Shown here: piece by piece, positions 1 through 64,000 of the stretch
Position numbering within the stretch: position 1 is the first letter of the stretch
How the letters are laid out: each line of letters starts with the position of its first letter
NCBI RefSeq assembly: GCF_006438965.1
Contig: NZ_RCZM01000004.1
Location: forward strand, 434,001-498,000
Length of the DNA: 64,000 bases
From: Pedococcus bigeumensis
Lineage (GTDB): Bacteria; Actinomycetota; Actinomycetes; Actinomycetales; Dermatophilaceae
Reading direction: 5' to 3'
Position numbers and translations under genes: made by a program
Notes under the pieces: model-generated
Databases searched by the model: none
Told to the model about the DNA's origin: nothing
What the model saw: only the letters and a program-made list of their open reading frames with translations

Positions 1-443
1 TCGTCCAGGGCATCCGTGATCGAGTCGTCGTGGATCGCCCTCAGCAGCGTGACGAAAGCGTCGTGGTGCAGCGCGCCGTCCTTCATCCATTGGTACGCAA
101 GGAAATCCGGCGTCGACTCGTAGCCGCCATCGGTGAGTCCGGCGTACAGCTCCTCCGCCGTGTAGAGCGAGGCGCGGTAGGGGTCGACCGGTGCGTGCGG
201 GTCGGTCGGGAACACGAGGGCGTGGTGCGCACCGAGGTGGGCCCCGAGGGCGGGAGAGACCCGCCCGCCGAGGACCACGAGCCCTTCGACGTCGGAGCGC
301 GCGAGGAGGCGGTCCTCGTATGCTGTGAGGTCGAGGTCCTGGAACCGGAGGCCAGTCAGTGGACGGCCCGATGAGAGCACGGCGTCGAGGTCGGCGAGGT
401 TCTCGATCTCGGGGTCCGGGGTGCTCCTGCGGGCGCCGTCCAT
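1..443 (-). CDS. LOG-like Rossmann-fold protein, C-terminus cut by window edge
   Basis: The reverse strand is open from an ATG at 443 to the window edge, about 147 residues with no stop. It reads MDGARRSTPDPEIENLADLD at the start, then VEGLVVLGGRVSPALGAHLG, a glycine-rich stretch like the nucleotide-binding loop of LOG/lysine-decarboxylase-like Rossmann proteins, and later ESTPDFLAYQWMKDG. The family assignment is from general resemblance and the biochemical role is unknown to me. A TACAGT hexamer sits 6 bases upstream of the ATG, which supports this start and a leaderless message. It is divergent from the phosphotransferase at 487, only 43 bases away. Confidence 0.7.
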   Translation of the reverse strand, partial: MDGARRSTPDPEIENLADLDAVLSSGRPLTGLRFQDLDLTAYEDRLLARSDVEGLVVLGGRVSPALGAHLGAHHALVFPTDPHAPVDPYRASLYTAEELYAGLTDGGYESTPDFLAYQWMKDGALHHDAFVTLLRAIHDDSITDALD

Positions 444-449
444 GATCCG

Positions 450-455
450 ACTGTA
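450..455 (-). promoter_or_regulatory. Putative -10 (TACAGT), leaderless start of LOG-like gene
   Basis: TACAGT on the minus strand ends 6 bases before the ATG at 443, so transcription would start at or next to the A of the start codon. No clear -35 is visible. Inference from sequence only. Confidence 0.4.
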
Positions 456-474
456 GAGGGGCCGTCGCCGTGTC

Positions 475-480
475 TAGAGT
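475..480 (+). promoter_or_regulatory. Putative -10 (TAGAGT), leaderless start of phosphotransferase
   Basis: TAGAGT is followed by 6 bases and then the ATG at 487, the spacing expected for a leaderless actinobacterial transcript. It shares a 43-base divergent spacer with the LOG-like gene promoter. Confidence 0.4.
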
Positions 481-486
481 CGGGTC

Positions 487-1485
487 ATGGATGGCCTCTT
501 CTCGCACTGGGTGGCGACCGACGCCTGGCGGGACGAGGCGACCGCGTGGATCCGCGACGAGCTCGCTGCGGTGGGTCGGCAGGTGACCGGCGAGGTCGAC
601 CAGCGGCGGATCCGGCCGTGGTCGACCCAGCTGGTCGTGCCCACCGACCGGGGGACCGTGTGGTTCAAGGCCAACTGTCCGGCACTCGCCTTCGAGCCGG
701 CCGTGCACCGGGCCCTCTCCTCCCTCGAGCCGGACGAGGTCGACGAACCGCTGGCCGTCGATGACGCACGCGGCTGGATGATGACGGCCGACCGCGGGGC
801 GACCCTGGGAGACAGCCGCGACGCCACGCTCGAGGACTGGCAGGCGGTCGTGCGGCTGGCGGCGACCCTGCAGCGACGGGTCGCGGAGGAGGGGCCGACG
901 CTCTGGAGGGCAGGGCTGCCGGACTGCTCGCCGCAGACCGTTCCTGCGCGCTACCGGTGGCTCATCGAGCAGCTGGCCGCGCTGCCTGGCGACCACCCGT
1001 CGCACCTCGCCGACGACGGGCGCACCGAGCTCGAGGAGGGGATTTCGGTTGTCGAGGAGGCCGTCGAAACCCTTTGCGCTGCAAGCCTTCCCGTCACCCT
1101 GCAGCACGGTGACCTCCATCCGCGGAACGTCTTCGCGGTGGGCAACAGCCTGCGCACGTTCGACTTCGGCGACGCCCAGTGGGCGCATGCGCTGGAGATG
1201 CTGGCTGTGCCCTACGGCTACGTCACGAGGCTGACGACCCATCCGTGGCCCGACGTGCTGTCCGCCTACGCGCAGGTGTGGTCGGACGTCATCGACTCGG
1301 CCGACCTCGAGGCGCTGATGACGCCGGCCATGGTCACCCATGGCGTCAACCGCTCGTTCACGTGGCTCGGGTCAATCGTCGGTGCCCAGCCGCACGAGCT
1401 GGCCGAGTGGGGCGACTCGCCCCTGTACTACCTCAAGCTCGCGCTGCAGCCGTTCCCGCCCGCGGACCCGGAGTCGGGGCCCTAG
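487..1485 (+). CDS. APH/choline-kinase-fold phosphotransferase
   Basis: 332 residues with the catalytic loop of aminoglycoside-phosphotransferase-like kinases: [10 protein letters not shown] near residues 206-215, followed by the metal-binding segment [11 protein letters not shown]. The N-lobe carries TVWFKANCP, matching the ATP-lysine strand. The substrate cannot be told from sequence; such proteins are common in actinobacteria and many are not resistance genes. The stop overlaps that of the convergent PPOX-like gene. The ATG has a TAGAGT hexamer 6 bases upstream. Confidence 0.75.
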
Positions 1486-1871
1486 ACGTTGCCGAGTACC
1501 CGGTCGACGGCGATCTCGACCACGACGCGCTCCGGGTTCACGCGCGGCACCCGGTAGCGGGCGGCATACCGGTCGACGGCGTCGGCCACCGCCTCGGTGT
1601 CGCTGAGCACGCGTGCCGTGCCCTCGAAGGAGAGCCAGTGACGCCCGTCTACCTGGCACACCACCGCCCGGCCCCCACCGGCTGCGTTCCGGGCCTTGCG
1701 GCTGGCGCCGCTGGTGATGACCCGGACGACGAGCGACTCCGTGTCCCAGGTGAACCCGACCGGCACCACGTGTGGCGAGCCGTCCGGGCGAAGCGTGGTC
1801 AACGTCGCGAGGTGCCGGTCCGTGACGAACTGGAGGGCGGCGGGGGACAGGTCTGCTGGTGCGGTGGCCAC
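1482..1871 (-). CDS. PPOX-fold (F420/FMN split-barrel) protein
   Basis: 129 residues from a GTG at 1871. The pattern [20 protein letters not shown] followed by [20 protein letters not shown] is typical of pyridoxamine-5'-phosphate-oxidase-like split-barrel proteins of the F420-dependent TIGR03618 type, which usually span 125-140 residues. An upstream ATG at 1940 would add 23 residues with no family match and would begin inside a tandem repeat, so I prefer the GTG; GACACT lies 5 bases upstream of it. F420 versus FMN use is not decidable here. Confidence 0.7.
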
Positions 1872-1924
1872 GTCGTAGTGTCGCAGGCCTGTGGTGCCGC
1901 GGATGGAGGCACCGCACCGGCCGT

Positions 1925-2003
1925 CCCTCATCGGTGCCAACCCGGTCCCTCATCCGTGCCAACCCGGTCCCTCATCCGTGCCAACCCGGTCCCTCATCCG
2001 TGC
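1925..2003. repeat. 22-base tandem repeat, about 3.6 copies
   Basis: Units start at 1925, 1947, 1969 and 1991; the last is cut at 2003. Each contains CCCTCATCCGTGCCAACC then CGGT; unit 1 differs by one base (TCGG for TCCG). The array lies between the start of the leftward PPOX-like gene and the rightward metalloprotease promoter. On the minus strand each unit contains an ATG, which creates spurious upstream start options. There are no spacers, so it is not CRISPR. Confidence 0.9.
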
Positions 2004-2071
2004 GACGTAGCTGACGTACGCCGATGGGGGACACATCCCGACTTCCCTGACCCGGGGCGTCCAGCCGGTGC

Positions 2072-2077
2072 TACTTT
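2072..2077 (+). promoter_or_regulatory. Putative -10 (TACTTT), leaderless start of secreted protease
   Basis: TACTTT is followed by 7 bases and the ATG at 2085. The same reading frame is open far upstream, so this hexamer plus the signal peptide decide the start. Confidence 0.4.
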
Positions 2078-2084
2078 GCGGACC

Positions 2085-4454
2085 ATGAGGCATCGGGGAC
2101 GTTGGTCCGCGCCGGTCGCGGCGGCCTTGCTGATCGGCGCCCTGCCCGCCTTCGCTGCCTCCACGGCGACGGCCGTGACACCCGGCCTGTCGACGCCGAC
2201 CACCACGTCGCTCGTGCCGACTCCGGCGCCCCGGTTCGGCTTCCAGCCGCTGACGCCCGCGCGGCTGGTCGACACGCGGTCGACCAGTCCCGTAGGCCCG
2301 GGCGGCGTCTTGGCAGTGCCCGTGCTCGGTCACGGCGGCGTCCCCGCTTCCGGGGTGGGCTCGGTGGCGCTGAACATCACCGCCGTCACCCCCACGAGCT
2401 CCGGCTTCCTCACCGCCTGGCCGACGGGATCCGCGAGGCCGGCGACCTCCACGGTCAACTTCACCGCGGGTCAGGTGGTGCCGAACAACACCGTGCTGGG
2501 TGTCGGCACCGGCGGCACCATCAGCGTCTACAACCTTCGAGGCTCCACGCACGTCATCGTGGACGTCACGGGATGGTTCCCCACCGGCAGCGGTGTGACC
2601 GCGGTCCCGCCAGCGCGAGTCCTCGACACCCGGTCGGGCTCGCCGCTGGGGCCCGGGGGCACCCGCACCCTCAAGGTGGCCGGCACGAGCTCACCGAGCG
2701 TTCCGGCCGACGCCGTGGCCGTCACGCTCAACATCACCGCCACCGGGCCCACGGCGACGAGCTACCTCACCGTCTACCCGGCAGGGGCGTCCCGTCCCAC
2801 TTCCTCGACGCTCAACATGGTCAGGGGCAGCACGGTGGCCAACGCGACGATCGCCACCGTCGGTGCGGCGGGGTCGGTCACCATCGCGAATGCCAGTGGC
2901 TCCGTGCACGTGATCGCCGACCTGACCGGGTACCTCCTGCCGGGTATGGGCTACGTCCCCCTGGTCCCGGTGCGCGTCGCCGACACCCGCAGCGGGGACT
3001 ACTTCCAGGGCGGCTTCGGGTTCGACGCGCCCTACCCGGTGGGCACCGTCAACCCTGCCAGCATGTTCGACATCACCGTGCCGCGCCGCGGAAGCGCCCC
3101 GAAGGTGCCCTTCGGAGCAGGGTCGGTCGTCCTCAACGTGACGGCGATCGCCCCGGACCGAGCCGGATACCTCAAGGTCGTGCCCGGCGACGGCTTCGGG
3201 CCCCTGCCGTCCGTCTCGACCCTCAACTTCACGGCCGGACAGGTGGTGGCGAACGGCGCCATCGTGGGTAGCCCGCTCGACGAGGTCTCGCTCAAGTCCA
3301 GCGGCGCCGTCGTCGATGCGGTGGTCGACGTGCTGGGCTACTTCCCGGCAGACGGCGTGGGCCTGATGCGGTTGGGGCCCAACTACCGCACCTACAGCCT
3401 CGGGACCGACCGGATCGGGGTCATCGCCTGCAACCCGACCGGGTACACGGTCCCGAGGGCGCAGGCCGTCGCCAACCTCACCGCGCAGGTCACGCCGTTC
3501 TTCACCTGGTTGAGCGGCGGGCGCTACGTCACGACCTTCGTCGACGCGGGCGCGGTGTCGGTGGCCGACGCGGACAGCTGCCTCAACCGGATCGGCGCGG
3601 TCTCCACGGCTGGTAAGAACCTCACGATGGCCCTGGGTGTGGACGGCCGGGGACGCAGCGAGCTCTCCGCCTCGGGCCTGGCCGGCCCGGGTAGCTGGAC
3701 CGGTCCGGCGACGTACCCCCAGAACGGCAGGGACGGGCAGGTGACCGCGTCGTCGGTCCTGGCCTACGACCCCAACGGCACGATCACGCCCTTCTACAAC
3801 GTGACCGCGCACGAGCTGGGGCACACTCTCGACTTCCCGCACTCGTACGTGATCAGCGGCAGCGGGGAGTACACCAACGTGATGGACCTGATGAGCTCCA
3901 CCTCGGCACTGGCTCCTTGGGGAGACAACCAACCGCAGGCAACCATCGCGGCGAACAGGCTGAGGGCCGGCTGGATCGACCCGGACCAGGTGGCGCGTCA
4001 CCAGACGTCCGGTTCGAGCTACGTCCTCAACCCGATCGGGGTCGCGGGCACCCAGATGGTGGCCATCCCCGGAGGGCGGGACGGCAAGTTCGTCTTCCTG
4101 GATGCCCGCACCCGCAGCGGCTACGACCTCTATGCCCAGAAGGAAGGGGTCGAGGTCTACCTCGCTGAGGACCAACCCGGCGGCTCGGGGATCCAGGGTC
4201 GCCTCGCGCCCGCCGTGGGAGCCCCCGACTCGACCGACCACGTCCTCGGTGCCGGTGAGGCGCTGACGCTCGGCGGTGGAGCTCTCACGGTCAGCGTCGG
4301 TGCCCGGAACGCCCAGGGTGGCTACACCGTGACGGTGACCGGCACGTCGTGGAACTTCCCGACCCTCTTCGGGGCCGGGCTGGTTCGGGCCACCTCCGAC
4401 GTCGTGGTCCCCGAGATCCGACAAGGTCCGCCACGCACCGTCGTCCCTCGCTGA
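2085..4454 (+). CDS. Secreted zinc metalloprotease with three N-terminal DTR repeats
   Basis: 789 residues. A Sec signal peptide covers about residues 1-30 (arginines, then APVAAALLIGALPAFAA). Three related domains of about 110-130 residues follow. Each opens with a DTR motif (ARLVDTRS at 59-66, then ARVLDTRSG and VRVADTRSG) and closes with VDVTGWFP, ADLTGYLLP or VDVLGYFP; such domains occur in secreted actinobacterial proteins and may bind surfaces. The catalytic part has HELGHTLDFPH at 576-586 (HExxHxxxxxH zinc site) and a methionine turn, NVMDLMSS, at 598-605, as in metzincin-like proteases. The frame stays open upstream to 1179, but that stretch overlaps two other genes. Substrate unknown. 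Confidence 0.8.
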   Translation: MRHRGRWSAPVAAALLIGALPAFAASTATAVTPGLSTPTTTSLVPTPAPRFGFQPLTPARLVDTRSTSPVGPGGVLAVPVLGHGGVPASGVGSVALNITAVTPTSSGFLTAWPTGSARPATSTVNFTAGQVVPNNTVLGVGTGGTISVYNLRGSTHVIVDVTGWFPTGSGVTAVPPARVLDTRSGSPLGPGGTRTLKVAGTSSPSVPADAVAVTLNITATGPTATSYLTVYPAGASRPTSSTLNMVRGSTVANATIATVGAAGSVTIANASGSVHVIADLTGYLLPGMGYVPLVPVRVADTRSGDYFQGGFGFDAPYPVGTVNPASMFDITVPRRGSAPKVPFGAGSVVLNVTAIAPDRAGYLKVVPGDGFGPLPSVSTLNFTAGQVVANGAIVGSPLDEVSLKSSGAVVDAVVDVLGYFPADGVGLMRLGPNYRTYSLGTDRIGVIACNPTGYTVPRAQAVANLTAQVTPFFTWLSGGRYVTTFVDAGAVSVADADSCLNRIGAVSTAGKNLTMALGVDGRGRSELSASGLAGPGSWTGPATYPQNGRDGQVTASSVLAYDPNGTITPFYNVTAHELGHTLDFPHSYVISGSGEYTNVMDLMSSTSALAPWGDNQPQATIAANRLRAGWIDPDQVARHQTSGSSYVLNPIGVAGTQMVAIPGGRDGKFVFLDARTRSGYDLYAQKEGVEVYLAEDQPGGSGIQGRLAPAVGAPDSTDHVLGAGEALTLGGGALTVSVGARNAQGGYTVTVTGTSWNFPTLFGAGLVRATSDVVVPEIRQGPPRTVVPR

Positions 4455-4486
4455 CCGTCGCCGGTGTGGGCCGCCCGTGTGGTGCC

Positions 4487-5866
4487 CTAGTGACCGGTGA
4501 GGGCACCCAGCAACGTCGCAATCCGCGCCGGGCGACCGGTGCGCGCCTCCTCGCCATCGGCGGCGTGGGCCAGCCGCAGGCCGGCGTTGATCCCGGCCCA
4601 CCGAAGCGGTTCGGGCTCCCAGCGTCGGCTGCGGTGCCCGACCCAGGGCAGCTCCGTGAGTGGGGTATGCCGACCCGTCACCAGGTCCGCGAGGGTGCGC
4701 CCCGCGAGGTTGGTGGCCGCGACCCCGTCGCCGACGTAGCCGCCCGCCCACCCGAGTCCGGTGGAGGGGTCGTGACCGACCGAGGGGTGCCAGTCGCGGG
4801 CGATGCCCAGGGGCCCACCCCACGCATGGGTGAAGCGAACGCCCTCGACCTGGGGGAGCAGGTCGGTCAACGTTGCGCGCAGGTCTGCGAAAACCGTTGC
4901 CTCGTGGTCGAACTCGGGCTCGATCCGTGACCTGTAGTGGTAGGGCGCGCCTCGTCCGCCGAAGGCGAGCCGGTCGTCGGCGGTGCGCTGCCCGTAGATG
5001 ATGACGTGGCGGTGGTCGCTGAACACCTCACGCTCGGCGAGCCCGATGGCCGCCCACTGGGCTGCCGGGAGCGGCTCGGTGGCGACCATGAGTGAGTAGA
5101 CGGGCGCGACGGTGCGGCGCTCCCCGGGCAATGTGGGCGTCCACGCCTCCGTGGCCCGGATGACGTGACGCGCAACGACCTGACCCCCGTCGGCAAGCTT
5201 GGCCCGACCCGGCTCGATGGTGCCGACGCGGACTCCCTCGACCACCTCCGCGCCCTGGGCACGGACCGTGACTGCCAGGCCGTCGACGAGCTGCCGGGGG
5301 TGGACCCGTGCGCAGTGTGGTGTGAAGGTTGCGCCCTGGACCTGGCTGGCGGCCATCCGCTCGCTCGCCTCGGGAGCGTCGAGCCACCGGGTGCCAGTGC
5401 CCCACTGGTCGGCGTGGGCCACCTCGGCCCGCGCCCGCGTGACCTGGGCGGCAGACCGTGCGAGGGCAAGGGATCCACCCTTGCGGAATCCGCAGCCGAT
5501 GCCCGCGGATTCCGTTGCCCTGCCTACCTCGTCGACCGTGTTTCGCAGCTCCGCGAGCATCGCCATGGCCGCAGTCCGTCCGCGACGGCGGGCCAGCGCC
5601 TCCGGACCCACCGGCCACAGGGCCGACACCCAGCCACCGTTGCGTCCGCTCGCGCCGAAGCCAACGTGCTCCGCCTCGAGGACGAGGACGTCGAGGGACG
5701 GATCGGCCAGCAGCAGGTAGTGCGCGGTCCACAGTCCGGTGAACCCGCCGCCCACGATCACCACGTCGGCCCGGTGCGGGACGGGCGGCGAGGAGGGCCC
5801 GGACGCCGGCGACGCGGCATCCGGGCCCTCCTGCGCCCCCTGGTCCCACCAGAGCGGCTGGGTCAC
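4487..5866 (-). CDS. FAD-dependent amine oxidase, PuuB-like
   Basis: 459 residues. The N-terminal dinucleotide-binding motif ADVVIVGGGFTGLWTAHYLL (about 33-52), then VLEAEHVGFGASGRNGGWVS, is characteristic of the DAO family and close to gamma-glutamylputrescine oxidases. The C-terminus has GLGWAGGYVGDGVAATNLAG for FAD closure. It is the third gene of the leftward Lrp – aminotransferase – oxidase operon, 16 bases after the aminotransferase stop. Context points to polyamine or glutamylpolyamine oxidation, but no PuuA-type glutamate ligase is in the window, so a free amine or another N-substituted amine is possible. Confidence 0.78.
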   Translation of the reverse strand: MTQPLWWDQGAQEGPDAASPASGPSSPPVPHRADVVIVGGGFTGLWTAHYLLLADPSLDVLVLEAEHVGFGASGRNGGWVSALWPVGPEALARRRGRTAAMAMLAELRNTVDEVGRATESAGIGCGFRKGGSLALARSAAQVTRARAEVAHADQWGTGTRWLDAPEASERMAASQVQGATFTPHCARVHPRQLVDGLAVTVRAQGAEVVEGVRVGTIEPGRAKLADGGQVVARHVIRATEAWTPTLPGERRTVAPVYSLMVATEPLPAAQWAAIGLAEREVFSDHRHVIIYGQRTADDRLAFGGRGAPYHYRSRIEPEFDHEATVFADLRATLTDLLPQVEGVRFTHAWGGPLGIARDWHPSVGHDPSTGLGWAGGYVGDGVAATNLAGRTLADLVTGRHTPLTELPWVGHRSRRWEPEPLRWAGINAGLRLAHAADGEEARTGRPARIATLLGALTGH

Positions 5867-5882
5867 GAGGTGAGGTCGGCGG

Positions 5883-7283
5883 TCAGAGGTGCTTCTCGGC
5901 GCCGGTGAGCACCGAGCGGAGCCGGGACTCGATGTCGTCGAACTCGGTCTGGCCGATGATCAGCGGCGGCGCGAGCTGGATGACCGGGTCGCCCCGGTCG
6001 TCGGCCCGGCAGTAGAGACCGGCGTCGAAGAGTGCCTTGGACAGGTAGCCGCGCAGCAGCCGCTCGGACTCCGCGTCGTTGAACGTCTCGCGGGTCTCCT
6101 TGTCCTTGACCAGCTCGATGCCGTAGAAGTACCCGGCACCACGGACGTCGCCGACGATGGGCAGGTCGAGCAGCTTCTCGAGGGTGGCCCGGAACTTCGG
6201 GGCGTTTTCCTTCACGTGCGCGTTGAGGCCCTCGCGCTCGAAGATGTCGAGGTTGGCCATCGCCACCGCGGAGGACACCGGGTGGCCGCCGAAGGTGTAG
6301 CCGTGCATGAACGACGTGGTGCCCTTCTTGAACGGCTCGAACAGGCGGTCGCTGGCGATCATCGCGCCGATGGGGGAGTAGCCGGACGTCATGCCCTTGG
6401 CGCAGGTGATGATGTCAGGGACGTAGTTGAAGTCGTCGCAGGCGAACATCGAGCCGATCCGCCCGAACGAGCAGATCACCTCGTCGGACACCAGCAGGAC
6501 GTCGTACTCGTCGCAGATCTCGCGCACCCGCTCGAAGTACCCGGGCGGCGGCGGGAAGCAGCCACCGGAGTTCTGGACCGGCTCGAGGAAGACGGCGGCC
6601 ACCGTGTCGGGGCCCTCGAACTCGATGGCCTCGGCGATCCGGTCGGCGGCCCAGAGGCCGAACGCCTTGTCGTCATCGCGCAGGTGCTCCGGGGCGCGGT
6701 AGGCGTTCGTGTTCGGGACCTTGAAGGCGCCCGGGACCAGCGGCTCGAACATCTCCTTGGCTGCGGGGATACCGGTGATGGACAGCGCGCCCTGCGGGGT
6801 GCCGTGGTAGGCCACCGCGCGGCTGATCACCTTGTGCTTGGTCGGCTTGCCGGTCAGCTTGAAGTACTGCTTCGCGAGCTTCCAGGCGGTCTCGACGGCT
6901 TCGCCGCCACCGGTGGTGAAGAAGACCCGGTTGAGGTCGCCGGGGGCGCCGGCGGCGAGCCGCTCGGCGAGCTCGATCGCGCGGGGGTGCGCGTAGGACC
7001 ACAGCGGGAAGAAAGCCAGCTCCTTGGCCTGCTTCGCCGCGGCCTCGGCGAGCTCCTGGCGGCCGTGCCCGACCTGCACGACGAACAGCCCGGCGAGGCC
7101 GTCGATGTACTCGTTGCCCTTGTCGTCCCAGATCTTGTGGCCCTCACCGCGGACGATGACGGGTACCTTGCCACCCTCCTCGTAGGTGGAGTGGCGGGTG
7201 AAGTGCATCCACAGGTGATCCCGGGCGGCATCGGTGTATGCCGTGCCGGCGGGAGTCGTGGTGCGCGTGGTCTCGGTGCTCAT
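5883..7283 (-). CDS. Class III aminotransferase, putrescine/GABA type
   Basis: 466 residues, normal for this family. The PLP site is visible: LLVSDEVICSFGRIG supplies the aspartate and DIITCAKGMTSGYSPIG the Schiff-base lysine. The N-terminal HFTRHSTYEEGGKVPVIVRG matches SpuC-like putrescine–pyruvate aminotransferases. Likely reaction: putrescine plus pyruvate to 4-aminobutanal plus alanine; it may also act on GABA, as no separate GABA aminotransferase is seen. Its ATG overlaps the stop of the Lrp gene (ATGA), implying translational coupling. Confidence 0.82.
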   Translation of the reverse strand: MSTETTRTTTPAGTAYTDAARDHLWMHFTRHSTYEEGGKVPVIVRGEGHKIWDDKGNEYIDGLAGLFVVQVGHGRQELAEAAAKQAKELAFFPLWSYAHPRAIELAERLAAGAPGDLNRVFFTTGGGEAVETAWKLAKQYFKLTGKPTKHKVISRAVAYHGTPQGALSITGIPAAKEMFEPLVPGAFKVPNTNAYRAPEHLRDDDKAFGLWAADRIAEAIEFEGPDTVAAVFLEPVQNSGGCFPPPPGYFERVREICDEYDVLLVSDEVICSFGRIGSMFACDDFNYVPDIITCAKGMTSGYSPIGAMIASDRLFEPFKKGTTSFMHGYTFGGHPVSSAVAMANLDIFEREGLNAHVKENAPKFRATLEKLLDLPIVGDVRGAGYFYGIELVKDKETRETFNDAESERLLRGYLSKALFDAGLYCRADDRGDPVIQLAPPLIIGQTEFDDIESRLRSVLTGAEKHL

Positions 7284-7765
7284 CGGGTACCCCAGTTGTA
7301 GTGCTGCTTGTTGAGTTTCAGGTAGACGAACGTCTCGGTGCTCTGCACCCCCGGGAGGGTGCGGATGCGGCGGGTCAGCAGGTCGAGCAGCTCCGCGTCG
7401 TCCTCGCAGACGACCTCGGCCAGCAGGTCGAAGGATCCGGCCGTCGTGACGACGTAGGACACCTCCGACATGGCGGTCAGCGCATCACCGACGGGCAGCA
7501 GGTCACCATCGACGCGGATGCCGATCATGGCCTGCCGGCGGAAGCCCACCTGCAGGGGATCGGTCACCGCGACGATCTGCATGACCTCCTGGTCGAGGAG
7601 GCGTTGCACACGCTGGCGCACCGCCGCCTCGGACAGCCCCACGCGCTTGGCGATCGTGGCGTAGGACTGTCGACCGTCCACCTGCAGCTGCTCGATGATC
7701 GCCTTCGACACGTCGTCGAGGCGCACATCGGTGCTGTTGCTGGCGGGCCGGGTCACGCTGGCCAT
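7280..7765 (-). CDS. Lrp/AsnC-family regulator of the polyamine genes
   Basis: 161 residues from the ATG at 7765. The N-terminal helix-turn-helix DGRQSYATIAKRVGLSEAAV is followed by VRQRVQRLLDQ, and a RAM ligand-binding domain ends in TLPGVQSTETFVYLKLNKQH. An upstream in-frame ATG (7903) would add 46 residues and run across the divergent promoter, so the shorter form is chosen. It is first in the operon with the aminotransferase and oxidase and divergent from the aldehyde dehydrogenase and transporter. The natural inference is that it senses a polyamine or an amino-acid product and controls both directions. Confidence 0.82.
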   Translation of the reverse strand: MASVTRPASNSTDVRLDDVSKAIIEQLQVDGRQSYATIAKRVGLSEAAVRQRVQRLLDQEVMQIVAVTDPLQVGFRRQAMIGIRVDGDLLPVGDALTAMSEVSYVVTTAGSFDLLAEVVCEDDAELLDLLTRRIRTLPGVQSTETFVYLKLNKQHYNWGTR

Positions 7766-7866
7766 GGTGTCCCTCGAAGGGGCTTCGCGCAAGTCCCAAC
7801 ACGACGGAATCGGTGGCACCTGCAGCGAAATGGCGACGGTTTCCGCATTCCGCTGGCAGGAACCTA

Positions 7867-7894
7867 TTGAAATCCGCCGTGAGGCGGCTACAGT
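7867..7894 (+). promoter_or_regulatory. Putative promoter with embedded inverted repeat before aldehyde dehydrogenase
   Basis: TTGAAA (7867-7872) and TACAGT (7889-7894) are 16 bases apart, a plausible sigma-70-type promoter for the GTG at 7937. Between the two boxes lies CCGCC-GTGA-GGCGG (7874-7887), a small perfect inverted repeat where an operator would block RNA polymerase. The Lrp-type regulator gene diverges from here and is the obvious candidate to bind, though Lrp sites are usually AT-richer. Confidence 0.45.
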
Positions 7895-7936
7895 GCCAGA
7901 CACCGGAATCAGTACCCGATCCGTATTGGAGCATCA

Positions 7937-9394
7937 GTGACTGCCACGTCCGCGGGCCCCCGTGTCCTGCGCAACTTCATCAACGGCGAGTTCGTGGAGG
8001 CGCAGACCGATGCGACCTCCGACATCGTCAGCCCGGTGACCGCCCAGGTCGTCGCGAAGGCCCCCATCTCCACCGCCGCCGACGTCGACGCCGCCTACTC
8101 CTCGGCTGCCAAGGCCTTCGAGGAGTGGGGGCAGACCACCCCCAGCGAGCGCCAGCAGGCCCTGCTCAAGTTCGCCGACGCCATCGAGAAGCGGGCCGAC
8201 GAGTTCGTCAAGCTCGAGTCCGAGAACACCGGCAAGCCGCACGCCCTGACGGCGAGCGAAGAGATCCCGCCCATGGTCGACCAGCTGCGGTTCTTCGCCG
8301 GCGCCGCCCGCGTGCTCGAGGGTCGCGCCGCGGGCGAGTACATGAAGGGCCACACCAGCTGGGTCCGCCGCGAGCCGATCGGCGTCGTCGGCCAGGTGAC
8401 CCCCTGGAACTACCCGATGATGATGGCTGTCTGGAAGATCGGTCCGGCCCTCGCGGCCGGCAACACCATCGTCCTCAAGCCGTCCGACACCACTCCCGAG
8501 ACGACCCTGCTGATGGCCGAGATCGCCTCCGAGTTCCTGCCGCCGGGCACCTTCAACGTCGTCACCGGTGACCGCGACACCGGCCGCGCCGTCGTCGAGC
8601 ACAAGACGCCCGCCCTCGTGGCGATCACCGGCTCCGTGCGGGCCGGCATGCAAGTGGCCGAGAGTGCCAGCCGCAACCTCAAGCGGGTCCACCTCGAGCT
8701 GGGTGGCAAGGCGCCGGTCATCGTCTTCGACGATGCCGACATCGAAGCCGCCGTCGAGGGCATCGCCATCGCCGGGTACTTCAACGCCGGGCAGGACTGC
8801 ACCGCGGCGACCCGGGTGCTCGCCGCTCCGCACATCCACGACGACTTCGTCGCGGCGCTGGGGGAGTACGCCAAGAACTCGGCGACGGTCGGTCTTCCGG
8901 ACAACGACGACGCGCTGCTCGGCCCGGTGAACAACCGTGGCCAGCTCGAGCGGATCGAGGGGTTCATCTCGCGGCTGCCCGACCACGCGTCGATCGCAGC
9001 CGGCGGGCACCGGATGTCCAGCCTGGGTGACGGATTCTTCCTCGAGCCGACTGTGCTGTCGGGGCTCCAGCAGGACGACGAGGCGATCCAGGACGAGATC
9101 TTCGGCCCGGTCATCACCGTCCAGCGCTTCACCGACGAGGCCGAGGCCCTGCGTTGGGCCAATGGCGTGGACTACGGCCTGGCCTCCAGCGTCTGGACCA
9201 AGGACTTCGGCCGGGCGATGCGAGTGTCCAAGGCGCTCGACTTCGGCTGCGTCTGGATCAACACGCACATCCCGATCGTCGCCGAGATGCCCCACGGCGG
9301 GTTCAAGAAGTCGGGCTACGGCAAGGACCTCTCCATGTACGGCTTCGAGGACTACACCCGCATCAAGCACGTCATGGCCAACATCGACAGCTGA
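7937..9394 (+). CDS. Aldehyde dehydrogenase, gamma-aminobutyraldehyde type
   Basis: 485 residues from a GTG. The family core is intact: [20 protein letters not shown], the catalytic glutamate in [17 protein letters not shown], and the catalytic cysteine in [15 protein letters not shown]. The AGQDCTA context is that of aminobutyraldehyde/betaine-aldehyde dehydrogenases (PatD-like) rather than GabD. Expected reaction: 4-aminobutanal plus NAD(P)+ to GABA, directly downstream of the aminotransferase step encoded on the other strand. It leads the rightward gene set, 103 bases before the transporter binding protein. Confidence 0.82.
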
Positions 9395-9497
9395 CCCCGG
9401 TCACCCACCGCGGACATACCGCAGGCAGCCCCGACCCCAGACCCGGGAACCCCTGACCCGGACCTCTCCGAGAACAACTTTCACCGCAGGAGCCCCC

Positions 9498-10724
9498 ATG
9501 AACGAGCACAGTCCGATCACGCCGATGCAGGCCGCGTTCATCCGCGGAGCCATCAGCCGTCGTACCTTGATGGCCGGCGCTGCCGGTCTCGGGGTGACGG
9601 CGCTAGCCGCCTGCGGCTCGAAGGGCAAGAGTCCTTCCGCGAGCTCGAGCGGCTCGGTCACGCCCACGGCCAAGGCGGCCCAGGACATGTCAGACACCGA
9701 GAAGATCGTGAACTGGTCCAACTGGCAGCAGTACATCGATGTCTCCGACGACGAGAAGAGCCGCCCGACCATCGACGCCTTCACGAAGGCGACCGGGATA
9801 AAGGTCAACTACACCGAGGACTACAACGACAACGACGAGTTCTACGCGAAGGTCCGTCCATTGCTCGCCGGTGGAGAGGACACCGGCCGCGACGTCTGGT
9901 GCAGCACCGACTGGATGGTGGCGCGGCTCATCCGTCAGGGCTACGTGCAGCCCCTGGACAAGGCCAACATCCCCAACGCAAAGAACCTCGAGGCGGCGTT
10001 CCAGGACGTGTCGTTCGACCCGGGTCGCAAGTACTCGCTGCCCTGGCAGGCCGGGTTTGCCTGCATCGGCTACAACACCAAGGCGACAGGCGGCAAGAAG
10101 GTCACGACGATCACCCAGCTGCTGACCGACCCCGCCCTGAAGGGCAAGGTCACGTTGCTGTCCGAGATGCGTGACACGGTCGGCCTGGTGCTGCTCGACC
10201 AGGGCAAGGACCCGTCGAACTTCACCGAGGCTGACTTCAAGGCCGCCATCGCGATGATCCAGAAGGCCAAGGACGCCGGCCAGATCCAGAAGTTCACTGG
10301 TAACGACTACACCGACGGCCTGAGCGCCGGCGACATCGCCGCGTGCGTCGCCTGGTCTGGCGACGTGGCATCGCTCAGCCTCGACGCCCCGGAGCTGGAG
10401 CTCACCCTGCCCGAGGCCGGGTACACGCTGTGGTCCGACAACTTCGTCATCCCCGCCATGGCCAAGCACAAGAAGAACGCCGAGCAGCTCATCAACTACT
10501 ACTACGACCCCAAGGTGATGGCGGAGGTCGAAGCCTGGGTCAACTACATCGCCCCCGTCGCGGGTACCAAGGACGCCGTGGCGGCCATCGACAAGGACCT
10601 CGCCGCCAACCAGCTCATCTTCCCCTCCACCGAGACCCTCTCGAAGGCGAAGAAGTTCCGGGACCTCACCTCCAAGGAGGAGTCCGAGTTCACCCGCCTG
10701 TTCACCAACCTGGCGACGGGCTGA
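9498..10724 (+). CDS. potD: Spermidine/putrescine-type ABC transporter binding lipoprotein
   Basis: 408 residues from the ATG at 9498, preceded by GCAGGAG. The export signal is of twin-arginine lipoprotein type: SRRTLM at 20-25 and lipobox ALAAC with the acceptor cysteine at 39. The mature part begins IVNWSNWQQYIDVSDDE and has the two-lobed PotD/PotF fold (WCSTDWMVARLIRQGYVQPL, YSLPWQAGFACIGYN). The frame is open upstream into the aldehyde dehydrogenase, but the signal peptide fixes the start. It feeds the PotABC-like proteins encoded next. The exact polyamine is unknown. Confidence 0.85.
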   Translation: MNEHSPITPMQAAFIRGAISRRTLMAGAAGLGVTALAACGSKGKSPSASSSGSVTPTAKAAQDMSDTEKIVNWSNWQQYIDVSDDEKSRPTIDAFTKATGIKVNYTEDYNDNDEFYAKVRPLLAGGEDTGRDVWCSTDWMVARLIRQGYVQPLDKANIPNAKNLEAAFQDVSFDPGRKYSLPWQAGFACIGYNTKATGGKKVTTITQLLTDPALKGKVTLLSEMRDTVGLVLLDQGKDPSNFTEADFKAAIAMIQKAKDAGQIQKFTGNDYTDGLSAGDIAACVAWSGDVASLSLDAPELELTLPEAGYTLWSDNFVIPAMAKHKKNAEQLINYYYDPKVMAEVEAWVNYIAPVAGTKDAVAAIDKDLAANQLIFPSTETLSKAKKFRDLTSKEESEFTRLFTNLATG

Positions 10725-11836
10725 TGGCGGCCACGCGGACCTCGGGAGACCTACGGCTGGCGGGTCTGACGAAGGAGTTCGACACCTTCACCGCGGTCCA
10801 TCCGATGGACCTCGTCATCCCGGAGGGCTCGTTCTTCGCCCTGCTCGGGCCGTCCGGCTGCGGCAAGACGACGACCCTGCGGATGGTTGCCGGTCTCGAG
10901 CAGCCCACCGCAGGTCGGATCCACATCGGGGACACCGAGATCACGGACACCAAGGCCCACCAGCGCAATGTCAACACCGTGTTCCAGTCCTACGCCCTCT
11001 TCCCGCACATGAACGTGCTCGAGAACGTCGAGTTCGGGCTGCGCCGTCGGGGCGACAAGAACGCCACGGTCAAGGCCAAGGAGGCGCTGGAGCTGGTCCA
11101 GCTGGGTGAGGTGGCGAAGAAGAAGCCGGCGCAGCTGTCCGGGGGAATGCAGCAGCGGGTAGCCCTGGCCCGGGCCGTCGTGAACCGACCGGACGTGCTC
11201 CTGCTCGACGAGCCCCTCGGCGCCCTCGACCTCAAGCTGCGTCGCCAGATGCAGATCGAGCTCAAACGCATCCAGCAGGAGGTCGGGCTGACCTTCATCC
11301 ACGTCACGCACGACCAGGAGGAGGCCATGACCATGGCCGACACCATCGCGGTGATGAACGCGGGCCGGATCGAGCAGCTTGGCGACCCGGCCACCCTGTA
11401 CGAACACCCCGCTTCCACCTTCGTCGCCAACTTCCTCGGACAGTCAAACCTGCTCAAGGTGACGGTGACCGGTCCGGCGCGGAACGGCGAGGTGCCGGTC
11501 ACGGCATACGACACTGCCCTCACGGTCGCAGCCGACCACGTGCCTGGCGACGCCAAGGAGGTATGGCTGGGCGTGCGCCCAGAGAAGCTGCGCATGGGTG
11601 AGCACGGTGGGCCGAACCGGTTGCACGGCACAGTGAGCGACGTGTCCTTCACGGGAGTGGCCACGCAGTACCTGGTCCGTATGCCGTGGGGCAAGGAACT
11701 CACCGTGGTCCAGCAGAACGACGGCTCCGGTCGGGCACGCCCCGGCGAGGACGTGACGATCTCGTGGGCCGCCGAGCACGGGTTCGCGCTCGACGCCGCC
11801 CAAGCGGCGGACGCCGGCGTCGAGGAGGAGGGCTAG
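10724..11836 (+). CDS. potA: Polyamine-type ABC transporter ATPase
   Basis: 370 residues. Walker A GPSGCGKTT, signature LSGGMQQRVALARA, Walker B VLLLDEPLGALD and the switch histidine in FIHVTHDQEEAMTMAD are all present. A C-terminal TOBE-like regulatory domain includes WLGVRPEKLRMG. Length and domain order match PotA. The ATG overlaps the stop of the binding-protein gene (TGATG), and the stop in turn overlaps the GTG of the next permease gene (TAGTG), so the transporter genes are translationally coupled. Confidence 0.88.
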   Translation: MAATRTSGDLRLAGLTKEFDTFTAVHPMDLVIPEGSFFALLGPSGCGKTTTLRMVAGLEQPTAGRIHIGDTEITDTKAHQRNVNTVFQSYALFPHMNVLENVEFGLRRRGDKNATVKAKEALELVQLGEVAKKKPAQLSGGMQQRVALARAVVNRPDVLLLDEPLGALDLKLRRQMQIELKRIQQEVGLTFIHVTHDQEEAMTMADTIAVMNAGRIEQLGDPATLYEHPASTFVANFLGQSNLLKVTVTGPARNGEVPVTAYDTALTVAADHVPGDAKEVWLGVRPEKLRMGEHGGPNRLHGTVSDVSFTGVATQYLVRMPWGKELTVVQQNDGSGRARPGEDVTISWAAEHGFALDAAQAADAGVEEEG

Positions 11837-12753
11837 TGGCAGAGGGCGCCGCCGTCGTCGGCACGGGCGCCCCGGTCCGCAAGCCGGTCCGCCGCGGGCG
11901 CTGGGTCCCGTACGCCCTGCTCGCTCCAGGGCTGCTGTGGCTCGTCGTGTTCTTCGTCGTGCCGATGATCACCCTGGGCTCGCAGTCGTTGCAGGAAGGC
12001 AACATCGACGACGGCTACGTCTTCACGGGGAACGTGTCCATCTACGCCGACGCCGTCCAGCGGTACTGGCCCCACCTGGTGCGCTCGATCGGTTACGCCG
12101 CGACCGCCACGGTGCTGGCGCTGGTCCTGGGCTACCCGCTGGCCTACTTCATGGCGCAGAAGGCCGGACGCTGGAAGAACATCCTGCTCATCCTCGTCAT
12201 CGCCCCCTTCTTCACCAGCTTCCTCATCCGCACGCTCGCCTGGCGCAACATCCTCTCCGACGACGGTCCCGTCGTGGCCTTCGCCCAGTCGACCGGGTTC
12301 ACGAGCCTGCTCCAAGCGGTCGGCCTGACATCCAACGACACCCTGCTCGCCTCGAAGTTCGCCGTGATCTGCGGTCTGACCTACAACTTCCTGCCGTTCA
12401 TGATCCTGCCGCTCTACGCGTCCCTCGAGCGCCTCGACCCGCGCCTGGTCGAGGCGGCCGGTGACCTCTACGCCTCGCCGCGGGAGGCGTTCCGGCGGGT
12501 CACCTGGCCGCTGTCCCTGCCGGGAGTCGTCGCCGGCACCTTGCTGACCTTCATCCCGGCCGCGGGTGACTTCATCAACTCGCGGCTCCTCGGGAACACC
12601 GAGACGGTGATGATCGGGCAGGTGATCGACAGCCAGTTCCTGCGGGTGCTCGACTACCCGCTCGCAGCGGCACTGTCGTTCATCCTGCTGACCATGATCG
12701 TCGTCCTCGTCGCGTTCTACGTGCGCAAGGCCGGCACCGAGGAGCTGGTCTGA
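11836..12753 (+). CDS. potB: Polyamine-type ABC permease, PotB-like
   Basis: 305 residues from a GTG overlapping the previous stop by one base. About six membrane helices, starting YALLAPGLLWLVVFFVVPMI. The cytoplasmic coupling (EAA) loop is LVEAAGDLYASPREAFRRVT. It pairs with the following permease. An ATG start upstream within the ATPase gene is open but would lack any family similarity. Confidence 0.86.
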   Translation: MAEGAAVVGTGAPVRKPVRRGRWVPYALLAPGLLWLVVFFVVPMITLGSQSLQEGNIDDGYVFTGNVSIYADAVQRYWPHLVRSIGYAATATVLALVLGYPLAYFMAQKAGRWKNILLILVIAPFFTSFLIRTLAWRNILSDDGPVVAFAQSTGFTSLLQAVGLTSNDTLLASKFAVICGLTYNFLPFMILPLYASLERLDPRLVEAAGDLYASPREAFRRVTWPLSLPGVVAGTLLTFIPAAGDFINSRLLGNTETVMIGQVIDSQFLRVLDYPLAAALSFILLTMIVVLVAFYVRKAGTEELV

Positions 12754-13554
12754 GTGGGCGTGTTGTCCTGGATCCGCCGCCACCTGCTCGCCTTCGCGGC
12801 CCTGGCCGTCCTGGCGTTGCTGCTCGTGCCTAACGTCGTCGTGGCCGTGTTCTCGTTCAACGACCCGGTCGGCAAGTTCAACTACAACTGGGCCAAGTTC
12901 TCGACTGATGCCTGGGCGCACCCTTGTGGCTCGCCCGGCATCTGCGAGTCGCTCGGGCTGAGCCTGCGGATCGGTGTGACCGCCTCACTGGTCGCCACCG
13001 TGCTCGGCACGATGGTGGCCCTGGCGCTGGGCCGCTACCAGTTCCGCGGGCGCGCGGCGACCAATCTGTTGATCTTCGTGCCGATGGCCACCCCCGAGGT
13101 GGTGATGGGGTCCAGCCTGCTGACGCTCTTCCTCATGCTGGGCATCCCGTCGGGAGCGCTCGCAATCCTCATCGCCCACATCATGTTCTGCGTCTCGTTC
13201 GTCGTGGTGGCGGTCAAGGCTCGGGTGGCGACGCTGGACCCGCGCCTCGAAGAGGCGGCGGCCGACCTGGGTGCGACGCCGGCCCAGACGTTCCTGCGGG
13301 TGACGCTGCCGCTGGCGGCTCCCGGCATCGCGGCCGGTGCGCTGTTGGCCTTCTCGTTGAGCTTCGACGACTACATCATCACCAACTTCAACGCCTCACC
13401 TAGCTCGATCACCTTCCCCATGTTCGTGTGGGGCGCGGCGCAACGCGGGGTCCCGGTGCAGGTCAACGTCATCGGCACGGTCGTGTTCCTCGCGGCGCTG
13501 CTCTTCGTGATCGCCGGCCAGGTCCTCAGCAACCGACGACAGAGAGCAGTCTGA
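12754..13554 (+). CDS. potC: Polyamine-type ABC permease, PotC-like
   Basis: 266 residues from a GTG immediately after the PotB-like stop. Six predicted helices; the first cytoplasmic end is RRHLLAFAALAVLALLLVPN and the periplasmic-side segment VFSFNDPVGKFNYNWAKFS is typical of PotC/PotI. The coupling loop is LEEAAADLGATPAQTFLRVT. It closes the transporter; the next gene begins 6 bases later. Confidence 0.86.
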   Translation: MGVLSWIRRHLLAFAALAVLALLLVPNVVVAVFSFNDPVGKFNYNWAKFSTDAWAHPCGSPGICESLGLSLRIGVTASLVATVLGTMVALALGRYQFRGRAATNLLIFVPMATPEVVMGSSLLTLFLMLGIPSGALAILIAHIMFCVSFVVVAVKARVATLDPRLEEAAADLGATPAQTFLRVTLPLAAPGIAAGALLAFSLSFDDYIITNFNASPSSITFPMFVWGAAQRGVPVQVNVIGTVVFLAALLFVIAGQVLSNRRQRAV

Positions 13555-13560
13555 TCCTCC

Positions 13561-14838
13561 ATGCGCATCCTGATGATCGGCGCCGGCGGCGTCGGTGACG
13601 CTGCCGCACGCATCGCCGTCGAGCGAGACTTCTTCGAGCTGTTCGTCGTGGCCGACTACGACCTGGCTCGCGCCAAGGCGACGGTGGCTGCAGCCAGCGC
13701 CCGGCGGGAGGGGGAGTCGCGGTTCGTCGCCGACCAGGTGGATGCCTCGGACGGCGCAGCCGTGGCGGCTCTCGCGCTGCGGCACGGGGCCACCCACGTG
13801 TTCAACGCCGTCGACCCGCGCTTCGTCATGCCGATCTTTCGAGGCGCGCTGGCCGCCGGTGCGGGTTACCTCGACATGGCCATGAGCCTGTCACAGCGAC
13901 ACCCGGACGAGCCCTACGCGAAGGTGCATGTCAAGCTCGGCGACGAGCAGTTCGCCATGGCAGGGGAGTGGCAGGGCACGGGCCAGCTGGCCCTGCTGGG
14001 GATCGGTGTCGAGCCGGGGCTGTCCGACGTCTTCGCCCGCTACGCGTCGGACCACCTGTTCTCCTCGATCGAGGAGCTCGGGACCCGGGACGGGGCAAAC
14101 CTCGCGGTGCACGACGAGGACGGCAACGAGATCTTCGCGCCGAGCTTCTCGATGTGGACGATCATCGAGGAGTGCCTCAACCCGCCCGTGGTGTGGGAGC
14201 GCTCGCGTGCGGAGGCGGGCGGCGGAGACGTCGCGGCCGGGTTCTTCACGCTGCCGGCCTTCAGCGAGCCCGAGGTCTTCGAGTTCCCCGACGGCATCGG
14301 GCCGGTGGAGTGCGTCCACGTCGAGCACGAGGAGGTGCTGCTCATGCCGCGCTGGCTGGATGCGCAGCGCGTCACCTTCAAGTACGGCCTCGGTGACGAG
14401 CTCATCACCATCCTGCGGACCCTGCACAGCCTCGGCCTCGACGGCACCGACCCGGTCACGGTCAAGGGCGTCCAGGTGTCGCCTCGAGACGTCGTCGCAG
14501 CAGTCCTGCCCGATCCCGCCACGATCGGACCGAGGATGAAGGGCAAGACCTGCGCAGGGGTCTGGGTCACGGGCACCGGCAAGGACGGGCGGCCGCGCAG
14601 CACCTACCTCTACCACGTGGTCGACAACGAGGAGACGATGCGCGAGTACGGCGCCCAGTGCGTCGTCTGGCAGACCGCGGTCAACCCCGTGGTGGCGCTC
14701 GAGCTGATCGCCAACGGCAGCTGGAGCGGGTCCGGCGTGCTGGGACCCGAGGCCTTCGACGCCGTGCCGTTCCTCGAGCTCCTCGCTGCGCCCAAGCCGG
14801 GGGGTTACGGCTCGCCGTGGGGCATGGAAGACCGATAG
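13561..14838 (+). CDS. Saccharopine-dehydrogenase-like NAD(P)-dependent enzyme in polyamine island
   Basis: 425 residues. The N-terminal Rossmann motif ILMIGAGGVGDAAARIAVER (3-22) is followed by FELFVVADYDLARAKATVAA, as in saccharopine dehydrogenase (Lys9-type) proteins. The C-terminal half (GPVECVHVEHEEVLLMPRWL, KYGLGDELITILRTLHSLGL) fits the saccharopine/carboxynorspermidine dehydrogenase catalytic fold. Carboxy(nor)spermidine dehydrogenases belong to this superfamily, and the gene sits 6 bases behind the polyamine transporter. A role in making or splitting an N-substituted polyamine or amino acid is therefore plausible, but the substrate is not proven. Confidence 0.7.
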   Translation: MRILMIGAGGVGDAAARIAVERDFFELFVVADYDLARAKATVAAASARREGESRFVADQVDASDGAAVAALALRHGATHVFNAVDPRFVMPIFRGALAAGAGYLDMAMSLSQRHPDEPYAKVHVKLGDEQFAMAGEWQGTGQLALLGIGVEPGLSDVFARYASDHLFSSIEELGTRDGANLAVHDEDGNEIFAPSFSMWTIIEECLNPPVVWERSRAEAGGGDVAAGFFTLPAFSEPEVFEFPDGIGPVECVHVEHEEVLLMPRWLDAQRVTFKYGLGDELITILRTLHSLGLDGTDPVTVKGVQVSPRDVVAAVLPDPATIGPRMKGKTCAGVWVTGTGKDGRPRSTYLYHVVDNEETMREYGAQCVVWQTAVNPVVALELIANGSWSGSGVLGPEAFDAVPFLELLAAPKPGGYGSPWGMEDR

Positions 14839-14917
14839 CTGACGGCCGGGTTCGCGGCGGGTCCACCTGCGGTACGGTCGCGCCGACAGTGCCGATCGTG
14901 CGTGGGGTGGGGGCCTG

Positions 14918-15226
14918 ATGGGCAGGGAATCCGTAGGACGGGTGATGCGAGATCCGGTGGTGCTGCTGCTCGCGGCACTGGCGGTGACGGCGCTCGCCGT
15001 CGCGCTCTGCCTACCCCTGCTGGACCCAGCTGCACCCGAGGCTGCCCCGGTCTCGGGCGAGGCCTGGTTCGGGAGGGACGTCCAGGGCTATGACAGCTAC
15101 GCCGGGTGGCCGCCGACCATCCACCACGTGCAGCTCGTGGCCCTCGGGGCGGCTCTCGGACTGCTCGTGGCGGCCGCCCTGGCGGCGCTGTACCGCTGGC
15201 GCCGACCGGGCGCCCACGTGACCTGA
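14918..15226 (+). CDS. Small two-helix membrane protein, unknown function
   Basis: 102 residues from ATG 14918; the in-frame ATG at 14945 would give 93. Two hydrophobic helices are clear: DPVVLLLAALAVTALAVALC near the N-terminus and VQLVALGAALGLLVAAALAA near the C-terminus. They flank a polar loop with tryptophans (SGEAWFGRDVQGYDSYAGWP) that probably faces outside. I do not recognise the family. It lies between the saccharopine-dehydrogenase-like gene and the ureohydrolase gene on the same strand. Confidence 0.6.
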   Translation: MGRESVGRVMRDPVVLLLAALAVTALAVALCLPLLDPAAPEAAPVSGEAWFGRDVQGYDSYAGWPPTIHHVQLVALGAALGLLVAAALAALYRWRRPGAHVT

Positions 15227-15234
15227 GGGAGCAG

Positions 15235-15240
15235 TAGGTT
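15235..15240 (+). promoter_or_regulatory. Putative -10 (TAGGTT), leaderless start of ureohydrolase
   Basis: TAGGTT is followed by 7 bases and the GTG at 15248. This suggests the ureohydrolase–GabD pair has its own leaderless promoter inside the island. Confidence 0.4.
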
Positions 15241-15247
15241 TGGGGGC

Positions 15248-16354
15248 GTGACGCGCTACGGACAGCAGTACGGCCCCGACTTCACCTTCCTCGGCGTGGA
15301 CCGCTGCGACCTCGACGATGAGAGCACGTATGCCGATGCGGACGTCGTGATCCTCGGCGCACCGTTCGACGGGGGCACCTCGCACCGACCCGGCACGCGG
15401 TTCGGGCCGCAGGCCATCCGGATGACCGACTACCTGCCGCACGACGGCTCGCGCCCCTCCCTGGCGTTGCGCACCGATGGCCTCGTCGACCTGCGGGTCG
15501 TCGACGCCGGCGACGTCGAGATGTACTCCGGCGACATCGAGCGGTCCCTGCCCAAGCTTGAGGCCGCGGTCGAGCGCGTGACGCGAGCGGGCGCCATACC
15601 CGTCGTCCTCGGCGGCGACCACTCCATCGCGTTCCCCGACGCCAAGGGTGTCGCGAACGTCCTGGGCCACGGCCGCATCTCGATGATCCACTTCGACGCC
15701 CACGCCGACACCGGTGACATCGAGTTCGGGTCGCTGTGGGGACACGGCCAGCCGATGCGGCGGCTCATCGAGTCCGGCGCCCTGCGCGGCGACCGGTTCC
15801 TGCAGATCGGGCTGCGCGGGTACTGGCCGCCGCCGGAGACGCTCGACTGGATGGCCGGCCAGCAGATGCGGTCGTTCGAGATGACCGAGATCGTGCACCG
15901 GGGCCTCGACGAGGTGCTCACCGAGGCGTTCAGTATCGCCACCGACGAGTGCGAGGGCGTCTTCCTGTCGGTCGACATCGACGTCTGCGACCCGGGCCAC
16001 GCACCCGGCACCGGCACCCCCGAGCCAGGCGGCCTCTCGGCCCGCCAGCTGCTCGACGCCGTCCGGCGGATCTGCCTGGAGCTGCCCGTCGTCGGGGTCG
16101 ACATCGTCGAGGTGAGCCCGCCCTACGACCACGCCGACATCACCGCGGCGCTTGCGAACCGCGTTGTCCTCGAAGCTCTTTCGGCCATCGCCCGCAAGCG
16201 GCAGGACGAGCGGGACGGCACCAGCTGGGACCCCGCGCAGCCGCTGCTCTCGGGGCGCAACGGTGCCATCCCCGAGGGCCACATCCAGCAGCACCAGCAC
16301 ACCCACCAGACGCACGACCAGTCGCACGAGCACGCACCGGAGGAGCAGGGCTGA
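15248..16354 (+). CDS. speB: Agmatinase-type ureohydrolase with His-rich C-terminal tail
   Basis: 368 residues. The binuclear metal site of the arginase/agmatinase family is complete: GGDHSIAFP, HFDAHADTGD and SVDIDVCDPGHAPG. Family members release urea from agmatine, guanidinobutyrate, guanidinopropionate, guanidine or related compounds; the polyamine context favours agmatine or guanidinobutyrate. Beyond the normal end of the fold (about residue 323) there is an extra tail. Its stretch at about 345-362 holds seven histidines in 18 residues (for example HQHTHQTHDQSHEH), which looks metal-binding. The stop overlaps the ATG of the next dehydrogenase gene (TGATG). The symbol is by family only. 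Confidence 0.8.
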   Translation: MTRYGQQYGPDFTFLGVDRCDLDDESTYADADVVILGAPFDGGTSHRPGTRFGPQAIRMTDYLPHDGSRPSLALRTDGLVDLRVVDAGDVEMYSGDIERSLPKLEAAVERVTRAGAIPVVLGGDHSIAFPDAKGVANVLGHGRISMIHFDAHADTGDIEFGSLWGHGQPMRRLIESGALRGDRFLQIGLRGYWPPPETLDWMAGQQMRSFEMTEIVHRGLDEVLTEAFSIATDECEGVFLSVDIDVCDPGHAPGTGTPEPGGLSARQLLDAVRRICLELPVVGVDIVEVSPPYDHADITAALANRVVLEALSAIARKRQDERDGTSWDPAQPLLSGRNGAIPEGHIQQHQHTHQTHDQSHEHAPEEQG

Positions 16355-17814
16355 TGGCCACCACACAGAAGTCCCTCATCGACTCGGTCCCCAAGGGGCT
16401 GTTCATCGGCGGCGCATGGCGCGACGCCACCGGCGGGGGCACCCTCGCCGTCGAGGACCCGTCGAGCGGGGGCACCCTGGCCCAGGTGGCCGATGCCACC
16501 GTCGCCGACGGCAAGGCCGCCCTCGACGCCGCCGTTGCGGCCCAGGGGGACTGGGCCAAGACGCCTCCGCGCGACCGGGGCGAGATCCTGCGGGCTGCGT
16601 TCGAACGGATCACCGAGCGGGCCGAGGACTTCGCCACGCTGATGACGCTGGAGATGGGCAAGACCCTGGCCGAGTCTCGCGGTGAGGTCACCTACGGCGC
16701 GGAGTTCTTCCGCTGGTTCTCCGAGGAGGCCGTGCGGATCCACGGGCGCTGGTCGACTGCACCGAACGGCGCCACCCGGTTGCTCACGATGAAGAAGCCC
16801 GTAGGGCCGACCCTGATGATCACGCCGTGGAACTTCCCGTTGGCCATGGGCACCCGCAAGATCGGTCCGGCCATCGCGGCGGGCTGCACCATGGTGGTCA
16901 AGCCGGCGAGCCAGACGCCCCTCACGATGCTTGCCCTGGCCGAGCTGCTCCGCGAGTGTGGTCTGCCCGCTGGGGTGCTGAACGTCATCACGACCTCGCA
17001 CACCGGTGACGTGATGGAGCCGATCATCCGCGACCCCCGGCTTCGCAAGCTCACCTTCACCGGGTCGACCGGGATCGGTCGCAGGCTCGTCGAGCAGTCG
17101 GCAGAGCAGCTGCTGCGGGTCTCGATGGAGCTGGGCGGCAACGCCCCGTTCATCGTGTTCGAGGACGCCGACCTCGACCGCGCGGTCGACGGTGCGATGC
17201 TCGCCAAGATGCGCAACATCGGCGAGGCGTGCACGGCAGCCAACCGCTTCTTCGCCCACGAGAGTGTCGCCGACGAGTTCGCTTCGAAGTTCGCCGCGCG
17301 GATGGCCGGACTGACCCTCGGCAAGGGCACCAAGAAGGGCGTCGACGTCGGTCCGCTGATCGATGCGAAGGCGCGCGACGGGGTGAGCGAGCTGGTCGAG
17401 GACGCCAGGGCCAAGGGCGGGAAGGTCCTCACCGGCGGGGGACAGGTCAAGGGCCGCGGGTACTTCTTCCAGCCGACCGTCATCAGCGGGGTGCCCATGA
17501 CGGCCAGGGTCATGAGCGAGGAGATCTTCGGCCCGGTGGCGCCGATCGCCACCTTCCGCACCGAGGCCGAGGCCATCGCCAAGGCCAACAGCACCGAGTA
17601 CGGTCTCGCGTCCTATGTCTTCACGAACGACCTGAGCCGTGTGATCCGGGTCAGTGAGGCTCTGGAGTACGGGATGATCGGCATCAACCAGGGGATCATC
17701 TCCAACCCGGCGGCTCCGTTCGGCGGCGTGAAGGCCTCCGGCTTCGGTCGAGAGGGTGGCTTCGAGGGCATCGAGGAGTACCTCGAGACCACCTATGTCG
17801 GAATTGCGCCGTAA
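16354..17814 (+). CDS. gabD: Succinate-semialdehyde dehydrogenase-like aldehyde dehydrogenase
   Basis: 486 residues. GabD-like core: MITPWNFPLAMGTRKIGPAI, FTGSTGIGRRLVEQSAEQLL, the catalytic glutamate in MELGGNAPFIVFEDADLDRA and the catalytic cysteine in MRNIGEACTAANRF. The ELGGNAPFIVF context is that of succinate-semialdehyde dehydrogenases. It would finish the route putrescine, aminobutanal, GABA, succinate semialdehyde, succinate. Translationally coupled to the ureohydrolase. A weaker alternative is glutarate-semialdehyde dehydrogenase. Confidence 0.8.
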   Translation: MATTQKSLIDSVPKGLFIGGAWRDATGGGTLAVEDPSSGGTLAQVADATVADGKAALDAAVAAQGDWAKTPPRDRGEILRAAFERITERAEDFATLMTLEMGKTLAESRGEVTYGAEFFRWFSEEAVRIHGRWSTAPNGATRLLTMKKPVGPTLMITPWNFPLAMGTRKIGPAIAAGCTMVVKPASQTPLTMLALAELLRECGLPAGVLNVITTSHTGDVMEPIIRDPRLRKLTFTGSTGIGRRLVEQSAEQLLRVSMELGGNAPFIVFEDADLDRAVDGAMLAKMRNIGEACTAANRFFAHESVADEFASKFAARMAGLTLGKGTKKGVDVGPLIDAKARDGVSELVEDARAKGGKVLTGGGQVKGRGYFFQPTVISGVPMTARVMSEEIFGPVAPIATFRTEAEAIAKANSTEYGLASYVFTNDLSRVIRVSEALEYGMIGINQGIISNPAAPFGGVKASGFGREGGFEGIEEYLETTYVGIAP

Positions 17815-17835
17815 GGGCCGAAACGGAGGTCAGCC

Positions 17836-17859
17836 GTTCGGTGCCAAAACTGACCGAAC
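17836..17859. repeat. Inverted repeat GTTCGGT-N10-ACCGAAC
   Basis: Perfect 7-base arms at 17836-17842 and 17853-17859 with a 10-base spacer, in the 84-base gap between gabD and the DnaB-C-like gene. It could be an operator or a weak hairpin; there is no T-run. CAATCT at 17888-17893 lies 5 bases before the next ATG and may be its -10. Confidence 0.45.
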
Positions 17860-17898
17860 CGCTTCCAGCGGAGGCACATCGACGGTTCAATCTGTCGC

Positions 17899-18966
17899 AT
17901 GACCAGCGCTGAACCTGTAGGAGCGAGTGTCGTGTCCATCACCGGTGAGCCGGAGTTCGAGTCGCGCAACAGGGGAAGGCTGCGCTCGCTCGGGGATGTC
18001 CTCGCGGAGACCGACGAAAAGCTGCGCCAGGGCCAGACCGCGGGTGCGCGGGTGTGGCCGACCGGCTTCGACTCCCTCGACATGGCACTGACCGGCGGTT
18101 TCCGCTCCGGTGAGCTTGTCCTGCTGGGTGGCCCCCAGGGCCTGGGCAAGACAGCGATGGCGCTGCAGATGCTGCGCAACTCCGTGGCCGCCAACCGCAG
18201 CGCAGTGCTGTTCTCCTACGAGCACGACGCCCACAGCATGCTCGAGCGGCTCATCGCCATCGAGGCGGGCGCCATCGCCGGCACCGAGGGGGTCGGACTG
18301 ACCAAGATCAGGGCCGGGTTCGAGGCCCGGCACAGCCGCGCGAAGTCCATGCGCGAGCGGTTCGGTGACACCGTCGGCGGCCGGGAGGCCGTCGAGGCCC
18401 TCGAGAGCTATGGCCAGCGCCTGCACGTGCACAACTCCAGCGGCATGCACACCACCCTCGAGGAGATCCGCACCGCCGTCATGGAGGTCATCGCGAGTGA
18501 CGGGCGACCGCCGCTCGTCCTGGTCGACTACCTGCAGAAGGTGCCGGTGGCTGGTGCGATCGGCGAGGAGGAGCGCGTCTCCATCGTCGTCGAACGACTC
18601 AAGGACATGGCCCTCGAGCTGGGTGTGCCGGTCCTGGCGATCGTGGCCGCCGACAAGTCGAGCCTGGTTGCGGGCCGGCGGATGCGGGTCAACGACCTGC
18701 GTGGCTCCTCGGCCCTGGCCTACGAGGCGGACGTCGTCCTGATCCTCAACGACAAGTACGACATCGTCGCCAAGCACCACCTCGTCTACCACCTCGGCAA
18801 CGCCGAGCGGTTCCGCCACTGGGTGGTCATGTCGATCGAGAAGAACCGCAACGGTGCTGACCACCTCGAGCTGGAGTTCCAGAAGCGTTTCGAGCAGGGC
18901 CGGTTCGAGCCCGAGGGCCGGATCGTCGAGGAACAGCTCATCGAGGAGCGCGTCTTCCAGGAGTGA
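17899..18966 (+). CDS. Stand-alone DnaB-C-terminal-domain-like RecA-fold ATPase
   Basis: 355 residues. The ATPase core resembles the C-terminal domain of the replicative helicase DnaB: Walker A GGPQGLGKTA at 77-86, Walker B PLVLVDYLQKVPV, and LRGSSALAYEADVVLILNDK near the end, where DnaB has its arginine-finger/DNA-loop segment. The DnaB N-terminal collar domain is absent; instead there are about 50 residues including LRSLGDVLAETDEKLRQGQT. It may be a helicase-like or KaiC/RadA-like regulator rather than a replication helicase. No phage genes surround it. Function unknown. Confidence 0.7.
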   Translation: MTSAEPVGASVVSITGEPEFESRNRGRLRSLGDVLAETDEKLRQGQTAGARVWPTGFDSLDMALTGGFRSGELVLLGGPQGLGKTAMALQMLRNSVAANRSAVLFSYEHDAHSMLERLIAIEAGAIAGTEGVGLTKIRAGFEARHSRAKSMRERFGDTVGGREAVEALESYGQRLHVHNSSGMHTTLEEIRTAVMEVIASDGRPPLVLVDYLQKVPVAGAIGEEERVSIVVERLKDMALELGVPVLAIVAADKSSLVAGRRMRVNDLRGSSALAYEADVVLILNDKYDIVAKHHLVYHLGNAERFRHWVVMSIEKNRNGADHLELEFQKRFEQGRFEPEGRIVEEQLIEERVFQE

Positions 18967-18985
18967 CCCGTGCCGACGCCTGCCC

Positions 18986-18991
18986 TAGGGT
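18986..18991 (+). promoter_or_regulatory. Putative -10 (TAGGGT), leaderless start of ribonuclease
   Basis: TAGGGT is followed by 7 bases and the ATG at 18999. This favours that ATG over an in-frame GTG at 18963. Confidence 0.4.
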
Positions 18992-18998
18992 CGGATCC

Positions 18999-19442
18999 AT
19001 GTCGGCTGACCTGCGCAGGATCGTTCGGCTGTCACTGGCCGTGCTTGCTGTGGTGCTCGTCCTGGGGCTGTGGTGGTGGGCCAGCGGGCCCACTACCGAC
19101 CAGTCGTCGGCTTCACCGCGAAGCACCGTCGCCGCCTCCGGGCGCGACAGCAGCGGCCTGCCGTCGGTCCAGGCGACCGACCTCCCGCAGGAAGCACGAC
19201 GCACGCTCGAGCTGATCGCGACCGGAGGTCCGTACCCGTACGCCCGTGACGGGGTGGTCTTCCAAAACCGTGAGCGACTGCTGCCCCGCAAGGCCGGTGG
19301 CTACTACCACGAGGTCACCGTCACCACCCCGCGTGAGAACGACCGCGGAGCGCGCCGGATCATCACCGGCACGTCGGGCGAGCGGTACTGGACCGACGAC
19401 CACTACGCGTCGTTCCGCGTCATCGAGGACGGTGCCCGATGA
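18999..19442 (+). CDS. Exported guanyl-specific ribonuclease (RNase Sa/barnase family)
   Basis: 147 residues. One N-terminal hydrophobic helix (LSLAVLAVVLVLGLWWW) anchors or exports the protein, followed by a Ser/Thr-rich linker. The catalytic domain shows the microbial RNase pattern: a glutamate in YYHEVTVTTP, an arginine in ARRIITGTSGERYW and the catalytic histidine in TDDHYASFRVIED, closely resembling RNase Sa. The next gene encodes a barstar-like inhibitor and overlaps by 4 bases, so toxic enzyme and immunity are co-produced. Confidence 0.82.
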   Translation: MSADLRRIVRLSLAVLAVVLVLGLWWWASGPTTDQSSASPRSTVAASGRDSSGLPSVQATDLPQEARRTLELIATGGPYPYARDGVVFQNRERLLPRKAGGYYHEVTVTTPRENDRGARRIITGTSGERYWTDDHYASFRVIEDGAR

Positions 19443-19795
19443 TCCGGATCCTCGGGCCCGAGGTGTCCATCGCCGAGGTGGTGCGCGACGCCCGGAACAA
19501 CGGGGACGAGGTGGCAGTCGTCCCAGCCGGTACCACCAAGGCTGACAGCCTCGAGCGGTTCGCGGAGGTGCTGGACTTCCCGGACTGGTTCGGCCGCAAC
19601 CTCGACGCCCTGGCCGACTGCCTCCACGACTTCGCCGAGCAGCCTTTGGACGGCGCGCGGACACGGCACCTCGTGTGGGACGGCGTCGGGCCACTGCGCC
19701 GCGAACACCACGCGGCCTTCGAGGACATCGCGGGCGTCCTCGACGAGGTGAGCCAGGACCACGCCGGTTTCATCGTGACCATCCTTGACCGGTGA
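19439..19795 (+). CDS. Barstar-family ribonuclease inhibitor
   Basis: 118 residues. Barstar signature FPDWFGRNLDALADCLHDF in the first half (about 42-60), then HLVWDG and a C-terminal helix region AAFEDIAGVLDEV. It lacks a signal peptide, so it acts in the cytoplasm, where it would neutralise the RNase before export. The ATG overlaps the RNase stop (ATGA), the normal arrangement for an inhibitor that must accompany its enzyme. Confidence 0.85.
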   Translation: MIRILGPEVSIAEVVRDARNNGDEVAVVPAGTTKADSLERFAEVLDFPDWFGRNLDALADCLHDFAEQPLDGARTRHLVWDGVGPLRREHHAAFEDIAGVLDEVSQDHAGFIVTILDR

Positions 19796-19805
19796 CTCAG
19801 CCCGC

Positions 19806-19811
19806 TAGCGT
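19806..19811 (+). promoter_or_regulatory. Putative -10 (TAGCGT), leaderless start of Pr6Pr gene
   Basis: TAGCGT is followed by 6 bases and the ATG at 19818. Confidence 0.38.
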
Positions 19812-19817
19812 GTCGCC

Positions 19818-20471
19818 ATGAAGCCCACCACCGCCAGGGCCCTGCACGGCACGGTCGCGGCCGTCGCCCTGGTCGCCCTCGTCTGGCAGCTGGTCCTCAT
19901 CGTCGACGGTCGCGCCGTCCTCAACGAGACGGCGATCAAGCCGCTCGGCACCCGCCTGGTCGAGTTCATCTCCTACTTCACGGTGCTGTCCAACATCCTG
20001 GTCACCTACGTCTCGGCGGTGCTGACACGCGACCCGGAGCACGACGGAACTGCCTGGCGCGTCGTGGGGATGGCCACCCTGGTCGGGATCGCCGTCACCG
20101 CGGTCGTGCACTGGTTCTTCCTCCGGCCGATCCTGCACCTGACCGGGAGCAGCTACGTCGTCGACAAGCTGCTCCACGTCGTCGTGCCGCTGCTGTTCAT
20201 CGTCGGGTGGGTCGTGGCCGGTCCCCGTGGCCAGACCACCCGCCGCCAGATCCTGCCGATGCTGCTGTGGCCGGCGCTCTGGGGGGCCTACACGATTGTT
20301 CGTGGCTTCGCCGCAGACTTCTGGCCCTACCCCTTCATGAACATCGACAAGCTCGGCTGGGGCCACGTCCTGGCAAACCTGGCGGGTGTTGCCGTGCTGT
20401 TCGCCCTCCTCGGCTTCCTCTTCGTCGCTCTCGACGGACGGCTGGTCAGGCGCGTCAGACCGACCGCCTGA
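19818..20471 (+). CDS. Pr6Pr-family integral membrane protein
   Basis: 217 residues with about six helices. The conserved family positions are visible: FISYFTVLSNILVTYVSA in helix 2, VDKLLHVVVPLLFIVGW in the middle, and WPYPFMNIDKLGWGHVL between helices 5 and 6. Pr6Pr proteins are six-helix membrane proteins of unknown role in bacteria. Here it stands alone between the RNase/barstar pair and dxr, with a small inverted repeat (CCGCCTG/CAGGCGG, 20464-20492) at its end. Confidence 0.75.
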   Translation: MKPTTARALHGTVAAVALVALVWQLVLIVDGRAVLNETAIKPLGTRLVEFISYFTVLSNILVTYVSAVLTRDPEHDGTAWRVVGMATLVGIAVTAVVHWFFLRPILHLTGSSYVVDKLLHVVVPLLFIVGWVVAGPRGQTTRRQILPMLLWPALWGAYTIVRGFAADFWPYPFMNIDKLGWGHVLANLAGVAVLFALLGFLFVALDGRLVRRVRPTA

Positions 20472-20504
20472 CCGGGCTGGGACCGCAGGCGGCCGGTCAT
20501 GGGC

Positions 20505-20510
20505 GACAAT
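20505..20510 (+). promoter_or_regulatory. Putative -10 (GACAAT) before dxr
   Basis: GACAAT is followed by 6 bases and the GTG at 20517. It supports GTG 20517 over the in-frame ATG at 20499, which lies upstream of this hexamer. Confidence 0.33.
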
Positions 20511-20516
20511 GAAGCA

Positions 20517-21779
20517 GTGACATCCCAGCGCAGCGTCGCCGTCCTCGGCTCCACCGGCTCCATCGGCACCCAGGCCCTGGACGTCATCGCGCGCAACCCC
20601 GACCGCTTCCGCGTCGTCGCCCTGTCGGCCGGCTCCAACCTCGACCTCGTCGCCGAGCAGGCCGTCGCCTTCGAGGTGGACCTCGTCGCCGTCGCCCGTG
20701 GCACGCACGAGCAGGTCGCCGAGGCGATCGGTGCGTATGCCGCGCGGGCCGGCCGCGCGGCATACCGGCCCCAGATCGTGGTCGGGGATGATGCGGCGGT
20801 GCTGGCCGCTGGATGTGGCGCCGACGTCGTCCTGAACGGGATCACCGGCGCCATCGGGCTGCGCCCGACGCTGGCCGCGCTCGCTGAGGGATCCATCCTG
20901 GCCCTCGCCAACAAGGAGTCGCTCATCGTGGGTGGCCCGCTGGTGCGGGCCGCCGCGAAGCCGGACCAGATCGTCCCCGTCGACTCCGAGCACTCCGCCA
21001 TCGCCCAGTGCCTGCGCGGCGGGCGCGCCACGGAGGTGCGCCGGCTGGTCGTCACTGCGAGCGGGGGACCCTTCCGGGGCCGCAGCCGCGAGTCCCTGCA
21101 CGACGTCACCCCCGCGCAGGCGCTCGCCCACCCGAACTTCTCGATGGGGCGGGTGATCACGACGAACTCGGCGACCCTGGTCAACAAGGGCCTCGAGGTG
21201 ATCGAGGCCCACCTGCTCTTCGACATCCCGTTCGACCGGATCGACGTGGTCGTTCACCCGCAGCAGATGATCCACTCGATGGTGGAGTTCGTCGACGGGT
21301 CCACCATCGCGCAGGCGGGGCCGCCGCGGATGCTGGTGCCGATCGCCCTGGGCCTGTCGTGGCCGGAGCGGCTTGCGGGTGTCGACGTGCCGGTCGACTG
21401 GACCCAGGCGCAGACGTGGGACTTCGAGCCGCTCGACGACGCGGCCTTCCCCGCGGTGCGGCTGGCCCGCCAGGTCGGTGAGGCCGGGGGCACCAGTCCG
21501 GCTGTCTACAACGCGGCCAACGAGGTCGCTGTCGATGCGTTCCACGACGGTCACATCGGCTTCGTCGAGATCGTCGACACGGTGGCCCGGGTCGTGGAGG
21601 TTCACGGGTCCGGCAGCGCGGCGGGGATCGAATCAGGGACACTGTCCGTTGAGGACGTGATGCGCGCCGATGGCTGGGCGCGCGAGGAGGCACGGAAGGT
21701 GCTGGGTGTGCAGACCGGATCGATGAACGCGGCGTCGCTGTCACAGGCGTCGTCGACGACCCAGGGGGCGCTGCGCTGA
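20517..21779 (+). CDS. dxr: 1-deoxy-D-xylulose 5-phosphate reductoisomerase
   Basis: 420 residues. First committed enzyme of the MEP isoprenoid pathway: converts DXP to MEP with NADPH. NADPH motif [16 protein letters not shown] at the N-terminus; substrate and metal residues lie in [22 protein letters not shown] and [10 protein letters not shown]; the C-terminal part contains [16 protein letters not shown]. The stop overlaps the ATG of the site-2 protease (TGATG), as in the conserved actinobacterial dxr-rip pair. A 12-base-pair hairpin made of two GTATGCCG motifs lies inside the gene at 20735-20765. Confidence 0.93.
20735..20765. repeat. Inverted pair of GTATGCCG motifs inside dxr
   Basis: Arms GTATGCCGCGCG (20735-20746) and CGCGCGGCATAC (20754-20765), 12 perfect pairs, 7-base loop. 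It encodes the [12 protein letters not shown] segment of Dxr. One of three places where the over-represented 8-mer is present as a close inverted pair. Confidence 0.85.
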
Positions 21780-23140
21780 TGACCGTTCTTCTGTATGTCC
21801 TCGGTGTGCTGTTCGTGGTCCTGGGGGTCGGTCTGTCGATCGGTCTGCACGAGATCGGCCACCTCGTGCCCGCCAAGAAGTTCGGCGTCAAGGTGACCCA
21901 GTACATGGTGGGTTTCGGCCCAACGGTGTGGTCGACGAAGCGCGGTGAGACCGAGTACGGCATCAAGACCATCCCGCTCGGTGGCTACATCCGGATGATC
22001 GGCATGTTCCCCCCACGGCCCGGCGACAAGCCCGGGACACTGCGGGTGTCGAGCACCGGCCGGTTCACCCAGCTCGCCGACGAGGCACGCCAGCTGAGCC
22101 TCGAGGAGATCAAGCCCGGCGACGAGGACCGCGTCTTCTACAAGCTCTCGGTGCCCAAGAAGGTCGTCGTCATGATGGGCGGGCCGGTGATGAACCTGCT
22201 CATCGCGGTCGTGCTGCTCACCGGTCTCGTGACCCTGTACGGCCAGCAGGTGCAGAAGGACGGCGCCATCGTCGCGTCGGTCAGCGAGTGCGTGGTCCCG
22301 GCCAGCCAGGCGACCAGCAAGACCACCTGTGCGGCCTCCGACCCCAAGACGCCGGCCTTCGCAGCCGGGATCCGGCCGGGGGACCGCATCGTCTCCATTG
22401 CTGGCCAGCCGATCGTGCGCACGACCGACGTCGGCAAGCTGATCCGTCCGCGCGTCGGTCAGGAGACCGCGATCGTCGTGCTGCGGGACGGTGCGCAGAA
22501 GACGCTCCAGGTCAGCCCGATCCGCAACACCGTCCAGCAGGTCGGTCCCGACGGCACCCCGCTCGTGAACGCGGACGGCGAGCCAGTGGTGATCGACGCA
22601 GGCTTCCTCGGTGTCTCGTCCGGGCCGGTGATGGCGCTCGAACGCCAGTCGGTGGCCGTCGTGCCAGGCATCCTCGGCGACCAGGTCTCGCACATTGCCG
22701 GTGTGCTGCTGCACATCCCGCAACGGATGACCGACGTCGCCCAGGCGGCCTTCGGGTCCGAGGCGCGCGACCCCAACGGGCCGGTGTCCGTCGTCGGCGT
22801 CGGCCGGATGGCCGGTGAGATCTCGTCGGGATCGGTCCAGGGACTCGACGACAGCCTCGGCGGCAAGATCGCCATCCTCGTCAGCCTGATGGCCGGCCTC
22901 AACATCGCCCTGTTCGTCTTCAACCTGATCCCGTTGCTGCCGCTGGACGGCGGCCACGTCGCAGGCGCCCTGTGGGAAGGGTTGAAGCGCAACGCGGCCC
23001 GCATCCTGAATCGCCCTGACCCGGGCCACGTCGACGTCGCCAAGGCGCTGCCTGTCGCGTATGCCGTGTCGTCAGTGCTCATCGTGATGTCCGCCCTGCT
23101 GATCTACGCCGACTTCGTCAAGCCCGTCAAGCTCGGCTGA
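21779..23140 (+). CDS. Site-2 intramembrane metalloprotease (RIP/RseP, M50B)
   Basis: 453 residues. The zinc site HEIGH is at 24-28 in the first membrane helix, followed by PAKKFGVKVTQYMVGFGPTV. A PDZ domain covers roughly residues 195-240 (AGIRPGDRIVSIAGQPIVR). The C-terminal helix holds NLIPLLPLDGGHVAGALWEG, with the LDG motif supplying the third zinc ligand. Homologues cut membrane-bound anti-sigma factors in mycobacteria; no such substrate gene lies in this window. Coupled to dxr by start/stop overlap. Confidence 0.9.
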   Translation: MTVLLYVLGVLFVVLGVGLSIGLHEIGHLVPAKKFGVKVTQYMVGFGPTVWSTKRGETEYGIKTIPLGGYIRMIGMFPPRPGDKPGTLRVSSTGRFTQLADEARQLSLEEIKPGDEDRVFYKLSVPKKVVVMMGGPVMNLLIAVVLLTGLVTLYGQQVQKDGAIVASVSECVVPASQATSKTTCAASDPKTPAFAAGIRPGDRIVSIAGQPIVRTTDVGKLIRPRVGQETAIVVLRDGAQKTLQVSPIRNTVQQVGPDGTPLVNADGEPVVIDAGFLGVSSGPVMALERQSVAVVPGILGDQVSHIAGVLLHIPQRMTDVAQAAFGSEARDPNGPVSVVGVGRMAGEISSGSVQGLDDSLGGKIAILVSLMAGLNIALFVFNLIPLLPLDGGHVAGALWEGLKRNAARILNRPDPGHVDVAKALPVAYAVSSVLIVMSALLIYADFVKPVKLG

Positions 23141-23158
23141 CGCCTCCACACCCTCGCC

Positions 23159-24559
23159 TCACCCATCCATGCGCAGTGCCTCGACAGGGGCGACTGCGAC
23201 GGCACGCTGGGCGGGCCGCTGCGAGGCGACCAGGACAAGAGCCAGACCGGCGACGGCGATGAACGCGAAGGCCTGGAACGGAAGCCCCCAGACGATGCCC
23301 TGCGTCTGCGAGCCCACGAGCGACTGGGCCCCGACGGTGCCGTAGAGCAGGCCGAGCAGGATGCCGAAGGTGACAGCCGATGCCGAGAGGGCGACCGACT
23401 CCTTGGTGATCATGGTCCGCACCTGGCGGCGGGTGAAGCCCAGGGACCGCAACAGGCCGATCTCGCGGTGGCGCTGGATGACGGTGAGCGACATGGTGCT
23501 GACAAACCCGACCGCGGCGATGATCGACGAGATGACGATGATGCAGATGAGCACCGTGGAGGTGACCCCCAGCATCTGGGTGGCCTCGGCGCGCCGGGTC
23601 GGGTCGAGCTCCCAGGCCGCGACCGAGGCCCGAAGGGCAGAGGTCCCGGAGGCGAAGGTCGTCACGAGGGTGACTCCGATGACCAGTCCCATCGTGGCCC
23701 GAGTGGTCCGCAGCGGGTCCATGACGGCGTTCCGGCGCGCCACCACACTGGATGGGTCACTGCCCAGCAGTCGGCTGCACAGCGCGACGACCCCGGGGAT
23801 CACGAACCTCGCACCGATGAGGAAGCCGGTGGCCGAGCCGGCCGCTCCGAAGAAGGCCACGACGAAGCCGGCCCCTGGGTTGGTCTCTCCCAACAGCCCA
23901 CCCAGTCCGAGGACGAGCAGACCGCCGACGATGACGATCGTGGCGAGCGTTGCCCTGACCAAGGACGCCTTCCGCCTTTCGGGCCGGTGTGCAGCATTTC
24001 CTGCCAGCGCGGAGGCAGGGGAGACCTTGAGGACGACACGCGAACCCAGCCACCCGGCAGCCGTGGCCGCCAGGACGATCGCACCGAACGCCCCGAGCAG
24101 CTGGGGGCTGAACCATGGGTAGGCCGCCTCTGGCAGGGTTCCGCGTCGGACGAGGATGACACGGACGAGGTGCGTCATCCCCGTCCCCACGAGGATGCCC
24201 GAGGACGCTCCTACACTGCCCACCGTGGCCGTGCCGCGCATGACCGACGTGCGCAGGTCCCGGCCGCTGGCGCCGAGCAGCCGGAGCAGGGCGATGTGCC
24301 GCAGCCGTCCGGAGATGACCGTGTCGACGGCGTTGACGATCACCACCGCGCCGACGTACAGCGCGATGAGGATGAACACGCCCGAGACGATGGACAGGAA
24401 CACGGCGGCGGTGCTGCCCCCGTCGTCGGTGGAGCCCACGGCCGTGAAGATCGTTGCGGTCGTGATGAGGGTCGCGGCATATGTCCCGCACAGCGCCGCC
24501 ACCAGCCCCACGGTGCCGAGCTCGCGCAGCGACCCGAGGGTGAGGTTGCGCCGCGTCAT
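23159..24559 (-). CDS. FtsX-family ABC transporter permease
   Basis: 466 residues from the ATG at 24559, which overlaps the stop of the ATPase gene (ATGA). It has two FtsX-like blocks, each with extracellular loop and helices: TLGSLRELGTVGLVAALCGT at the N-terminus, and FVSTMSLTVIQRHREIGLLR then SLGFTRRQVRTMITKESVAL in the second half, where the IGLLRSLG motif is diagnostic. The C-terminus RAVAVAPVEALRMDG is also typical. Together with the ATPase it forms a MacB-like exporter or mechanotransmission complex, probably controlled by the adjacent two-component system. Confidence 0.85.
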   Translation of the reverse strand: MTRRNLTLGSLRELGTVGLVAALCGTYAATLITTATIFTAVGSTDDGGSTAAVFLSIVSGVFILIALYVGAVVIVNAVDTVISGRLRHIALLRLLGASGRDLRTSVMRGTATVGSVGASSGILVGTGMTHLVRVILVRRGTLPEAAYPWFSPQLLGAFGAIVLAATAAGWLGSRVVLKVSPASALAGNAAHRPERRKASLVRATLATIVIVGGLLVLGLGGLLGETNPGAGFVVAFFGAAGSATGFLIGARFVIPGVVALCSRLLGSDPSSVVARRNAVMDPLRTTRATMGLVIGVTLVTTFASGTSALRASVAAWELDPTRRAEATQMLGVTSTVLICIIVISSIIAAVGFVSTMSLTVIQRHREIGLLRSLGFTRRQVRTMITKESVALSASAVTFGILLGLLYGTVGAQSLVGSQTQGIVWGLPFQAFAFIAVAGLALVLVASQRPAQRAVAVAPVEALRMDG

Positions 24560-25329
24560 GCCGCACCGACCTCGAAGCCGATGAGCAGGTCGGAGATCTG
24601 CTGTGGGGACAGCGCCCCGTGGTCGGCGACCAGACGTCCGTCGGCGATGACGAGGATCCGGTCCGCGTAGGACGCAGCCACCGGGTCGTGGCTGACCATG
24701 GCGATCGTCTGGCCGTACTCGCGGGCGGCGGTGCGCAGCAGGGTGAGCACCTCGCGCGAGCTGCGCGAGTCGAGGTTGCCGGTCGGCTCGTCGGCGAAGA
24801 TGACCGCTGGGCGCGAGGCCAGCGCGCGGGCGATGGCGACGCGCTGCTGCTGGCCGCCCGACAGCTCGCTCGGCCGGTGACCCACCCGGTCCGCGAGGCC
24901 GAGGGTGCGCACGAGGTGGTCGATCCACTGGCGCTCCGCGGCGTCGACGCGCCGGCCGGCGAGCTCGAAGGGAAGCCTGATGTTCTCGGCCACGGACAGG
25001 GTCGGGACGAGGTTGAAGGCCTGGAACACGAAGCCGACCTGGCTGCGGCGCAACGTGGTTCGTGCGTTGTCATCAAGCTGCGACAGGGTGGCCCCGCCGA
25101 GCACCACGTCGCCGCTCGTGGCGTCGTCGAGACCGGCGGCCACGTTCATCAGGGTGGACTTGCCAGACCCGGACGGGCCCATGATCGCCGTGAACTCGCC
25201 CCGACGGATGTCGACCGTGACGTCGTCCAGGGCGACCACCGTCCCGTGGCCGTCGCCGTAGGCCCGTGTCACCCGCCGTAGCGACACGACGGGCTGGGAT
25301 GCGTTGTCCTGCAGGGGAGTTGATGTCAT
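24556..25329 (-). CDS. MacB/LolD-type ABC transporter ATPase
   Basis: 257 residues. Walker A MGPSGSGKST, signature LSGGQQQRVAIARALASRPA, Walker B VIFADEPTGNLDSRSSRE and the histidine in IAMVSHDPVAASYADR. The GNLD after Walker B is typical of the MacB/LolD/FtsE branch that works with FtsX permeases. ATG 25329 is preceded by TACGGT with 7 bases between, suggesting a leaderless start; a hairpin at 25381-25412 separates it from the response-regulator gene upstream. Confidence 0.88.
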   Translation of the reverse strand: MTSTPLQDNASQPVVSLRRVTRAYGDGHGTVVALDDVTVDIRRGEFTAIMGPSGSGKSTLMNVAAGLDDATSGDVVLGGATLSQLDDNARTTLRRSQVGFVFQAFNLVPTLSVAENIRLPFELAGRRVDAAERQWIDHLVRTLGLADRVGHRPSELSGGQQQRVAIARALASRPAVIFADEPTGNLDSRSSREVLTLLRTAAREYGQTIAMVSHDPVAASYADRILVIADGRLVADHGALSPQQISDLLIGFEVGAA

Positions 25330-25336
25330 GCCAGTC

Positions 25337-25342
25337 ACCGTA
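25337..25342 (-). promoter_or_regulatory. Putative -10 (TACGGT), leaderless start of ABC exporter operon
   Basis: Minus-strand TACGGT ends 7 bases before the ATG at 25329. It would give the exporter genes a promoter separate from the two-component genes. Confidence 0.4.
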
Positions 25343-25380
25343 CGAACAGTGGGGAAGGCGTCACATCCGGCGACCGGGCG

Positions 25381-25412
25381 ACGCGGCATACCTCCGCAGA
25401 GGTATGCCGCGT
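25381..25412. terminator. Perfect 14-bp hairpin built from two GTATGCCG motifs
   Basis: Arms ACGCGGCATACCTC (25381-25394) and GAGGTATGCCGCGT (25399-25412) with a CGCA loop. It follows the response-regulator stop (25416, minus strand) by three bases and precedes the exporter promoter. It fits a terminator for the two-component operon, although no T-run follows, as is usual in GC-rich actinobacteria. Confidence 0.7.
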
Positions 25413-25415
25413 GGC

Positions 25416-26063
25416 TCAGAGGAGGCCGTGCTCGTAGGCGTAGACGACCAGCTGGACGCGGTCGCGCAGGTCGAGCTTGGTCAGGATGCGGGACATGTGG
25501 GTCTTCACGGTCGCCTCCGACAGGAACTCCGCCGCGGCGATCTCCGCGTTGGACAGCCCGCGGGCGGCTCGGAGGAGGATCTCGCGCTCGCGCGGTGTGA
25601 GGCGCTCGTACTCCTCCCCGGGCGCCGCCGCCAGCCGGCTGCGGTATCGCTCGAAGACGGCCTGTGTGGCACCCGCTGCGACCACCTGGGTGCCGTCAGC
25701 CACGGCCCGGATCGCGGCAAGGAGCAGCTCGGGGCGCGACTCCTTGAGCATGAACCCGCTCGCCCCGGCGTCGATCGCGTCGGCGACCAGCTCGTCGAGG
25801 TCGAAGGTGGTGAGCACCAGGACCCGCGGGGCTCGGTCGCCGAGCTGGGTCACGATCTGTCGAGTGGCCTGGACACCGTCCAGTCGAGGCATCCGCACGT
25901 CCATGAGGACGACGTCGGGTCGGCACTGCTCGACCAGGTCGAGCGCGTCGGAGCCGTCGCCCACTTCACCCACGACCTCCAGGTCTTCCTGGCTGCCGAC
26001 GACCATGGCGATCCCGGCCCGGAACAACGCCTGGTCGTCGACCAGTGCCACCCGGATCGTCAC
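25416..26063 (-). CDS. NarL/LuxR-family response regulator
   Basis: 215 residues from a GTG at 26063. Receiver domain: acidic pair in VALVDDQALFRAG, phospho-aspartate in DVVLMDVRMPRLDG, the switch threonine in VLVLTTFDLDE and the lysine in GFMLKESRPE. The C-terminal LuxR helix-turn-helix is LTPREREILLRAARGLSNAE, then SEATVKTHMSRILTKL. It is encoded with its histidine kinase (GTGA overlap) and probably regulates the neighbouring exporter. Confidence 0.9.
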   Translation of the reverse strand: MTIRVALVDDQALFRAGIAMVVGSQEDLEVVGEVGDGSDALDLVEQCRPDVVLMDVRMPRLDGVQATRQIVTQLGDRAPRVLVLTTFDLDELVADAIDAGASGFMLKESRPELLLAAIRAVADGTQVVAAGATQAVFERYRSRLAAAPGEEYERLTPREREILLRAARGLSNAEIAAAEFLSEATVKTHMSRILTKLDLRDRVQLVVYAYEHGLL

Positions 26064-27310
26064 GCGCCCGCGCCGTTCGGGTCGCGGGTGGCTGCCTCGG
26101 ACGTGGTGATGGTGGTGGGGAGGTGCGCCTGGAGGACCCAGGACCCAGCCTCGTGGCCTGCCCAGAAGGTGCCACCGGCCACCGTGGTGCGCTCGGACAT
26201 GCCGACCAGGCCGTGCCCGGTGCCGCGCTGCGCGCCGTTGTCGGGCTCCGGGAGCATCTGGCCGTCCGCGGCCACCGAGGGCTGGTCGTGCTGACGCAGG
26301 CGGTTGGTCACGGTGAGACGGTAGCCGTCGGTCCAGTCCTGCTCGACCTGCACGGGTGCGGCCAGGTCGCCGTGCTTCAGGGCATTGGTCAGGGACTCGC
26401 CCAGGAGGCGGTGGGCGGTCAGCGCGATGAGGGGGGACTGGTCCGGCGTGCCCACCTCGCGGAAGTCCAGATCCATCCCCGACCTTCGCATGCGCTCCAG
26501 CACATCGGTCTGCTGGGCGATGCTCGGAGTACTCGGTGCCAGCTCGGGGTCCCGCAGCTGCGCGACGATCGTGCGCAGGTCGCTGATCGCCGTTCGCGCC
26601 GTCTCGCCGATCACCTCGAGGGCGCGCTCGGCACCCACCGGGTCGTTCCGCAGTCCGTACCGGGCTCCGTCGCTCTGGGCAGCCACGACGGCCCAGGAGT
26701 GGGCGACGACGTCGTGCATGTCGGCGGCGATTCGACGTCGCTCCTGCTCGAGGTCGTACAGCCCGCTCAGGCGTCGCCGCTCGGCCGCCTCCAGCTGTGC
26801 GTCGACGCGGGCCTGCACGCCTTGGCGGTTCTGCCACCGCACGTAGCCGGCCACCCAGCCGCCACCCGTCACGACCGCGGTCAGCGCGGCGAAGCCGGCG
26901 GAGAGCGCGACCGTCGACCCAATGGATGCCGTGGGGTGGGGTTGGGCCGCCATGAACACCCCTGCCACCGCAGTGGCCAGTGCCGCGCAACCCAGGCCCC
27001 ATCGCCGGACCCGTGACGTTCGGCTCGCACCGAGCGCGAAGAACAGCACGGCATACGCGGGGTCGGCCCCATAGGCCACCTGACTCGAGACGACCTGCAG
27101 GATGGCGCTGGCAACGGCGACCGTCGACATCGCCTGCCACGACAGCCGGCGGACGGCCAGGGCCAGTCCGAGCAGGCCGGCCGAGATCGCGGCCGAGGTC
27201 CCCAGGCTGCCGTGCAGGGGTCCCATGACGGCTGAGAAGAGGAGACCGGTACCGACGTCGAAGGCGATCTGCCGGCGCGTTGGCCGGTCGTCTCCCCACA
27301 CATCGGTCAC
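26060..27310 (-). CDS. NarX-type (HisKA_3) sensor histidine kinase
   Basis: 416 residues from a GTG at 27310. The N-terminal half has several hydrophobic helices (from [15 protein letters not shown] to about residue 155) and no large extracellular domain. The dimerisation/phosphoacceptor helix is [20 protein letters not shown] with the conserved histidine in MHDVVAHS. The ATPase domain contains [15 protein letters not shown] and [18 protein letters not shown]. It may sense a membrane-associated stress such as a cell-envelope antibiotic, as is common for kinases paired with FtsX exporters; that is inference. TAGCCT lies 6 bases upstream of the GTG. Confidence 0.87.
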
Positions 27311-27316
27311 CGGTCA

Positions 27317-27322
27317 AGGCTA
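27317..27322 (-). promoter_or_regulatory. Putative -10 (TAGCCT), leaderless start of histidine kinase
   Basis: Minus-strand TAGCCT ends 6 bases before the GTG at 27310. It is divergent from the ispG promoter about 130 bases away. Confidence 0.4.
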
Positions 27323-27432
27323 GGCCCACGAATGGGCTGACGAATCGGCCTCGAGAACGACGGGGCGTACACCTTGGGACGGACCCTACGAGGGCGACCA
27401 CGGGGACGCGGTGGGGTGCGCGGGGAGACGCA

Positions 27433-27487
27433 GGGCCGGCATACCGGATAATGGGCCGCATGACTGTTGGACTTGGTATGCCGGCCC
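27433..27487. repeat. 13-bp inverted repeat flanking the ispG start
   Basis: GGGCCGGCATACC (27433-27445) and GGTATGCCGGCCC (27475-27487) are perfect inverted copies 29 bases apart, each holding the 8-mer GTATGCCG. The spacer holds the likely -10 and the ATG. If transcription starts at the ATG, the left arm is not in the RNA, so a DNA-level role is as likely as an RNA hairpin. Confidence 0.8.
27447..27452 (+). promoter_or_regulatory. Putative -10 (GATAAT) before ispG
   Basis: GATAAT, close to the TATAAT consensus, is followed by 7 bases and the ATG at 27460. This argues against the in-frame ATG at 27451, which overlaps the hexamer. Confidence 0.45.
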
Positions 27488-28620
27488 TTCCCCCGCCCGT
27501 GCTCGCGCCGCGGCGCAAGACGCGCAAGATCAAGGTCGGCAAGGTCGAGGTCGGCGGTGACGCCCCCATCTCGGTCCAGTCGATGTGCACCACCCAGACG
27601 ACCGACATCAACTCGACGCTGCAGCAGATCGCCGAGCTGACCGCGTCCGGGTGCGACATCGTCCGGGTGGCCTGCCCGACCCAGGAAGACGCCGACGCGC
27701 TGCCCACCATCGCGCGCAAGTCCCAGATCCCCGTCATCGCGGACATCCACTTCCAGCCCAAGTACGTCTTCGCGGCCATCGACGCGGGCTGCGCAGCAGT
27801 GCGCGTCAACCCGGGCAACATCCGCAAGTTCGACGACCAGGTCAAGCAGATCGCCGCGGCAGCCAAGGACGCCGGCGTCTCGATCCGGATCGGCGTCAAC
27901 GCCGGCTCGCTCGACCCGCGACTCCTGGAGAAGTACGGCAAGGCCACGGCCGAGGCGCTCGTCGAGTCAGCAGTCTGGGAGGCGTCCCTGTTCGAGGAGC
28001 ACGACTTCCACGACTTCAAGATCTCGGTGAAGCACAACGACCCGGTGGTCATGGTCAAGGCCTACGAGATGCTGTCCGAGCGGGGCGACTGGCCGCTGCA
28101 CCTCGGGGTCACCGAGGCGGGGCCAGCGTTCCAGGGCACCATCAAGTCCGCGACCGCGTTCGGCGCCCTGCTGTCCAAGGGCATCGGCGACACCATCCGC
28201 GTCTCGCTGTCGGCACCTCCCGTCGAGGAGGTGAAGGTCGGCAACCAGATCCTGCAGTCGCTCAACCTCAAGCCGCGCAAGCTCGAGATCGTGTCGTGCC
28301 CCTCGTGCGGGCGCGCCCAGGTCGACGTCTACAAGCTGGCCGACGCGGTGAGCGCCGGGCTCGAGGGCATGACCGTTCCGCTGCGCGTGGCCGTCATGGG
28401 GTGCGTCGTCAACGGCCCCGGCGAGGCGCGCGAGGCCGACCTCGGCGTGGCGTCGGGCAACGGCAAGGGCCAGATCTTCGTCAAGGGCGAGGTCATCAAG
28501 ACCGTGCCCGAGAGCCAGATCGTGGAGACCCTCATCGAAGAGGCCATGCGGATCGCCGACGAGATGGGCGAGCCGATGACCGAGGAGAGCGCGGGCGCCC
28601 CCTCGGTCACCGTCGGCTGA
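27460..28620 (+). CDS. ispG: 4-hydroxy-3-methylbut-2-enyl diphosphate synthase (GcpE)
   Basis: 386 residues. Iron-sulfur enzyme of the MEP pathway that converts MEcPP to HMBPP. N-terminal TIM-barrel motif [20 protein letters not shown]; the 4Fe-4S cysteines are in [11 protein letters not shown] and [19 protein letters not shown] near the C-terminus. In many actinobacteria it follows dxr and rip directly; here the exporter and two-component genes lie between. Its start region is enclosed by a 13-bp inverted repeat. Confidence 0.94.
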
Positions 28621-28623
28621 CCG

Positions 28624-30036
28624 TCAGCCCGCGGGGAACAACCGCGGGTCGACACCCAGCGGCTGGTCCAGGGCGACCTCGATGTACTCGTTCGGGTCGG
28701 GAAGAACCGCTGACCGGCCACCGGTGTTCGGGAAGTTGTTGTCGTTCATGACGGCGATGGTGTGGTCGTCGACGACCGCGAGGTCCTCGATGGTCTCGAA
28801 GGCGAACGGGAAGAACGCGCCGAGCTTGCCGACGTTGGCCGGATCGGGGACGGCCAGGAGGTTCACCAGGAGCTGCTTGTCGGCATACCCGTCGTGGTCC
28901 CGGTCCTTGAGGTCCACGGTGAAGACCGCCTTGAAGTGTGCGTTCGGGCCTGCTCCGGCATCGCGCTCAACGACCAGGAGCTCGTGGTCGTCGATGGCGA
29001 TCGCGTCACCGATCGAGTCCCCGGGGCTCTCGAGGCGGTAGCGCCAGTAGGTACCGGTGAACTGGGCCCCGAGGTCCTGGTTCACCTTGACCTCGAAGAT
29101 GCGCAGGTCGGAGCCGAGCCCGGCAGCCTTGTCCTCGGCGAGGGACCCCTCGAGCATCGGATAGAGCCGCTGGCCGTTGGGCGAGATCGCCATCCCCTCG
29201 AACCCGCGGGACGACGCGAGGTTGGGCTCCTCGCCGGCTGCGAGGCTCGGGCTCTGCGGCGCCTTCACCCCTGGCGTCGGGATGGGGGACTCCAGCAGCC
29301 GACCATGCGCGTCCGCGTGGAGCAGGAACGGCCCGAACTCGTCGCCGAACCAGAAGGTCCCGTCCGGCGCGACCTGCATCGACTCCGGGTCGAAGTCCCA
29401 GCCGGTCAGCACCCGGTCCCTCGCGGGGCACGTGTAGCCGGCGGGCAGGCCGGTGGCAGCCGCGCAGCCCGCGTCCCGCCAGATGGTCCAGTCGACGTGG
29501 TGGTCGGGATCGCTGAGGACGAACTGCAGGCCGAGGTAGGCCGTCGTTCCCGTCGCCGTGTCAGGTCGGATGCGGTTCACGACGAGCTCGAAGTCCTGGC
29601 TGTTGCCCTTCTGCCCGTAACCGTTGTCGGTCATGACGAGGTAGCTGCCATCGGCGTTGCGGTGCATCGCCGAGAACCCCTGCACCGGTTGAGCGGGGTA
29701 GGGCCGGGGAACCGCAGTCGTCCCGGTCTGGAAGTAGCCAGAGCGGGCGGAACCCGGTCGATAGGTCTCCGCCGGGAGGGACGAACGCCCCACGAGCCGG
29801 GACTGTGCGGCCGTCGTCGCCGGATCCGGGTCGGCGTTGAGGGCCCCGGCGCCGGGAGTGGCCGTGCTGGGCGATGAGGCGAGGGCGGTGGCGACGAGCG
29901 CCGCGGCAGCTGCGCGTCCCGTCGTGCGAGTCCACCCGGCTCGCGTCCACCCGGCTTGCGCCAACGCGGCACGGGTCCGCGGATCGCGGCGGCAGATGGG
30001 AGGAGGGGCTGCCAGGGCCCGGTCGGTCGTGGTCAT
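28624..30036 (-). CDS. Secreted esterase-like/phytase-like beta-propeller protein
   Basis: 470 residues. A long, arginine-containing signal region (to about residue 75) includes the direct repeat AGWTRAGWTR and the hydrophobic core RAAAAALVATALASS. The mature part matches 'esterase-like activity of phytase' proteins (PF13449): GFSAMHRNADGSYLVMTDNG, FWFGDEFGPFLLHADAHGRL, EGMAISPNGQRLYPMLEGSL and ETIEDLAVVDDHTIAVMNDN. These acidic loops suggest calcium binding. Substrate unknown; it may hydrolyse phosphate esters outside the cell. The ATG is preceded by AGGAGACC. It converges on ispG with 3 bases between stops. Confidence 0.75.
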   Translation of the reverse strand: MTTTDRALAAPPPICRRDPRTRAALAQAGWTRAGWTRTTGRAAAAALVATALASSPSTATPGAGALNADPDPATTAAQSRLVGRSSLPAETYRPGSARSGYFQTGTTAVPRPYPAQPVQGFSAMHRNADGSYLVMTDNGYGQKGNSQDFELVVNRIRPDTATGTTAYLGLQFVLSDPDHHVDWTIWRDAGCAAATGLPAGYTCPARDRVLTGWDFDPESMQVAPDGTFWFGDEFGPFLLHADAHGRLLESPIPTPGVKAPQSPSLAAGEEPNLASSRGFEGMAISPNGQRLYPMLEGSLAEDKAAGLGSDLRIFEVKVNQDLGAQFTGTYWRYRLESPGDSIGDAIAIDDHELLVVERDAGAGPNAHFKAVFTVDLKDRDHDGYADKQLLVNLLAVPDPANVGKLGAFFPFAFETIEDLAVVDDHTIAVMNDNNFPNTGGRSAVLPDPNEYIEVALDQPLGVDPRLFPAG

Positions 30037-30137
30037 GATGGTCTCCTGTGTGGTCCTCGTCGCTCTCGCACGAGCGCAGGCGGCTCGTGGGTCCGCAGGG
30101 AGTTGCGGCTTCTCGACGATCTCGGTCCAGGTGCTGT

Positions 30138-30207
30138 GAGGTCGTCACCCCGCAGGCCCGACTCTGTGGCTGTCCCGGCCACAGCCTGTGGACCGCAGGA
30201 CGACCTC
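30138..30207. repeat. Nested inverted repeats between divergent genes
   Basis: Outer arms GAGGTCGTC (30138-30146) and GACGACCTC (30199-30207) enclose inner arms CTGTGGC (30164-30170) and GCCACAG (30178-30184). The structure lies in the 217-base gap between the leftward phytase-like gene and the rightward GNAT gene. It could be an operator, a structured 5' leader of the leftward gene or a small RNA. Nothing else is recognised in the gap except the GNAT promoter. Confidence 0.5.
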
Positions 30208-30241
30208 TGGGGATAGGCGGCGGAAGGGCCACCTCACCGCC

Positions 30242-30247
30242 TAGGCT
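30242..30247 (+). promoter_or_regulatory. Putative -10 (TAGGCT), leaderless start of GNAT gene
   Basis: TAGGCT is followed by 6 bases and the GTG at 30254. Confidence 0.4.
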
Positions 30248-30253
30248 GACGGG

Positions 30254-31099
30254 GTGCTGCGCACTCGTAACCCGGTCCACGCGCTGTCGCCCTCGGACCG
30301 CGACGCCGCGTTGGAGGTGTGTGCGCGGAACCTGCCGGCGAACGTGTTCGTCGCCGCCCGCCTCCTCGAGGGAGTGCTGAGCACCCAGCCCGGCACCGTT
30401 CTCGGCCACAAGGTCGGCGGCAGTCTCGAGGCGCTCTGCTGGTCGAGTGCCAACCTGGTCCCGGTCGAGGCCGACGACGAGACCATCAACTTCTTCGCCG
30501 ACCGGGTCCGCCGCTGGCGTCGGCACTGTGCCTCGATCCTCGGCCCGGCCGACCAGGTCTCAGAGCTGTGGCGGCACCTCGCGCCGGCGTGGGGGCCGGC
30601 CCGCGCGGTGCGGGCGAGCCAGCCCCTGATGAGCAGCATGGACCGCCCTTCCGCGCTCGGTGTGGAGCTGGACCCGCGCGTCCGTCCCGCCCGCGAGCAC
30701 GAGGTGGACCTCGTGATGCCCGCCGCCGCGCACATGTTCGAGGGCGAGATCGGCTACCCGCCCTACACCGGTTCCGGCGCGGCATACCGGTCGGCTTTGC
30801 TGGCCCTCATCGACCGGGGGCACACCTTCATCGCCATCGAGGACGGGGCGGTGATCTTCAAGGCCGATGTCGGCTCCGTCGCGCTCGGCTGCGCCCAGCT
30901 CCAGGGGGTCTGGCTCGCGCCGCACCTGCGCGGACAGGGGCTCTCCGTGCCGCTCATGGCCTCGGTGGTGGAGCAGGTCATGGAGACCCGCGCGCGCTGG
31001 GTCACGTTGTACGTCAACGACTTCAACGAGAGTGCCCGGGCGACGTATGCCCGGGTCGGCTTCGAGGACGTCGGCACCTTCTCGACAGTCCTGCTCTGA
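30254..31099 (+). CDS. DUF4081-type GNAT N-acetyltransferase
   Basis: 281 residues. The N-terminal half (ALSPSDRDAALEVCARNLPA, VFVAARLLEGVL) is the DUF4081 module found before a GNAT domain in actinobacteria. The C-terminal GNAT domain has the acetyl-CoA loop in GVWLAPHLRGQGLSVPLMAS and ends YVNDFNESARATYARVGFED. The homologue in mycobacteria also sits next to ispG. Substrate unknown. Starts at a GTG with TAGGCT 6 bases upstream. Confidence 0.82.
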   Translation: MLRTRNPVHALSPSDRDAALEVCARNLPANVFVAARLLEGVLSTQPGTVLGHKVGGSLEALCWSSANLVPVEADDETINFFADRVRRWRRHCASILGPADQVSELWRHLAPAWGPARAVRASQPLMSSMDRPSALGVELDPRVRPAREHEVDLVMPAAAHMFEGEIGYPPYTGSGAAYRSALLALIDRGHTFIAIEDGAVIFKADVGSVALGCAQLQGVWLAPHLRGQGLSVPLMASVVEQVMETRARWVTLYVNDFNESARATYARVGFEDVGTFSTVLL

Positions 31100-31335
31100 T
31101 GGACCCCGCCCTCCAGTCCGAACCGCGCCCGGACACCCCGGCCGCCGGCAACGCCTTGCTGTGGATGACGGGATCGCTGGCCGCCTTCGGCGCCTTCGTC
31201 ATCCTCGTGCCGGGGCAGGCCGGTGACCGGACCTGGTGGTGGGTGGGGCTCGTGCTCATCGTCGTGGGTGCCGTGACGTTCGGGCTCTGCCTTCGGGCGC
31301 GGCTGGCCTACCTGCGCGAGCACCGCGGCGACTGA
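31099..31335 (+). CDS. Small two-helix membrane protein
   Basis: 78 residues beginning MDPALQSEPRPDTPAAGN. Two helices (LLWMTGSLAAFGAFVILVPG and WWWVGLVLIVVGAVTFGLCL) and a basic C-terminus (RARLAYLREHRGD), so both ends are probably cytoplasmic. The ATG overlaps the stop of the GNAT gene (TGATG), indicating co-translation. Family and function not recognised. Confidence 0.6.
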   Translation: MDPALQSEPRPDTPAAGNALLWMTGSLAAFGAFVILVPGQAGDRTWWWVGLVLIVVGAVTFGLCLRARLAYLREHRGD

Positions 31336-31379
31336 CGCGGCGGGTCGTCCGACCACTCGGCCCTGACAGGATGGGCGGC

Positions 31380-31778
31380 ATGCCTCGCACCGTCGCACCC
31401 CTGACCAAGGACATCGCCGCCCTCGCCGGCCTGTTCATCACCTCGGGGACGACCCACCTCGTGAAGCCCGAGGTGTTCGAACCGCTGGTGCCGAGCTCGC
31501 TGCCCCGCCGGCGCGAGCTGATCTACGTCTCCGGCATCGCCGAGCTCGCCTGCGCCGCTGGCCTGCTCCACCCGCGCACCCGCAGGTATGCCGGCCTGGC
31601 CAGCGCCGCCCTGCTGCTCGCGATCCTGCCGGGGAACGTCCAGATGAGCGCCAACTACGGCAAGCGCGCCCAGCGCAAGGGGACCCCAGCGGCGCAGGCC
31701 GCCTTCGCAGGCACGCTCGCGCGGCTGCCGATGCAGCTCCCGCTGATCCGCACGGCGCTCAAGGCCGCCGGTCGCTGA
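31380..31778 (+). CDS. DoxX-like membrane protein
   Basis: 132 residues from the ATG at 31380. Four hydrophobic segments: IAALAGLFITSGTTHLVKPE, ELIYVSGIAELACAAGLLHP, YAGLASAALLLAILPGNVQM and a C-terminal one. FITSGTTHLVKPEVFEPLVP and GNVQMSAN are typical of the small DoxX-like family in actinobacteria. The frame is open upstream, but those residues overlap the preceding gene and have no family match. CAGGAT lies 7 bases before the ATG. Role unknown, possibly redox or membrane stress. Confidence 0.72.
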   Translation: MPRTVAPLTKDIAALAGLFITSGTTHLVKPEVFEPLVPSSLPRRRELIYVSGIAELACAAGLLHPRTRRYAGLASAALLLAILPGNVQMSANYGKRAQRKGTPAAQAAFAGTLARLPMQLPLIRTALKAAGR

Positions 31779-31811
31779 CCCCGCCGCGGCTGGCCTCAGT
31801 ACGACCGAGAC

Positions 31812-32432
31812 TCAGTACAACCCGGTCGAGTACTGCTCGCCGTAGTACTTCTCGAGCTCCTCGATGGTGTCCTCGGGTCGCTCCAGGGCCTTGGCGATCT
31901 CCGGCCTGGACCCCACGGCCAGCGGGTCCCACGTGGACGGGTGCCACAGCTGGCTGCGCATGAACGCCTTGGCACAGTGCCCGAACACCTCGTCGATCTC
32001 GACCACGAGGGCCAGCACCGGGCGGTGACCCTTGACCACCATGTCGTCGAACCACGGAGCATCCGAGACCAGGTGGGCGCGACCGTTGATGCGCAACGTG
32101 TCGCCGCGCCCGGGGATGAGGAACAGCAGGCCGACGTGCGGGTTGGCGAGGATGTTCTTGTAGCCGTCGGCGCGCTTGTTTCCGCGGCGCTCGGGGATGG
32201 CGATGGTCGTGTCATCGAGCACCCTCACGAAGCCCGCGGGGTCACCCTTGGGCGAGACGTCGCAGCGGCCCTGCTCGTCCGAGGTGGCGACGAGGCAGAA
32301 CGGAGAGGCCGCCAGCCAGTCGCGGTCGAGGTCGTGCAGGGCCGGGCGGGCCTTGTCCCGAACGCGGGGAAGCGGTTCCCCGAGCAGGTCCACGAGTTGG
32401 TCGACGGTCTCGATGCGGGTCGGCTGCGCCAT
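31812..32432 (-). CDS. PPOX-fold FMN flavoprotein, MSMEG_1061-like
   Basis: 206 residues. The split-barrel core is DWLAASPFCLVATSDEQGRC then DVSPKGDPAGFVRVLDDTTI, and IPERRGNKRADGYKNILANP then PHVGLLFLIPGRGDTLRING, a pattern shared by FMN-binding PPOX proteins of the MSMEG_1061 type. The C-terminus FMRSQLWHPSTWDP is conserved in that group. Probably a flavin-dependent reductase; substrate unknown. It converges with the DoxX-like gene and diverges from proS across palindrome A. Confidence 0.78.
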   Translation of the reverse strand: MAQPTRIETVDQLVDLLGEPLPRVRDKARPALHDLDRDWLAASPFCLVATSDEQGRCDVSPKGDPAGFVRVLDDTTIAIPERRGNKRADGYKNILANPHVGLLFLIPGRGDTLRINGRAHLVSDAPWFDDMVVKGHRPVLALVVEIDEVFGHCAKAFMRSQLWHPSTWDPLAVGSRPEIAKALERPEDTIEELEKYYGEQYSTGLY

Positions 32433-32458
32433 GGCTCCACTCTGCCACTCGCCGACTC

Positions 32459-32512
32459 CGAGTCTTTGAAGGATCCGCCACGTCCGGACGTGGCGGATCC
32501 TTCAAAGACTCG
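32459..32512. repeat. Perfect 54-base palindrome (dispersed repeat, copy A)
   Basis: Arms of 27 bases with no spacer, centred between 32485 and 32486. The left arm runs CGAGTCTTTGAAGGATCCGC then CACGTCC, and the right arm is its exact reverse complement. It lies between divergent genes (the PPOX-like gene leftward, proS rightward), so it is not at a gene end. It is the same family as copies at 36622 and 53114. Confidence 0.95.
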
Positions 32513-32613
32513 ACCCGAGGCGCCCCGCCAGGGTGCCTGACGGAAACCATGGTGAGCCCGCGGCATACCCACCGATATCCTCTGGGGGTTGTCCGCCAAC
32601 CGAGGAGTGCCAC

Positions 32614-34398
32614 GTGGCTCTGCGCATGTCGACCCTGTTCCTGCGAACCCTTCGCGAGGATCCGGCCGATGCCGAGGTGCCGAGCCACCGGCTGCTCGTG
32701 CGGGCCGGCTACATCCGGCGGGTCAGCCCCGGCATCTACACCTGGTTGCCGCTCGGCCTGCGGGTGTTGCGCAGGGTCGAGACCATCGTCCGCCAGGAGA
32801 TGGACGAGATCGGCGCGCAGGAGCTGCTCTTCCCGGCACTGCTGCCCCGCGAGCCCTACGAGGCCACCGGTCGCTGGAACGAGTACGGCCCCAACATCTT
32901 CCGGCTGCAGGACCGCAAGGGCGACGACTACCTGCTCGGGCCGACCCACGAGGAGATGTTCACCCTCGCGGTCAAGGACCTGTACTCGTCCTACAAGGAC
33001 CTGCCGCTGGCGCTCTACCAGATCCAGACCAAGTACCGCGACGAGGCGCGTCCCCGAGCCGGAGTGCTGCGCGGGCGCGAGTTCGTGATGAAGGACTCGT
33101 ACTCGTTCGACATCGACGCGGCCGGGCTCGACAGGGCCTACCAGCTGCACCGCGACGCGTACATCCGGATCTTCGACCGGCTCGGCTTCGACTACGTCAT
33201 CGTCCAGGCGATGGCCGGCGCGATGGGTGGCAGCAAGAGCGAGGAGTTCCTCGCCACCGCCGAGAACGGTGAGGACACCTACGTGCGGTGCCCCCACTGC
33301 GGCTATGCCGCGAACGTCGAGGCCGTGCGCGTGCCGGTCCCCGACGCCGTGTCGTATGCCGACGTGCCGGCTGCCCACGCGGAAGCCACTCCCGACACCC
33401 CCACCATCGAGACGCTGGTCGCCCACCTCAACGCGCACTTCCCCCGGGAGGACCGGCCGTGGGCCGCTGGAGACACCCTCAAGAACGTCATCGTCACCCT
33501 CGTTCACCCCGACGGCACCCGCGAGCCGCTGGCCATCGGCGTGCCCGGAGACCGCGAGATCGACGAGAAGCGGCTCGGCGCCCAGGTGGAGCCGGCCGAA
33601 GTGGAAGCCTTTGACGAGAAGGGTTTTGCGGCCAACGCAGCACTCGTCAAGGGCTACATCGGGCCGGGTGCGCTCGGCTCCGAGTCGGCCTCGAAGGTCC
33701 GCTACCTGCTCGACCCCCGTGTCTCCGAGGGCACCCGCTGGGTCACCGGCGCCAACGAGCCCGGCAAGCACGTCATCGACCTCGTGGCGGGTCGCGACTT
33801 CACCGCTGATGGCACCATCGAGGCCGCGGACGTCCGCCCGGGCGACGCCTGCCCCAACTGCGGCCACGGTCTGGAGTCCGCCCGGGGGATCGAGATGGGC
33901 CACATCTTCCAGCTCGGCACCATGTACGCCGAGGCGCTCGGCCTGAAGGTGCTGGACCAGAACGGCAAGCTGCAGACCGTCACCATGGGCTCCTACGGCG
34001 TCGGCGTCTCACGCGCCGTCGCCTGTGTCGCCGAGGGCAACCACGACGAGCTCGGCCTGCGCTGGCCGCGTGAGATCAGCCCCGCCGACGTGCACGTCGT
34101 CGCCACCGGCAAGGACACCACCCGCGACCCGGAGGTCTTCGCCAAGGCCGAGGAGATCACCCGCGTCCTCGAGGCGCAGGGCATCGAGGTGCTCTACGAC
34201 GACCGCCAGAAGGTCAGCCCCGGCGTGAAGTTCAAGGACTCCGAGCTGATCGGCATCCCCACGATCGTGGTGATCGGCAAGTCGCTCGAGAACGGCATCG
34301 TCGAGATCAAGGACCGCGCCACCGGCGAACGTCGGGAGGTCCCGGTCGACGACGTCGTCGCCGAGGTCGTCCGCGAGGTCCGCGGCTCCGCGTCCTGA
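32614..34398 (+). CDS. proS: Prolyl-tRNA synthetase (bacterial type)
   Basis: 594 residues from the GTG at 32614 ([16 protein letters not shown]), preceded by GAGGAG. Class II motifs: motif 2 [20 protein letters not shown] and motif 3 [20 protein letters not shown]. The editing insertion lies between motifs 2 and 3 ([20 protein letters not shown] to about residue 400), with zinc-like cysteine pairs RCPHCGY and CPNCGH. The C-terminal anticodon-binding domain includes [20 protein letters not shown]. It leads an operon with HAD, TauE and kinase-like genes. Confidence 0.94.
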
Positions 34399-35177
34399 TG
34401 GCCGGCCCTGAGCCTGGAGCAACCCGGGCGCCGCTCGAGGCGGTGATCTTCGACTGGGGCGGCACGTTGACGCCCTGGCACGACGTCGACCTGCCGCGGC
34501 AGTGGCGGGTCTTCGCCCGCGAGGTGCACGGCCTCCCGGTCGAGGACCCGCACATGCCGGCGGAGGAGCTCGCCGAGGCGGACTCCCTGGCCGTGCGGAT
34601 CCACGCGGCCGAGGAGCGGGCGTGGGCCCGAGGGCGCGACACCCACGAGAGTGCCTCGATCGAGGCGATCCTCGCGGACGCGGGTATCGACCCAGCCCAC
34701 GACCGGCACCACCTGGCGCTCGCGGCCTACCGGGGGTTCTGGGAGCCGCACACCCACACCGACCCGCAGGTGCGGACGCTCTGGGAGGGGCTGCACGACC
34801 GCGGGCTCAAGGTGGGCGTGCTGTCCAACACGATCTGGAGCCGCGCCTACCACCGCGGGGTCTTCCAGCGCGACGGCGTCCTCGACCTCGTGGACGGGGA
34901 CGTCTACTCCTCGGAGATCCACGTCGTGAAGCCCCACCCGGATGCCTTCCGCACGGCGTGCGCGGCGGTCGGCGTGCAGCCCGAAGCCGCGGTCTACGTC
35001 GGCGACCGGCTCTACGAGGACGTGCACGGGCCGCAACAGGTCGGCATGCGGGCGATCTGGATCCCGCACAGCGACATCCCGGTCGGCCAGCAGGTCGCCG
35101 TCGACGTGACCCCGGACGCCCGGGCCCACGAGCTGCTCGACATCCTCGGCATCGTCGACGGCTGGCTGGGGCGGTAG
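34398..35177 (+). CDS. HAD-superfamily hydrolase
   Basis: 259 residues. Motifs: I in AVIFDWGGTLTPWHD (nucleophile aspartate present; the usual second aspartate is glycine), II in VGVLSNTIWS, III in HVVKPHPDAFRTA, IV in VYVGDRLYEDVHGPQQVG. The replaced acid/base aspartate is seen in some HAD phosphatases and may lower or change activity. The ATG overlaps the proS stop (TGATG). Substrate unknown. Confidence 0.8.
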   Translation: MAGPEPGATRAPLEAVIFDWGGTLTPWHDVDLPRQWRVFAREVHGLPVEDPHMPAEELAEADSLAVRIHAAEERAWARGRDTHESASIEAILADAGIDPAHDRHHLALAAYRGFWEPHTHTDPQVRTLWEGLHDRGLKVGVLSNTIWSRAYHRGVFQRDGVLDLVDGDVYSSEIHVVKPHPDAFRTACAAVGVQPEAAVYVGDRLYEDVHGPQQVGMRAIWIPHSDIPVGQQVAVDVTPDARAHELLDILGIVDGWLGR

Positions 35178-35960
35178 GTGGCCGACCTCGACCTGACGAC
35201 GATCCTGCTGATGGCCCTCGCGGGCTTCGGTGCGGGCTGGATCGACGCGGTCGTCGGTGGTGGGGGACTGGTGCAGCTGCCCGCCCTGCTGCTCGGTTTC
35301 CCGGGGGCGAGCCCTGCGCAGCTGCTCGCAACCAACAAGATCGCCTCGATCTTCGGCACCACGACGAGCTCGATCACCTACTGGCGCAGGGTCCGTCCCG
35401 ACCTGCGCACCGCGCTCCCGATGGCCGCCGTAGCCTATGTCGGCGCGGTGGGTGGCGCACTGATCGGCCTGCACATCCCCAAGACGGCGTTCAACCCCAT
35501 CATCCTCGTCATGCTGGTCGTCGTCGGTGCCTACACCGTGGCGAAGCCGTCGCTCGGCCACGAGACGGCGCTGCGGTTCGACGGACACCGGCACACCGTC
35601 ATCGCGATGATCACCGGCTTCGTGATCGGGGTGTACGACGGCGCACTCGGACCCGGCACCGGCTCGTTCCTCGTCTTCGCGCTCGTCGGGCTGATGGGCT
35701 ACGCCTTCCTCGAGGCGAGCGCCAAGGCCAAGATCGCCAACTTCGCCACCAACCTCGGAGCGCTCACGGTCTTCATCCCCGGCGGCCACGTCATGTGGAA
35801 GATCGGCGCGGTCATGGCGGTGGCCAACATCGCCGGCGGGTACGTCGGGGCGCGGACGGCGGTCGCCCGGGGGAGCCGGTTCGTGCGCGTAGTGTTCGTG
35901 GTCGTGCTCGTCGCCTTCATCATCAGGATCGGCGGCTCCGTGCTGGGGTTCTGGTCGTGA
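35178..35960 (+). CDS. TauE/SafE-family membrane exporter
   Basis: 260 residues with about eight helices. Two related halves carry the family motifs: GFGAGWIDAVVGGGGLVQLP at the N-terminus and GFVIGVYDGALGPGTGSFLV in the middle, plus LLATNKIASIFGTTTSSITY. These transporters export sulfite, sulfoacetate or other organic anions; the substrate here is unknown. The GTG start follows directly on the HAD gene, and the stop overlaps the next start (GTGA). Confidence 0.82.
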   Translation: MADLDLTTILLMALAGFGAGWIDAVVGGGGLVQLPALLLGFPGASPAQLLATNKIASIFGTTTSSITYWRRVRPDLRTALPMAAVAYVGAVGGALIGLHIPKTAFNPIILVMLVVVGAYTVAKPSLGHETALRFDGHRHTVIAMITGFVIGVYDGALGPGTGSFLVFALVGLMGYAFLEASAKAKIANFATNLGALTVFIPGGHVMWKIGAVMAVANIAGGYVGARTAVARGSRFVRVVFVVVLVAFIIRIGGSVLGFWS

Positions 35961-36649
35961 GGCCGTACGCCGACCCGCGCCTGCTCGACCGCTGTGCCGC
36001 GCTCGTCGGAGCCGCTGCGACCTCTGAGGGCACCCAGCGCCGCCGCCGCATCCTGGGCGTCAGTGGTGCACCGGGAGCAGGTAAGACCACTGTCGTCCTG
36101 GCGGTGCTCGCCGCCGCCGCGGTGGACCCGCGCCTCGCGGGACGCGTCGCCCACGTCCCCATGGACGGCTACCACCTACCCAACGCCGAGCTCGACCGCC
36201 TCGGTCGTCGCGACCGCAAGGGAGCCCCGGACACTTTCGACGTCGAGGCGTATGCCGCGACCCTCGCCACCGCGCGATCTCTCCCGCGGGCCGCGCTGCG
36301 GGCGCCGAGCTTCGACCACGCTGTGGGTGAACCGGCTCCTGACACGATCGAGGTGCCCAAGGACGCCGACCTCGTCCTGACGGAGGGCAACTACCTGCTG
36401 CTTCCGGACGGAGGCTGGCCCACGGTCCGTGCCCAGCTCGACGAGGTGTGGTTCTGCGACCTCGGTGACGAACAGCGACGCAGCCGCCTCATCGAGCGGC
36501 ACGTCCTGTCCGGGCGCCAGGCTGACGACGCTGCCGCCTGGGTCCACCGCTCCGACGAGGCGAACGCGCGCCTCGTCGTCACCGGCCGCCACGAGGCTGA
36601 CGTGGTCCTCGTCGACGGCCGGGTCTTTGAAGGATCCGCCACTCCCTGA
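35957..36649 (+). CDS. Nucleoside/nucleotide kinase-like P-loop protein (uridine-kinase/PanK type)
   Basis: 230 residues from a GTG. Walker A GVSGAPGAGKTTVVLAVLAA; then HVPMDGYHLPNAELDRLGRR with the DGYH typical of the uridine kinase/CoaA group; LTEGNYLLLPDGGW as the Walker B-like strand; and lid arginines in EQRRSRLIERHVLSGR. These proteins phosphorylate small sugars, nucleosides or pantothenate-like molecules; which one is unknown. The last residues (VFEGSATP) and the stop are encoded by the left arm and loop of palindrome B, so the repeat has shaped the C-terminus. Confidence 0.78.
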   Translation: MRPYADPRLLDRCAALVGAAATSEGTQRRRRILGVSGAPGAGKTTVVLAVLAAAAVDPRLAGRVAHVPMDGYHLPNAELDRLGRRDRKGAPDTFDVEAYAATLATARSLPRAALRAPSFDHAVGEPAPDTIEVPKDADLVLTEGNYLLLPDGGWPTVRAQLDEVWFCDLGDEQRRSRLIERHVLSGRQADDAAAWVHRSDEANARLVVTGRHEADVVLVDGRVFEGSATP

Positions 36650-36671
36650 CGTGGCGGATCCTGCAAAGACC
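36622..36671. repeat. Dispersed palindromic repeat, copy B, overlapping a gene end
   Basis: Arms 36622-36642 and 36651-36671 (21 bases each, one mismatch) with an 8-base loop TCCCTGAC. The arms share CTTTGAAGGATCCGCCAC with copy A. The loop contains the TGA stop of the kinase-like gene. It lies between convergent genes and could act as a two-way terminator here. Confidence 0.9.
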
Positions 36672-36724
36672 GCTGGGCAAGGGGGAGGGGGCCGGGCTGA
36701 CGGCCCTGCTCGGACGGCCCGGGC

Positions 36725-37252
36725 TCAGACCTTGCGACCGGCGAAGGCCGCGAGTCGCTGGTAGGGATCCGCGTCCTGCGGTGCCGCCCGGGCCGGCTCG
36801 AAGGCCTTGCCGCGGTTCTCCGGCGTGAGCGCGGCCGACATGACGGCCCAGCCCCGCTCGGCCACCGTGGGGTCGAGCTCAGCGCTGTCCTTCCCCAGCG
36901 CCGTGGCGAGGTCCCAGGCGTGCACGGCGAGCTCGCCCGTCTGGAAGTCCGGGCCCGGCTCCTTGTCGGGGTTCTCGCCCCACGCGTCCCGCAGGTCGTC
37001 GGCGTGCGAGGCGAAGGTGGCGGCCCAGTCGTCGGGCAGCTCCGCACCGGCCGACCAGTCCGGCTTTCCCCCGCGGACGGAGGTGGCGAAGTTCGCCGGT
37101 CCCTGGAGGACGTGGCCGAGGAGCTCCCGCACCGTCCAGTCGTCGCAGGGCGTGGGGCGCTCGAAGTCGGAGGCTTGCACCGACTCCACGAGGGTCCCGA
37201 GCTGGGTGAGTCCGCGATCGAGGGCTGAGAGGTCTGCTCGGGTGGTGTCCAT
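36725..37252 (-). CDS. TIGR03086 metal-binding protein (DinB/maleylpyruvate-isomerase fold)
   Basis: 175 residues from the ATG at 37252 (MDTTRADLSALDRGLTQLG). RPTPCDDWTVRELLGHVLQG is the hallmark of the TIGR03086/mycothiol-dependent isomerase-like family, with histidines in the fold (LLGHVLQG, LAVHAWDLATALG) as likely metal ligands. Possibly a mycothiol-dependent enzyme, since actinobacteria use mycothiol. An upstream ATG at 37330 would run through a tandem repeat and is rejected. Confidence 0.78.
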   Translation of the reverse strand: MDTTRADLSALDRGLTQLGTLVESVQASDFERPTPCDDWTVRELLGHVLQGPANFATSVRGGKPDWSAGAELPDDWAATFASHADDLRDAWGENPDKEPGPDFQTGELAVHAWDLATALGKDSAELDPTVAERGWAVMSAALTPENRGKAFEPARAAPQDADPYQRLAAFAGRKV

Positions 37253-37297
37253 GTCGCCCACGCAACCACGGATCGGCCCTCCCGGACAAGCACCCGC

Positions 37298-37330
37298 GAC
37301 CCAGCCACGACCCAGCCACGACCCAGCCAC
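37298..37330. repeat. 11-base tandem repeat, three copies
   Basis: Three exact copies of GACCCAGCCAC (37298-37308, 37309-37319, 37320-37330) in the 146-base gap between divergent genes. No known role. The rest of the gap holds CACAGT about 7 bases before the GTG at 37399, a weak -10 candidate. Confidence 0.9.
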
Positions 37331-37398
37331 AAACAGTCACGCGCGGGTCATGGCTGTTCCACAGCAAACACCCAGACTCCGGATCCACAGTTCTCGAT

Positions 37399-38856
37399 GT
37401 GACCACCATCGACCTACCGCACACCACGCTGCCATCACCTCCGGACCCGGCCCACCCGGCATACGCTCACGATGTGCTGCCGACCCACGCCGTCCCGGCC
37501 GCTCGCGCCGTGCCGCGCTGGTGGCGCGACGCCTCGGTCAGCGCGTTCTGGCTGGTGCAGCTGTGGGTGACCGCGCTCTGGGTCCAGCACGGCGGCATCC
37601 AGGACCTCGGGTCGCTCGGCGACGCACTCACCAGCCTCGGTCGACTGACCGGCCTCATCGCCTCGGCCCTGCTGCTCGTCCAGGTCTTCCTGATGGCGCG
37701 GGTGCCGTGGTTCGAGCAGGCGTGGGGGCAGGACGAGCTCGCCCGCACCCACCGGCTGGTCGGCTTCACGTCGTTCAACCTGCTGTGGGCGCACATCGTG
37801 CTCATCACCCTCGGGTATGCCGCCGCCTCACCGCTGGGCCTGTGGGGCACCATCGTCGACTTCACCCTCAACTACCCCGGGATGCTGCTGGCCATCGCCG
37901 GCACGGTCGCGCTGTGCATGGTCGTGGTCACCTCGGTGAAGCGGGCCCGGCGCCGGCTGCGTTACGAGTCGTGGCACCTGATCCACCTGTACGGCTACCT
38001 CGGTGCCGGTCTCGCCCTGCCGCACCAGCTGTGGACCGGCCAGGAGTTCCTCGCCTCGACCGCGTCGACCGTCTTCTGGTGGAGTCTGTATGCCGGGTGC
38101 GCCGCGACGGTGCTCGTCTTCCGGGTAGGGCTGCCCCTGGTGCGTTCGCTGCGAGCCCCCCTGCGGGTCGTCGCCGTCCACGACGAGGCGCCCGGAGTGA
38201 CGACCGTCGTCGTCGGTGGCCCCGGCGTGGCCAGGATGCGGCCCGCTGCGGGCCAGTTCTTCCAGTGGCGGTTCGTCGACGGCCCCGGCTGGACGCGGGC
38301 CAACCCCTACTCCCTGTCGGCGGCGCCGGACGGAAGGCACCTGCGGGTCACGGCGGCGCACGTCGGTGACGGGACGCAGCGACTCGCCAACCTACGGCCG
38401 GGCACGCGGGTCCTCGTCGAAGGGCCCTACGGCCGCCTCCATCCCGGGGTCCGCACCCGGCGCAAGGTCCTGCTCATGGGGGCCGGGATCGGGATCACCC
38501 CCATCCGAGCCCTGCTCGAAGGACTGCAGCAGGACCCCGGTGAGGTGGTCGTGATCCACCGGGCGAGCACGCGCGAACAGTTCGTGCTCGGCGAGGAGAT
38601 GTTCCGCATCGCCACCGACCGCGGTGCCCGGTACGTCACCGTCGAAGGCCATCGCGTGCCCGGGAGGGACACCTGGCTACCGGCCACGGCGGCCCACCTG
38701 ACCGATGCGGCCGCGCTGGCGCAGCTCGTGCCGGACGTCGCGGAACGGGACGTGTTCCTCTGCGGGGCCCCCGCCTGGATGGAGGCCGCCCGACGGGCCG
38801 CCCTCGCCTGCGGTGTCCCGGCCGAGAACGTCCACCTCGAACGCTTTGAGTACTAG
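37399..38856 (+). CDS. Ferric-reductase-like flavocytochrome (transmembrane heme plus FAD/NAD domains)
   Basis: 485 residues from a GTG. About six helices; paired histidines suited to two b-type hemes lie in RTHRLVGFTSFNLLWAHIVL and YESWHLIHLYGYLGAGLALP then HQLW. The cytoplasmic part has an FAD-binding motif (ANPYSLSAAPDGRHLRVTA) and an NAD(P) motif (LLMGAGIGITPIRALLEGL, then FLCGAPAWMEAARRAAL). It moves electrons from NAD(P)H across the membrane. The next two genes encode an FMN-carrying exported protein and its flavin transferase, so the electron acceptor is probably the covalently flavinylated protein. Confidence 0.85.
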   Translation: MTTIDLPHTTLPSPPDPAHPAYAHDVLPTHAVPAARAVPRWWRDASVSAFWLVQLWVTALWVQHGGIQDLGSLGDALTSLGRLTGLIASALLLVQVFLMARVPWFEQAWGQDELARTHRLVGFTSFNLLWAHIVLITLGYAAASPLGLWGTIVDFTLNYPGMLLAIAGTVALCMVVVTSVKRARRRLRYESWHLIHLYGYLGAGLALPHQLWTGQEFLASTASTVFWWSLYAGCAATVLVFRVGLPLVRSLRAPLRVVAVHDEAPGVTTVVVGGPGVARMRPAAGQFFQWRFVDGPGWTRANPYSLSAAPDGRHLRVTAAHVGDGTQRLANLRPGTRVLVEGPYGRLHPGVRTRRKVLLMGAGIGITPIRALLEGLQQDPGEVVVIHRASTREQFVLGEEMFRIATDRGARYVTVEGHRVPGRDTWLPATAAHLTDAAALAQLVPDVAERDVFLCGAPAWMEAARRAALACGVPAENVHLERFEY

Positions 38857-38866
38857 GAGCCACCCC

Positions 38867-39415
38867 ATGCGACGCATCACCCTTTGGGCCCTGTCCACGC
38901 TGACCACTCTGGTCCTGCTGTTCAGCTACCACACGTCCACCGCCGGCTCGGGAACGACGCTGGCCGCCGGGACCTCGGTCCAGGCGCCGGCGGCAGCGGG
39001 CTCCTCCACCGACGGGTCGTCGAGCGCCGACTCCGGTACGACGAGCTCGGGCACGACCGACTCTGGCACGACGGACTCTGGCACCTCGTCGTCCGGCACC
39101 TCGTCGTCCGGGAGCTCCTCCTCTGGGAGCTCGTCGACGGCCAAGACGTACACCGGGGACTCGGTGCAGACCCGGTGGGGGCCGGTGCAGGTCCAGATCA
39201 CCGTGAAGAACGCCAAGATCACCGCTTCCGAGGCTGTGGTGTACCCGAGTGGAAACGGCCGGGACGAGGAGATCAACTCCGTGGCCCTGCCCATCCTCGG
39301 CCAGGAGGTCGTGCAGCAACAGAGTGCCAACATCGACATGGTGTCCGGTGCGACAGTGACGTCCGACGGCTACCTCTCGTCGCTGCAGTCCGCGATCGAC
39401 CAGGCTCACCTGTGA
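38867..39415 (+). CDS. Exported FMN-binding domain protein
   Basis: 182 residues from the ATG at 38867, preceded by AGGAG. A signal or anchor helix (ITLWALSTLTTLVLLFSY) is followed by a 50-residue Ser/Gly/Thr-rich linker. The FMN-binding domain ends in DMVSGATVTSDGYLSSLQSA. SGATVT at 160-165 is the motif in which ApbE attaches FMN to the last threonine (165). It sits between the membrane flavocytochrome and the ApbE gene, overlapping the latter by 4 bases (GTGA). Confidence 0.87.
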   Translation: MRRITLWALSTLTTLVLLFSYHTSTAGSGTTLAAGTSVQAPAAAGSSTDGSSSADSGTTSSGTTDSGTTDSGTSSSGTSSSGSSSSGSSSTAKTYTGDSVQTRWGPVQVQITVKNAKITASEAVVYPSGNGRDEEINSVALPILGQEVVQQQSANIDMVSGATVTSDGYLSSLQSAIDQAHL

Positions 39416-40182
39416 GCACCGTGGGCGTCCCGGCAGCTCCAGACACCCCGGCGGACACCGCCCGTCGAGCGTTCGTCGAGCAGGTCATGGGACTGCCTGT
39501 CTCCATCCATGTGCGTGCTGCCCGGCCCGACGTGCTCGACGGCCACGAGGTCAGGACCGCCGTCGGCCAGGCTTTCGCCGTGCTGCGCCGGGCCGACGGC
39601 GTGTTCAGCACCTGGCGTGCGGACAGCGACCTGATGCGGGTCCGGCGGGGCGACCTCGACCCGGCTCGGGCACATCCGTGGCTCGCGGAGGTGGAGGATC
39701 TGTGTGCCGAGGCGGAGCAGCGGACCGCAGGACTGTTCAGTGCCTCCTACGGTGCGGCCGGCTATGACCCGACAGGGCTGGTCAAGGGCTGGGCCGTCGA
39801 GCAGGCGGCAATGCACCTGCGCCACGTCCGGGGGATCTCCTGGTGCGTCAACGCCGGGGGAGACCTGCTCGCCGGGACCGGGCGCGGGACCTCACCGAGC
39901 ACCTGGCAGGTCGGCATCGAGGACCCGCGGGCTCCGGGCGTCGTGGCGGCGACGATCCCGCTGCGTGTCGGCGGTCTTGCCACCTCGGGCGCAGCGGCCC
40001 GCGGGGCACATGTGGTGGACCCACGGACCGGTGCGTCCATCTCCCGGGACGGCTCGGCGACCGTCTGGGGACCCGCCCTGCTGTGGGCAGACGTCTGGGC
40101 GACGGCCCTCTTCGTGGACCCGCAGGCAGGGGAGGCGGCGCTGGCAGCTGCCGACCCGGCATACCGGTCCCTCTTGCTCTGA
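39412..40182 (+). CDS. apbE: FAD:protein FMN transferase (ApbE)
   Basis: 256 residues from a GTG. ApbE motifs: VMGLPVSIHVR near the start, YDPTGLVKGWAVEQAA, VNAGGDLLAGTG, GGLATSGAAARGAHVVDPRT and the metal-site region WADVWATALFVDP. It attaches FMN from FAD to the threonine of the preceding exported protein. No clear signal peptide is seen, so modification may occur inside or during export. Third gene of the flavin electron-transfer operon. Confidence 0.88.
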   Translation: MSTVGVPAAPDTPADTARRAFVEQVMGLPVSIHVRAARPDVLDGHEVRTAVGQAFAVLRRADGVFSTWRADSDLMRVRRGDLDPARAHPWLAEVEDLCAEAEQRTAGLFSASYGAAGYDPTGLVKGWAVEQAAMHLRHVRGISWCVNAGGDLLAGTGRGTSPSTWQVGIEDPRAPGVVAATIPLRVGGLATSGAAARGAHVVDPRTGASISRDGSATVWGPALLWADVWATALFVDPQAGEAALAAADPAYRSLLL

Positions 40183-40196
40183 GGGAAACTGGGGGT

Positions 40197-40817
40197 GTGC
40201 ACGTCTGGTACGCGAGCTACGGCAGCAACCTGTCCAGCGACCGGTTCCAGTGCTACCTGAGCGGTGGACGCCCCGAGGGCGCCAGCCGCACCTACCCGGG
40301 CGCGCGCAGCCAGAACCCTCCGGAGGACGACCGGGCGCTGACCCTGCCGGGTGAGATGTTCTTCGCGTGGGAGTCGCCGACGTGGGGCGGCGGGATCGCC
40401 TTCTACGACGCCGCGGTGGCCGGCGCGACGCTGGCCCGCGCCTACCTCGTCACCGAGCAGCAGTTTGCCGACGTCGCGGCCCAGGAGATGCACCGCCCGC
40501 CGGGCGCCGACCTCGACCTGTCGCAGGTGCTCGAGCACTCCCGCGACGAGGTCGGGCCGGGTCGGTACGAGACCCTGCACCTCGTCGGCGAGCTCGAGGG
40601 TGCGCCGGTCCTCACCTTCACCACCCCGGATCCGGCCGGGCTGCAACACAACTCGCCAGCGCCAGCCTATCTTCGCATGATCGCCGAGGGGCTGCGCGAG
40701 GCACACGAGCTGTCGGACGAGGACATCGCGGCCTACCTGCTTGCGCGGCCGGGTACTCAACCCGGCTGGGACGCAACCGCGCTCGCGGACCTCGTCAGCG
40801 AGCCAGCGCGGCAGTGA
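40197..40817 (+). CDS. Gamma-glutamylcyclotransferase-like protein
   Basis: 206 residues from a GTG. It opens [20 protein letters not shown], the YGSNL loop of the gamma-glutamylcyclotransferase fold, and has acidic residues in a second half that I cannot align to characterised enzymes. Similar proteins are often mislabelled histone deacetylases. GAAACT lies 6 bases before the GTG. The last 23 bases overlap the 3' end of the convergent thioredoxin-domain gene. Confidence 0.65.
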
Positions 40818-42771
40818 GCGCCGCGACGTCGGTCACGGGGGCGTCGCACACGAAGCCACGGCACACGTATGCCGCCGCCGCGCCCTCCACGAGCGGGCGC
40901 TGGGCGAGCAGGGGGTGACCGGGCGCATCCGGCTCGCCGTGCACCACGACCAGCCCGGGTGACGCCGACCGGCGCGTCACAGCGGCGAGCTCGTCAGCGG
41001 CTGGGCCGTCGCCCACGATGGCCACCTGCAAGGGGCCGGTGATCGAGGCCTCGGCCACTGCCAGCGCCCAGCCACCGAAGCGAGGGTCCCGGGCGGCGAG
41101 CTGTCCCGAGGCGGCGAGGGCTGCGTCTGCTCGCGCGCGCATCGCCGGGTCTCCCGTGAGGGCCGAGCAGGTGAGCAGGGCACCCGCCAGGGCGGACTGG
41201 CCTGAGGGCTCGGCGTTGTCAGCGGCACTGCGCGGGCGGGTGAACAGCGCCTCCGCGTCGTCGCTGGTGTCGTGGAACCCGTCGTCCTCGGCGCCGAACC
41301 TGTCGACGGCGGTCGTGAGCAGATCCTGTGCAACCGCAAGCCATTTCGCGTCGCCGGTGGCTTGGTGGAGGGCTAGAAGTCCCTCGGCAAGGTTGCCGTA
41401 GTCGTCCGCCACACCTGCTGCGGTGCCGACGACGCCGGCACGCGAGGTCCGGCGGAGGCGCCCCTCGACGAGGTGGGTCGAGACGACGAACTCGGCGCAC
41501 ACCCGGGCCGCCTCGACGAGATCGGGCTGCCCGAGGAGGGTCCCGATGTCGGCGAGCCCGGCGATGGCCAGGCCGTTCCACGAGGTGACGACCTTGTCGT
41601 CCCGCCCTGGCTGCGGTCGCGTCTGTCGTGAGTCGAACAGCCGTTGACGCACCTCAGCCCACCACACGGCGTCGTCGGGATCGGCCAGCAGCTGAAGCGT
41701 GGACGACCCGTGCTCGAAGGTGCCCGTCGTCGTGACGCTGAGCAGGGTGGCCGCCCGAGCACCGTCCTCCTCGCCGAGCAGCTCGACGAGCTGGGTGGGC
41801 GTCCACGCATAGGTCAGGCCCTCGACGCCGTCCGTGTCCGCGTCCAACGCCGAGGCGAGGCCACCCTCGTCGGTGCGCAGGTCGTGCAACAGGAAGTCGG
41901 CCGTCTCCAGCGCCACCCGGCGAGCGAGCGGGTCGCCGGTGGCGCGGTGGAGGTGGGTGTAGACGCGCAGCAGCTGGGCGTTGTCGTAGAGCATCTTCTC
42001 GAAGTGCGGCACCACCCAGCGCGCGTCGACCGAGTAGCGCGCGAACCCGCCACCGAGCTGGTCGTAAAGGCCGCCGCGCGCCATCGCCTCGCAGGTGCTG
42101 GAGGCCATCGCGAGGGCGTCAGCCGACCCCGTCCGGGCGTGGTGGCGCAGCAGGAACTCGAGCACCATCGACGGAGGGAACTTCGGTGCACCGCCGAAAC
42201 CCGCTGCGGCGTGGTCGAACTGGCCTCGCAGCTGCACCGCAGCCTGCTCGAGTGCGGCTTCGTCCAGGGGCTGGCCAGTGACGGGGGCGGCCAGCTCGCG
42301 CAGCCGCGAAGCGATGTGGGCACCACTCTCGAGGACCCGGTCGCGTTGGCTGGTCCACGCGTCGGTGACCCCGGCGAGGAGCTGCAGGAACTGCCCCTTG
42401 GGGAAGTACGTGCCGCCGAAGAACGGGTCGCCGTCGGGCGTGAGCACGCACGTCATCGGCCAGCCGCCGTGCCCCGTCAGGGCGGTGGTGGCTGCCATGT
42501 AGACCGCGTCGATGTCGGGGCGTTCCTCGCGGTCCACCTTGACCGCGACGAAGCCCGCGTTGAGCACCCGGGCGACGTCGTCGTCCTCGAACGACTCGTG
42601 CGCCATGACGTGGCACCAGTGGCACGCGGCATACCCCACCGAGAGGAGCACGGGCACGTCCCTCTGCCTCGCCTCGGCAAACGCCTCGGGGCCCCACTCC
42701 TGCCAGTCGACGGGGTTGTCCTGGTGCTGAAGCAGGTAGGGGGAGGTGGACTGCGCGAGGCGGTTGGCCAT
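40795..42771 (-). CDS. Thioredoxin-domain protein of the YyaL/SSP411 family
   Basis: 658 residues. N-terminal thioredoxin-like domain: [20 protein letters not shown] and [20 protein letters not shown], with cysteines at 50 and 53 in a CHWC motif. The rest is an alpha/alpha-toroid like those of glycoside-processing enzymes ([56 protein letters not shown]). Full family length. Function unknown in bacteria; possibly redox-linked. TACGGT 6 bases upstream of the ATG suggests a leaderless start. Confidence 0.88.
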
Positions 42772-42777
42772 GCGCCC

Positions 42778-42783
42778 ACCGTA
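42778..42783 (-). promoter_or_regulatory. Putative -10 (TACGGT), leaderless start of thioredoxin-domain gene
   Basis: Minus-strand TACGGT ends 6 bases before the ATG at 42771 and overlaps one GTATGCCG motif copy (42781-42788). Confidence 0.4.
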
Positions 42784-42813
42784 TGCCGCGTGCTCGCGGC
42801 CGTGTCGAGTGGC

Positions 42814-43377
42814 TCAGGAGGCCTTTTGGGACACCGCCCAGTCGTCACGACCCAGCCGGTAGAGGCGGTGCCGCCTGACCGGGCTGCCATCCGCGATCAG
42901 GGGGTGGTCGAAGTCGGCGTCCTCGTCGCGGGTCATCCCGAGCTTGCGCATGACTCCCTGAGAGCGGGTGTTGTCCGGCACGACCATGGCGACGATCTCG
43001 TCGAGTCCCAGCGGGCCGAAACCGTGCGCTACAGATGCGCGGGCGGCCTCGGTGGCGTAGCCGTGCCCCCACGAGGACCTGGCCAACCGCCACCCGACCT
43101 CGACGCACGGCGTGAAGTGCTCCTCGAACCGCGGCACGGACAACCCGGTGAAGCCGATGAACTCGCCAGTCTGCGCCACCTCGACCGCCCACAGCCCCCA
43201 GCCGTGCTCGTCGAGGAAGGTGGCGATCCGCTCGACCATCGCGTCGCTCTGGTCCGGGCTCAGGTGGTTCGGGAAGTGCTCCATCACTGCAGGGTCGTCG
43301 TTGAGCGCTGCGAACGGCGCGCGGTCTTCAGGGCGCCAGTCCCGCAGGATCAGCCGGTCGGTGTGGAGCTCGGTCAT
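42814..43377 (-). CDS. RimJ/RimL-type GNAT N-acetyltransferase
   Basis: 187 residues. It begins MTELHTDRLILRDWRPEDRA, the signature opening of RimJ/RimL-type GNATs. The acetyl-CoA region is CVEVGWRLARSSWGHGYATE, then AARASVAHGFGPLGLDEIVA and PDNTRSQGVMRKLGMTRDED. Likely acetylates an amino group on a protein, tRNA-linked residue or small molecule. AAGGA upstream of the ATG is a possible ribosome-binding site. Not part of a visible operon. Confidence 0.85.
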   Translation of the reverse strand: MTELHTDRLILRDWRPEDRAPFAALNDDPAVMEHFPNHLSPDQSDAMVERIATFLDEHGWGLWAVEVAQTGEFIGFTGLSVPRFEEHFTPCVEVGWRLARSSWGHGYATEAARASVAHGFGPLGLDEIVAMVVPDNTRSQGVMRKLGMTRDEDADFDHPLIADGSPVRRHRLYRLGRDDWAVSQKAS

Positions 43378-43504
43378 GGGGAGGGTCCTTGCCGGAGGTG
43401 GGGCCGACGCCTAGGGTCGGTCGTGCGTGATGACCCAATTTCTTCACCTCGCGAGGCGCCTCTGCAAGCTCCGGACGTGAGGCTGCGCGGATGGTGAGCA
43501 ACTT

Positions 43505-44539
43505 GTGACAGCACAGACGGCATCGCGGCCGGCGGGCCTCCAGCTGGTCGCGCCCTGGGGCGGTACGGGATGGGTCACCGACCTCGGCGGCCCGGTGCAC
43601 TGGGTCGACTACGGCGGGCCGGACCAGTCCGACGACCCCAGCGCGGGAGTTCCGGTGGTCATGGTCCACGGCCTCGGTGGTTCGCACCTCAACTGGGTCG
43701 GCATCGCGCCCGGGATCGCCAAGCGCCACCACGTCTACGCCATCGACCAGGCCGGGTTCGGGCTCACACCCGGGACCAACCGCTCCACCTCGGTACACGC
43801 CAACGCCGACCTGGTCGCACGGTTCGTCAGGGAGGTCGTCGGACGCCCGGCGGTCCTGGTCGGCAACTCGATGGGTGGCATGGTGTCGCTGCTCATGACG
43901 AGCGCCCACCCGGAGCTCGTCGAGGGACTCGTGCTGATCGACCCGTCCATCCCGGTCCCGCGCCAGCGTCCCGACCTGGCCGTCAGCGGGACCTTCCTGC
44001 TCTACGCCACGCCGTTCCTCGGTGAGCGCTACATGGAGCTGATGACGCGACGGACCAGTGACCGCAAACGGGTCCAGGGCGTCGTCAACCTCTGCTTCGC
44101 CGACCCGGAGCGCGCCGACCCGGCCGTCGTGGACGCGGGGGTGGTCCTGGCCGGGGAGCGGCGGACCGTGCCCGGCCAGGAGGCGGCCTTCCTGGGCGCC
44201 GCACGCTCCCTGATGAAGGTGCTCGCCGCACCACGGCGCTACCAGTCGCTGATCCGCAGCATCGACAAGCCGGTCCTGCTGGTGCACGGGGAGAAGGACC
44301 GGCTGGTGTCCATCGCCGCCGGTCGAGCCGTCGCTGCGGACAACCCTTCCTGGGAGACGATGTTCCTGCCCGGCGTCGGGCACACCCCGCAGCTCGAGGT
44401 GCCCGAGCTGGTCCGGGAACGGGTGATCGCCTGGCTGGGTGAGCACGACTTCGCCCCAGCTCCCGAGTCCACACCCCGGCTTGCCACCAGGACGAAAACC
44501 AGCCGCGCACCCAAGCCTGCATCGACCCGGCGCCCATGA
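43505..44539 (+). CDS. Alpha/beta-hydrolase
   Basis: 344 residues from a GTG. Oxyanion motif VVMVHGLGGSHLNW, nucleophile elbow VLVGNSMGGMVS (serine), acid in LVHGEKDRLVS, catalytic histidine in GVGHTPQLEVPE. The fold is close to C-C hydrolases, haloperoxidases and lipid esterases. It starts the operon that continues with a molybdopterin enzyme, a WS/DGAT and a lipase; ATGA overlap with the next gene. A lipid or ester substrate is suggested by context only. The final 25 residues are basic and disordered. Confidence 0.8.
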   Translation: MTAQTASRPAGLQLVAPWGGTGWVTDLGGPVHWVDYGGPDQSDDPSAGVPVVMVHGLGGSHLNWVGIAPGIAKRHHVYAIDQAGFGLTPGTNRSTSVHANADLVARFVREVVGRPAVLVGNSMGGMVSLLMTSAHPELVEGLVLIDPSIPVPRQRPDLAVSGTFLLYATPFLGERYMELMTRRTSDRKRVQGVVNLCFADPERADPAVVDAGVVLAGERRTVPGQEAAFLGAARSLMKVLAAPRRYQSLIRSIDKPVLLVHGEKDRLVSIAAGRAVAADNPSWETMFLPGVGHTPQLEVPELVRERVIAWLGEHDFAPAPESTPRLATRTKTSRAPKPASTRRP

Positions 44540-46701
44540 CCACGGCATACCTCACCTGTCCGCTGTGCGAAGCGACCTGTGGGCTGGCAGTGACTCTCGA
44601 GGGCAAGGCCATCAGGTCCGTGCGCGGCGACGACGAGGACGCGTTCTCACACGGGTTCATCTGTCCCAAGGGCGCCTCGCTCAAGGCACTGCACGAGGAC
44701 CCGGACCGGCTGCGGCACCCGATGGTCAAGCGCGACGGCCGATGGCACGAGGTGAGCTGGGACGAGGCGTTCGAGGAGGTCGACCGGCGGCTGGCGCCGC
44801 TCATCGCGGAGCACGGGTCGGACGCGGTCGCGTTCTACCTGGGCAACCCGTCGTCGCACAACCTCGGGGTGATGCTCTACGGCCGAGCGTTCTACCGGGC
44901 TGTCGGCAGCCACAACATCTACACCGCCGGCAGCGTCGACCAGCTGCCCAAGCACTACTCGTCCGGCTACCTCTTCGGCGACCCGATGAGCATCCCCGTG
45001 CCGGACCTCGACCGCACCCACCACCTGCTCCTGCTCGGCGCGAACCCGTTGGTGTCCAACGGATCATTGATGACCGTCCCGGACGCCCGCGGTCGGCTCA
45101 AGGCGATCCGCGACCGGGGCGGGAAGGTAGTCGTCGTCGACCCGCGACGGACGCGTACCGCGGAGGCCGCTGACGAGCACCATGCGATCCGGCCGGGAAC
45201 CGACGCCCTGCTCCTGTTCGGGCTGGTCAACGTCATCCTGCGCGAGGGACTTGCCGACCTGGGTCACCTCGCCGACCACGTGACCGGGCTCGACGCGCTC
45301 GCGGGGCTGGCCGCCCCGTTCACCCCGGATGCCGTCGCGGCGCACACCGGCATTGCGGCCAGCGACATCGAGCGGATGGCGCGGGAGCTGGCCGCTGCCG
45401 AGAGCGCTGCCGTCTACGGGCGGATCGGCACCACCACCCAGATCTTCGGCACCCTGGCGAGCTGGCTCGTCGACGTCCTCAACGTCATCACCGGCAACCT
45501 CGACCGTCCCGGCGGCGCGATGTTCCCGCTCGCTGCGGCAGGACAGACGAACAGCGTCCCAGCACAAGGTGGTCCGCCGAGCAGGGTGTGGCGACACGGA
45601 CGCTGGCGCAGCCGGGTGCGAGATCTGCCGGAGGTCATGGGGGAGCTGCCGGTGGCGACGCTGGCGGAGGAGATCCTCACCCCGGGGCAGGGCCAGGTGC
45701 GAGCGCTGGTCGTCGTCGGCGGCAACCCGTGCCTCAGCACCCCCAACGCGGACCGGCTGCGCGAGGCGGTACAGACCCTCGACCTCATGGTGTCCCTGGA
45801 CGTCTACCTCAACGAGACGAGCGAGCACGCCGACGTCATCCTGCCCGGGCCGCCGCCGCTGGAGCGCGACCACTACGACGTGACCTTCACCCAGCTGTCG
45901 GTGCGCAACATGGCCAACTGGAGCCCGGCCGCCGTCGAGATGGACCAGCCCCAGGAGTGGCAGACCCTGTTGCGACTGGCCGGGATCGCCGCCGGGCAGG
46001 GGGCGAACGTCGACATCGAGGCACTGGACGACCTGATGGCCGCGCAGACCGCCGCGAGGTACGGGCTGGACCCGGCCGTGAGCTCTCCGCGACGCGGGCC
46101 GGCTCGCCTGCTCGACCTCATGCTGCGCGGTGGACCCTACGAGCTCACCCTCGCGGACCTGGAGGCCGCACCACACGGCGTCGACCTCGGGCCCCTGGCC
46201 CCACGGGTCCCCGAGGTGTTGCGCACCGCCAGCGGCACGATCGAGCTGACCGCGCCCGCCATCACGGGCGACGTCCCACGGCTCGCGTCCCTGCTCGACA
46301 CCGCACCCGTCGAGGGGCTGGTCCTGATCGGCCGGCGCCAGCTCAGCTCCAACAACTCGTGGATGCACAACCTGACGCCACTGGTGCGGGGGGCCAACAC
46401 CTGCACGGCGCACGTGCACCCCGACGACGCGGCGAGGTTCGGCCTGCACGACGGCGGCGACGCGGTCGTCCGCTCCAGGGCCGGGTCCGTCACGGTCCCC
46501 GTCCAGGTCACCGACACCGTGCGGCCGGGCGTCGTGAGCATCCCGCACGGCTGGGGCCACAGCACGCCCGGTGCCCGCACCGCCGTCGCCGCCGCCCACG
46601 CCGGGGTCAACAGCAATGTCCTCGCAGACGACCTGCTCGTGGATGTCCTCACCGGGACCGCCGCCCTCAACGGCATCCCCATCACCGTCAGCCCAGCCTG
46701 A
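44536..46701 (+). CDS. Molybdopterin-guanine-dinucleotide oxidoreductase with 4Fe-4S site
   Basis: 721 residues. The N-terminal 4Fe-4S ligands are Cys8, Cys11 and Cys15 (CPLCEATCGL) and Cys43 (GFICPKGASLKAL). MGD-binding regions include LGANPLVSNGSLMTVPDARG, VVVDPRRTRTAEAAD and VVVGGNPCLSTPNADRL; the C-terminal domain has RRQLSSNNSWMHNL and VSIPHGWGHSTPGA. It belongs to the formate dehydrogenase/nitrate reductase superfamily, but the substrate is unknown. No partner iron-sulfur or membrane subunit is encoded next to it, so electrons probably pass to a soluble carrier. It is sandwiched between hydrolase and lipid-acyltransferase genes. Confidence 0.83.
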   Translation: MTTAYLTCPLCEATCGLAVTLEGKAIRSVRGDDEDAFSHGFICPKGASLKALHEDPDRLRHPMVKRDGRWHEVSWDEAFEEVDRRLAPLIAEHGSDAVAFYLGNPSSHNLGVMLYGRAFYRAVGSHNIYTAGSVDQLPKHYSSGYLFGDPMSIPVPDLDRTHHLLLLGANPLVSNGSLMTVPDARGRLKAIRDRGGKVVVVDPRRTRTAEAADEHHAIRPGTDALLLFGLVNVILREGLADLGHLADHVTGLDALAGLAAPFTPDAVAAHTGIAASDIERMARELAAAESAAVYGRIGTTTQIFGTLASWLVDVLNVITGNLDRPGGAMFPLAAAGQTNSVPAQGGPPSRVWRHGRWRSRVRDLPEVMGELPVATLAEEILTPGQGQVRALVVVGGNPCLSTPNADRLREAVQTLDLMVSLDVYLNETSEHADVILPGPPPLERDHYDVTFTQLSVRNMANWSPAAVEMDQPQEWQTLLRLAGIAAGQGANVDIEALDDLMAAQTAARYGLDPAVSSPRRGPARLLDLMLRGGPYELTLADLEAAPHGVDLGPLAPRVPEVLRTASGTIELTAPAITGDVPRLASLLDTAPVEGLVLIGRRQLSSNNSWMHNLTPLVRGANTCTAHVHPDDAARFGLHDGGDAVVRSRAGSVTVPVQVTDTVRPGVVSIPHGWGHSTPGARTAVAAAHAGVNSNVLADDLLVDVLTGTAALNGIPITVSPA

Positions 46702-46710
46702 GGAGTCGTC

Positions 46711-48291
46711 ATGGACCGGATGAGCGCGATGGACGCGATGTTCTACTACATGGAGGGGGAGAACACCCCCATGCACGTCGGGGGAGTGGCCGTCCTCGAA
46801 GGACCGGCACCGGCCTATGGCGACCTCGTCCGGCTGCTCGCGGGCAAGATGGACCAGGTCCCGCGCTACCGGCAGGTCATCAAGACCGTGCCGTTCCAGG
46901 TGGGCCGTCCGATCTGGGTCGACGACCCGCACTTCCAGATCCTCTACCACGTGCGGCACACCTCACTGCCCAAGCCGGGCGGGCCCGAGCAGCTGCGCAA
47001 CCTCGCCGGACGGGTCTTCGCCCAACGCCTCGACATGACCAAGCCGGTGTGGGAGGCCTGGCTCGTGGAGGGGCTGGAGGACGACCGCTGGGCGCTGATC
47101 TCCAAGGCGCACCACTGCATGATCGACGGCGAGGGCAGCACCGACCTGATGCAGGTGATCTTCGACCTCGAGCCTGACCCGGTCCGTCACGAACCCTCCG
47201 CCTGGGTGCCATCCACAGCACCGTCCACGCTGGCCCTCACCGCGGGATCGTTGCGCGACTTCGTCCAGGAGCCGTTCCAGGCCATCGGGGTGCCCAGCCT
47301 GTCGGACCTCAGCAAGGTGCCCATGGCGCTGGCTGGAGTCGGGGTGGCAGCGAAAGAGCTTGTCCCGCAACAGATCGCCCAGATGATCCCCGGACGCGGC
47401 CAGCCGACACCCAAGAGCATGAACGGCCCGCTCGGACCCAACCGGCGCTGGGTCTGGACCGAGGCCACGATGGCCGAGGTCAAGACGATCCGCACTGCCC
47501 TCGGCGGTACCGTCAACGACGTCATCCTCGCGGCGGTCACCCGCGGCTACCGAGACCTCGTGGCGGGGCGAGGTGAGCTGGTCCCGGACATGGTCGTGCG
47601 GTCGCTGGTGCCGGTGTCGACGCGGCAGGCGTCCGGCCGGGGACAGCTCAACAACCAGGTGACCAGCGTCGTGGTCGACCTTCCGGTCGCCGAGGACGAC
47701 CCGACCCATCGGCTGACCCTGATCCGTGAGCAGATGGACCGCAACAAGCGGGGGATGGGCGCCGTGGATGCCGCTGCCATCGTGGGGCTCGCGGACTACG
47801 CCTCGCCGACGCTGCTCGCGCTCGGCGCCCGGTCCATGTCGCACGTGCCCAACAGGCTCACCCAGACCGGGACGACCAACGTCCCCGGACCGCGGGTCCC
47901 GCTCTACCTCCTGGGCCACCAGCTCATCAAGTCGCACCCCTACGTCCCGGTCTTCGCAGGGGTGCGCGTGGCGACCGGGATCTTCTCCTACCTCGACACC
48001 TTCAGCTTCGGGATCACCGCGGACTTCGACAGCTTCCCCGACGTGGACGTCATCGCCGACGGGATCAGGGCCGGGTTCAACGAGCTCGTCGCCATTGCCG
48101 TCTCCTCGACCGCCCCGTCCGTGAGCCCGGCCATGCCAGCACCCGCGAAGGGCACCGGCGCTGGGAAAACGACGGCCACGACCAATCGGACCACGACCAA
48201 GCGCACCGCCGCGACGAAGAACACGGCAGCGACCAAGCGGACCGGCACGACCAAGCGGACTGGCACGACCAAGCGGACGCCGCGTTCGTGA
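46711..48291 (+). CDS. WS/DGAT-family acyltransferase with basic C-terminal tail
   Basis: 526 residues. The active site HHCMIDG (HHxxxDG) is at 134-140 and the second conserved segment LGGTVNDVILAAVTRGYRDL in the C-terminal half; NVPGPRVPLYLLGHQL is also typical. The enzyme transfers acyl groups from acyl-CoA to diacylglycerol or fatty alcohols, making storage lipid. The last ~55 residues are a low-complexity Thr/Lys/Arg/Ala tail (KTTATTNRTTTKRTAATKNT and on), absent from ordinary family members and resembling nucleoid-protein tails. The GTG of the lipase gene overlaps its stop (GTGA). Confidence 0.87.
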   Translation: MDRMSAMDAMFYYMEGENTPMHVGGVAVLEGPAPAYGDLVRLLAGKMDQVPRYRQVIKTVPFQVGRPIWVDDPHFQILYHVRHTSLPKPGGPEQLRNLAGRVFAQRLDMTKPVWEAWLVEGLEDDRWALISKAHHCMIDGEGSTDLMQVIFDLEPDPVRHEPSAWVPSTAPSTLALTAGSLRDFVQEPFQAIGVPSLSDLSKVPMALAGVGVAAKELVPQQIAQMIPGRGQPTPKSMNGPLGPNRRWVWTEATMAEVKTIRTALGGTVNDVILAAVTRGYRDLVAGRGELVPDMVVRSLVPVSTRQASGRGQLNNQVTSVVVDLPVAEDDPTHRLTLIREQMDRNKRGMGAVDAAAIVGLADYASPTLLALGARSMSHVPNRLTQTGTTNVPGPRVPLYLLGHQLIKSHPYVPVFAGVRVATGIFSYLDTFSFGITADFDSFPDVDVIADGIRAGFNELVAIAVSSTAPSVSPAMPAPAKGTGAGKTTATTNRTTTKRTAATKNTAATKRTGTTKRTGTTKRTPRS

Positions 48292-49082
48292 GCCCCACCG
48301 GAGCCCGAAACGGCGGCCTCCCCAGCGGCGGCCGTCCCTCCTCGCTGCTGCTGCTCACCGAGCCGTGGCGCAGTGTGCTGGAGCTGGGGGCCCTGACCGT
48401 GTCGGCACCACAGCTGGCCCGCGCGCCTCGGGGCGACGGCCACCCGGTCCTCGTGGTCCCCGGCCTGCTGGCCTCCGACGCCTCGACCCTGGTGCTTCGC
48501 CGGTTCCTCACCCGGCTCGGCTACCGCACGGCGGGGTGGGGGATGGGCCTGAACGTCGGCCCGACGAGCGACGTCGTCCGACGGCTGCCCGACAGGCTGC
48601 GTGAGCTCTCCGACCGGTACGACCAGCCCGTGTCGGTCATCGGCTGGAGTCTCGGTGGCATCTACGCCCGGGCGCTCGCGAGCCGGCTACCCGAGCAGGT
48701 CCGGCAGGTGGTCACGCTCGGAAGCCCTTATGCCACAGAGGTGCCCGGACAGACCCACGCCGACGCGGCATACCGGATGCTGTCTCGCCGGCACTACGTC
48801 CCGGCCACCGGCCGAGGTCCTGGTGTCACAGCTGCGCCGGACGTCCCCACGACCTCGATCTACTCGCGGCTGGACGGGATCGTGTCGTGGCGGGTCTGTC
48901 GCGAGGACGTGACCGACCGGCGCGAGAGCATCGCGATCCCTGCGTCGCACTTGGGCTTCGGGCACAACCCGACGGCCCTGTGGGTGATCGCCGACCGGCT
49001 GGCCCAGGACCCGCTGCACTGGCGCCCGTTCACCGCACCGCGGCGCCTGCGGGCGCTCTTCGTGACCGACCGACCTGCCTGA
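48288..49082 (+). CDS. Lipase-like alpha/beta-hydrolase
   Basis: 264 residues from a GTG. HPVLVVPGLLASDASTLVLR (oxyanion region), the nucleophile serine in SVIGWSLGGIYARALASRLP, VTLGSPY after it, and a late histidine in ASHLGFGHN. PGH-type lipase or acylhydrolase; there is no signal peptide. Fourth gene of the operon after the WS/DGAT, so it may recycle the lipids that enzyme makes. A perfect hairpin follows at 49089. Confidence 0.8.
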   Translation: MSPTGARNGGLPSGGRPSSLLLLTEPWRSVLELGALTVSAPQLARAPRGDGHPVLVVPGLLASDASTLVLRRFLTRLGYRTAGWGMGLNVGPTSDVVRRLPDRLRELSDRYDQPVSVIGWSLGGIYARALASRLPEQVRQVVTLGSPYATEVPGQTHADAAYRMLSRRHYVPATGRGPGVTAAPDVPTTSIYSRLDGIVSWRVCREDVTDRRESIAIPASHLGFGHNPTALWVIADRLAQDPLHWRPFTAPRRLRALFVTDRPA

Positions 49083-49088
49083 ACCGCA

Positions 49089-49126
49089 CGCGGCCTCTCC
49101 GGACCCGAAGGTCCGGAGAGGCCGCG
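49089..49126. terminator. Strong 17-bp hairpin after the lipid operon
   Basis: Arms CGCGGCCTCTCCGGACC (49089-49105) and GGTCCGGAGAGGCCGCG (49110-49126), a perfect 17-bp stem with a CGAA loop, starting 6 bases after the lipase stop. No T-run, but shape and place fit an actinobacterial terminator. It lies between convergent genes and could serve both. Confidence 0.8.
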
Positions 49127-49189
49127 TCGGTCGCTGACCGAGGAGCTCGGCCCGGGGGCTGGTGCGCCCAGCCGAAGGGTGCCCAGCCG

Positions 49190-50590
49190 CTAGTGGCCCT
49201 GGCTGCCCTGGGTGACCTGGGTGACCTGGCCCGGGGCCGGGGCTCCGACCGGCTCCGGCTCCCTCTCGGGTTCGTGGTCGATCATGCTCGCCTCGTCGAA
49301 CGGCAGGTCACCGGCGAGGACGGAGTCGAGCCGTGGCCGGTCCAGCTCGCCCACCCAGTGCCCGATGAGGACCGTCGCGATCGAGTTGCCGGCGAAGTTG
49401 GTCAGCGCCCGAGCCTCGCTCATCATCCGGTCGATCCCCACGATGAAGCCGACACCGTCGACCAGGTCGGGGCGGTGCGACTGCAGGCCGCCAGCCAGGG
49501 TGGCCAGACCCGCTCCTGTCACGCCGGCCGCACCCTTCGACGCGATGATCATGAACACCAGCAACGAGATCTGCTGGCTGAGCGAAAACGGCTTGTCCAT
49601 GGCGTCGGCGATGAACAACGACGCCATCGTCAGGTAGATCGCCGTCCCGTCGAGGTTGAACGAGTATCCCGTCGGCACCGTGATGCCGACCACCGGCCGG
49701 GACACTCCCGCATGCTCCATCTTGGCGATGAGGCGGGGGAGGGCCGACTCCGACGACGAGGTCGACAGGATGAGCAGGAACTCGCGGGCGAGGTACTTGA
49801 ACAACGCGAAGACGTTGACCCCGGTGACCAGCTTGAGGATCGTGCCGAGGACCAGGAAGACGAACAGGAAGCAGGTGATGTAGAACGCCACCATCACGAC
49901 TGCCAGGCTCTGCAGGGCCTTCCAGCCCGTGGCGCCCACCACGGCAGCCATCGCTCCGAACGCACCGATCGGCGCGGCATACATGATCATCGCCATCAGG
50001 CGGAAGACGAGCCGCTCGAAGTGCTTGATGCCGACCAGGATCGGCTCGCCCGCCCGCCCCATCTTCTGCAGGGCGAAGCCGACGAGCAGGGCCACGAGCA
50101 GGGCCTGGAGCACGGACCCGGCGGTGAGCGCCGAGACGAGCGTGTCGGGAATGAGTCCGAGGATGAAGTCGGTCGTCGTCTCCGCCTCGCCGCTGACCTG
50201 GCTCTGGCCGCTCTTGGCCAGCGCCTCGGTGAGGTGCAGACCCGCGCCGGGCTTGACGATGTTCCCGACCACGAGGCCGATGGCCAGGGCCACGGTCGAC
50301 ATCGTCAGGAAGTAGCCGAGCGCGAGCCCGCCCACCTTGCCCACCTGGGTGGCCTTGCGGACCGAGCCGATGCCCAGCACGATCGTGCAGAAGATGATGG
50401 GGGTGATCATCATCTTGATGAGGTTGACGAAGCCGGTGCCGAGCCACTTGAGCTTGACCCCCAACTCGGGGAAGGCGAACCCGACGATGATGCCAAGGAC
50501 CATCGCCGCGATGACGGCGAGGTAGAGGTAGTGCGTGCGGTCCCGCTTCGGTGCGGGCCGGTCGACGACGCTGTCGGCGCTGGTGCTCAC
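49190..50590 (-). CDS. dctA: Dicarboxylate/amino acid:cation symporter (DctA family)
   Basis: 466 residues from the GTG at 50590, preceded by GGAG. Family motifs: GTGFVNLIKMMITPIIFCTI, the re-entrant loop STSSSESALPRLIAKMEHAG and VPTGYSFNLDGTAIYLTMAS then LFIADA. About eight helices and two hairpins as in GltPh. Likely imports C4-dicarboxylates with Na+ or H+. The tail ends GQVTQVTQGSQGH, a small repeat. Divergent from a CitA/DctS-type sensor kinase and regulator, which very likely control it. Confidence 0.9.
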   Translation of the reverse strand: MSTSADSVVDRPAPKRDRTHYLYLAVIAAMVLGIIVGFAFPELGVKLKWLGTGFVNLIKMMITPIIFCTIVLGIGSVRKATQVGKVGGLALGYFLTMSTVALAIGLVVGNIVKPGAGLHLTEALAKSGQSQVSGEAETTTDFILGLIPDTLVSALTAGSVLQALLVALLVGFALQKMGRAGEPILVGIKHFERLVFRLMAMIMYAAPIGAFGAMAAVVGATGWKALQSLAVVMVAFYITCFLFVFLVLGTILKLVTGVNVFALFKYLAREFLLILSTSSSESALPRLIAKMEHAGVSRPVVGITVPTGYSFNLDGTAIYLTMASLFIADAMDKPFSLSQQISLLVFMIIASKGAAGVTGAGLATLAGGLQSHRPDLVDGVGFIVGIDRMMSEARALTNFAGNSIATVLIGHWVGELDRPRLDSVLAGDLPFDEASMIDHEPEREPEPVGAPAPGQVTQVTQGSQGH

Positions 50591-50661
50591 GGTGGTCTCC
50601 AGGGGATCAGGTCCCGGGCCGGGCCCGGGAGCGGTGAACAAGGACGAGAGTGGGCCCATGA

Positions 50662-50675
50662 GTGACTAGGGTCAC
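50662..50675. promoter_or_regulatory. Inverted repeat GTGAC-TAGG-GTCAC in the dctA/kinase divergent region
   Basis: A perfect 5-base inverted repeat with a 4-base spacer, about midway between the dctA start (50590) and the kinase start (50745). A candidate operator for the response regulator at 52357; no experimental basis. Confidence 0.4.
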
Positions 50676-50744
50676 GATTGTGTTCATTGAGTTCTGCGCG
50701 CGACGAGCCCTTGCGTGGCGGTTCGGCGAGCAGTTTCCTCCGGT

Positions 50745-52364
50745 ATGCCGGTGAGCGCACCTCGGTGGCTCACCGCACCGGGGCGGTGGAGCGTGGCAGC
50801 GCAGACCTTCGCGTTGCAGGTTCTCGTCGCACTGCTCGTGGTGGGGGTCGGGACGGTGGCCGCGTACGCGCAGGCGCAGCGGGCTGGGACCCGGGAGGCA
50901 ACCGCTCGCGCGACGGCGGTGGCTGAGACCGTCGCGAGCACGCCAACGGTGGTGGCTGCCGTACCGGACGGTGACCGCGCGCGGGTGCTGCCGGACTTCG
51001 CTGACGTGGTGCAGCGCGAGACGGACACCGACTTCGTGGTGATCATGAGCCCGACCGGGATCCGCTACAGCCACCCTGACCGCTCCCAGATCGGTGGGCA
51101 GTTCCTGGGGCACATCGCCGCGGCCCAGGCCGGTGGGACCGTCGTCGAGGACTACACAGGGACGCTCGGCCCGTCGCGCCGCGTGGTGGTGCCGGTGGTG
51201 GGCAGCGACCGCCACACCGTCATCGGACTGGTGGCCGTCGGGATCAGGAAGACGGCGGTCAGCGAGCGACTTCGCTCGCAGCTGCCGGCCCTGCTGCTGG
51301 CCGGTCTCGCGGCCGCGCTGCTCTGCGGCCTGGGGACGGCCCTGGTGGCTCGCCGGATCCGCCGCCAGACCCACGGCCTCGGCGAGCGACAGCTGCAGGA
51401 GATGGTCGAGTACTACGACGCGGTGCTGCACGCCGTGACCGAGGGGCTGCTGCTCACGGACCTCGACGGGCGGCTCCGGCTCGCCAACGACGAAGCGGTC
51501 CGGCTGCTGGGCCTGCCCGACGACGCCCGCGGCCGGCCGGTGTCCGAGCTGGGCCTGTCCGCGCCGCTGCTGGCCGCGCTCACTGACACCGAGCCGCGCG
51601 CGGACGAGCTGCACGTCACCTCGGCCCGGGTCCTGGTCCTCAACAAGGCCCGGGCCCAGTGGGACGGCCGGGCGCTCGGCTTCGTCGCCACCGTCCGTGA
51701 CCGCACCGACCTCGAGCACCTGACCGGTGAGCTCGACTCGGCGCGCGGTCTCACCGAGGCACTGCGCTCGCAGGCGCACGAGTCGGCCAACCGACTGCAC
51801 GCCATCGTGTCGCTCATCGAGCTCGGGCACCCCGACCGCGCCCTCGCCTTCGCCACCGACGAGCTACAGCTGTCCCAGCGGCTCACCGACCGGTTCGTGG
51901 GGGCCGTGGCGGAGCCCACGCTGACCGCCCTGCTGCTCGGCAAGGCCGCCCAGGCCAGCGAGCGCGGCATCGACTTCCGGATCGCGGACGACGCCGTCTG
52001 GCCGCAGGACGTCGCCCCGGTGCGGGACGTCGTGACCATCGTCGGCAACCTCATCGACAACGCCTTCGACGCGGTCACCGCGGAGTCGGGGGAGCGTCGC
52101 GTCGAGGTGTCCTCGCGGATCGAGGACGGCCACGTCGTGCTGAGCGTCGCGGACTCCGGTCCGGGGTTGCCACCCGACGCCGTCGACGAGGCGTTCCGGC
52201 GCGGGTTCTCCACGAAGGCGCAGGGAAGCGCTGGGCGCCGTGGCATCGGGCTGGCCCTCGTGGCGCAGTCGGTGGCGCGGCTCGACGGCCTCCTCGAGGT
52301 GTCGGGCCCGCCCGGTGCCCGGTTCACCGTGCGGCTGCCGCTGGAGGCGAAAACCCATGCCTGA
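50745..52364 (+). CDS. CitA/DctS-type sensor histidine kinase
   Basis: 539 residues from ATG 50745 (an in-frame GTG at 50715 would add 10). Two helices (about 23-40 and 180-200) bracket an extracytoplasmic PDC/Cache sensor with DTDFVVIMSPTGIRYSHPDR, the hallmark of CitA/DcuS-type citrate and C4-dicarboxylate sensors. Then a PAS domain (EGLLLTDLDGRLRLANDEAV), the phosphoacceptor histidine in LRSQAHESANRLHAIVSLIE, and ATPase boxes NLIDNAFDA, DSGPGLP and GRRGIGLALV. Its stop overlaps the regulator gene by 8 bases. Confidence 0.88.
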   Translation: MPVSAPRWLTAPGRWSVAAQTFALQVLVALLVVGVGTVAAYAQAQRAGTREATARATAVAETVASTPTVVAAVPDGDRARVLPDFADVVQRETDTDFVVIMSPTGIRYSHPDRSQIGGQFLGHIAAAQAGGTVVEDYTGTLGPSRRVVVPVVGSDRHTVIGLVAVGIRKTAVSERLRSQLPALLLAGLAAALLCGLGTALVARRIRRQTHGLGERQLQEMVEYYDAVLHAVTEGLLLTDLDGRLRLANDEAVRLLGLPDDARGRPVSELGLSAPLLAALTDTEPRADELHVTSARVLVLNKARAQWDGRALGFVATVRDRTDLEHLTGELDSARGLTEALRSQAHESANRLHAIVSLIELGHPDRALAFATDELQLSQRLTDRFVGAVAEPTLTALLLGKAAQASERGIDFRIADDAVWPQDVAPVRDVVTIVGNLIDNAFDAVTAESGERRVEVSSRIEDGHVVLSVADSGPGLPPDAVDEAFRRGFSTKAQGSAGRRGIGLALVAQSVARLDGLLEVSGPPGARFTVRLPLEAKTHA

Positions 52365-53088
52365 CAACGACATCCCGGACCGTGACCCCCCTGACAAGTC
52401 AACCCAGCCCGAGGTTCTCAAGGTGCTCGTCGTCGAGGACGAGCCCGTGGCGTTGGAGGCCCACACGGCATACGTCGAACGGGTGCCCGGCTTCGTCGTC
52501 GCGGCCACGGCCGCCACCAGCCACGAGGCGCTGCGCGCCCTGCAGTCCACCCCCGTCGACGTGGTCCTGCTCGACATGAACCTGCCCGACCGCCATGGCC
52601 TCGACGTGATCCGGGCGATGCGCGCAGGCGGGCACCAGGCCGACGTCATCGCCGTGACGTCCGCGCGAGACCTCGACGTGGTCCGCGCGGCCGTCTCCCT
52701 GGGCGTCGTGCAGTACCTCCTCAAGCCCTTCGTCTTCGCCACCCTGCGCGACCGCCTCGAGGCCTACCGCGCCTACCGCACCCAGCTCGGCGACACCCAG
52801 CACCTGTCCACCCAGGCCGAGGTCGACGAGGTCTTCGCCGGGGTGCGGACCAGCACACCCACGGCGCTGCCCAAGGGGATGAGCGAGGACCTGCTGGCGC
52901 GGGTCACCCGGGCGCTGCGGGACTCGGCCACCGGGCTGTCCGCGAGCGAGCTCGGGGAGGCCGTCGGCGTGAGCCGGGTGACCGCACGCCGCTACGCCGA
53001 GCACCTCTCGGACAGCCGCCTCGCCGTCCGCACCCAGAGGTATGCCGGTGCCGGACGTCCCGAGGTGGAGTACCGCTGGGTGGGCTGA
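52357..53088 (+). CDS. CitB/DctR-type response regulator
   Basis: 243 residues from ATG 52357. Receiver domain: KVLVVEDEPVALEAH, phospho-aspartate in DVVLLDMNLPDRHG, VIAVTSARD and lysine in QYLLKPFVF. The C-terminal helix-turn-helix is SASELGEAVGVSRVTARRYA. This is the CitB/DctR class that activates dicarboxylate uptake genes; the divergent dctA is the obvious target. Palindrome C follows 25 bases after the stop. Confidence 0.9.
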   Translation: MPDNDIPDRDPPDKSTQPEVLKVLVVEDEPVALEAHTAYVERVPGFVVAATAATSHEALRALQSTPVDVVLLDMNLPDRHGLDVIRAMRAGGHQADVIAVTSARDLDVVRAAVSLGVVQYLLKPFVFATLRDRLEAYRAYRTQLGDTQHLSTQAEVDEVFAGVRTSTPTALPKGMSEDLLARVTRALRDSATGLSASELGEAVGVSRVTARRYAEHLSDSRLAVRTQRYAGAGRPEVEYRWVG

Positions 53089-53113
53089 CCGCTCGAGCCC
53101 ACCCCTGACATCC

Positions 53114-53165
53114 GAGTCGTTGAAGGATCTGCCACGCCAGGACGTGGCAGATCCTTCAAAGACTC
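53114..53165. repeat. Dispersed palindromic repeat, copy C
   Basis: Arms 53114-53136 and 53143-53165 (23 bases, one mismatch) with loop CCAGGA. Compared with copy A, both arms change together: GGATCCGCCACG becomes GGATCTGCCACG, and the partner CGTGGCGGATCC becomes CGTGGCAGATCC, so pairing is kept. It lies between convergent genes and may terminate both. Confidence 0.93.
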
Positions 53166-53193
53166 CCAGCGCCTGGCCGGATCAGTCGCGCTG

Positions 53194-54132
53194 TCAGCCG
53201 TCGAGCGCCTTGAGCAGGGCGATGTTGAAGGAGAGGTCGTCGCGGTCCCCGGCGGCCCAGCCGGCCTGCATGGCGGTGTGGACGTAGGTCCAGGCCAACG
53301 CCTCGTCCTCGTCGATCCCGGCCGCCTCGCAGCAGATCTCCAGCCGGCGCCGGACGAGGTAGCGAAAGGCCGAGCTGGTCCCCAGCTCTTCGGTGCGGTT
53401 GCGCAGCAGGGGCTGGATCTCGAAGCCCGGATGTCCTGCCATCGCGTGCGGGTCGATGGCCAGCCAGTCGGGCCGTCCCGACCCCGGCAGGCTCGCGAGG
53501 ACGTTGCGGTAGTGCAGGTCGGTGTGCACGAGGGTGGCGTCGCAGGACGGGTCGGCCGTGAGGTCGCGCACCAGCCCGGAGACCCGCTCGAGCATGCGCC
53601 GGGGGAGTACGCCCTCGGCGGCCTCGAGCTTGGCCACCTGGTCGCGGGCGAACTCGGACAGTGGGCGAAGTCCATGTGGCGCAGGGACGTTCAGCTCACG
53701 CAGCAGCTCACCGGTGACCTGGCAGGCGGAGTCGATGTCGAGTGAGTCCAGGTCGCGGGTCGGGTCGAGGGCCTCGAGGAGCAAGGCTCCTCGGCCCGGG
53801 TCTGCCGCCACCAGCCGGACCGCACCACGGCCGTCCCAGTGCCTCAGTACGAGCGGCTCGTCGCGGGCCTCGATGTGTGGCCAGACCAGCTTGAGGGCGA
53901 ACCGTTCGCCGTCCCGGCTGACGGGCAGCACGACGGCGGTCCAGCCGGTGGCTCCCGGGCCCAGTGGCTCGAGTCCCCAGTCGTCGAGCACCGCGGCCAG
54001 CAGGCGCGGCAGGCGTGCGGACCAGTCGGCACCGGACGGCCCGTCGACAGCGCCGTCCTGGACGGAGAAGCGGTGGACGAAGTCACGGAACTGCTCGGGG
54101 ACCAGCGGTGCGACGTCCTCGGGACGGGTCAC
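53194..54132 (-). CDS. APH(6)/hydroxyurea-phosphotransferase-like kinase
   Basis: 312 residues from the GTG at 54132. Catalytic loop LVHTDLHYRNVLAS and metal segment WLAIDPHAMAGHPGFEIQPL; N-lobe FALKLVWPH supplies the ATP lysine. This matches the aminoglycoside/hydroxyurea antibiotic-resistance kinase family (APH(6)-like), but many members in actinobacteria are not known to confer resistance. The GTG overlaps the stop of the DUF4439 lipoprotein gene (GTGA), which fixes the start. Confidence 0.8.
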   Translation of the reverse strand: MTRPEDVAPLVPEQFRDFVHRFSVQDGAVDGPSGADWSARLPRLLAAVLDDWGLEPLGPGATGWTAVVLPVSRDGERFALKLVWPHIEARDEPLVLRHWDGRGAVRLVAADPGRGALLLEALDPTRDLDSLDIDSACQVTGELLRELNVPAPHGLRPLSEFARDQVAKLEAAEGVLPRRMLERVSGLVRDLTADPSCDATLVHTDLHYRNVLASLPGSGRPDWLAIDPHAMAGHPGFEIQPLLRNRTEELGTSSAFRYLVRRRLEICCEAAGIDEDEALAWTYVHTAMQAGWAAGDRDDLSFNIALLKALDG

Positions 54133-55187
54133 GTGAGTCCGGGGAAGGCCGAGAGCTTGACACCCCACTGCGAGGCGAGGACCTCGGTGTCGCCCAAGCA
54201 CTGGACCAGGGCGCCGAGCGGGCCGAGGTCGCCCCCGGTGGAGCCCAGGTCCCGGGCGATCGAGGCGCGCAGCTCGGTGAGCACCTGGGCAGCCAGCGTG
54301 CGCGCCGACGCGGCGGTGGTCACCGGGAAGGGCAGTGGGTACCCCAGGTCGGGTGGTCCGGCCGACCTCCCGGCCAGCGACTCCTGGTCGTGGGCCCGCG
54401 ACTCCAGGGCCGCGAGTGTCGTCAGCGCCAGCGTGTGCTGGGCCCCGGAGGGTGACTGTGCTGCGACGACCTCGAAGGCGTAGACGGCCGCCCGCGTGCT
54501 GTCGAGGTAGGACGCCGCCAGGGACGGGGCCGACCAGTTCGGTTCCGTCCAGGTCACCGGGACGCCCAGCAGGGTCGCCGCGGCGGCCCGCTGGGCCAAG
54601 ACGCTTCCGATGAGCGGGACCGCCGTCGGTGACACGGTCGCCAGCGACGCGATCGCCGTCGGTCCCAGGTCGCTCGCCTCGGCGGCGGCCAGGCCCTTGG
54701 GGCCCTGGACCGACGGTGCGGTGCTGGCCGAACCGGTGGAGCCTCCCGACGGCGTTGCCGAACCACCCGTCGCCGAACCCGTCGCCGCACCCGTCGCCGA
54801 GCCGGTCGCCGTGCCCGTCGTCGAGGCGGATGGGGCGGCTGCGGCGGTGTCCAGCACCTTGCGGGGGACCCCGAGCCGCAGGAGCTCCGACTCCAGCACC
54901 GCCACCTGTCGGCGGTGCAGGGCGGCCACTCGCGCAGGCACCCCGTTGGCGGGTCCGCCCACCGAGGTCGCCCGGTCGGCCAGGTCGTCACTGTGCCGCC
55001 ACAGGGCCAGCAGGAACGACTCACCCGGGATGGGCTGCCGGGTGGGGATGAGGGGGATCCGCGGTGCATCGTCCTCGAGCCGGATCCCGCAGGCAGCCAA
55101 CGACATTGCCGCCACGGCGCCGAACCCCAGGGTGAGCACGCCACGCCGGCTGGGGCACGGCGGCATAGCGGGGTCGTCCTGGGGCAT
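54129..55187 (-). CDS. DUF4439 (ferritin-like) lipoprotein
   Basis: 352 residues from the ATG at 55187. Twin-arginine-type lipoprotein signal: SRRGVL at 13-18 and lipobox SLAAC with cysteine 33. A linker rich in Thr/Gly/Ala/Ser is encoded by a short DNA repeat around 54770-54825. The C-terminal helical domain (LAASYLDSTRAAVYAFEVVA, LESRAHDQESLAG) is the DUF4439 ferritin-like region. Neighbours in other actinobacteria are also rimP and nusA. Function unknown. CATGAT 6 bases before the ATG may be its -10. Confidence 0.78.
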   Translation of the reverse strand: MPQDDPAMPPCPSRRGVLTLGFGAVAAMSLAACGIRLEDDAPRIPLIPTRQPIPGESFLLALWRHSDDLADRATSVGGPANGVPARVAALHRRQVAVLESELLRLGVPRKVLDTAAAAPSASTTGTATGSATGAATGSATGGSATPSGGSTGSASTAPSVQGPKGLAAAEASDLGPTAIASLATVSPTAVPLIGSVLAQRAAAATLLGVPVTWTEPNWSAPSLAASYLDSTRAAVYAFEVVAAQSPSGAQHTLALTTLAALESRAHDQESLAGRSAGPPDLGYPLPFPVTTAASARTLAAQVLTELRASIARDLGSTGGDLGPLGALVQCLGDTEVLASQWGVKLSAFPGLT

Positions 55188-55287
55188 GCGCCGATCATGG
55201 CATGCCAGTTGGTGCGGGCATGCGGCCCACTCACGGCGCCGATAGAGTGGAGTCGCACGGCCCCCAAACTTCAGAGAGGACGAGTCC

Positions 55288-55821
55288 ATGAGCGTCAAGG
55301 AACAGATTCGTCCCGCCGTCGAGGGCCCCCTGCGCGACCTGGGTCTGCTGGTCGAGGACGTCGCCGTGACGCCCGCCGGCAAGCGCCGCCTCGTCCGCAT
55401 CTGGATCGACCGGATCCTCGACGGCACCGGTGACACGACCGCCGTCACGCCCCCGCTCACCCTCGACGAGGTGGCCGACGCCACCCGAGCCGTGAGCGAC
55501 GCCCTCGACGAGACCGGCGCGATGGGCGAGCAGCCCTACACCCTCGAAGTCGGCTCGCCAGGCATCGACCGGCCACTCACCGAACCGCGCCACTTCCGGC
55601 GCAACGTCTCGCGGCTGGTCACCATCACCCCGTTGGAGGGGCCCGCCGTGACCGGCCGGATCACCTCCGCCGGCGAGTCGGGCATCACCCTCGACGTGCC
55701 GGGCGCCAAGCAGGAGCCGGCGCAGTCCGTGGACGTGGCGTATGCCGACGTGTCCAGGGCCGCCGTGCAGGTCGAGTTCTCGAGACCGGCCAGCGACGAC
55801 GACAACTCTGAGGAGAACTGA
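55288..55821 (+). CDS. rimP: Ribosome maturation factor RimP
   Basis: 177 residues. Needed for 30S subunit maturation. Core segments: [26 protein letters not shown], the hinge [20 protein letters not shown] (the LEVSSPGxxRPL signature with G for the first S), then a C-terminal Sm-like barrel. TAGAGT at 55244-55249 is a likely -10, giving a leader of about 30 bases that contains GAGGACGA. Confidence 0.93.
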
Positions 55822-55822
55822 C

Positions 55823-56905
55823 ATGGACATCGACCTGGCTGCACTGAGGGCGCTGGAGCGCGAGCGCGACATCTCCCTCGACATCCTCATCCCCGCCATC
55901 GAGCAGGCACTCCTCGTCGCCTACCACCGCACCGACGGTGCCTACCGGGCCGCGCGGGTCGAGCTCGACCGCAAGACCGGGCACGTCATCGTCTGGGCCA
56001 AGGAGGAGATCGAGCAGCCCGAGCCCGAGCGCGCGGAGTCCGACGAGGAGACCGACGAGCCGCCGGCACCGACCGAGCGCGTCCCCCGTGAGTACGGACC
56101 GGAGTTCGACGACACCCCGACCGGTTTCGGCCGGATCGCGGCCTCCACCGCCCGGCAGGTCATCGTCCAGCGGCTGCGCGACCTCGAGGACGACGCGATC
56201 ATGGGTGACTTCAAGGGGCGCGAGGGCGATGTCGTCGCCGGCGTCATCCAGCAGAGCCCCGACCCGCGCGTCGTGACCGTCGACTTCGGCACCGTCGAGG
56301 GAATCCTCCCGCTGGCTGAGCAGGTGCCGGGGGAGAAGTACATCCACGGCGAGCGGCTGCGCTGCTTCGTGGTGTCGGTGCGACGTGGACCCAAGGGCCC
56401 GCAGATCGGCCTGTCGCGCACCCACCCCAACCTGGTCCGCAAGCTGTTCGCCCTCGAGGTGCCCGAGATCGCCGACGGTTCCGTCGAGATCGCTGCGCTC
56501 GCCCGGGAAGCCGGCCACCGCACCAAGATCGCCGTGCACTCCAAGGTCGCCGGGCTCAACGCCAAGGGCGCCTGCATCGGTCCGATGGGCGCCCGCGTGC
56601 GCGCCGTGATGACCGAGCTGCACGGGGAGAAGATCGACATCGTCGACTTCTCCGAGGACGCCCGCACCTTCGTGGCCGCGGCCCTGTCGCCCTCACGGGT
56701 GCAGTCGGTGCAGATCGTCGACCCCACGCTGCGTTCGGCACGCGTGATCGTGCCCGACTACCAGCTGTCGCTGGCCATCGGCAAGGAGGGGCAGAACGCC
56801 CGGCTGGCCGCCAAGCTGACCGGCTGGCGGATCGACATCCGCCCCGACACCGCCCCCGTCGAGGTGTCCTCCGCAGGTGCGGATGACGCTGCCGATCGGC
56901 AGTAG
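55823..56905 (+). CDS. nusA: Transcription termination/antitermination factor NusA
   Basis: 360 residues from the ATG at 55823, one base after the rimP stop and preceded by GAGGAG. N-terminal domain [21 protein letters not shown]1 domain around residues 130-200; KH1 with [20 protein letters not shown] and [20 protein letters not shown]2 with [20 protein letters not shown]. It lacks the acidic repeats of the E. coli protein, as usual in actinobacteria. Regulates pausing, termination and coupling. Confidence 0.94.
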
Positions 56906-56946
56906 GGGCTAGACTGGTGGGGACCGACCGGACTGGACTCCGGCCA

Positions 56947-57291
56947 GTGGCATCGAGCACCACCCTCCACACCCCGCACGGGCAACCGACCCGGACGTGT
57001 GTGGGATGCCGCGGGACGGATAGCCGGTCGGCACTCCTGCGAGTGGTCGCGGAGACGGATGAGACCGGAGCGATTCGGCTGACTCCTGACCTGCGGCGTT
57101 GCCTGCCGGGGCGCGGCGCTTGGCTGCATCCCACGGGTGACTGTCTTGAGCAGGCCCTGCGCCGTCGGGCGTTCGGTCGCGCGCTGCGTGTCAGCGCCGC
57201 CCCGGATCCGGCAGCGGTGACGGCATACGTCCAGGACCTGGGCACGACCACGAGCCAGGCAGTGCACGAAAAACAACCACCCTCAGCCTGA
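56947..57291 (+). CDS. ylxR: YlxR-family (DUF448) RNA-binding protein
   Basis: 114 residues from GTG 56947; an in-frame GTG at 56917 would add 10 residues. The YlxR signature is RTCVGCRGTDSRSALLRVV, and GRGAWLHPTGDCLEQALRRR, then AFGRALR is the C-terminal conserved part. YlxR acts with NusA and IF-2 operon products and in some bacteria modulates RNase P. A TAGACT at 56910-56915 would place transcription start downstream of GTG 56917, which favours the shorter protein, though rimP-nusA read-through is also expected. Confidence 0.85.
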   Translation: MASSTTLHTPHGQPTRTCVGCRGTDSRSALLRVVAETDETGAIRLTPDLRRCLPGRGAWLHPTGDCLEQALRRRAFGRALRVSAAPDPAAVTAYVQDLGTTTSQAVHEKQPPSA

Positions 57292-57306
57292 GGGAACCGT
57301 CCGTGT

Positions 57307-57330
57307 CCATGGGACCAGCTCGACCCATGG
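57307..57330. repeat. Inverted repeat CCATGGG/CCCATGG in the infB leader
   Basis: Perfect 7-base arms at 57307-57313 and 57324-57330 with a 10-base loop, 16 bases after the ylxR stop. A possible weak attenuator or RNA processing hairpin upstream of infB; no T-run follows. Confidence 0.5.
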
Positions 57331-57371
57331 AAACCGGCTGCAGTCATTAACCGAGAGTGGGTTTGACGCTG

Positions 57372-57417
57372 ATGAGCACCCGATGAGAACTCAGCAATGA
57401 GCTTCCCCCAGCCTTAA
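57372..57417 (+). promoter_or_regulatory. Chain of three overlapping mini-ORFs in the infB leader
   Basis: MSTR-stop (57372-57386), MRTQQ-stop (57383-57400) and MSFPQP-stop (57397-57417) are linked head to tail by ATGA overlaps, so one ribosome could re-initiate twice. The last stop (TAA) is 50 bases before the infB GTG. A TTGACG at 57363-57368 could be a -35 for infB, with only a poor -10 (AGAACT) 17 bases on. Whether the peptides are made is unknown; the arrangement looks like a translation-sensing leader. Confidence 0.45.
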
Positions 57418-57467
57418 CGACGGTCCGCGCCTGTCACCTGACATCACGGACCAGGAACAGGAGAAAC

Positions 57468-60392
57468 GTGGCTAAGGTCCGTGTAAGCGCGCTCGCCAAA
57501 GAGCTCGGCACCGACAGCAAGACCCTGATCGCTCACCTGAACAGCATTGGTGAGTACGTCAAGACCGCCAGCTCGACGATTGAAGCCCCCGTCGTCCGCA
57601 AGGCGACCGAGACATTCCCCGAGGACCTCAAGAAGGCTCCCGCCAAGAAGGCTGCAGCGAAGCCGGCCGGTCCGGCCGCTCCCGCGGCGCCTGCTGCACC
57701 GTCCGCCCCTGTGGTGGTCCCGGCTGCTGCGGCCTCGGCTCCGGCAGCACCCGCTCCGGTGGCCGCTCCTGCGGCTCCCGAGCCGGCCGCCCCGGCCGCA
57801 GCTGCACCCGCTAGCCCGGCTCCGGCCGCGCCCGCCGCCGTGGAGGCTCCCGCCGCCCGGGCCGACGTGCAGTCCGCCCGTGACGGTGGCCAGCAGGGTC
57901 CCGGCGTGCCGGCGTCCCCGCGTCCCGGCAGCACCCCGCGTCCCGGTGCCTCCGCGCCGGGCGCTCCCCGCCCCGGCGCACCGCGCCCCGGCAACAACCC
58001 GTTCGCGCCCAGCCAGGGCATGCGCACCGGCCGTGAGGGTGGCCCCCGCGAGGGTGCTCCTCGCGAAGGTGCCCCTCGCGAGGGTGCGCCCCGTGAGGGT
58101 GGCGGTCGCGACAACGCCCGTCCGGGCAACAACCCGTTCGCGCCCAGCCAGGGTATGCCGCGTCCGCAGAGCCGTCCCGGTGCTGCCGGTCCGCGCCCCG
58201 GCGGCACGGCCGGCCCCGGTGGGCCCCGTCCCGCCGGTGCCCGTCCCAGCCCCGGCATGATGCCCGACCGCAGTGCGGTCGGGCGTCCCGGTGACCGTCC
58301 CGCCCGTGGTGGCGCTCGTGGCCCTGGCGGCCCCGGCGGTGCCGGCGGCGGTCGTGGACCCGGTGGTCCCGGAGGCCCCGGTGGCCCCGGTGGTGGCGGC
58401 GGTTTCGCCGGTCGCCCCGGTGGCGGTGGCTTCCGTGGTGGTGCCGGTCGCGGCTCGACCGCGGGTGCCTTCGGTCGCGGTGGTGGCCGCCCCGTGCGTG
58501 GACGCAAGTCCAAGCGTGCGAAGCGCCAGGAGTTCGAGCAGATGCAGGCCCCGTCGCTGGGAGGCGTCACCGTCCCCCGCGGCAACGGCACGACCCTCAT
58601 CCGGGTCCGCCGCGGCTCGTCGCTGAGCGACTTCGCCGACAAGATCAACGCCAACCCCGGTGCACTCGTGACGGTGCTCTTCCACCTCGGCGAGATGGCC
58701 ACGGCCACCCAGTCGCTGGACGAGGACACCTTCAAGCTGCTCGGTGCCGAGCTCGGCTACAACATCGAGGTCGTCTCCCCCGAAGAGGAGGAGAAGGAGC
58801 TCTTCGACGCCTTCAACATCGACCTGGAGACGGGTATCGAGGGTGAGGACGACGAGGACCTGCAGGCCCGTCCGCCGGTCGTGACCGTCATGGGTCACGT
58901 CGACCACGGAAAGACCCGCCTGCTCGACGCGATCCGCAACGAGGACGTCGCCGGTGGCGAGTCCGGTGGCATCACCCAGCACATCGGTGCCTACCAGGTG
59001 CACAAGATGCACGAGGGCGTCGACCGTCCGATCACCTTCATCGACACCCCGGGCCACGAGGCGTTCACCGCCATGCGTGCCCGTGGTGCCAAGGTGACCG
59101 ACATCGCGATCCTCGTGGTCGCCGCCGACGACGGCGTCATGCCGCAGACCATCGAGGCGCTCAACCACGCCCAGGCTGCGGACGTGCCGATCGTGGTCGC
59201 GGTCAACAAGATCGACGTCGAGGGTGCCAACCCGGCCAAGGTGCGTCAGCAGCTGACCGAGTACAACCTGGTCGCCGAGGAGTACGGCGGCGAGACCATG
59301 TTCGTCGACGTCTCGGCCAAGGCCGGGCAGAACATCGACGCCCTCCTCGAGGCCGTCCTGCTCACCGCCGACGCCGCGCTCGACCTGCGTGCCAACGCCG
59401 ACCGCGACGCCCGTGGTGTCGCGATCGAGGCCAACCTCGACCGTGGCCGTGGCGCCACTGCCACCGTGCTGGTCCAGGCCGGAACGCTGCACGTCGGTGA
59501 CGCCATCGTCACGGGCTCGGCCTACGGCCGGGTCCGTGCGATGCTCGACGAGCACGGCAACAACCTCACCGAGGCGGGTCCGTCCCGTCCGGTGCAGGTG
59601 CTCGGTCTCTCCTCGGTCCCGCGCGCCGGTGACACCTTCGTGGTGGCCCCGGACGACCGCACGGCCCGTCAGATCGCCGAACGTCGTGAGTCCGCGGACC
59701 GGCAGGCCTCGCTGGCCAAGGCCCGCAAGCGCATCTCGCTCGAGGACCTCACCGAGGCCCTCGCAGCAGGCAAGGTCGAGACCCTCAACCTCATCCTCAA
59801 GGGTGACGTGTCCGGTTCCGTCGAAGCCCTCGAGGACGCGCTGCTCCAGATCGACGTGGGCGACGAGGTCGACCTGCGGATCATCGACCGCGGCGTCGGT
59901 GCGATCACGATGAACAACATCAACCTCGCCATGGCGTCCAGCGCCGTGATCATCGGCTTCAACGTCCGGGCCGAAGGCCAGAACGCTGACTACGCCGAGC
60001 GCGAGGGCGTCGAGATCCGCTACTACTCGGTGATCTACCAGGCCATCGAGGAGATCGAGGCGGCCCTCAAGGGCATGCTCAAGCCGGAGTTCGAGGAGGT
60101 GGAGCTCGGCACCGCCGAGATCCGCGAGATCTTCCGCTCCAGCAAGTTCGGCAACATCGCCGGTTCCATCGTGCGCAGCGGTGAGATCAAGCGTGGCACC
60201 CGGGCCCGGATCACCCGTAACGGTGTGGTCGTGTCCGAGAACATCGAGATCGCTGGTCTGCGCCGGTTCAAGGATGACGTCACCGAGGTCCGCGAGGGCT
60301 TCGAGTGCGGCATCAACCTGGGGTCGTACAACGACCTCCAGATCGAGGACCTGATCAGCACCTACGAGATGCGCGAGAAGCCGCGCGCCTGA
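57468..60392 (+). CDS. infB: Translation initiation factor IF-2
   Basis: 974 residues from a GTG preceded by GGAGAA. N-terminal IF2N motif [20 protein letters not shown]. Residues about 50-345 are low complexity: an Ala/Pro-rich part, then Gly/Arg/Pro-rich with REGAP repeated several times and the segment [10 protein letters not shown] twice. The GTPase domain has G1 [18 protein letters not shown]3 [18 protein letters not shown] and G4 [12 protein letters not shown]. The C-terminal domains end at [14 protein letters not shown]. Delivers initiator tRNA to the 30S subunit. Confidence 0.96.
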
Positions 60393-60404
60393 CGGGTATG
60401 CCGT

Positions 60405-60441
60405 GTGGGCCGGGGGCGGCCGATGGTCGCCCCCGGCCCAC
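60405..60441. terminator. 14-bp hairpin between infB and rbfA
   Basis: Arms GTGGGCCGGGGGCG (60405-60418) and CGCCCCCGGCCCAC (60428-60441), 9-base loop, 13 bases after the infB stop. It fits a partial terminator or RNA-stability hairpin that lowers rbfA-truB expression; rbfA begins 52 bases later. Confidence 0.65.
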
Positions 60442-60492
60442 CGGCTTCGCCTGAGAGATTGATCCTCACCTACAGCAGCAAGGAGTCCTGCC

Positions 60493-60987
60493 ATGGCTGA
60501 CGCCGGACGCGCACGCAAGATCGCCGATCGCATCAAGACGCTCATCGCCGCCAACGTCGTGTCGATCGTCAAGGACCCCGACCTGGGTTTCATCACCATC
60601 ACCGACGTCCGCGTGACCGGTGACCTCCAGCACGCCTCGGTCTTCTACACCGTGTTCGGTGACGAGGTGCAGCGCGCCAAGACGGCTGCGCTGCTGGAGA
60701 AGAACAAGGGACGGCTGCGGTCCTTTGTCGGCCAGCAGATCCAGATCCGGCTGACCCCGAGCCTGGACTTCTTCGCCGACGCGATCCCGGAGACCGCGGC
60801 GCACATGGAGGACCTCCTGCGCGAGGCCAAGGAACGTGACGAGGCCGTGGCAGCGGCTGCCGCCGGGGCCAAGTACGCCGGCGACGCCGACCCCTACCGC
60901 AAGCCCGAGCCCGAGGACGACGACACCGATGCCGATGGCGTCCCTGGGGACGGCACCGAGGACACCGGCGCGGATGCCCGCGCCTGA
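60493..60987 (+). CDS. rbfA: Ribosome-binding factor A
   Basis: 164 residues with AAGGAG upstream. KH-like fold: RARKIADRIKTLIAANVVSI, then DPDLGFITITDVRVTGDLQH and SLDFFADAIPETAAHMEDLL. The C-terminal ~35 residues are acidic and disordered (PEDDDTDADG). Helps late 30S maturation and cold adaptation. The last 14 bases overlap truB. Confidence 0.93.
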   Translation: MADAGRARKIADRIKTLIAANVVSIVKDPDLGFITITDVRVTGDLQHASVFYTVFGDEVQRAKTAALLEKNKGRLRSFVGQQIQIRLTPSLDFFADAIPETAAHMEDLLREAKERDEAVAAAAAGAKYAGDADPYRKPEPEDDDTDADGVPGDGTEDTGADARA

Positions 60988-61888
60988 CGGCCTGCTCGTC
61001 GTCGACAAGCCGGCCGGCTGGACCAGCCACGACGTCGTCGGGCGGACCCGGCGGTTGTGCGCCACCCGCAAGGTCGGCCACGCCGGCACGCTCGACCCGA
61101 TGGCCACCGGTGTCCTGGTGCTGGGGATCGGGCGGGCCACCCGGCTGCTGACCTTTCTGGTCGGCTGCGACAAGGACTACACCGCCACGATCCGGCTCGG
61201 GCAGCGCACCATCACCGACGACGCCGAGGGCGAGGTCACCGCGTCCACGGCCGCAGACGGCGTCACCACCGAACAGCTGCAGGCGGCCGTCGGCCGGCTC
61301 ACCGGCGACATCCAGCAGGTCCCGAGCTCCGTCTCGGCCATCAAGGTCAAGGGTGAGCGTTCCTACGCCCGGGTCCGGGCGGGCGAGGACGTCGAGCTGC
61401 CCCCTCGCCCCGTGACGGTCAGCCGGTTCGACGTCCTGGCCACCCGCGCAGGCGACGTGGACGGCATACCCGTGCTCGACGTGGACGTCGAGGTGACGGT
61501 GAGCTCCGGCACCTACGTCCGCGCGCTGGCTCGCGACCTCGGCGACACGCTCGGTGTCGGGGGTCACCTCACCGCGCTGCGCCGCACGCGCGTCGGCGCG
61601 TTCACGCTCGACCAGGCGCACGACCTCGAGTCGCTCGGCGCCCTCGGTGACCCCGAGCAGATCCCCGTCACCCTCCTCGCCGACGCCGCCCGCGCCCAGT
61701 TCACGGTGCGCGAGCTGACCGACGCCGAGACCACGGCGGTGGGCTACGGCCAACGGGTCGACTCGGCGCAGGAGGGGCGCATCGACCCGGTCGCGGCCTT
61801 CGCGCCGGACGGCCGCCTCGTCGCCATGCTCGACGAGTCGGGCCACAAAGCCAAGGGGCACGTCGTGTTTGCCCCGGCGGGTTCGTAG
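60974..61888 (+). CDS. truB: tRNA pseudouridine(55) synthase
   Basis: 304 residues from the ATG at 60974, inside the rbfA end. Motifs: GLLVVDKPAGWTSHDVV, the catalytic aspartate in KVGHAGTLDPMATGVLVLG, KDYTATIRLGQRT, and SSGTYVRALARDLGDTLG. The C-terminal PUA-like domain is short. Makes pseudouridine 55 in the T-loop of tRNAs. The D-G-I-P stretch at 61460-61470 uses the rare Ile codon ATA, which completes a GTATGCCG motif. Confidence 0.94.
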   Translation: MPAPDGLLVVDKPAGWTSHDVVGRTRRLCATRKVGHAGTLDPMATGVLVLGIGRATRLLTFLVGCDKDYTATIRLGQRTITDDAEGEVTASTAADGVTTEQLQAAVGRLTGDIQQVPSSVSAIKVKGERSYARVRAGEDVELPPRPVTVSRFDVLATRAGDVDGIPVLDVDVEVTVSSGTYVRALARDLGDTLGVGGHLTALRRTRVGAFTLDQAHDLESLGALGDPEQIPVTLLADAARAQFTVRELTDAETTAVGYGQRVDSAQEGRIDPVAAFAPDGRLVAMLDESGHKAKGHVVFAPAGS

Positions 61889-61891
61889 AGT
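61886..61891 (+). promoter_or_regulatory. Putative -10 (TAGAGT), leaderless start of ribF
   Basis: TAGAGT overlaps the truB stop codon and is followed by 7 bases and the GTG at 61899, supporting that start over an ATG at 61869 inside truB. Confidence 0.42.
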
Positions 61892-61898
61892 GTCCTCC

Positions 61899-62858
61899 GT
61901 GCACCGCTGGACCGACCCCTCACAGACGCCCGAGAGCCTGCGCTCCTCGGTCGCCACCTTCGGCAACTTCGACGGCGTCCACCTCGGCCACCGAGCCGTC
62001 CTCGCGCGGCTGCTCGCCGAGGCGAGCGAGCGTGGGCTGCCCAGCGTCGCGGTCACCTTCGACCCGCACCCGGCGACGATCTTCCACCCGGAGACCCTCG
62101 AGCTGATCGCGCCCGGTCGGCTGCGCGACGAGCTGCTCGAGACGACCGGGATCGACGGCCTGCTCGTCCTCGACTTCACGCAGGAGTTCGCGCAGCAGAC
62201 CGCCGAGGAGTTCATCGTCCACACCTTCGTCGAGACGCTCGGGGTCAAGGCCATCGTCGTCGGCGAGGACGCCCGGGGGTTCGGCCGCGGCTACACCGGT
62301 GACGTCTCGACGCTCACCGCCCTGGGAGAGGAGCACGGTTTCGACGTCGTAGTCCTCGACGACCTCGGCAACGGCGAGCGCTGGTCCTCCTCCGCCGTGC
62401 GTCGCCACCTCGCTGCCGGCGAGATGGCGGGGGCGTCCGCGATCCTGGGGCGTCCGCACCGCATGACCGGCACCGTCGTCCACGGCGCCCACCGGGGGCG
62501 CGAGCTGGGCTACCCGACCGCCAACCTCGCGACCGACTCGCTGGGCCTCATCCCCGCAGACGGGGTGTATGCCGGGTGGCTCACCCGGGTGGCCAAGCCC
62601 ACCGACGACCCGGAGCGGACCCTGCCGGCGGCGATCTCGGTAGGCACCAACCCGACCTTCGACGGCACCCTGCGGACCGTTGAGGCGTACGTCCTCGACC
62701 GGACCGACCTCGACCTCTACGACGAAGAGGTCACCGTCGAGTTCGTCGAGCACATCCGTCCCACCCTGCGCTTCGACTCCGTCGAGGAGCTGCTCGAAGC
62801 CATGGCCGGGGACATCGAGAAGTGCCGACAGGTCCTCGCCTCGATCGTCCCGTCCTGA
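61899..62858 (+). CDS. ribF: Bifunctional riboflavin kinase/FAD synthetase
   Basis: 319 residues from a GTG. N-terminal FMN adenylyltransferase: VATFGNFDGVHLGHRAVLAR, VTFDPHPATIF and SSSAVRRHLAAGEM. The C-terminal riboflavin kinase domain has GRELGYPTANLATDSLGLIP and ISVGTNPTFDG, VEAYVLDRTDLDLYDEEVTV. It makes FMN and FAD, needed among others by the flavin enzymes elsewhere in this window. Confidence 0.94.
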   Translation: MHRWTDPSQTPESLRSSVATFGNFDGVHLGHRAVLARLLAEASERGLPSVAVTFDPHPATIFHPETLELIAPGRLRDELLETTGIDGLLVLDFTQEFAQQTAEEFIVHTFVETLGVKAIVVGEDARGFGRGYTGDVSTLTALGEEHGFDVVVLDDLGNGERWSSSAVRRHLAAGEMAGASAILGRPHRMTGTVVHGAHRGRELGYPTANLATDSLGLIPADGVYAGWLTRVAKPTDDPERTLPAAISVGTNPTFDGTLRTVEAYVLDRTDLDLYDEEVTVEFVEHIRPTLRFDSVEELLEAMAGDIEKCRQVLASIVPS

Positions 62859-64000
62859 CGGGCAGGTCCCGCAACGGCGGGATCTGGTCCAGGGCGAGCG
62901 GCGGTGCGGCGCTGTGGACCCGCAGCGACTGGGGACTGGTCGTCGCGGCCCTCGGGCTGTCGCTGATCGGCGCCCTTCTCGTGTGGTCCGCCACCCGGCA
63001 CCAGTCGGGGTCCGCCTACCTGGTGCGGCACCTGTTCAACACGGTGCTGGGGGTGGCCCTCGCGGCAGTAGTGACCCGGACCGGCTACCAGCTGCTGCGA
63101 GCCATGGCACCACTGCTCTACCTCGTGTCGGTCGCGGGGCTCGTGCTGGTGCTGACGCCGGTCGGGTCCACGGTCAACGGCTCGCACTCGTGGATCCTGC
63201 TGCCGGGCGGCTTCTCGGTGCAGCCGTCGGAGTTCGCCAAGGTGGCCCTGTGCCTCGGTCTGGCGATCATCCTGGGGGAGCGGATCGACCGTCAGGCCCA
63301 ACCTGGGAGGCGTGACCTGCTGGCGGCCGTCCTCGTGGCGGCCGTGCCGATCGGGCTCGTGATGCTCCAGCCAGACCTCGGCTCGGCGCTGGTGCTCGGC
63401 GCGCTCGCCTTCGGTGTCCTCGCGGTCGGGGGCACACCCAAACGCTACCTCGCGGCCGCAGCGGCGCTCGTGGCGGCTGGTGTCGTCGTCGCGCTCAGCA
63501 CCCCCGTCCTCAGCGCCTACCAGCGCGACCGGCTGACTGCCTTCGCGAACCCGCAGGCCGACCCCCAGGGGATCGGCTACCAGACCCGCCAGGTGCGCAT
63601 CGCGATTGGCTCCGGGGGATGGCAGGGCCAGGGGCTGTTCGAGGGTCACCAGACCCAGGGCGGGTTCATCCCCTACCAGCAGACCGACTTCGTCTTCTCG
63701 GTCGCGGGGGAGGAGCTGGGCTTCCTGGGGGCTGCCGGCCTGCTGCTGCTCCTGGGTTTCGTCGTGCTGCGGGCCGTGCTGGTCGCAGCCCGTGCGCAGG
63801 ACGCGTTCGGGCGGCTGATGGCGTCCGGCGTCGCCGTCTGGTTCCTGTTCCAGGTCTTCGAGAACGTCGGGATGAACCTCGGCATCACGCCGGTCACGGG
63901 TCTCCCGCTGCCCTTCCTGTCCTACGGCGGGTCCTCGATGTTCGCCTGCTGGTTGGCGGTCGGGCTGGTCAACAACGCCCACCTGGCCGCGCGGCGGCGC
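62822..64000 (+). CDS. rodA: RodA/FtsW-family (SEDS) glycosyltransferase, C-terminus cut by window edge
   Basis: At least 393 residues, open to the right edge. The best start is the GTG at 62822, inside the ribF end; there is no other ATG, GTG or TTG before the first helix, so it is uncertain. RodA/FtsW motifs: NGSHSWILLPGGFSVQPSEF (then AK), VMLQPDLGSALVLGAL, the loop QTDFVFSVAGEELGFLGAAG, and GLPLPFLSYGGSSMFACWLA. SEDS proteins polymerise peptidoglycan. In many actinobacteria rpsO follows ribF, so this placement differs. RodA rather than FtsW is favoured by the LLPGGFSVQPSEFAK stretch. Confidence 0.85.
   Translation, partial: MPTGPRLDRPVLTGRSRNGGIWSRASGGAALWTRSDWGLVVAALGLSLIGALLVWSATRHQSGSAYLVRHLFNTVLGVALAAVVTRTGYQLLRAMAPLLYLVSVAGLVLVLTPVGSTVNGSHSWILLPGGFSVQPSEFAKVALCLGLAIILGERIDRQAQPGRRDLLAAVLVAAVPIGLVMLQPDLGSALVLGALAFGVLAVGGTPKRYLAAAAALVAAGVVVALSTPVLSAYQRDRLTAFANPQADPQGIGYQTRQVRIAIGSGGWQGQGLFEGHQTQGGFIPYQQTDFVFSVAGEELGFLGAAGLLLLLGFVVLRAVLVAARAQDAFGRLMASGVAVWFLFQVFENVGMNLGITPVTGLPLPFLSYGGSSMFACWLAVGLVNNAHLAARRR

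Follow-up and report, generated by a model that had tools for sequence, protein, structure and literature searches.

The 8-mer GTATGCCG is a non-palindromic word iterated on both strands of its source genome, and we regard it as probably a DNA uptake sequence, a self-recognition tag in actinobacteria capable of natural transformation, similar in kind to the DUS and USS and served by different machinery. Uptake, a receptor and a drive toward new copies are what we infer beyond the counts. To our knowledge, no DNA uptake sequence is known outside Neisseriaceae and Pasteurellaceae, two proteobacterial families. The first-pass annotation had known of no such motif in actinobacteria, and likewise we found no earlier report of it in open-licence PMC papers.

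Abundance, sharpness and placement of GTATGCCG

In the window (the whole 64,000-nt stretch of DNA that was analysed), we found exactly the 39 copies, 21 plus and 18 minus, that the first-pass annotation had estimated; the outermost start at 1562 and end at 62574 (Table 1). The word ranks top among the 8-mers of the window by order-1 z-score, and 100 dinucleotide-preserving shuffles of the window gave a mean of 0.96 and a maximum of 4 copies. The claimed excess beyond composition extends to the whole genome (4.22 Mb; 2551 copies, compared with 74 for the reversed word used as control). Its absence outside the window had been named as one refuting case, but 464 kb including the window contain 310 copies, compared with 7.5 under an order-2 Markov model (42-fold). 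The order-6 model proposed for this purpose has no discriminating power in the window (37.3 copies expected, 39 present) because enriched 7-mers within GTATGCCG already hold the excess.

The strands are used equally, as had been claimed: contig totals are 93/86 in 264 kb and 62/69 in 200 kb, and the sums over 105 motif-rich genomes are 100649 forward and 100946 reverse. Chi and KOPS sites are polar, and GTATGCCG, although likewise a short iterated word, is set apart from them by this symmetry, in line with the earlier argument against a polar signal. The core is also sharp. Taken together, its 24 one-mismatch words are at the expected level in 464 kb (311 copies, 306.7 expected), the most enriched being CTATGCCG (3.1-fold, 15 copies) and ATATGCCG (2.8-fold, 4 copies). 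The deamination products GTATGTCG, GTATGCTG, and GTATGCCA are not over-represented in the same 464 kb, at 0.85, 0.28, and 0.00 of expectation, respectively. A weaker flank, G at +9 and G at +12 (464 kb), accompanies the core. The one host phage examined was uninformative (2 copies, 0.94 expected).

Among the 310 copies, 215 lie inside called genes, 91 are intergenic, and 4 are at edges. All six frame/strand relations are represented, with two dominating (96 and 66 of 310), and GTATGCCG accounts for 38% of all TAT codons and for 42.5% of all ATA codons; occurrence in several frames and in intergenic DNA, and the drawing in of uncommon codons, had both been noted from the window. The suggested spacing check gave a 10-kb-bin variance/mean of 0.48, more even than each of 28 control 8-mers (at least 0.73; 464 kb, source genome only), with a mean gap of 1489 bases (~1.5 kb). 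Opposite-strand neighbours at most 50 bases apart number 19, compared with a median of 3 for the 28 control words, one of which has 26. By the called genes, 13 of these 19 inverted pairs are wholly intergenic, and 9 of the 13 lie within 40 bases beyond a gene end. Even spacing is also described for uptake sequences elsewhere, with neisserial DUS about 1500 nt apart, in the portions available of two reports (PMC1939737, PMC2397512).

Table 1. Copies of GTATGCCG in the window. We take the called open frames 20499-21779 and 27451-28620 to resemble dxr and ispG, respectively.
Feature	Coordinates	Strand	Match
GTATGCCG	1562..1569	-	exact match
GTATGCCG	4665..4672	+	exact match
GTATGCCG	7236..7243	+	exact match
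GTATGCCG	11502..11509	-	exact match
GTATGCCG	11679..11686	+	exact match
GTATGCCG	15328..15335	+	exact match
GTATGCCG, inverted-pair left arm, within called open frame 20499-21779	20735..20742	+	exact match
GTATGCCG, right arm of inverted pair 20735-20765	20758..20765	-	exact match
GTATGCCG	23059..23066	+	exact match
GTATGCCG, left arm of near-palindrome 25384-25409; overlaps 5' end of called frame 24556-25389 (-)	25384..25391	-	
GTATGCCG, right arm of near-palindrome 25384-25409	25402..25409	+	exact match
GTATGCCG	27049..27056	-	exact match
GTATGCCG, arm of close opposite-strand pair, start of called open frame 27451-28620	27437..27444	-	
GTATGCCG, other arm of pair 27437-27483	27476..27483	+	exact match
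GTATGCCG	28881..28888	-	exact match
GTATGCCG	30780..30787	-	exact match
GTATGCCG	31586..31593	+	exact match
GTATGCCG	32561..32568	-	exact match
GTATGCCG	33354..33361	+	exact match
GTATGCCG	36250..36257	+	exact match
GTATGCCG	37457..37464	-	exact match
GTATGCCG	37815..37822	+	exact match
GTATGCCG	38088..38095	+	exact match
GTATGCCG	40157..40164	-	exact match
GTATGCCG	40867..40874	+	exact match
GTATGCCG	42627..42634	-	exact match
GTATGCCG	42781..42788	+	exact match
GTATGCCG	44543..44550	-	exact match
GTATGCCG	48766..48773	-	exact match
GTATGCCG	49975..49982	-	exact match
GTATGCCG	50743..50750	+	exact match
GTATGCCG	52466..52473	-	exact match
GTATGCCG	53040..53047	+	exact match
GTATGCCG	55740..55747	+	exact match
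GTATGCCG	57221..57228	-	exact match
GTATGCCG	58153..58160	+	exact match
GTATGCCG	60396..60403	+	exact match
GTATGCCG	61462..61469	-	exact match
GTATGCCG	62567..62574	+	exact match

Distribution and dialects among relatives

In the family (probably Dermatophilaceae; 186 genomes), 105 genomes are motif-rich (at least 600 copies), 66 are motif-poor (fewer than 150), and 15 with 150-599 copies are counted as neither. Among 273 sampled genomes from other families of the order, GTATGCCG never exceeds 177 copies. Presence within the family is patchy, with sister lineages lacking the motif in the NusA/InfB tree. Within the genus, sites are conserved in 341 of 615 comparisons (0.55, compared with 0.37 for the control), with turnover; G006, with 0 copies in that stretch, was excluded from this count.

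The target itself varies among lineages. The dialect GTATGNCG, a one-base relaxation of GTATGCCG from C to N, is used in g14, g48, g37, and four of the five g4 genomes. In samples of the motif-poor sister genera g27 and g36, we found an unrelated iterated word, CGAAGGGGG (71 copies, 3.9 expected). Raised word counts were also observed in the motif-poor genomes G100 (GTACGCCG), G094 (GTACGNCG), and G124 (GTAGCGGC). A sharpness scan did not distinguish these as separate dialects, a weak negative because its filters lost true words (the GTATGCCG row for G096 and the core word for G000).

Competence genes and the Tad pilus locus

The first-pass annotation had suggested looking for co-occurring competence genes. 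They are present in the host, where the comEA and comEC reading frames are open, and most motif-poor relatives have them too. ComEC (180 of 186 genomes) occurs in motif-rich and motif-poor genomes alike and was rejected as a correlate, as were the tadB/C-type genes for the same reason; ComFC is likewise found in both groups. PilM, a marker of the type IVa pilus that in Neisseria reads DUS with the minor pilin ComP, was likewise rejected; it is rare (7 of 186 genomes) and does not occur in the source genome. Because type IVa pilus genes are rare, we propose that ComEA/ComEC and a Tad pilus perhaps serve GTATGCCG. The available part of a report on Micrococcus luteus describes transformation with two tad clusters and comEA/EC (PMC4322843). 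A class II Tad locus adjacent to comFC was discarded as a correlate, being absent there in motif-rich G049, G175, G039, G051, G164, G113, G089, G116, and G019.

The candidate pilus locus (class III) has the gene order tadA-B-C-flp-E-F-G. All seven genes are found in 11 motif-rich loci examined, one with a frame change, and are kept in five motif-poor genomes (G018, G062, G100, G124, and G160); motif-rich congeners of G018 and G124 have the same intact locus. The genes flp, tadE, and tadF are missing from the locus in motif-poor G094, G178, and G184. The NusA/InfB tree has three sister pairs of one motif-rich and one motif-poor genome, and in each the locus of the poor member (G094, G178, and G109) is broken; comEC of G094 has a frame break as well. 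In the pair G175/G178, the locus is affected in both members. Among motif-rich genomes, tadA is split by an insert in G002 and G175, the first half of tadA alone was found in G131, and tadC changes frame in G008. The inserts contain 2 GTATGCCG in 13.6 kb, and their flanks 4 copies (6.9 kb) and no copy (5.5 kb), numbers too small to judge depletion.

Overall, the locus is unbroken in 10 of 14 motif-rich and 5 of 12 motif-poor genomes (Fisher p = 0.23), or in 11 of 14 motif-rich genomes if G008 is passed (p = 0.11); the other 7 motif-poor genomes have a broken or absent locus, and 4 of the 14 motif-rich ones are affected. By E-value classification, TadA alone is complete in 13 of 16 motif-rich and 11 of 15 motif-poor genomes (p = 0.69). 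A comparison of 11 motif-rich with 5 motif-poor genomes gave no position in Flp, TadE, TadF, or TadG whose residue separates the two groups. The class III state was read at the locus itself for 19 of the 20 genomes fetched, the exception being L234 of G131, which is another class, and also for G002, G175, G109, and G131. Its absence in G032, G103, and G106 was read from E-value classification alone, a rough guide to Tad classes, as G131 demonstrated. The 14 and 12 do not include the unfetched G095 and G104 (rich), G153, G021, and G031 (poor), and G044, G012, and G029 (intermediate). A TadA scan of genome contigs gave at least 79 loci, and one among the matches listed is titled Dermatophilaceae.

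Alternative readings and significance

As far as the available parts of the sources describe them, DUS of Neisseriaceae share with GTATGCCG a non-palindromic sequence, thousands of copies, ~1.5-kb spacing, inverted pairs at gene ends, and dialects (PMC3630211, PMC2397512). GTATGCCG differs in its unrelated phylum with scarce type IVa pili, in being shorter and sharper, and in the wholly different word of two sister genera. Mismatched forms of DUS and USS are reported to be over-represented in proportion to their similarity, in the part of that study available (PMC1939737), whereas GTATGCCG has no near-miss excess. USS of Pasteurellaceae, on similarly partial sources, also combine a core, a weaker flank, and even spacing, but the GTATGCCG host has another word, another cell envelope, and no mismatch gradient.

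The strongest competitor, which we hold to be considerably less probable than uptake, is a word like HIP1 of cyanobacteria, also a highly iterated 8-mer confined to one clade: an intracellular protein (DNA methyltransferase, recombination, or repair) would bind or modify GTATGCCG, and selection or repair bias would retain it. The all-or-none core fits enzyme specificity, the C-to-N change or the new word CGAAGGGGG could reflect an enzyme swap, competence genes track the motif poorly, and HIP1 is tied to orphan methyltransferases in the source portions available. HIP1 is, however, described there as a palindrome, which GTATGCCG is not; the deamination products lack excess, and even spacing and close inverted pairs are features reported for uptake sequences. 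The first-pass annotation had named HIP1 or an uptake sequence, rather than a protein-level effect, as the likeness, and our results support this choice. Of the two, an uptake sequence is favoured by the non-palindromic word, the intergenic inverted pairs, the even spacing, the lineage-variable target, and the patchy presence.

A role in chromosome organisation, with a nucleoid or segregation protein binding the site, is improbable: it would account for even spacing and genome-wide presence, but a housekeeping site is not expected to be absent in sister lineages or relaxed by one base, and polar uses would skew the strands. We give very little credence to a transcription terminator or regulatory element, which the intergenic pairs directly past gene ends would suit, as most copies lie within genes. 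A codon, dinucleotide, or peptide-repeat artefact, to which the two dominant frames point, is practically dismissed by the order-2 Markov result, the copies in all six relations and non-coding DNA, the rare codons drawn in, the near-background one-mismatch words, and the lack of the motif in the sampled genomes of other families of the order.

If GTATGCCG is an uptake sequence, duplex DNA bearing it would be bound by a receptor at the cell surface, for which ComEA or a minor pilin from a competence pilus of the Tad type may be candidates, ComEA/ComEC would import one strand, and homologous recombination would place that strand in the chromosome. Tagged fragments would enter preferentially, and new copies would therefore be favoured where a 1-2 kb fragment has none. 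The genome would thus be filled evenly, on both strands and in every reading frame, with hairpins at gene ends. More tentatively, and with somewhat more doubt than belief, we suggest that the whole family may run tagged DNA exchange on a Tad-type pilus in at least three dialects (GTATGCCG, GTATGNCG, and CGAAGGGGG, the last unrelated to the others), that lineages may switch genetic language by changing the tag, and that phage-type integrases may repeatedly insert in the pilus ATPase gene and turn exchange off.

If GTATGCCG does serve uptake, it would be a third, independent case of sequence-tagged uptake, here in monoderms that use another pilus, and the trait would be one that evolves repeatedly. 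GTATGACG would be expected to be equivalent to GTATGCCG in a genus with the relaxed dialect, and the motif would indicate which DNA to offer for laboratory transformation of these bacteria. The rich and poor genomes, the sister pairs, and the dialects of the family would then constitute a natural experiment for identifying the receptor and the reasons for tag evolution.

Abundance, sharpness and placement of the iterated word

The iteration of the non-palindromic 8-mer GTATGCCG is real and genome-wide. The first-pass annotation had counted about 39 copies in the window between 1562 and 62574 (21 forward and 18 reverse), and our search confirmed number, strands and span; shuffled versions of the window averaged 0.96 copies, and GTATGCCG was the strongest 8-mer when ranked by order-1 z-score. 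Across the 13 contigs of the P. bigeumensis genome (4.22 Mb), we found 1264 and 1287 copies on the two strands and 74 copies of the reversed word (same letters read backwards), which served as control. A 464-kb sample of this genome, window included, contained 310 copies against an order-2 Markov expectation of 7.5. In the same sample, the 24 one-mismatch words each occurred at 0 to 3.1 times expectation, led by CTATGCCG (3.1 times, 15 copies) and ATATGCCG (2.8 times, 4 copies); GGATGCCG and GTAGGCCG stood at 1.7 times each. Pooled, they showed no group excess (311 found, 306.7 expected). Outside the core, the 310 copies have a weak flank: A is scarce at -1, C is frequent at +8, the first base past the word (156 copies), and G occurs at +9 in 213 and at +12 in 184. 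Two other words were over-represented in this sample, namely, TTTGAAGGATC (13 copies, both strands summed) and the palindrome TCTGTGCACAGA (10 over both strands, equal to five places).

According to a crude gene call of the 464 kb, 215 of the 310 copies lie in genes, 91 are intergenic, and 4 are at edges; because about 15% of the DNA is non-coding, the intergenic density is about twice the average. Genic copies occupy all six frame/strand relations (96, 66, 21, 17, 13, and 2), and GTATGCCG encloses 99 of the 258 TAT codons and 17 of the 40 ATA codons in called genes. Successive copies are on average 1489 bases apart, and the gaps vary less than random placement would give (CV 0.77; variance/mean of 0.48 over 10-kb bins; p = 0.0014 for the Poisson lower tail); all 28 control 8-mers with 230-410 copies were less evenly spaced. 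Opposite-strand neighbours at most 50 bases apart numbered 19, compared with a median of 3 among the 28 controls, one of which reached 26. Of these pairs, 13 are wholly intergenic, including 9 situated no more than 40 bases downstream of the end of a called gene. For uptake sequences elsewhere, two papers describe even spacing, terminators with inverted pairs, and intervals of about 1.5 kb (PMC1939737, PMC2397512).

Distribution, turnover and dialects

Among the genomes sampled, the iteration is limited to one family, which from sequence matches is probably Dermatophilaceae. Among the matches listed, the best named relative of one P. bigeumensis TadA (72% identity) comes from a metagenome bin assigned to Dermatophilaceae; this bin has 4 copies of GTATGCCG in 21 kb. 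All 11 genomes searched in the genus of P. bigeumensis have 625-3986 copies. Among 186 family genomes (G-numbers), 105 are rich (at least 600 copies), 15 intermediate (150-599), and 66 poor (lower); 25 of the 53 genera (g-numbers) are rich throughout, 5 are mixed, and 23 have no rich member. The reversed control is also elevated in some rich genera, such that the ratio of GTATGCCG to control spans 2.5 (g18) to 70. Strand sums over the 105 rich genomes are 100649 forward and 100946 reverse. In an order-wide sample of 297 genomes (24 from the same family), none of the 273 from other families exceeded 177 copies, and the genome at 177 also contains the control word 135 times. A quick tree built from NusA and InfB covered 40 genomes, three of them each represented by roughly one third of the columns; on it, rich and poor states require 7 to 9 changes, depending on the placing of intermediate genomes. 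In all nine g30 genomes (G082-G090), and likewise in G110 and G101, NusA was matched as two pieces, which would fit an insertion or a long additional loop in the gene.

Site sharing was compared over orthologous 20-kb regions from ten members of the genus, excluding G006 (zero copies there). Of 615 comparisons, 341 (0.55) showed an exact copy in both genomes; control 8-mers of equal A+T content gave 0.37. Sharing with G000 varied by partner (6/7 for G004, 3/9 for G010, and 2/9 for G009).

In a 40-kb sample of G039, the sixth base of the word was A in 15, C in 13, G in 16, and T in 10 copies, so the word there is GTATGNCG; a 40-kb sample of G019 gave A5, C6, G5, and T2. Counted over the family, the three other sixth-base forms pooled (GTATGDCG) were high in g14 (3273-5477), G167 (3747), and G104 (2147), reached 1151-1550 in all but one of the five g4 genomes, were intermediate in g41, g42, g49, g52, and three g1 genomes (G001, 738; G005, 746; G009, 521), and were low in P. 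bigeumensis (145), g17, g30, g44, g47, and g50. A different word, CGAAGGGGG, occurred 71 times (33 forward, 38 reverse) against 3.9 expected in 147 kb from three genomes of the GTATGCCG-poor sister genera g27 and g36. Its near misses were mostly at background, except for those ending in A or T, and samples of two g46 genomes had no excess of it. Samples of poor G100, G094, and G124 had elevated GTACGCCG, GTACGNCG, and GTAGCGGC, which may be dialects or codon effects, and poor G184 has scattered, mainly intergenic repeats with words like CGCACCTA, CACCTACT, and CTACTCGA.

Competence and pilus genes

The P. bigeumensis genome has open frames for comEA, with SLBB and helix-hairpin-helix domains, and comEC. 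Within the family, ComEC is present in 180, T2SSF (tadB/C-type) genes in 183, and PilM in 7 of the 186 genomes. The comEC of G094 matched in two frames, as if frameshifted, or possibly through sequencing error. TadA falls into three classes among 34 genomes. Class I is present in all 34 (33 above the curated cut-off; the G104 copy is divided over contigs), and class II adjoins comFC and is absent at that place in most rich genomes examined. Class III heads a candidate competence pilus locus (tadA-tadB-tadC-flp-tadE-tadF-tadG). Transformation of Micrococcus luteus is reported to require two tad clusters and comEA/EC (PMC4322843); judged from arrangement only, the class III cluster may be the counterpart of one of these.

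All seven class III genes were matched in 11 rich genomes (G000, G008, G017, G019, G039, G049, G089, G096, G113, G116, and G164), with tadC of G008 in two frames (frameshift or sequencing error). In rich G002 and G175 an insert interrupts tadA, and the search of G131, also rich, recovered just the first half of the gene. Poor G094, G178, and G184 have a shortened tadC and lack flp, tadE, tadF, and, except for a tail in G178, tadG; tadA is split in poor G109, and no class III TadA was found among the 34 genomes in poor G032, G103, and G106. Five poor genomes (G018, G062, G100, G124, and G160) have seven intact genes. The inserts in G002, G175, and G109 carry large serine recombinase genes at their junctions, which in G109 and G002 share 34-42% identity with phage integrases; class III tadA looks like a recurrent integration site.

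Loci of the CGAAGGGGG samples and of individual features
Feature	Genome	Locus
CGAAGGGGG samples	G062	L125, L126, L195, L220, L244
CGAAGGGGG samples	G103	L196, L224
CGAAGGGGG samples	G102	L139, L140
Serine recombinase	G002	L246:1111-2577
Serine recombinase	G175	L247:11378-12799
Serine recombinase	G109	L249:250-1668
Two-frame comEC	G094	L036:6079-8426
Two-frame class III tadC	G008	L226:10936-11337 region
Scattered repeats	G184	L137, L138, L221, L238, L199

Motif, pilus locus and the uptake reading

Among rich genomes, 10 of 14 have an unbroken class III locus, and among poor ones 5 of 12 (p = 0.23); counting G008 as unbroken raises the rich figure to 11 of 14 (p = 0.11). Pilin genes alone gave 12/12 rich against 5/8 poor (p = 0.049), a narrower count picked after the data were seen. 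In the three rich/poor sister pairs on the tree, the locus is broken in the poor member each time, but two further within-genus contrasts (G018 with G017 and G019; G124 with G116) have an unbroken poor member, and the tie between GTATGCCG and this locus is therefore suggestive at most. This weak link and the lack of a near-miss excess are the chief results against an uptake sequence. The force that shapes GTATGCCG acts equally on both strands and seems to work at the level of individual DNA fragments, and the word as a candidate uptake sequence accounts for most of the findings.
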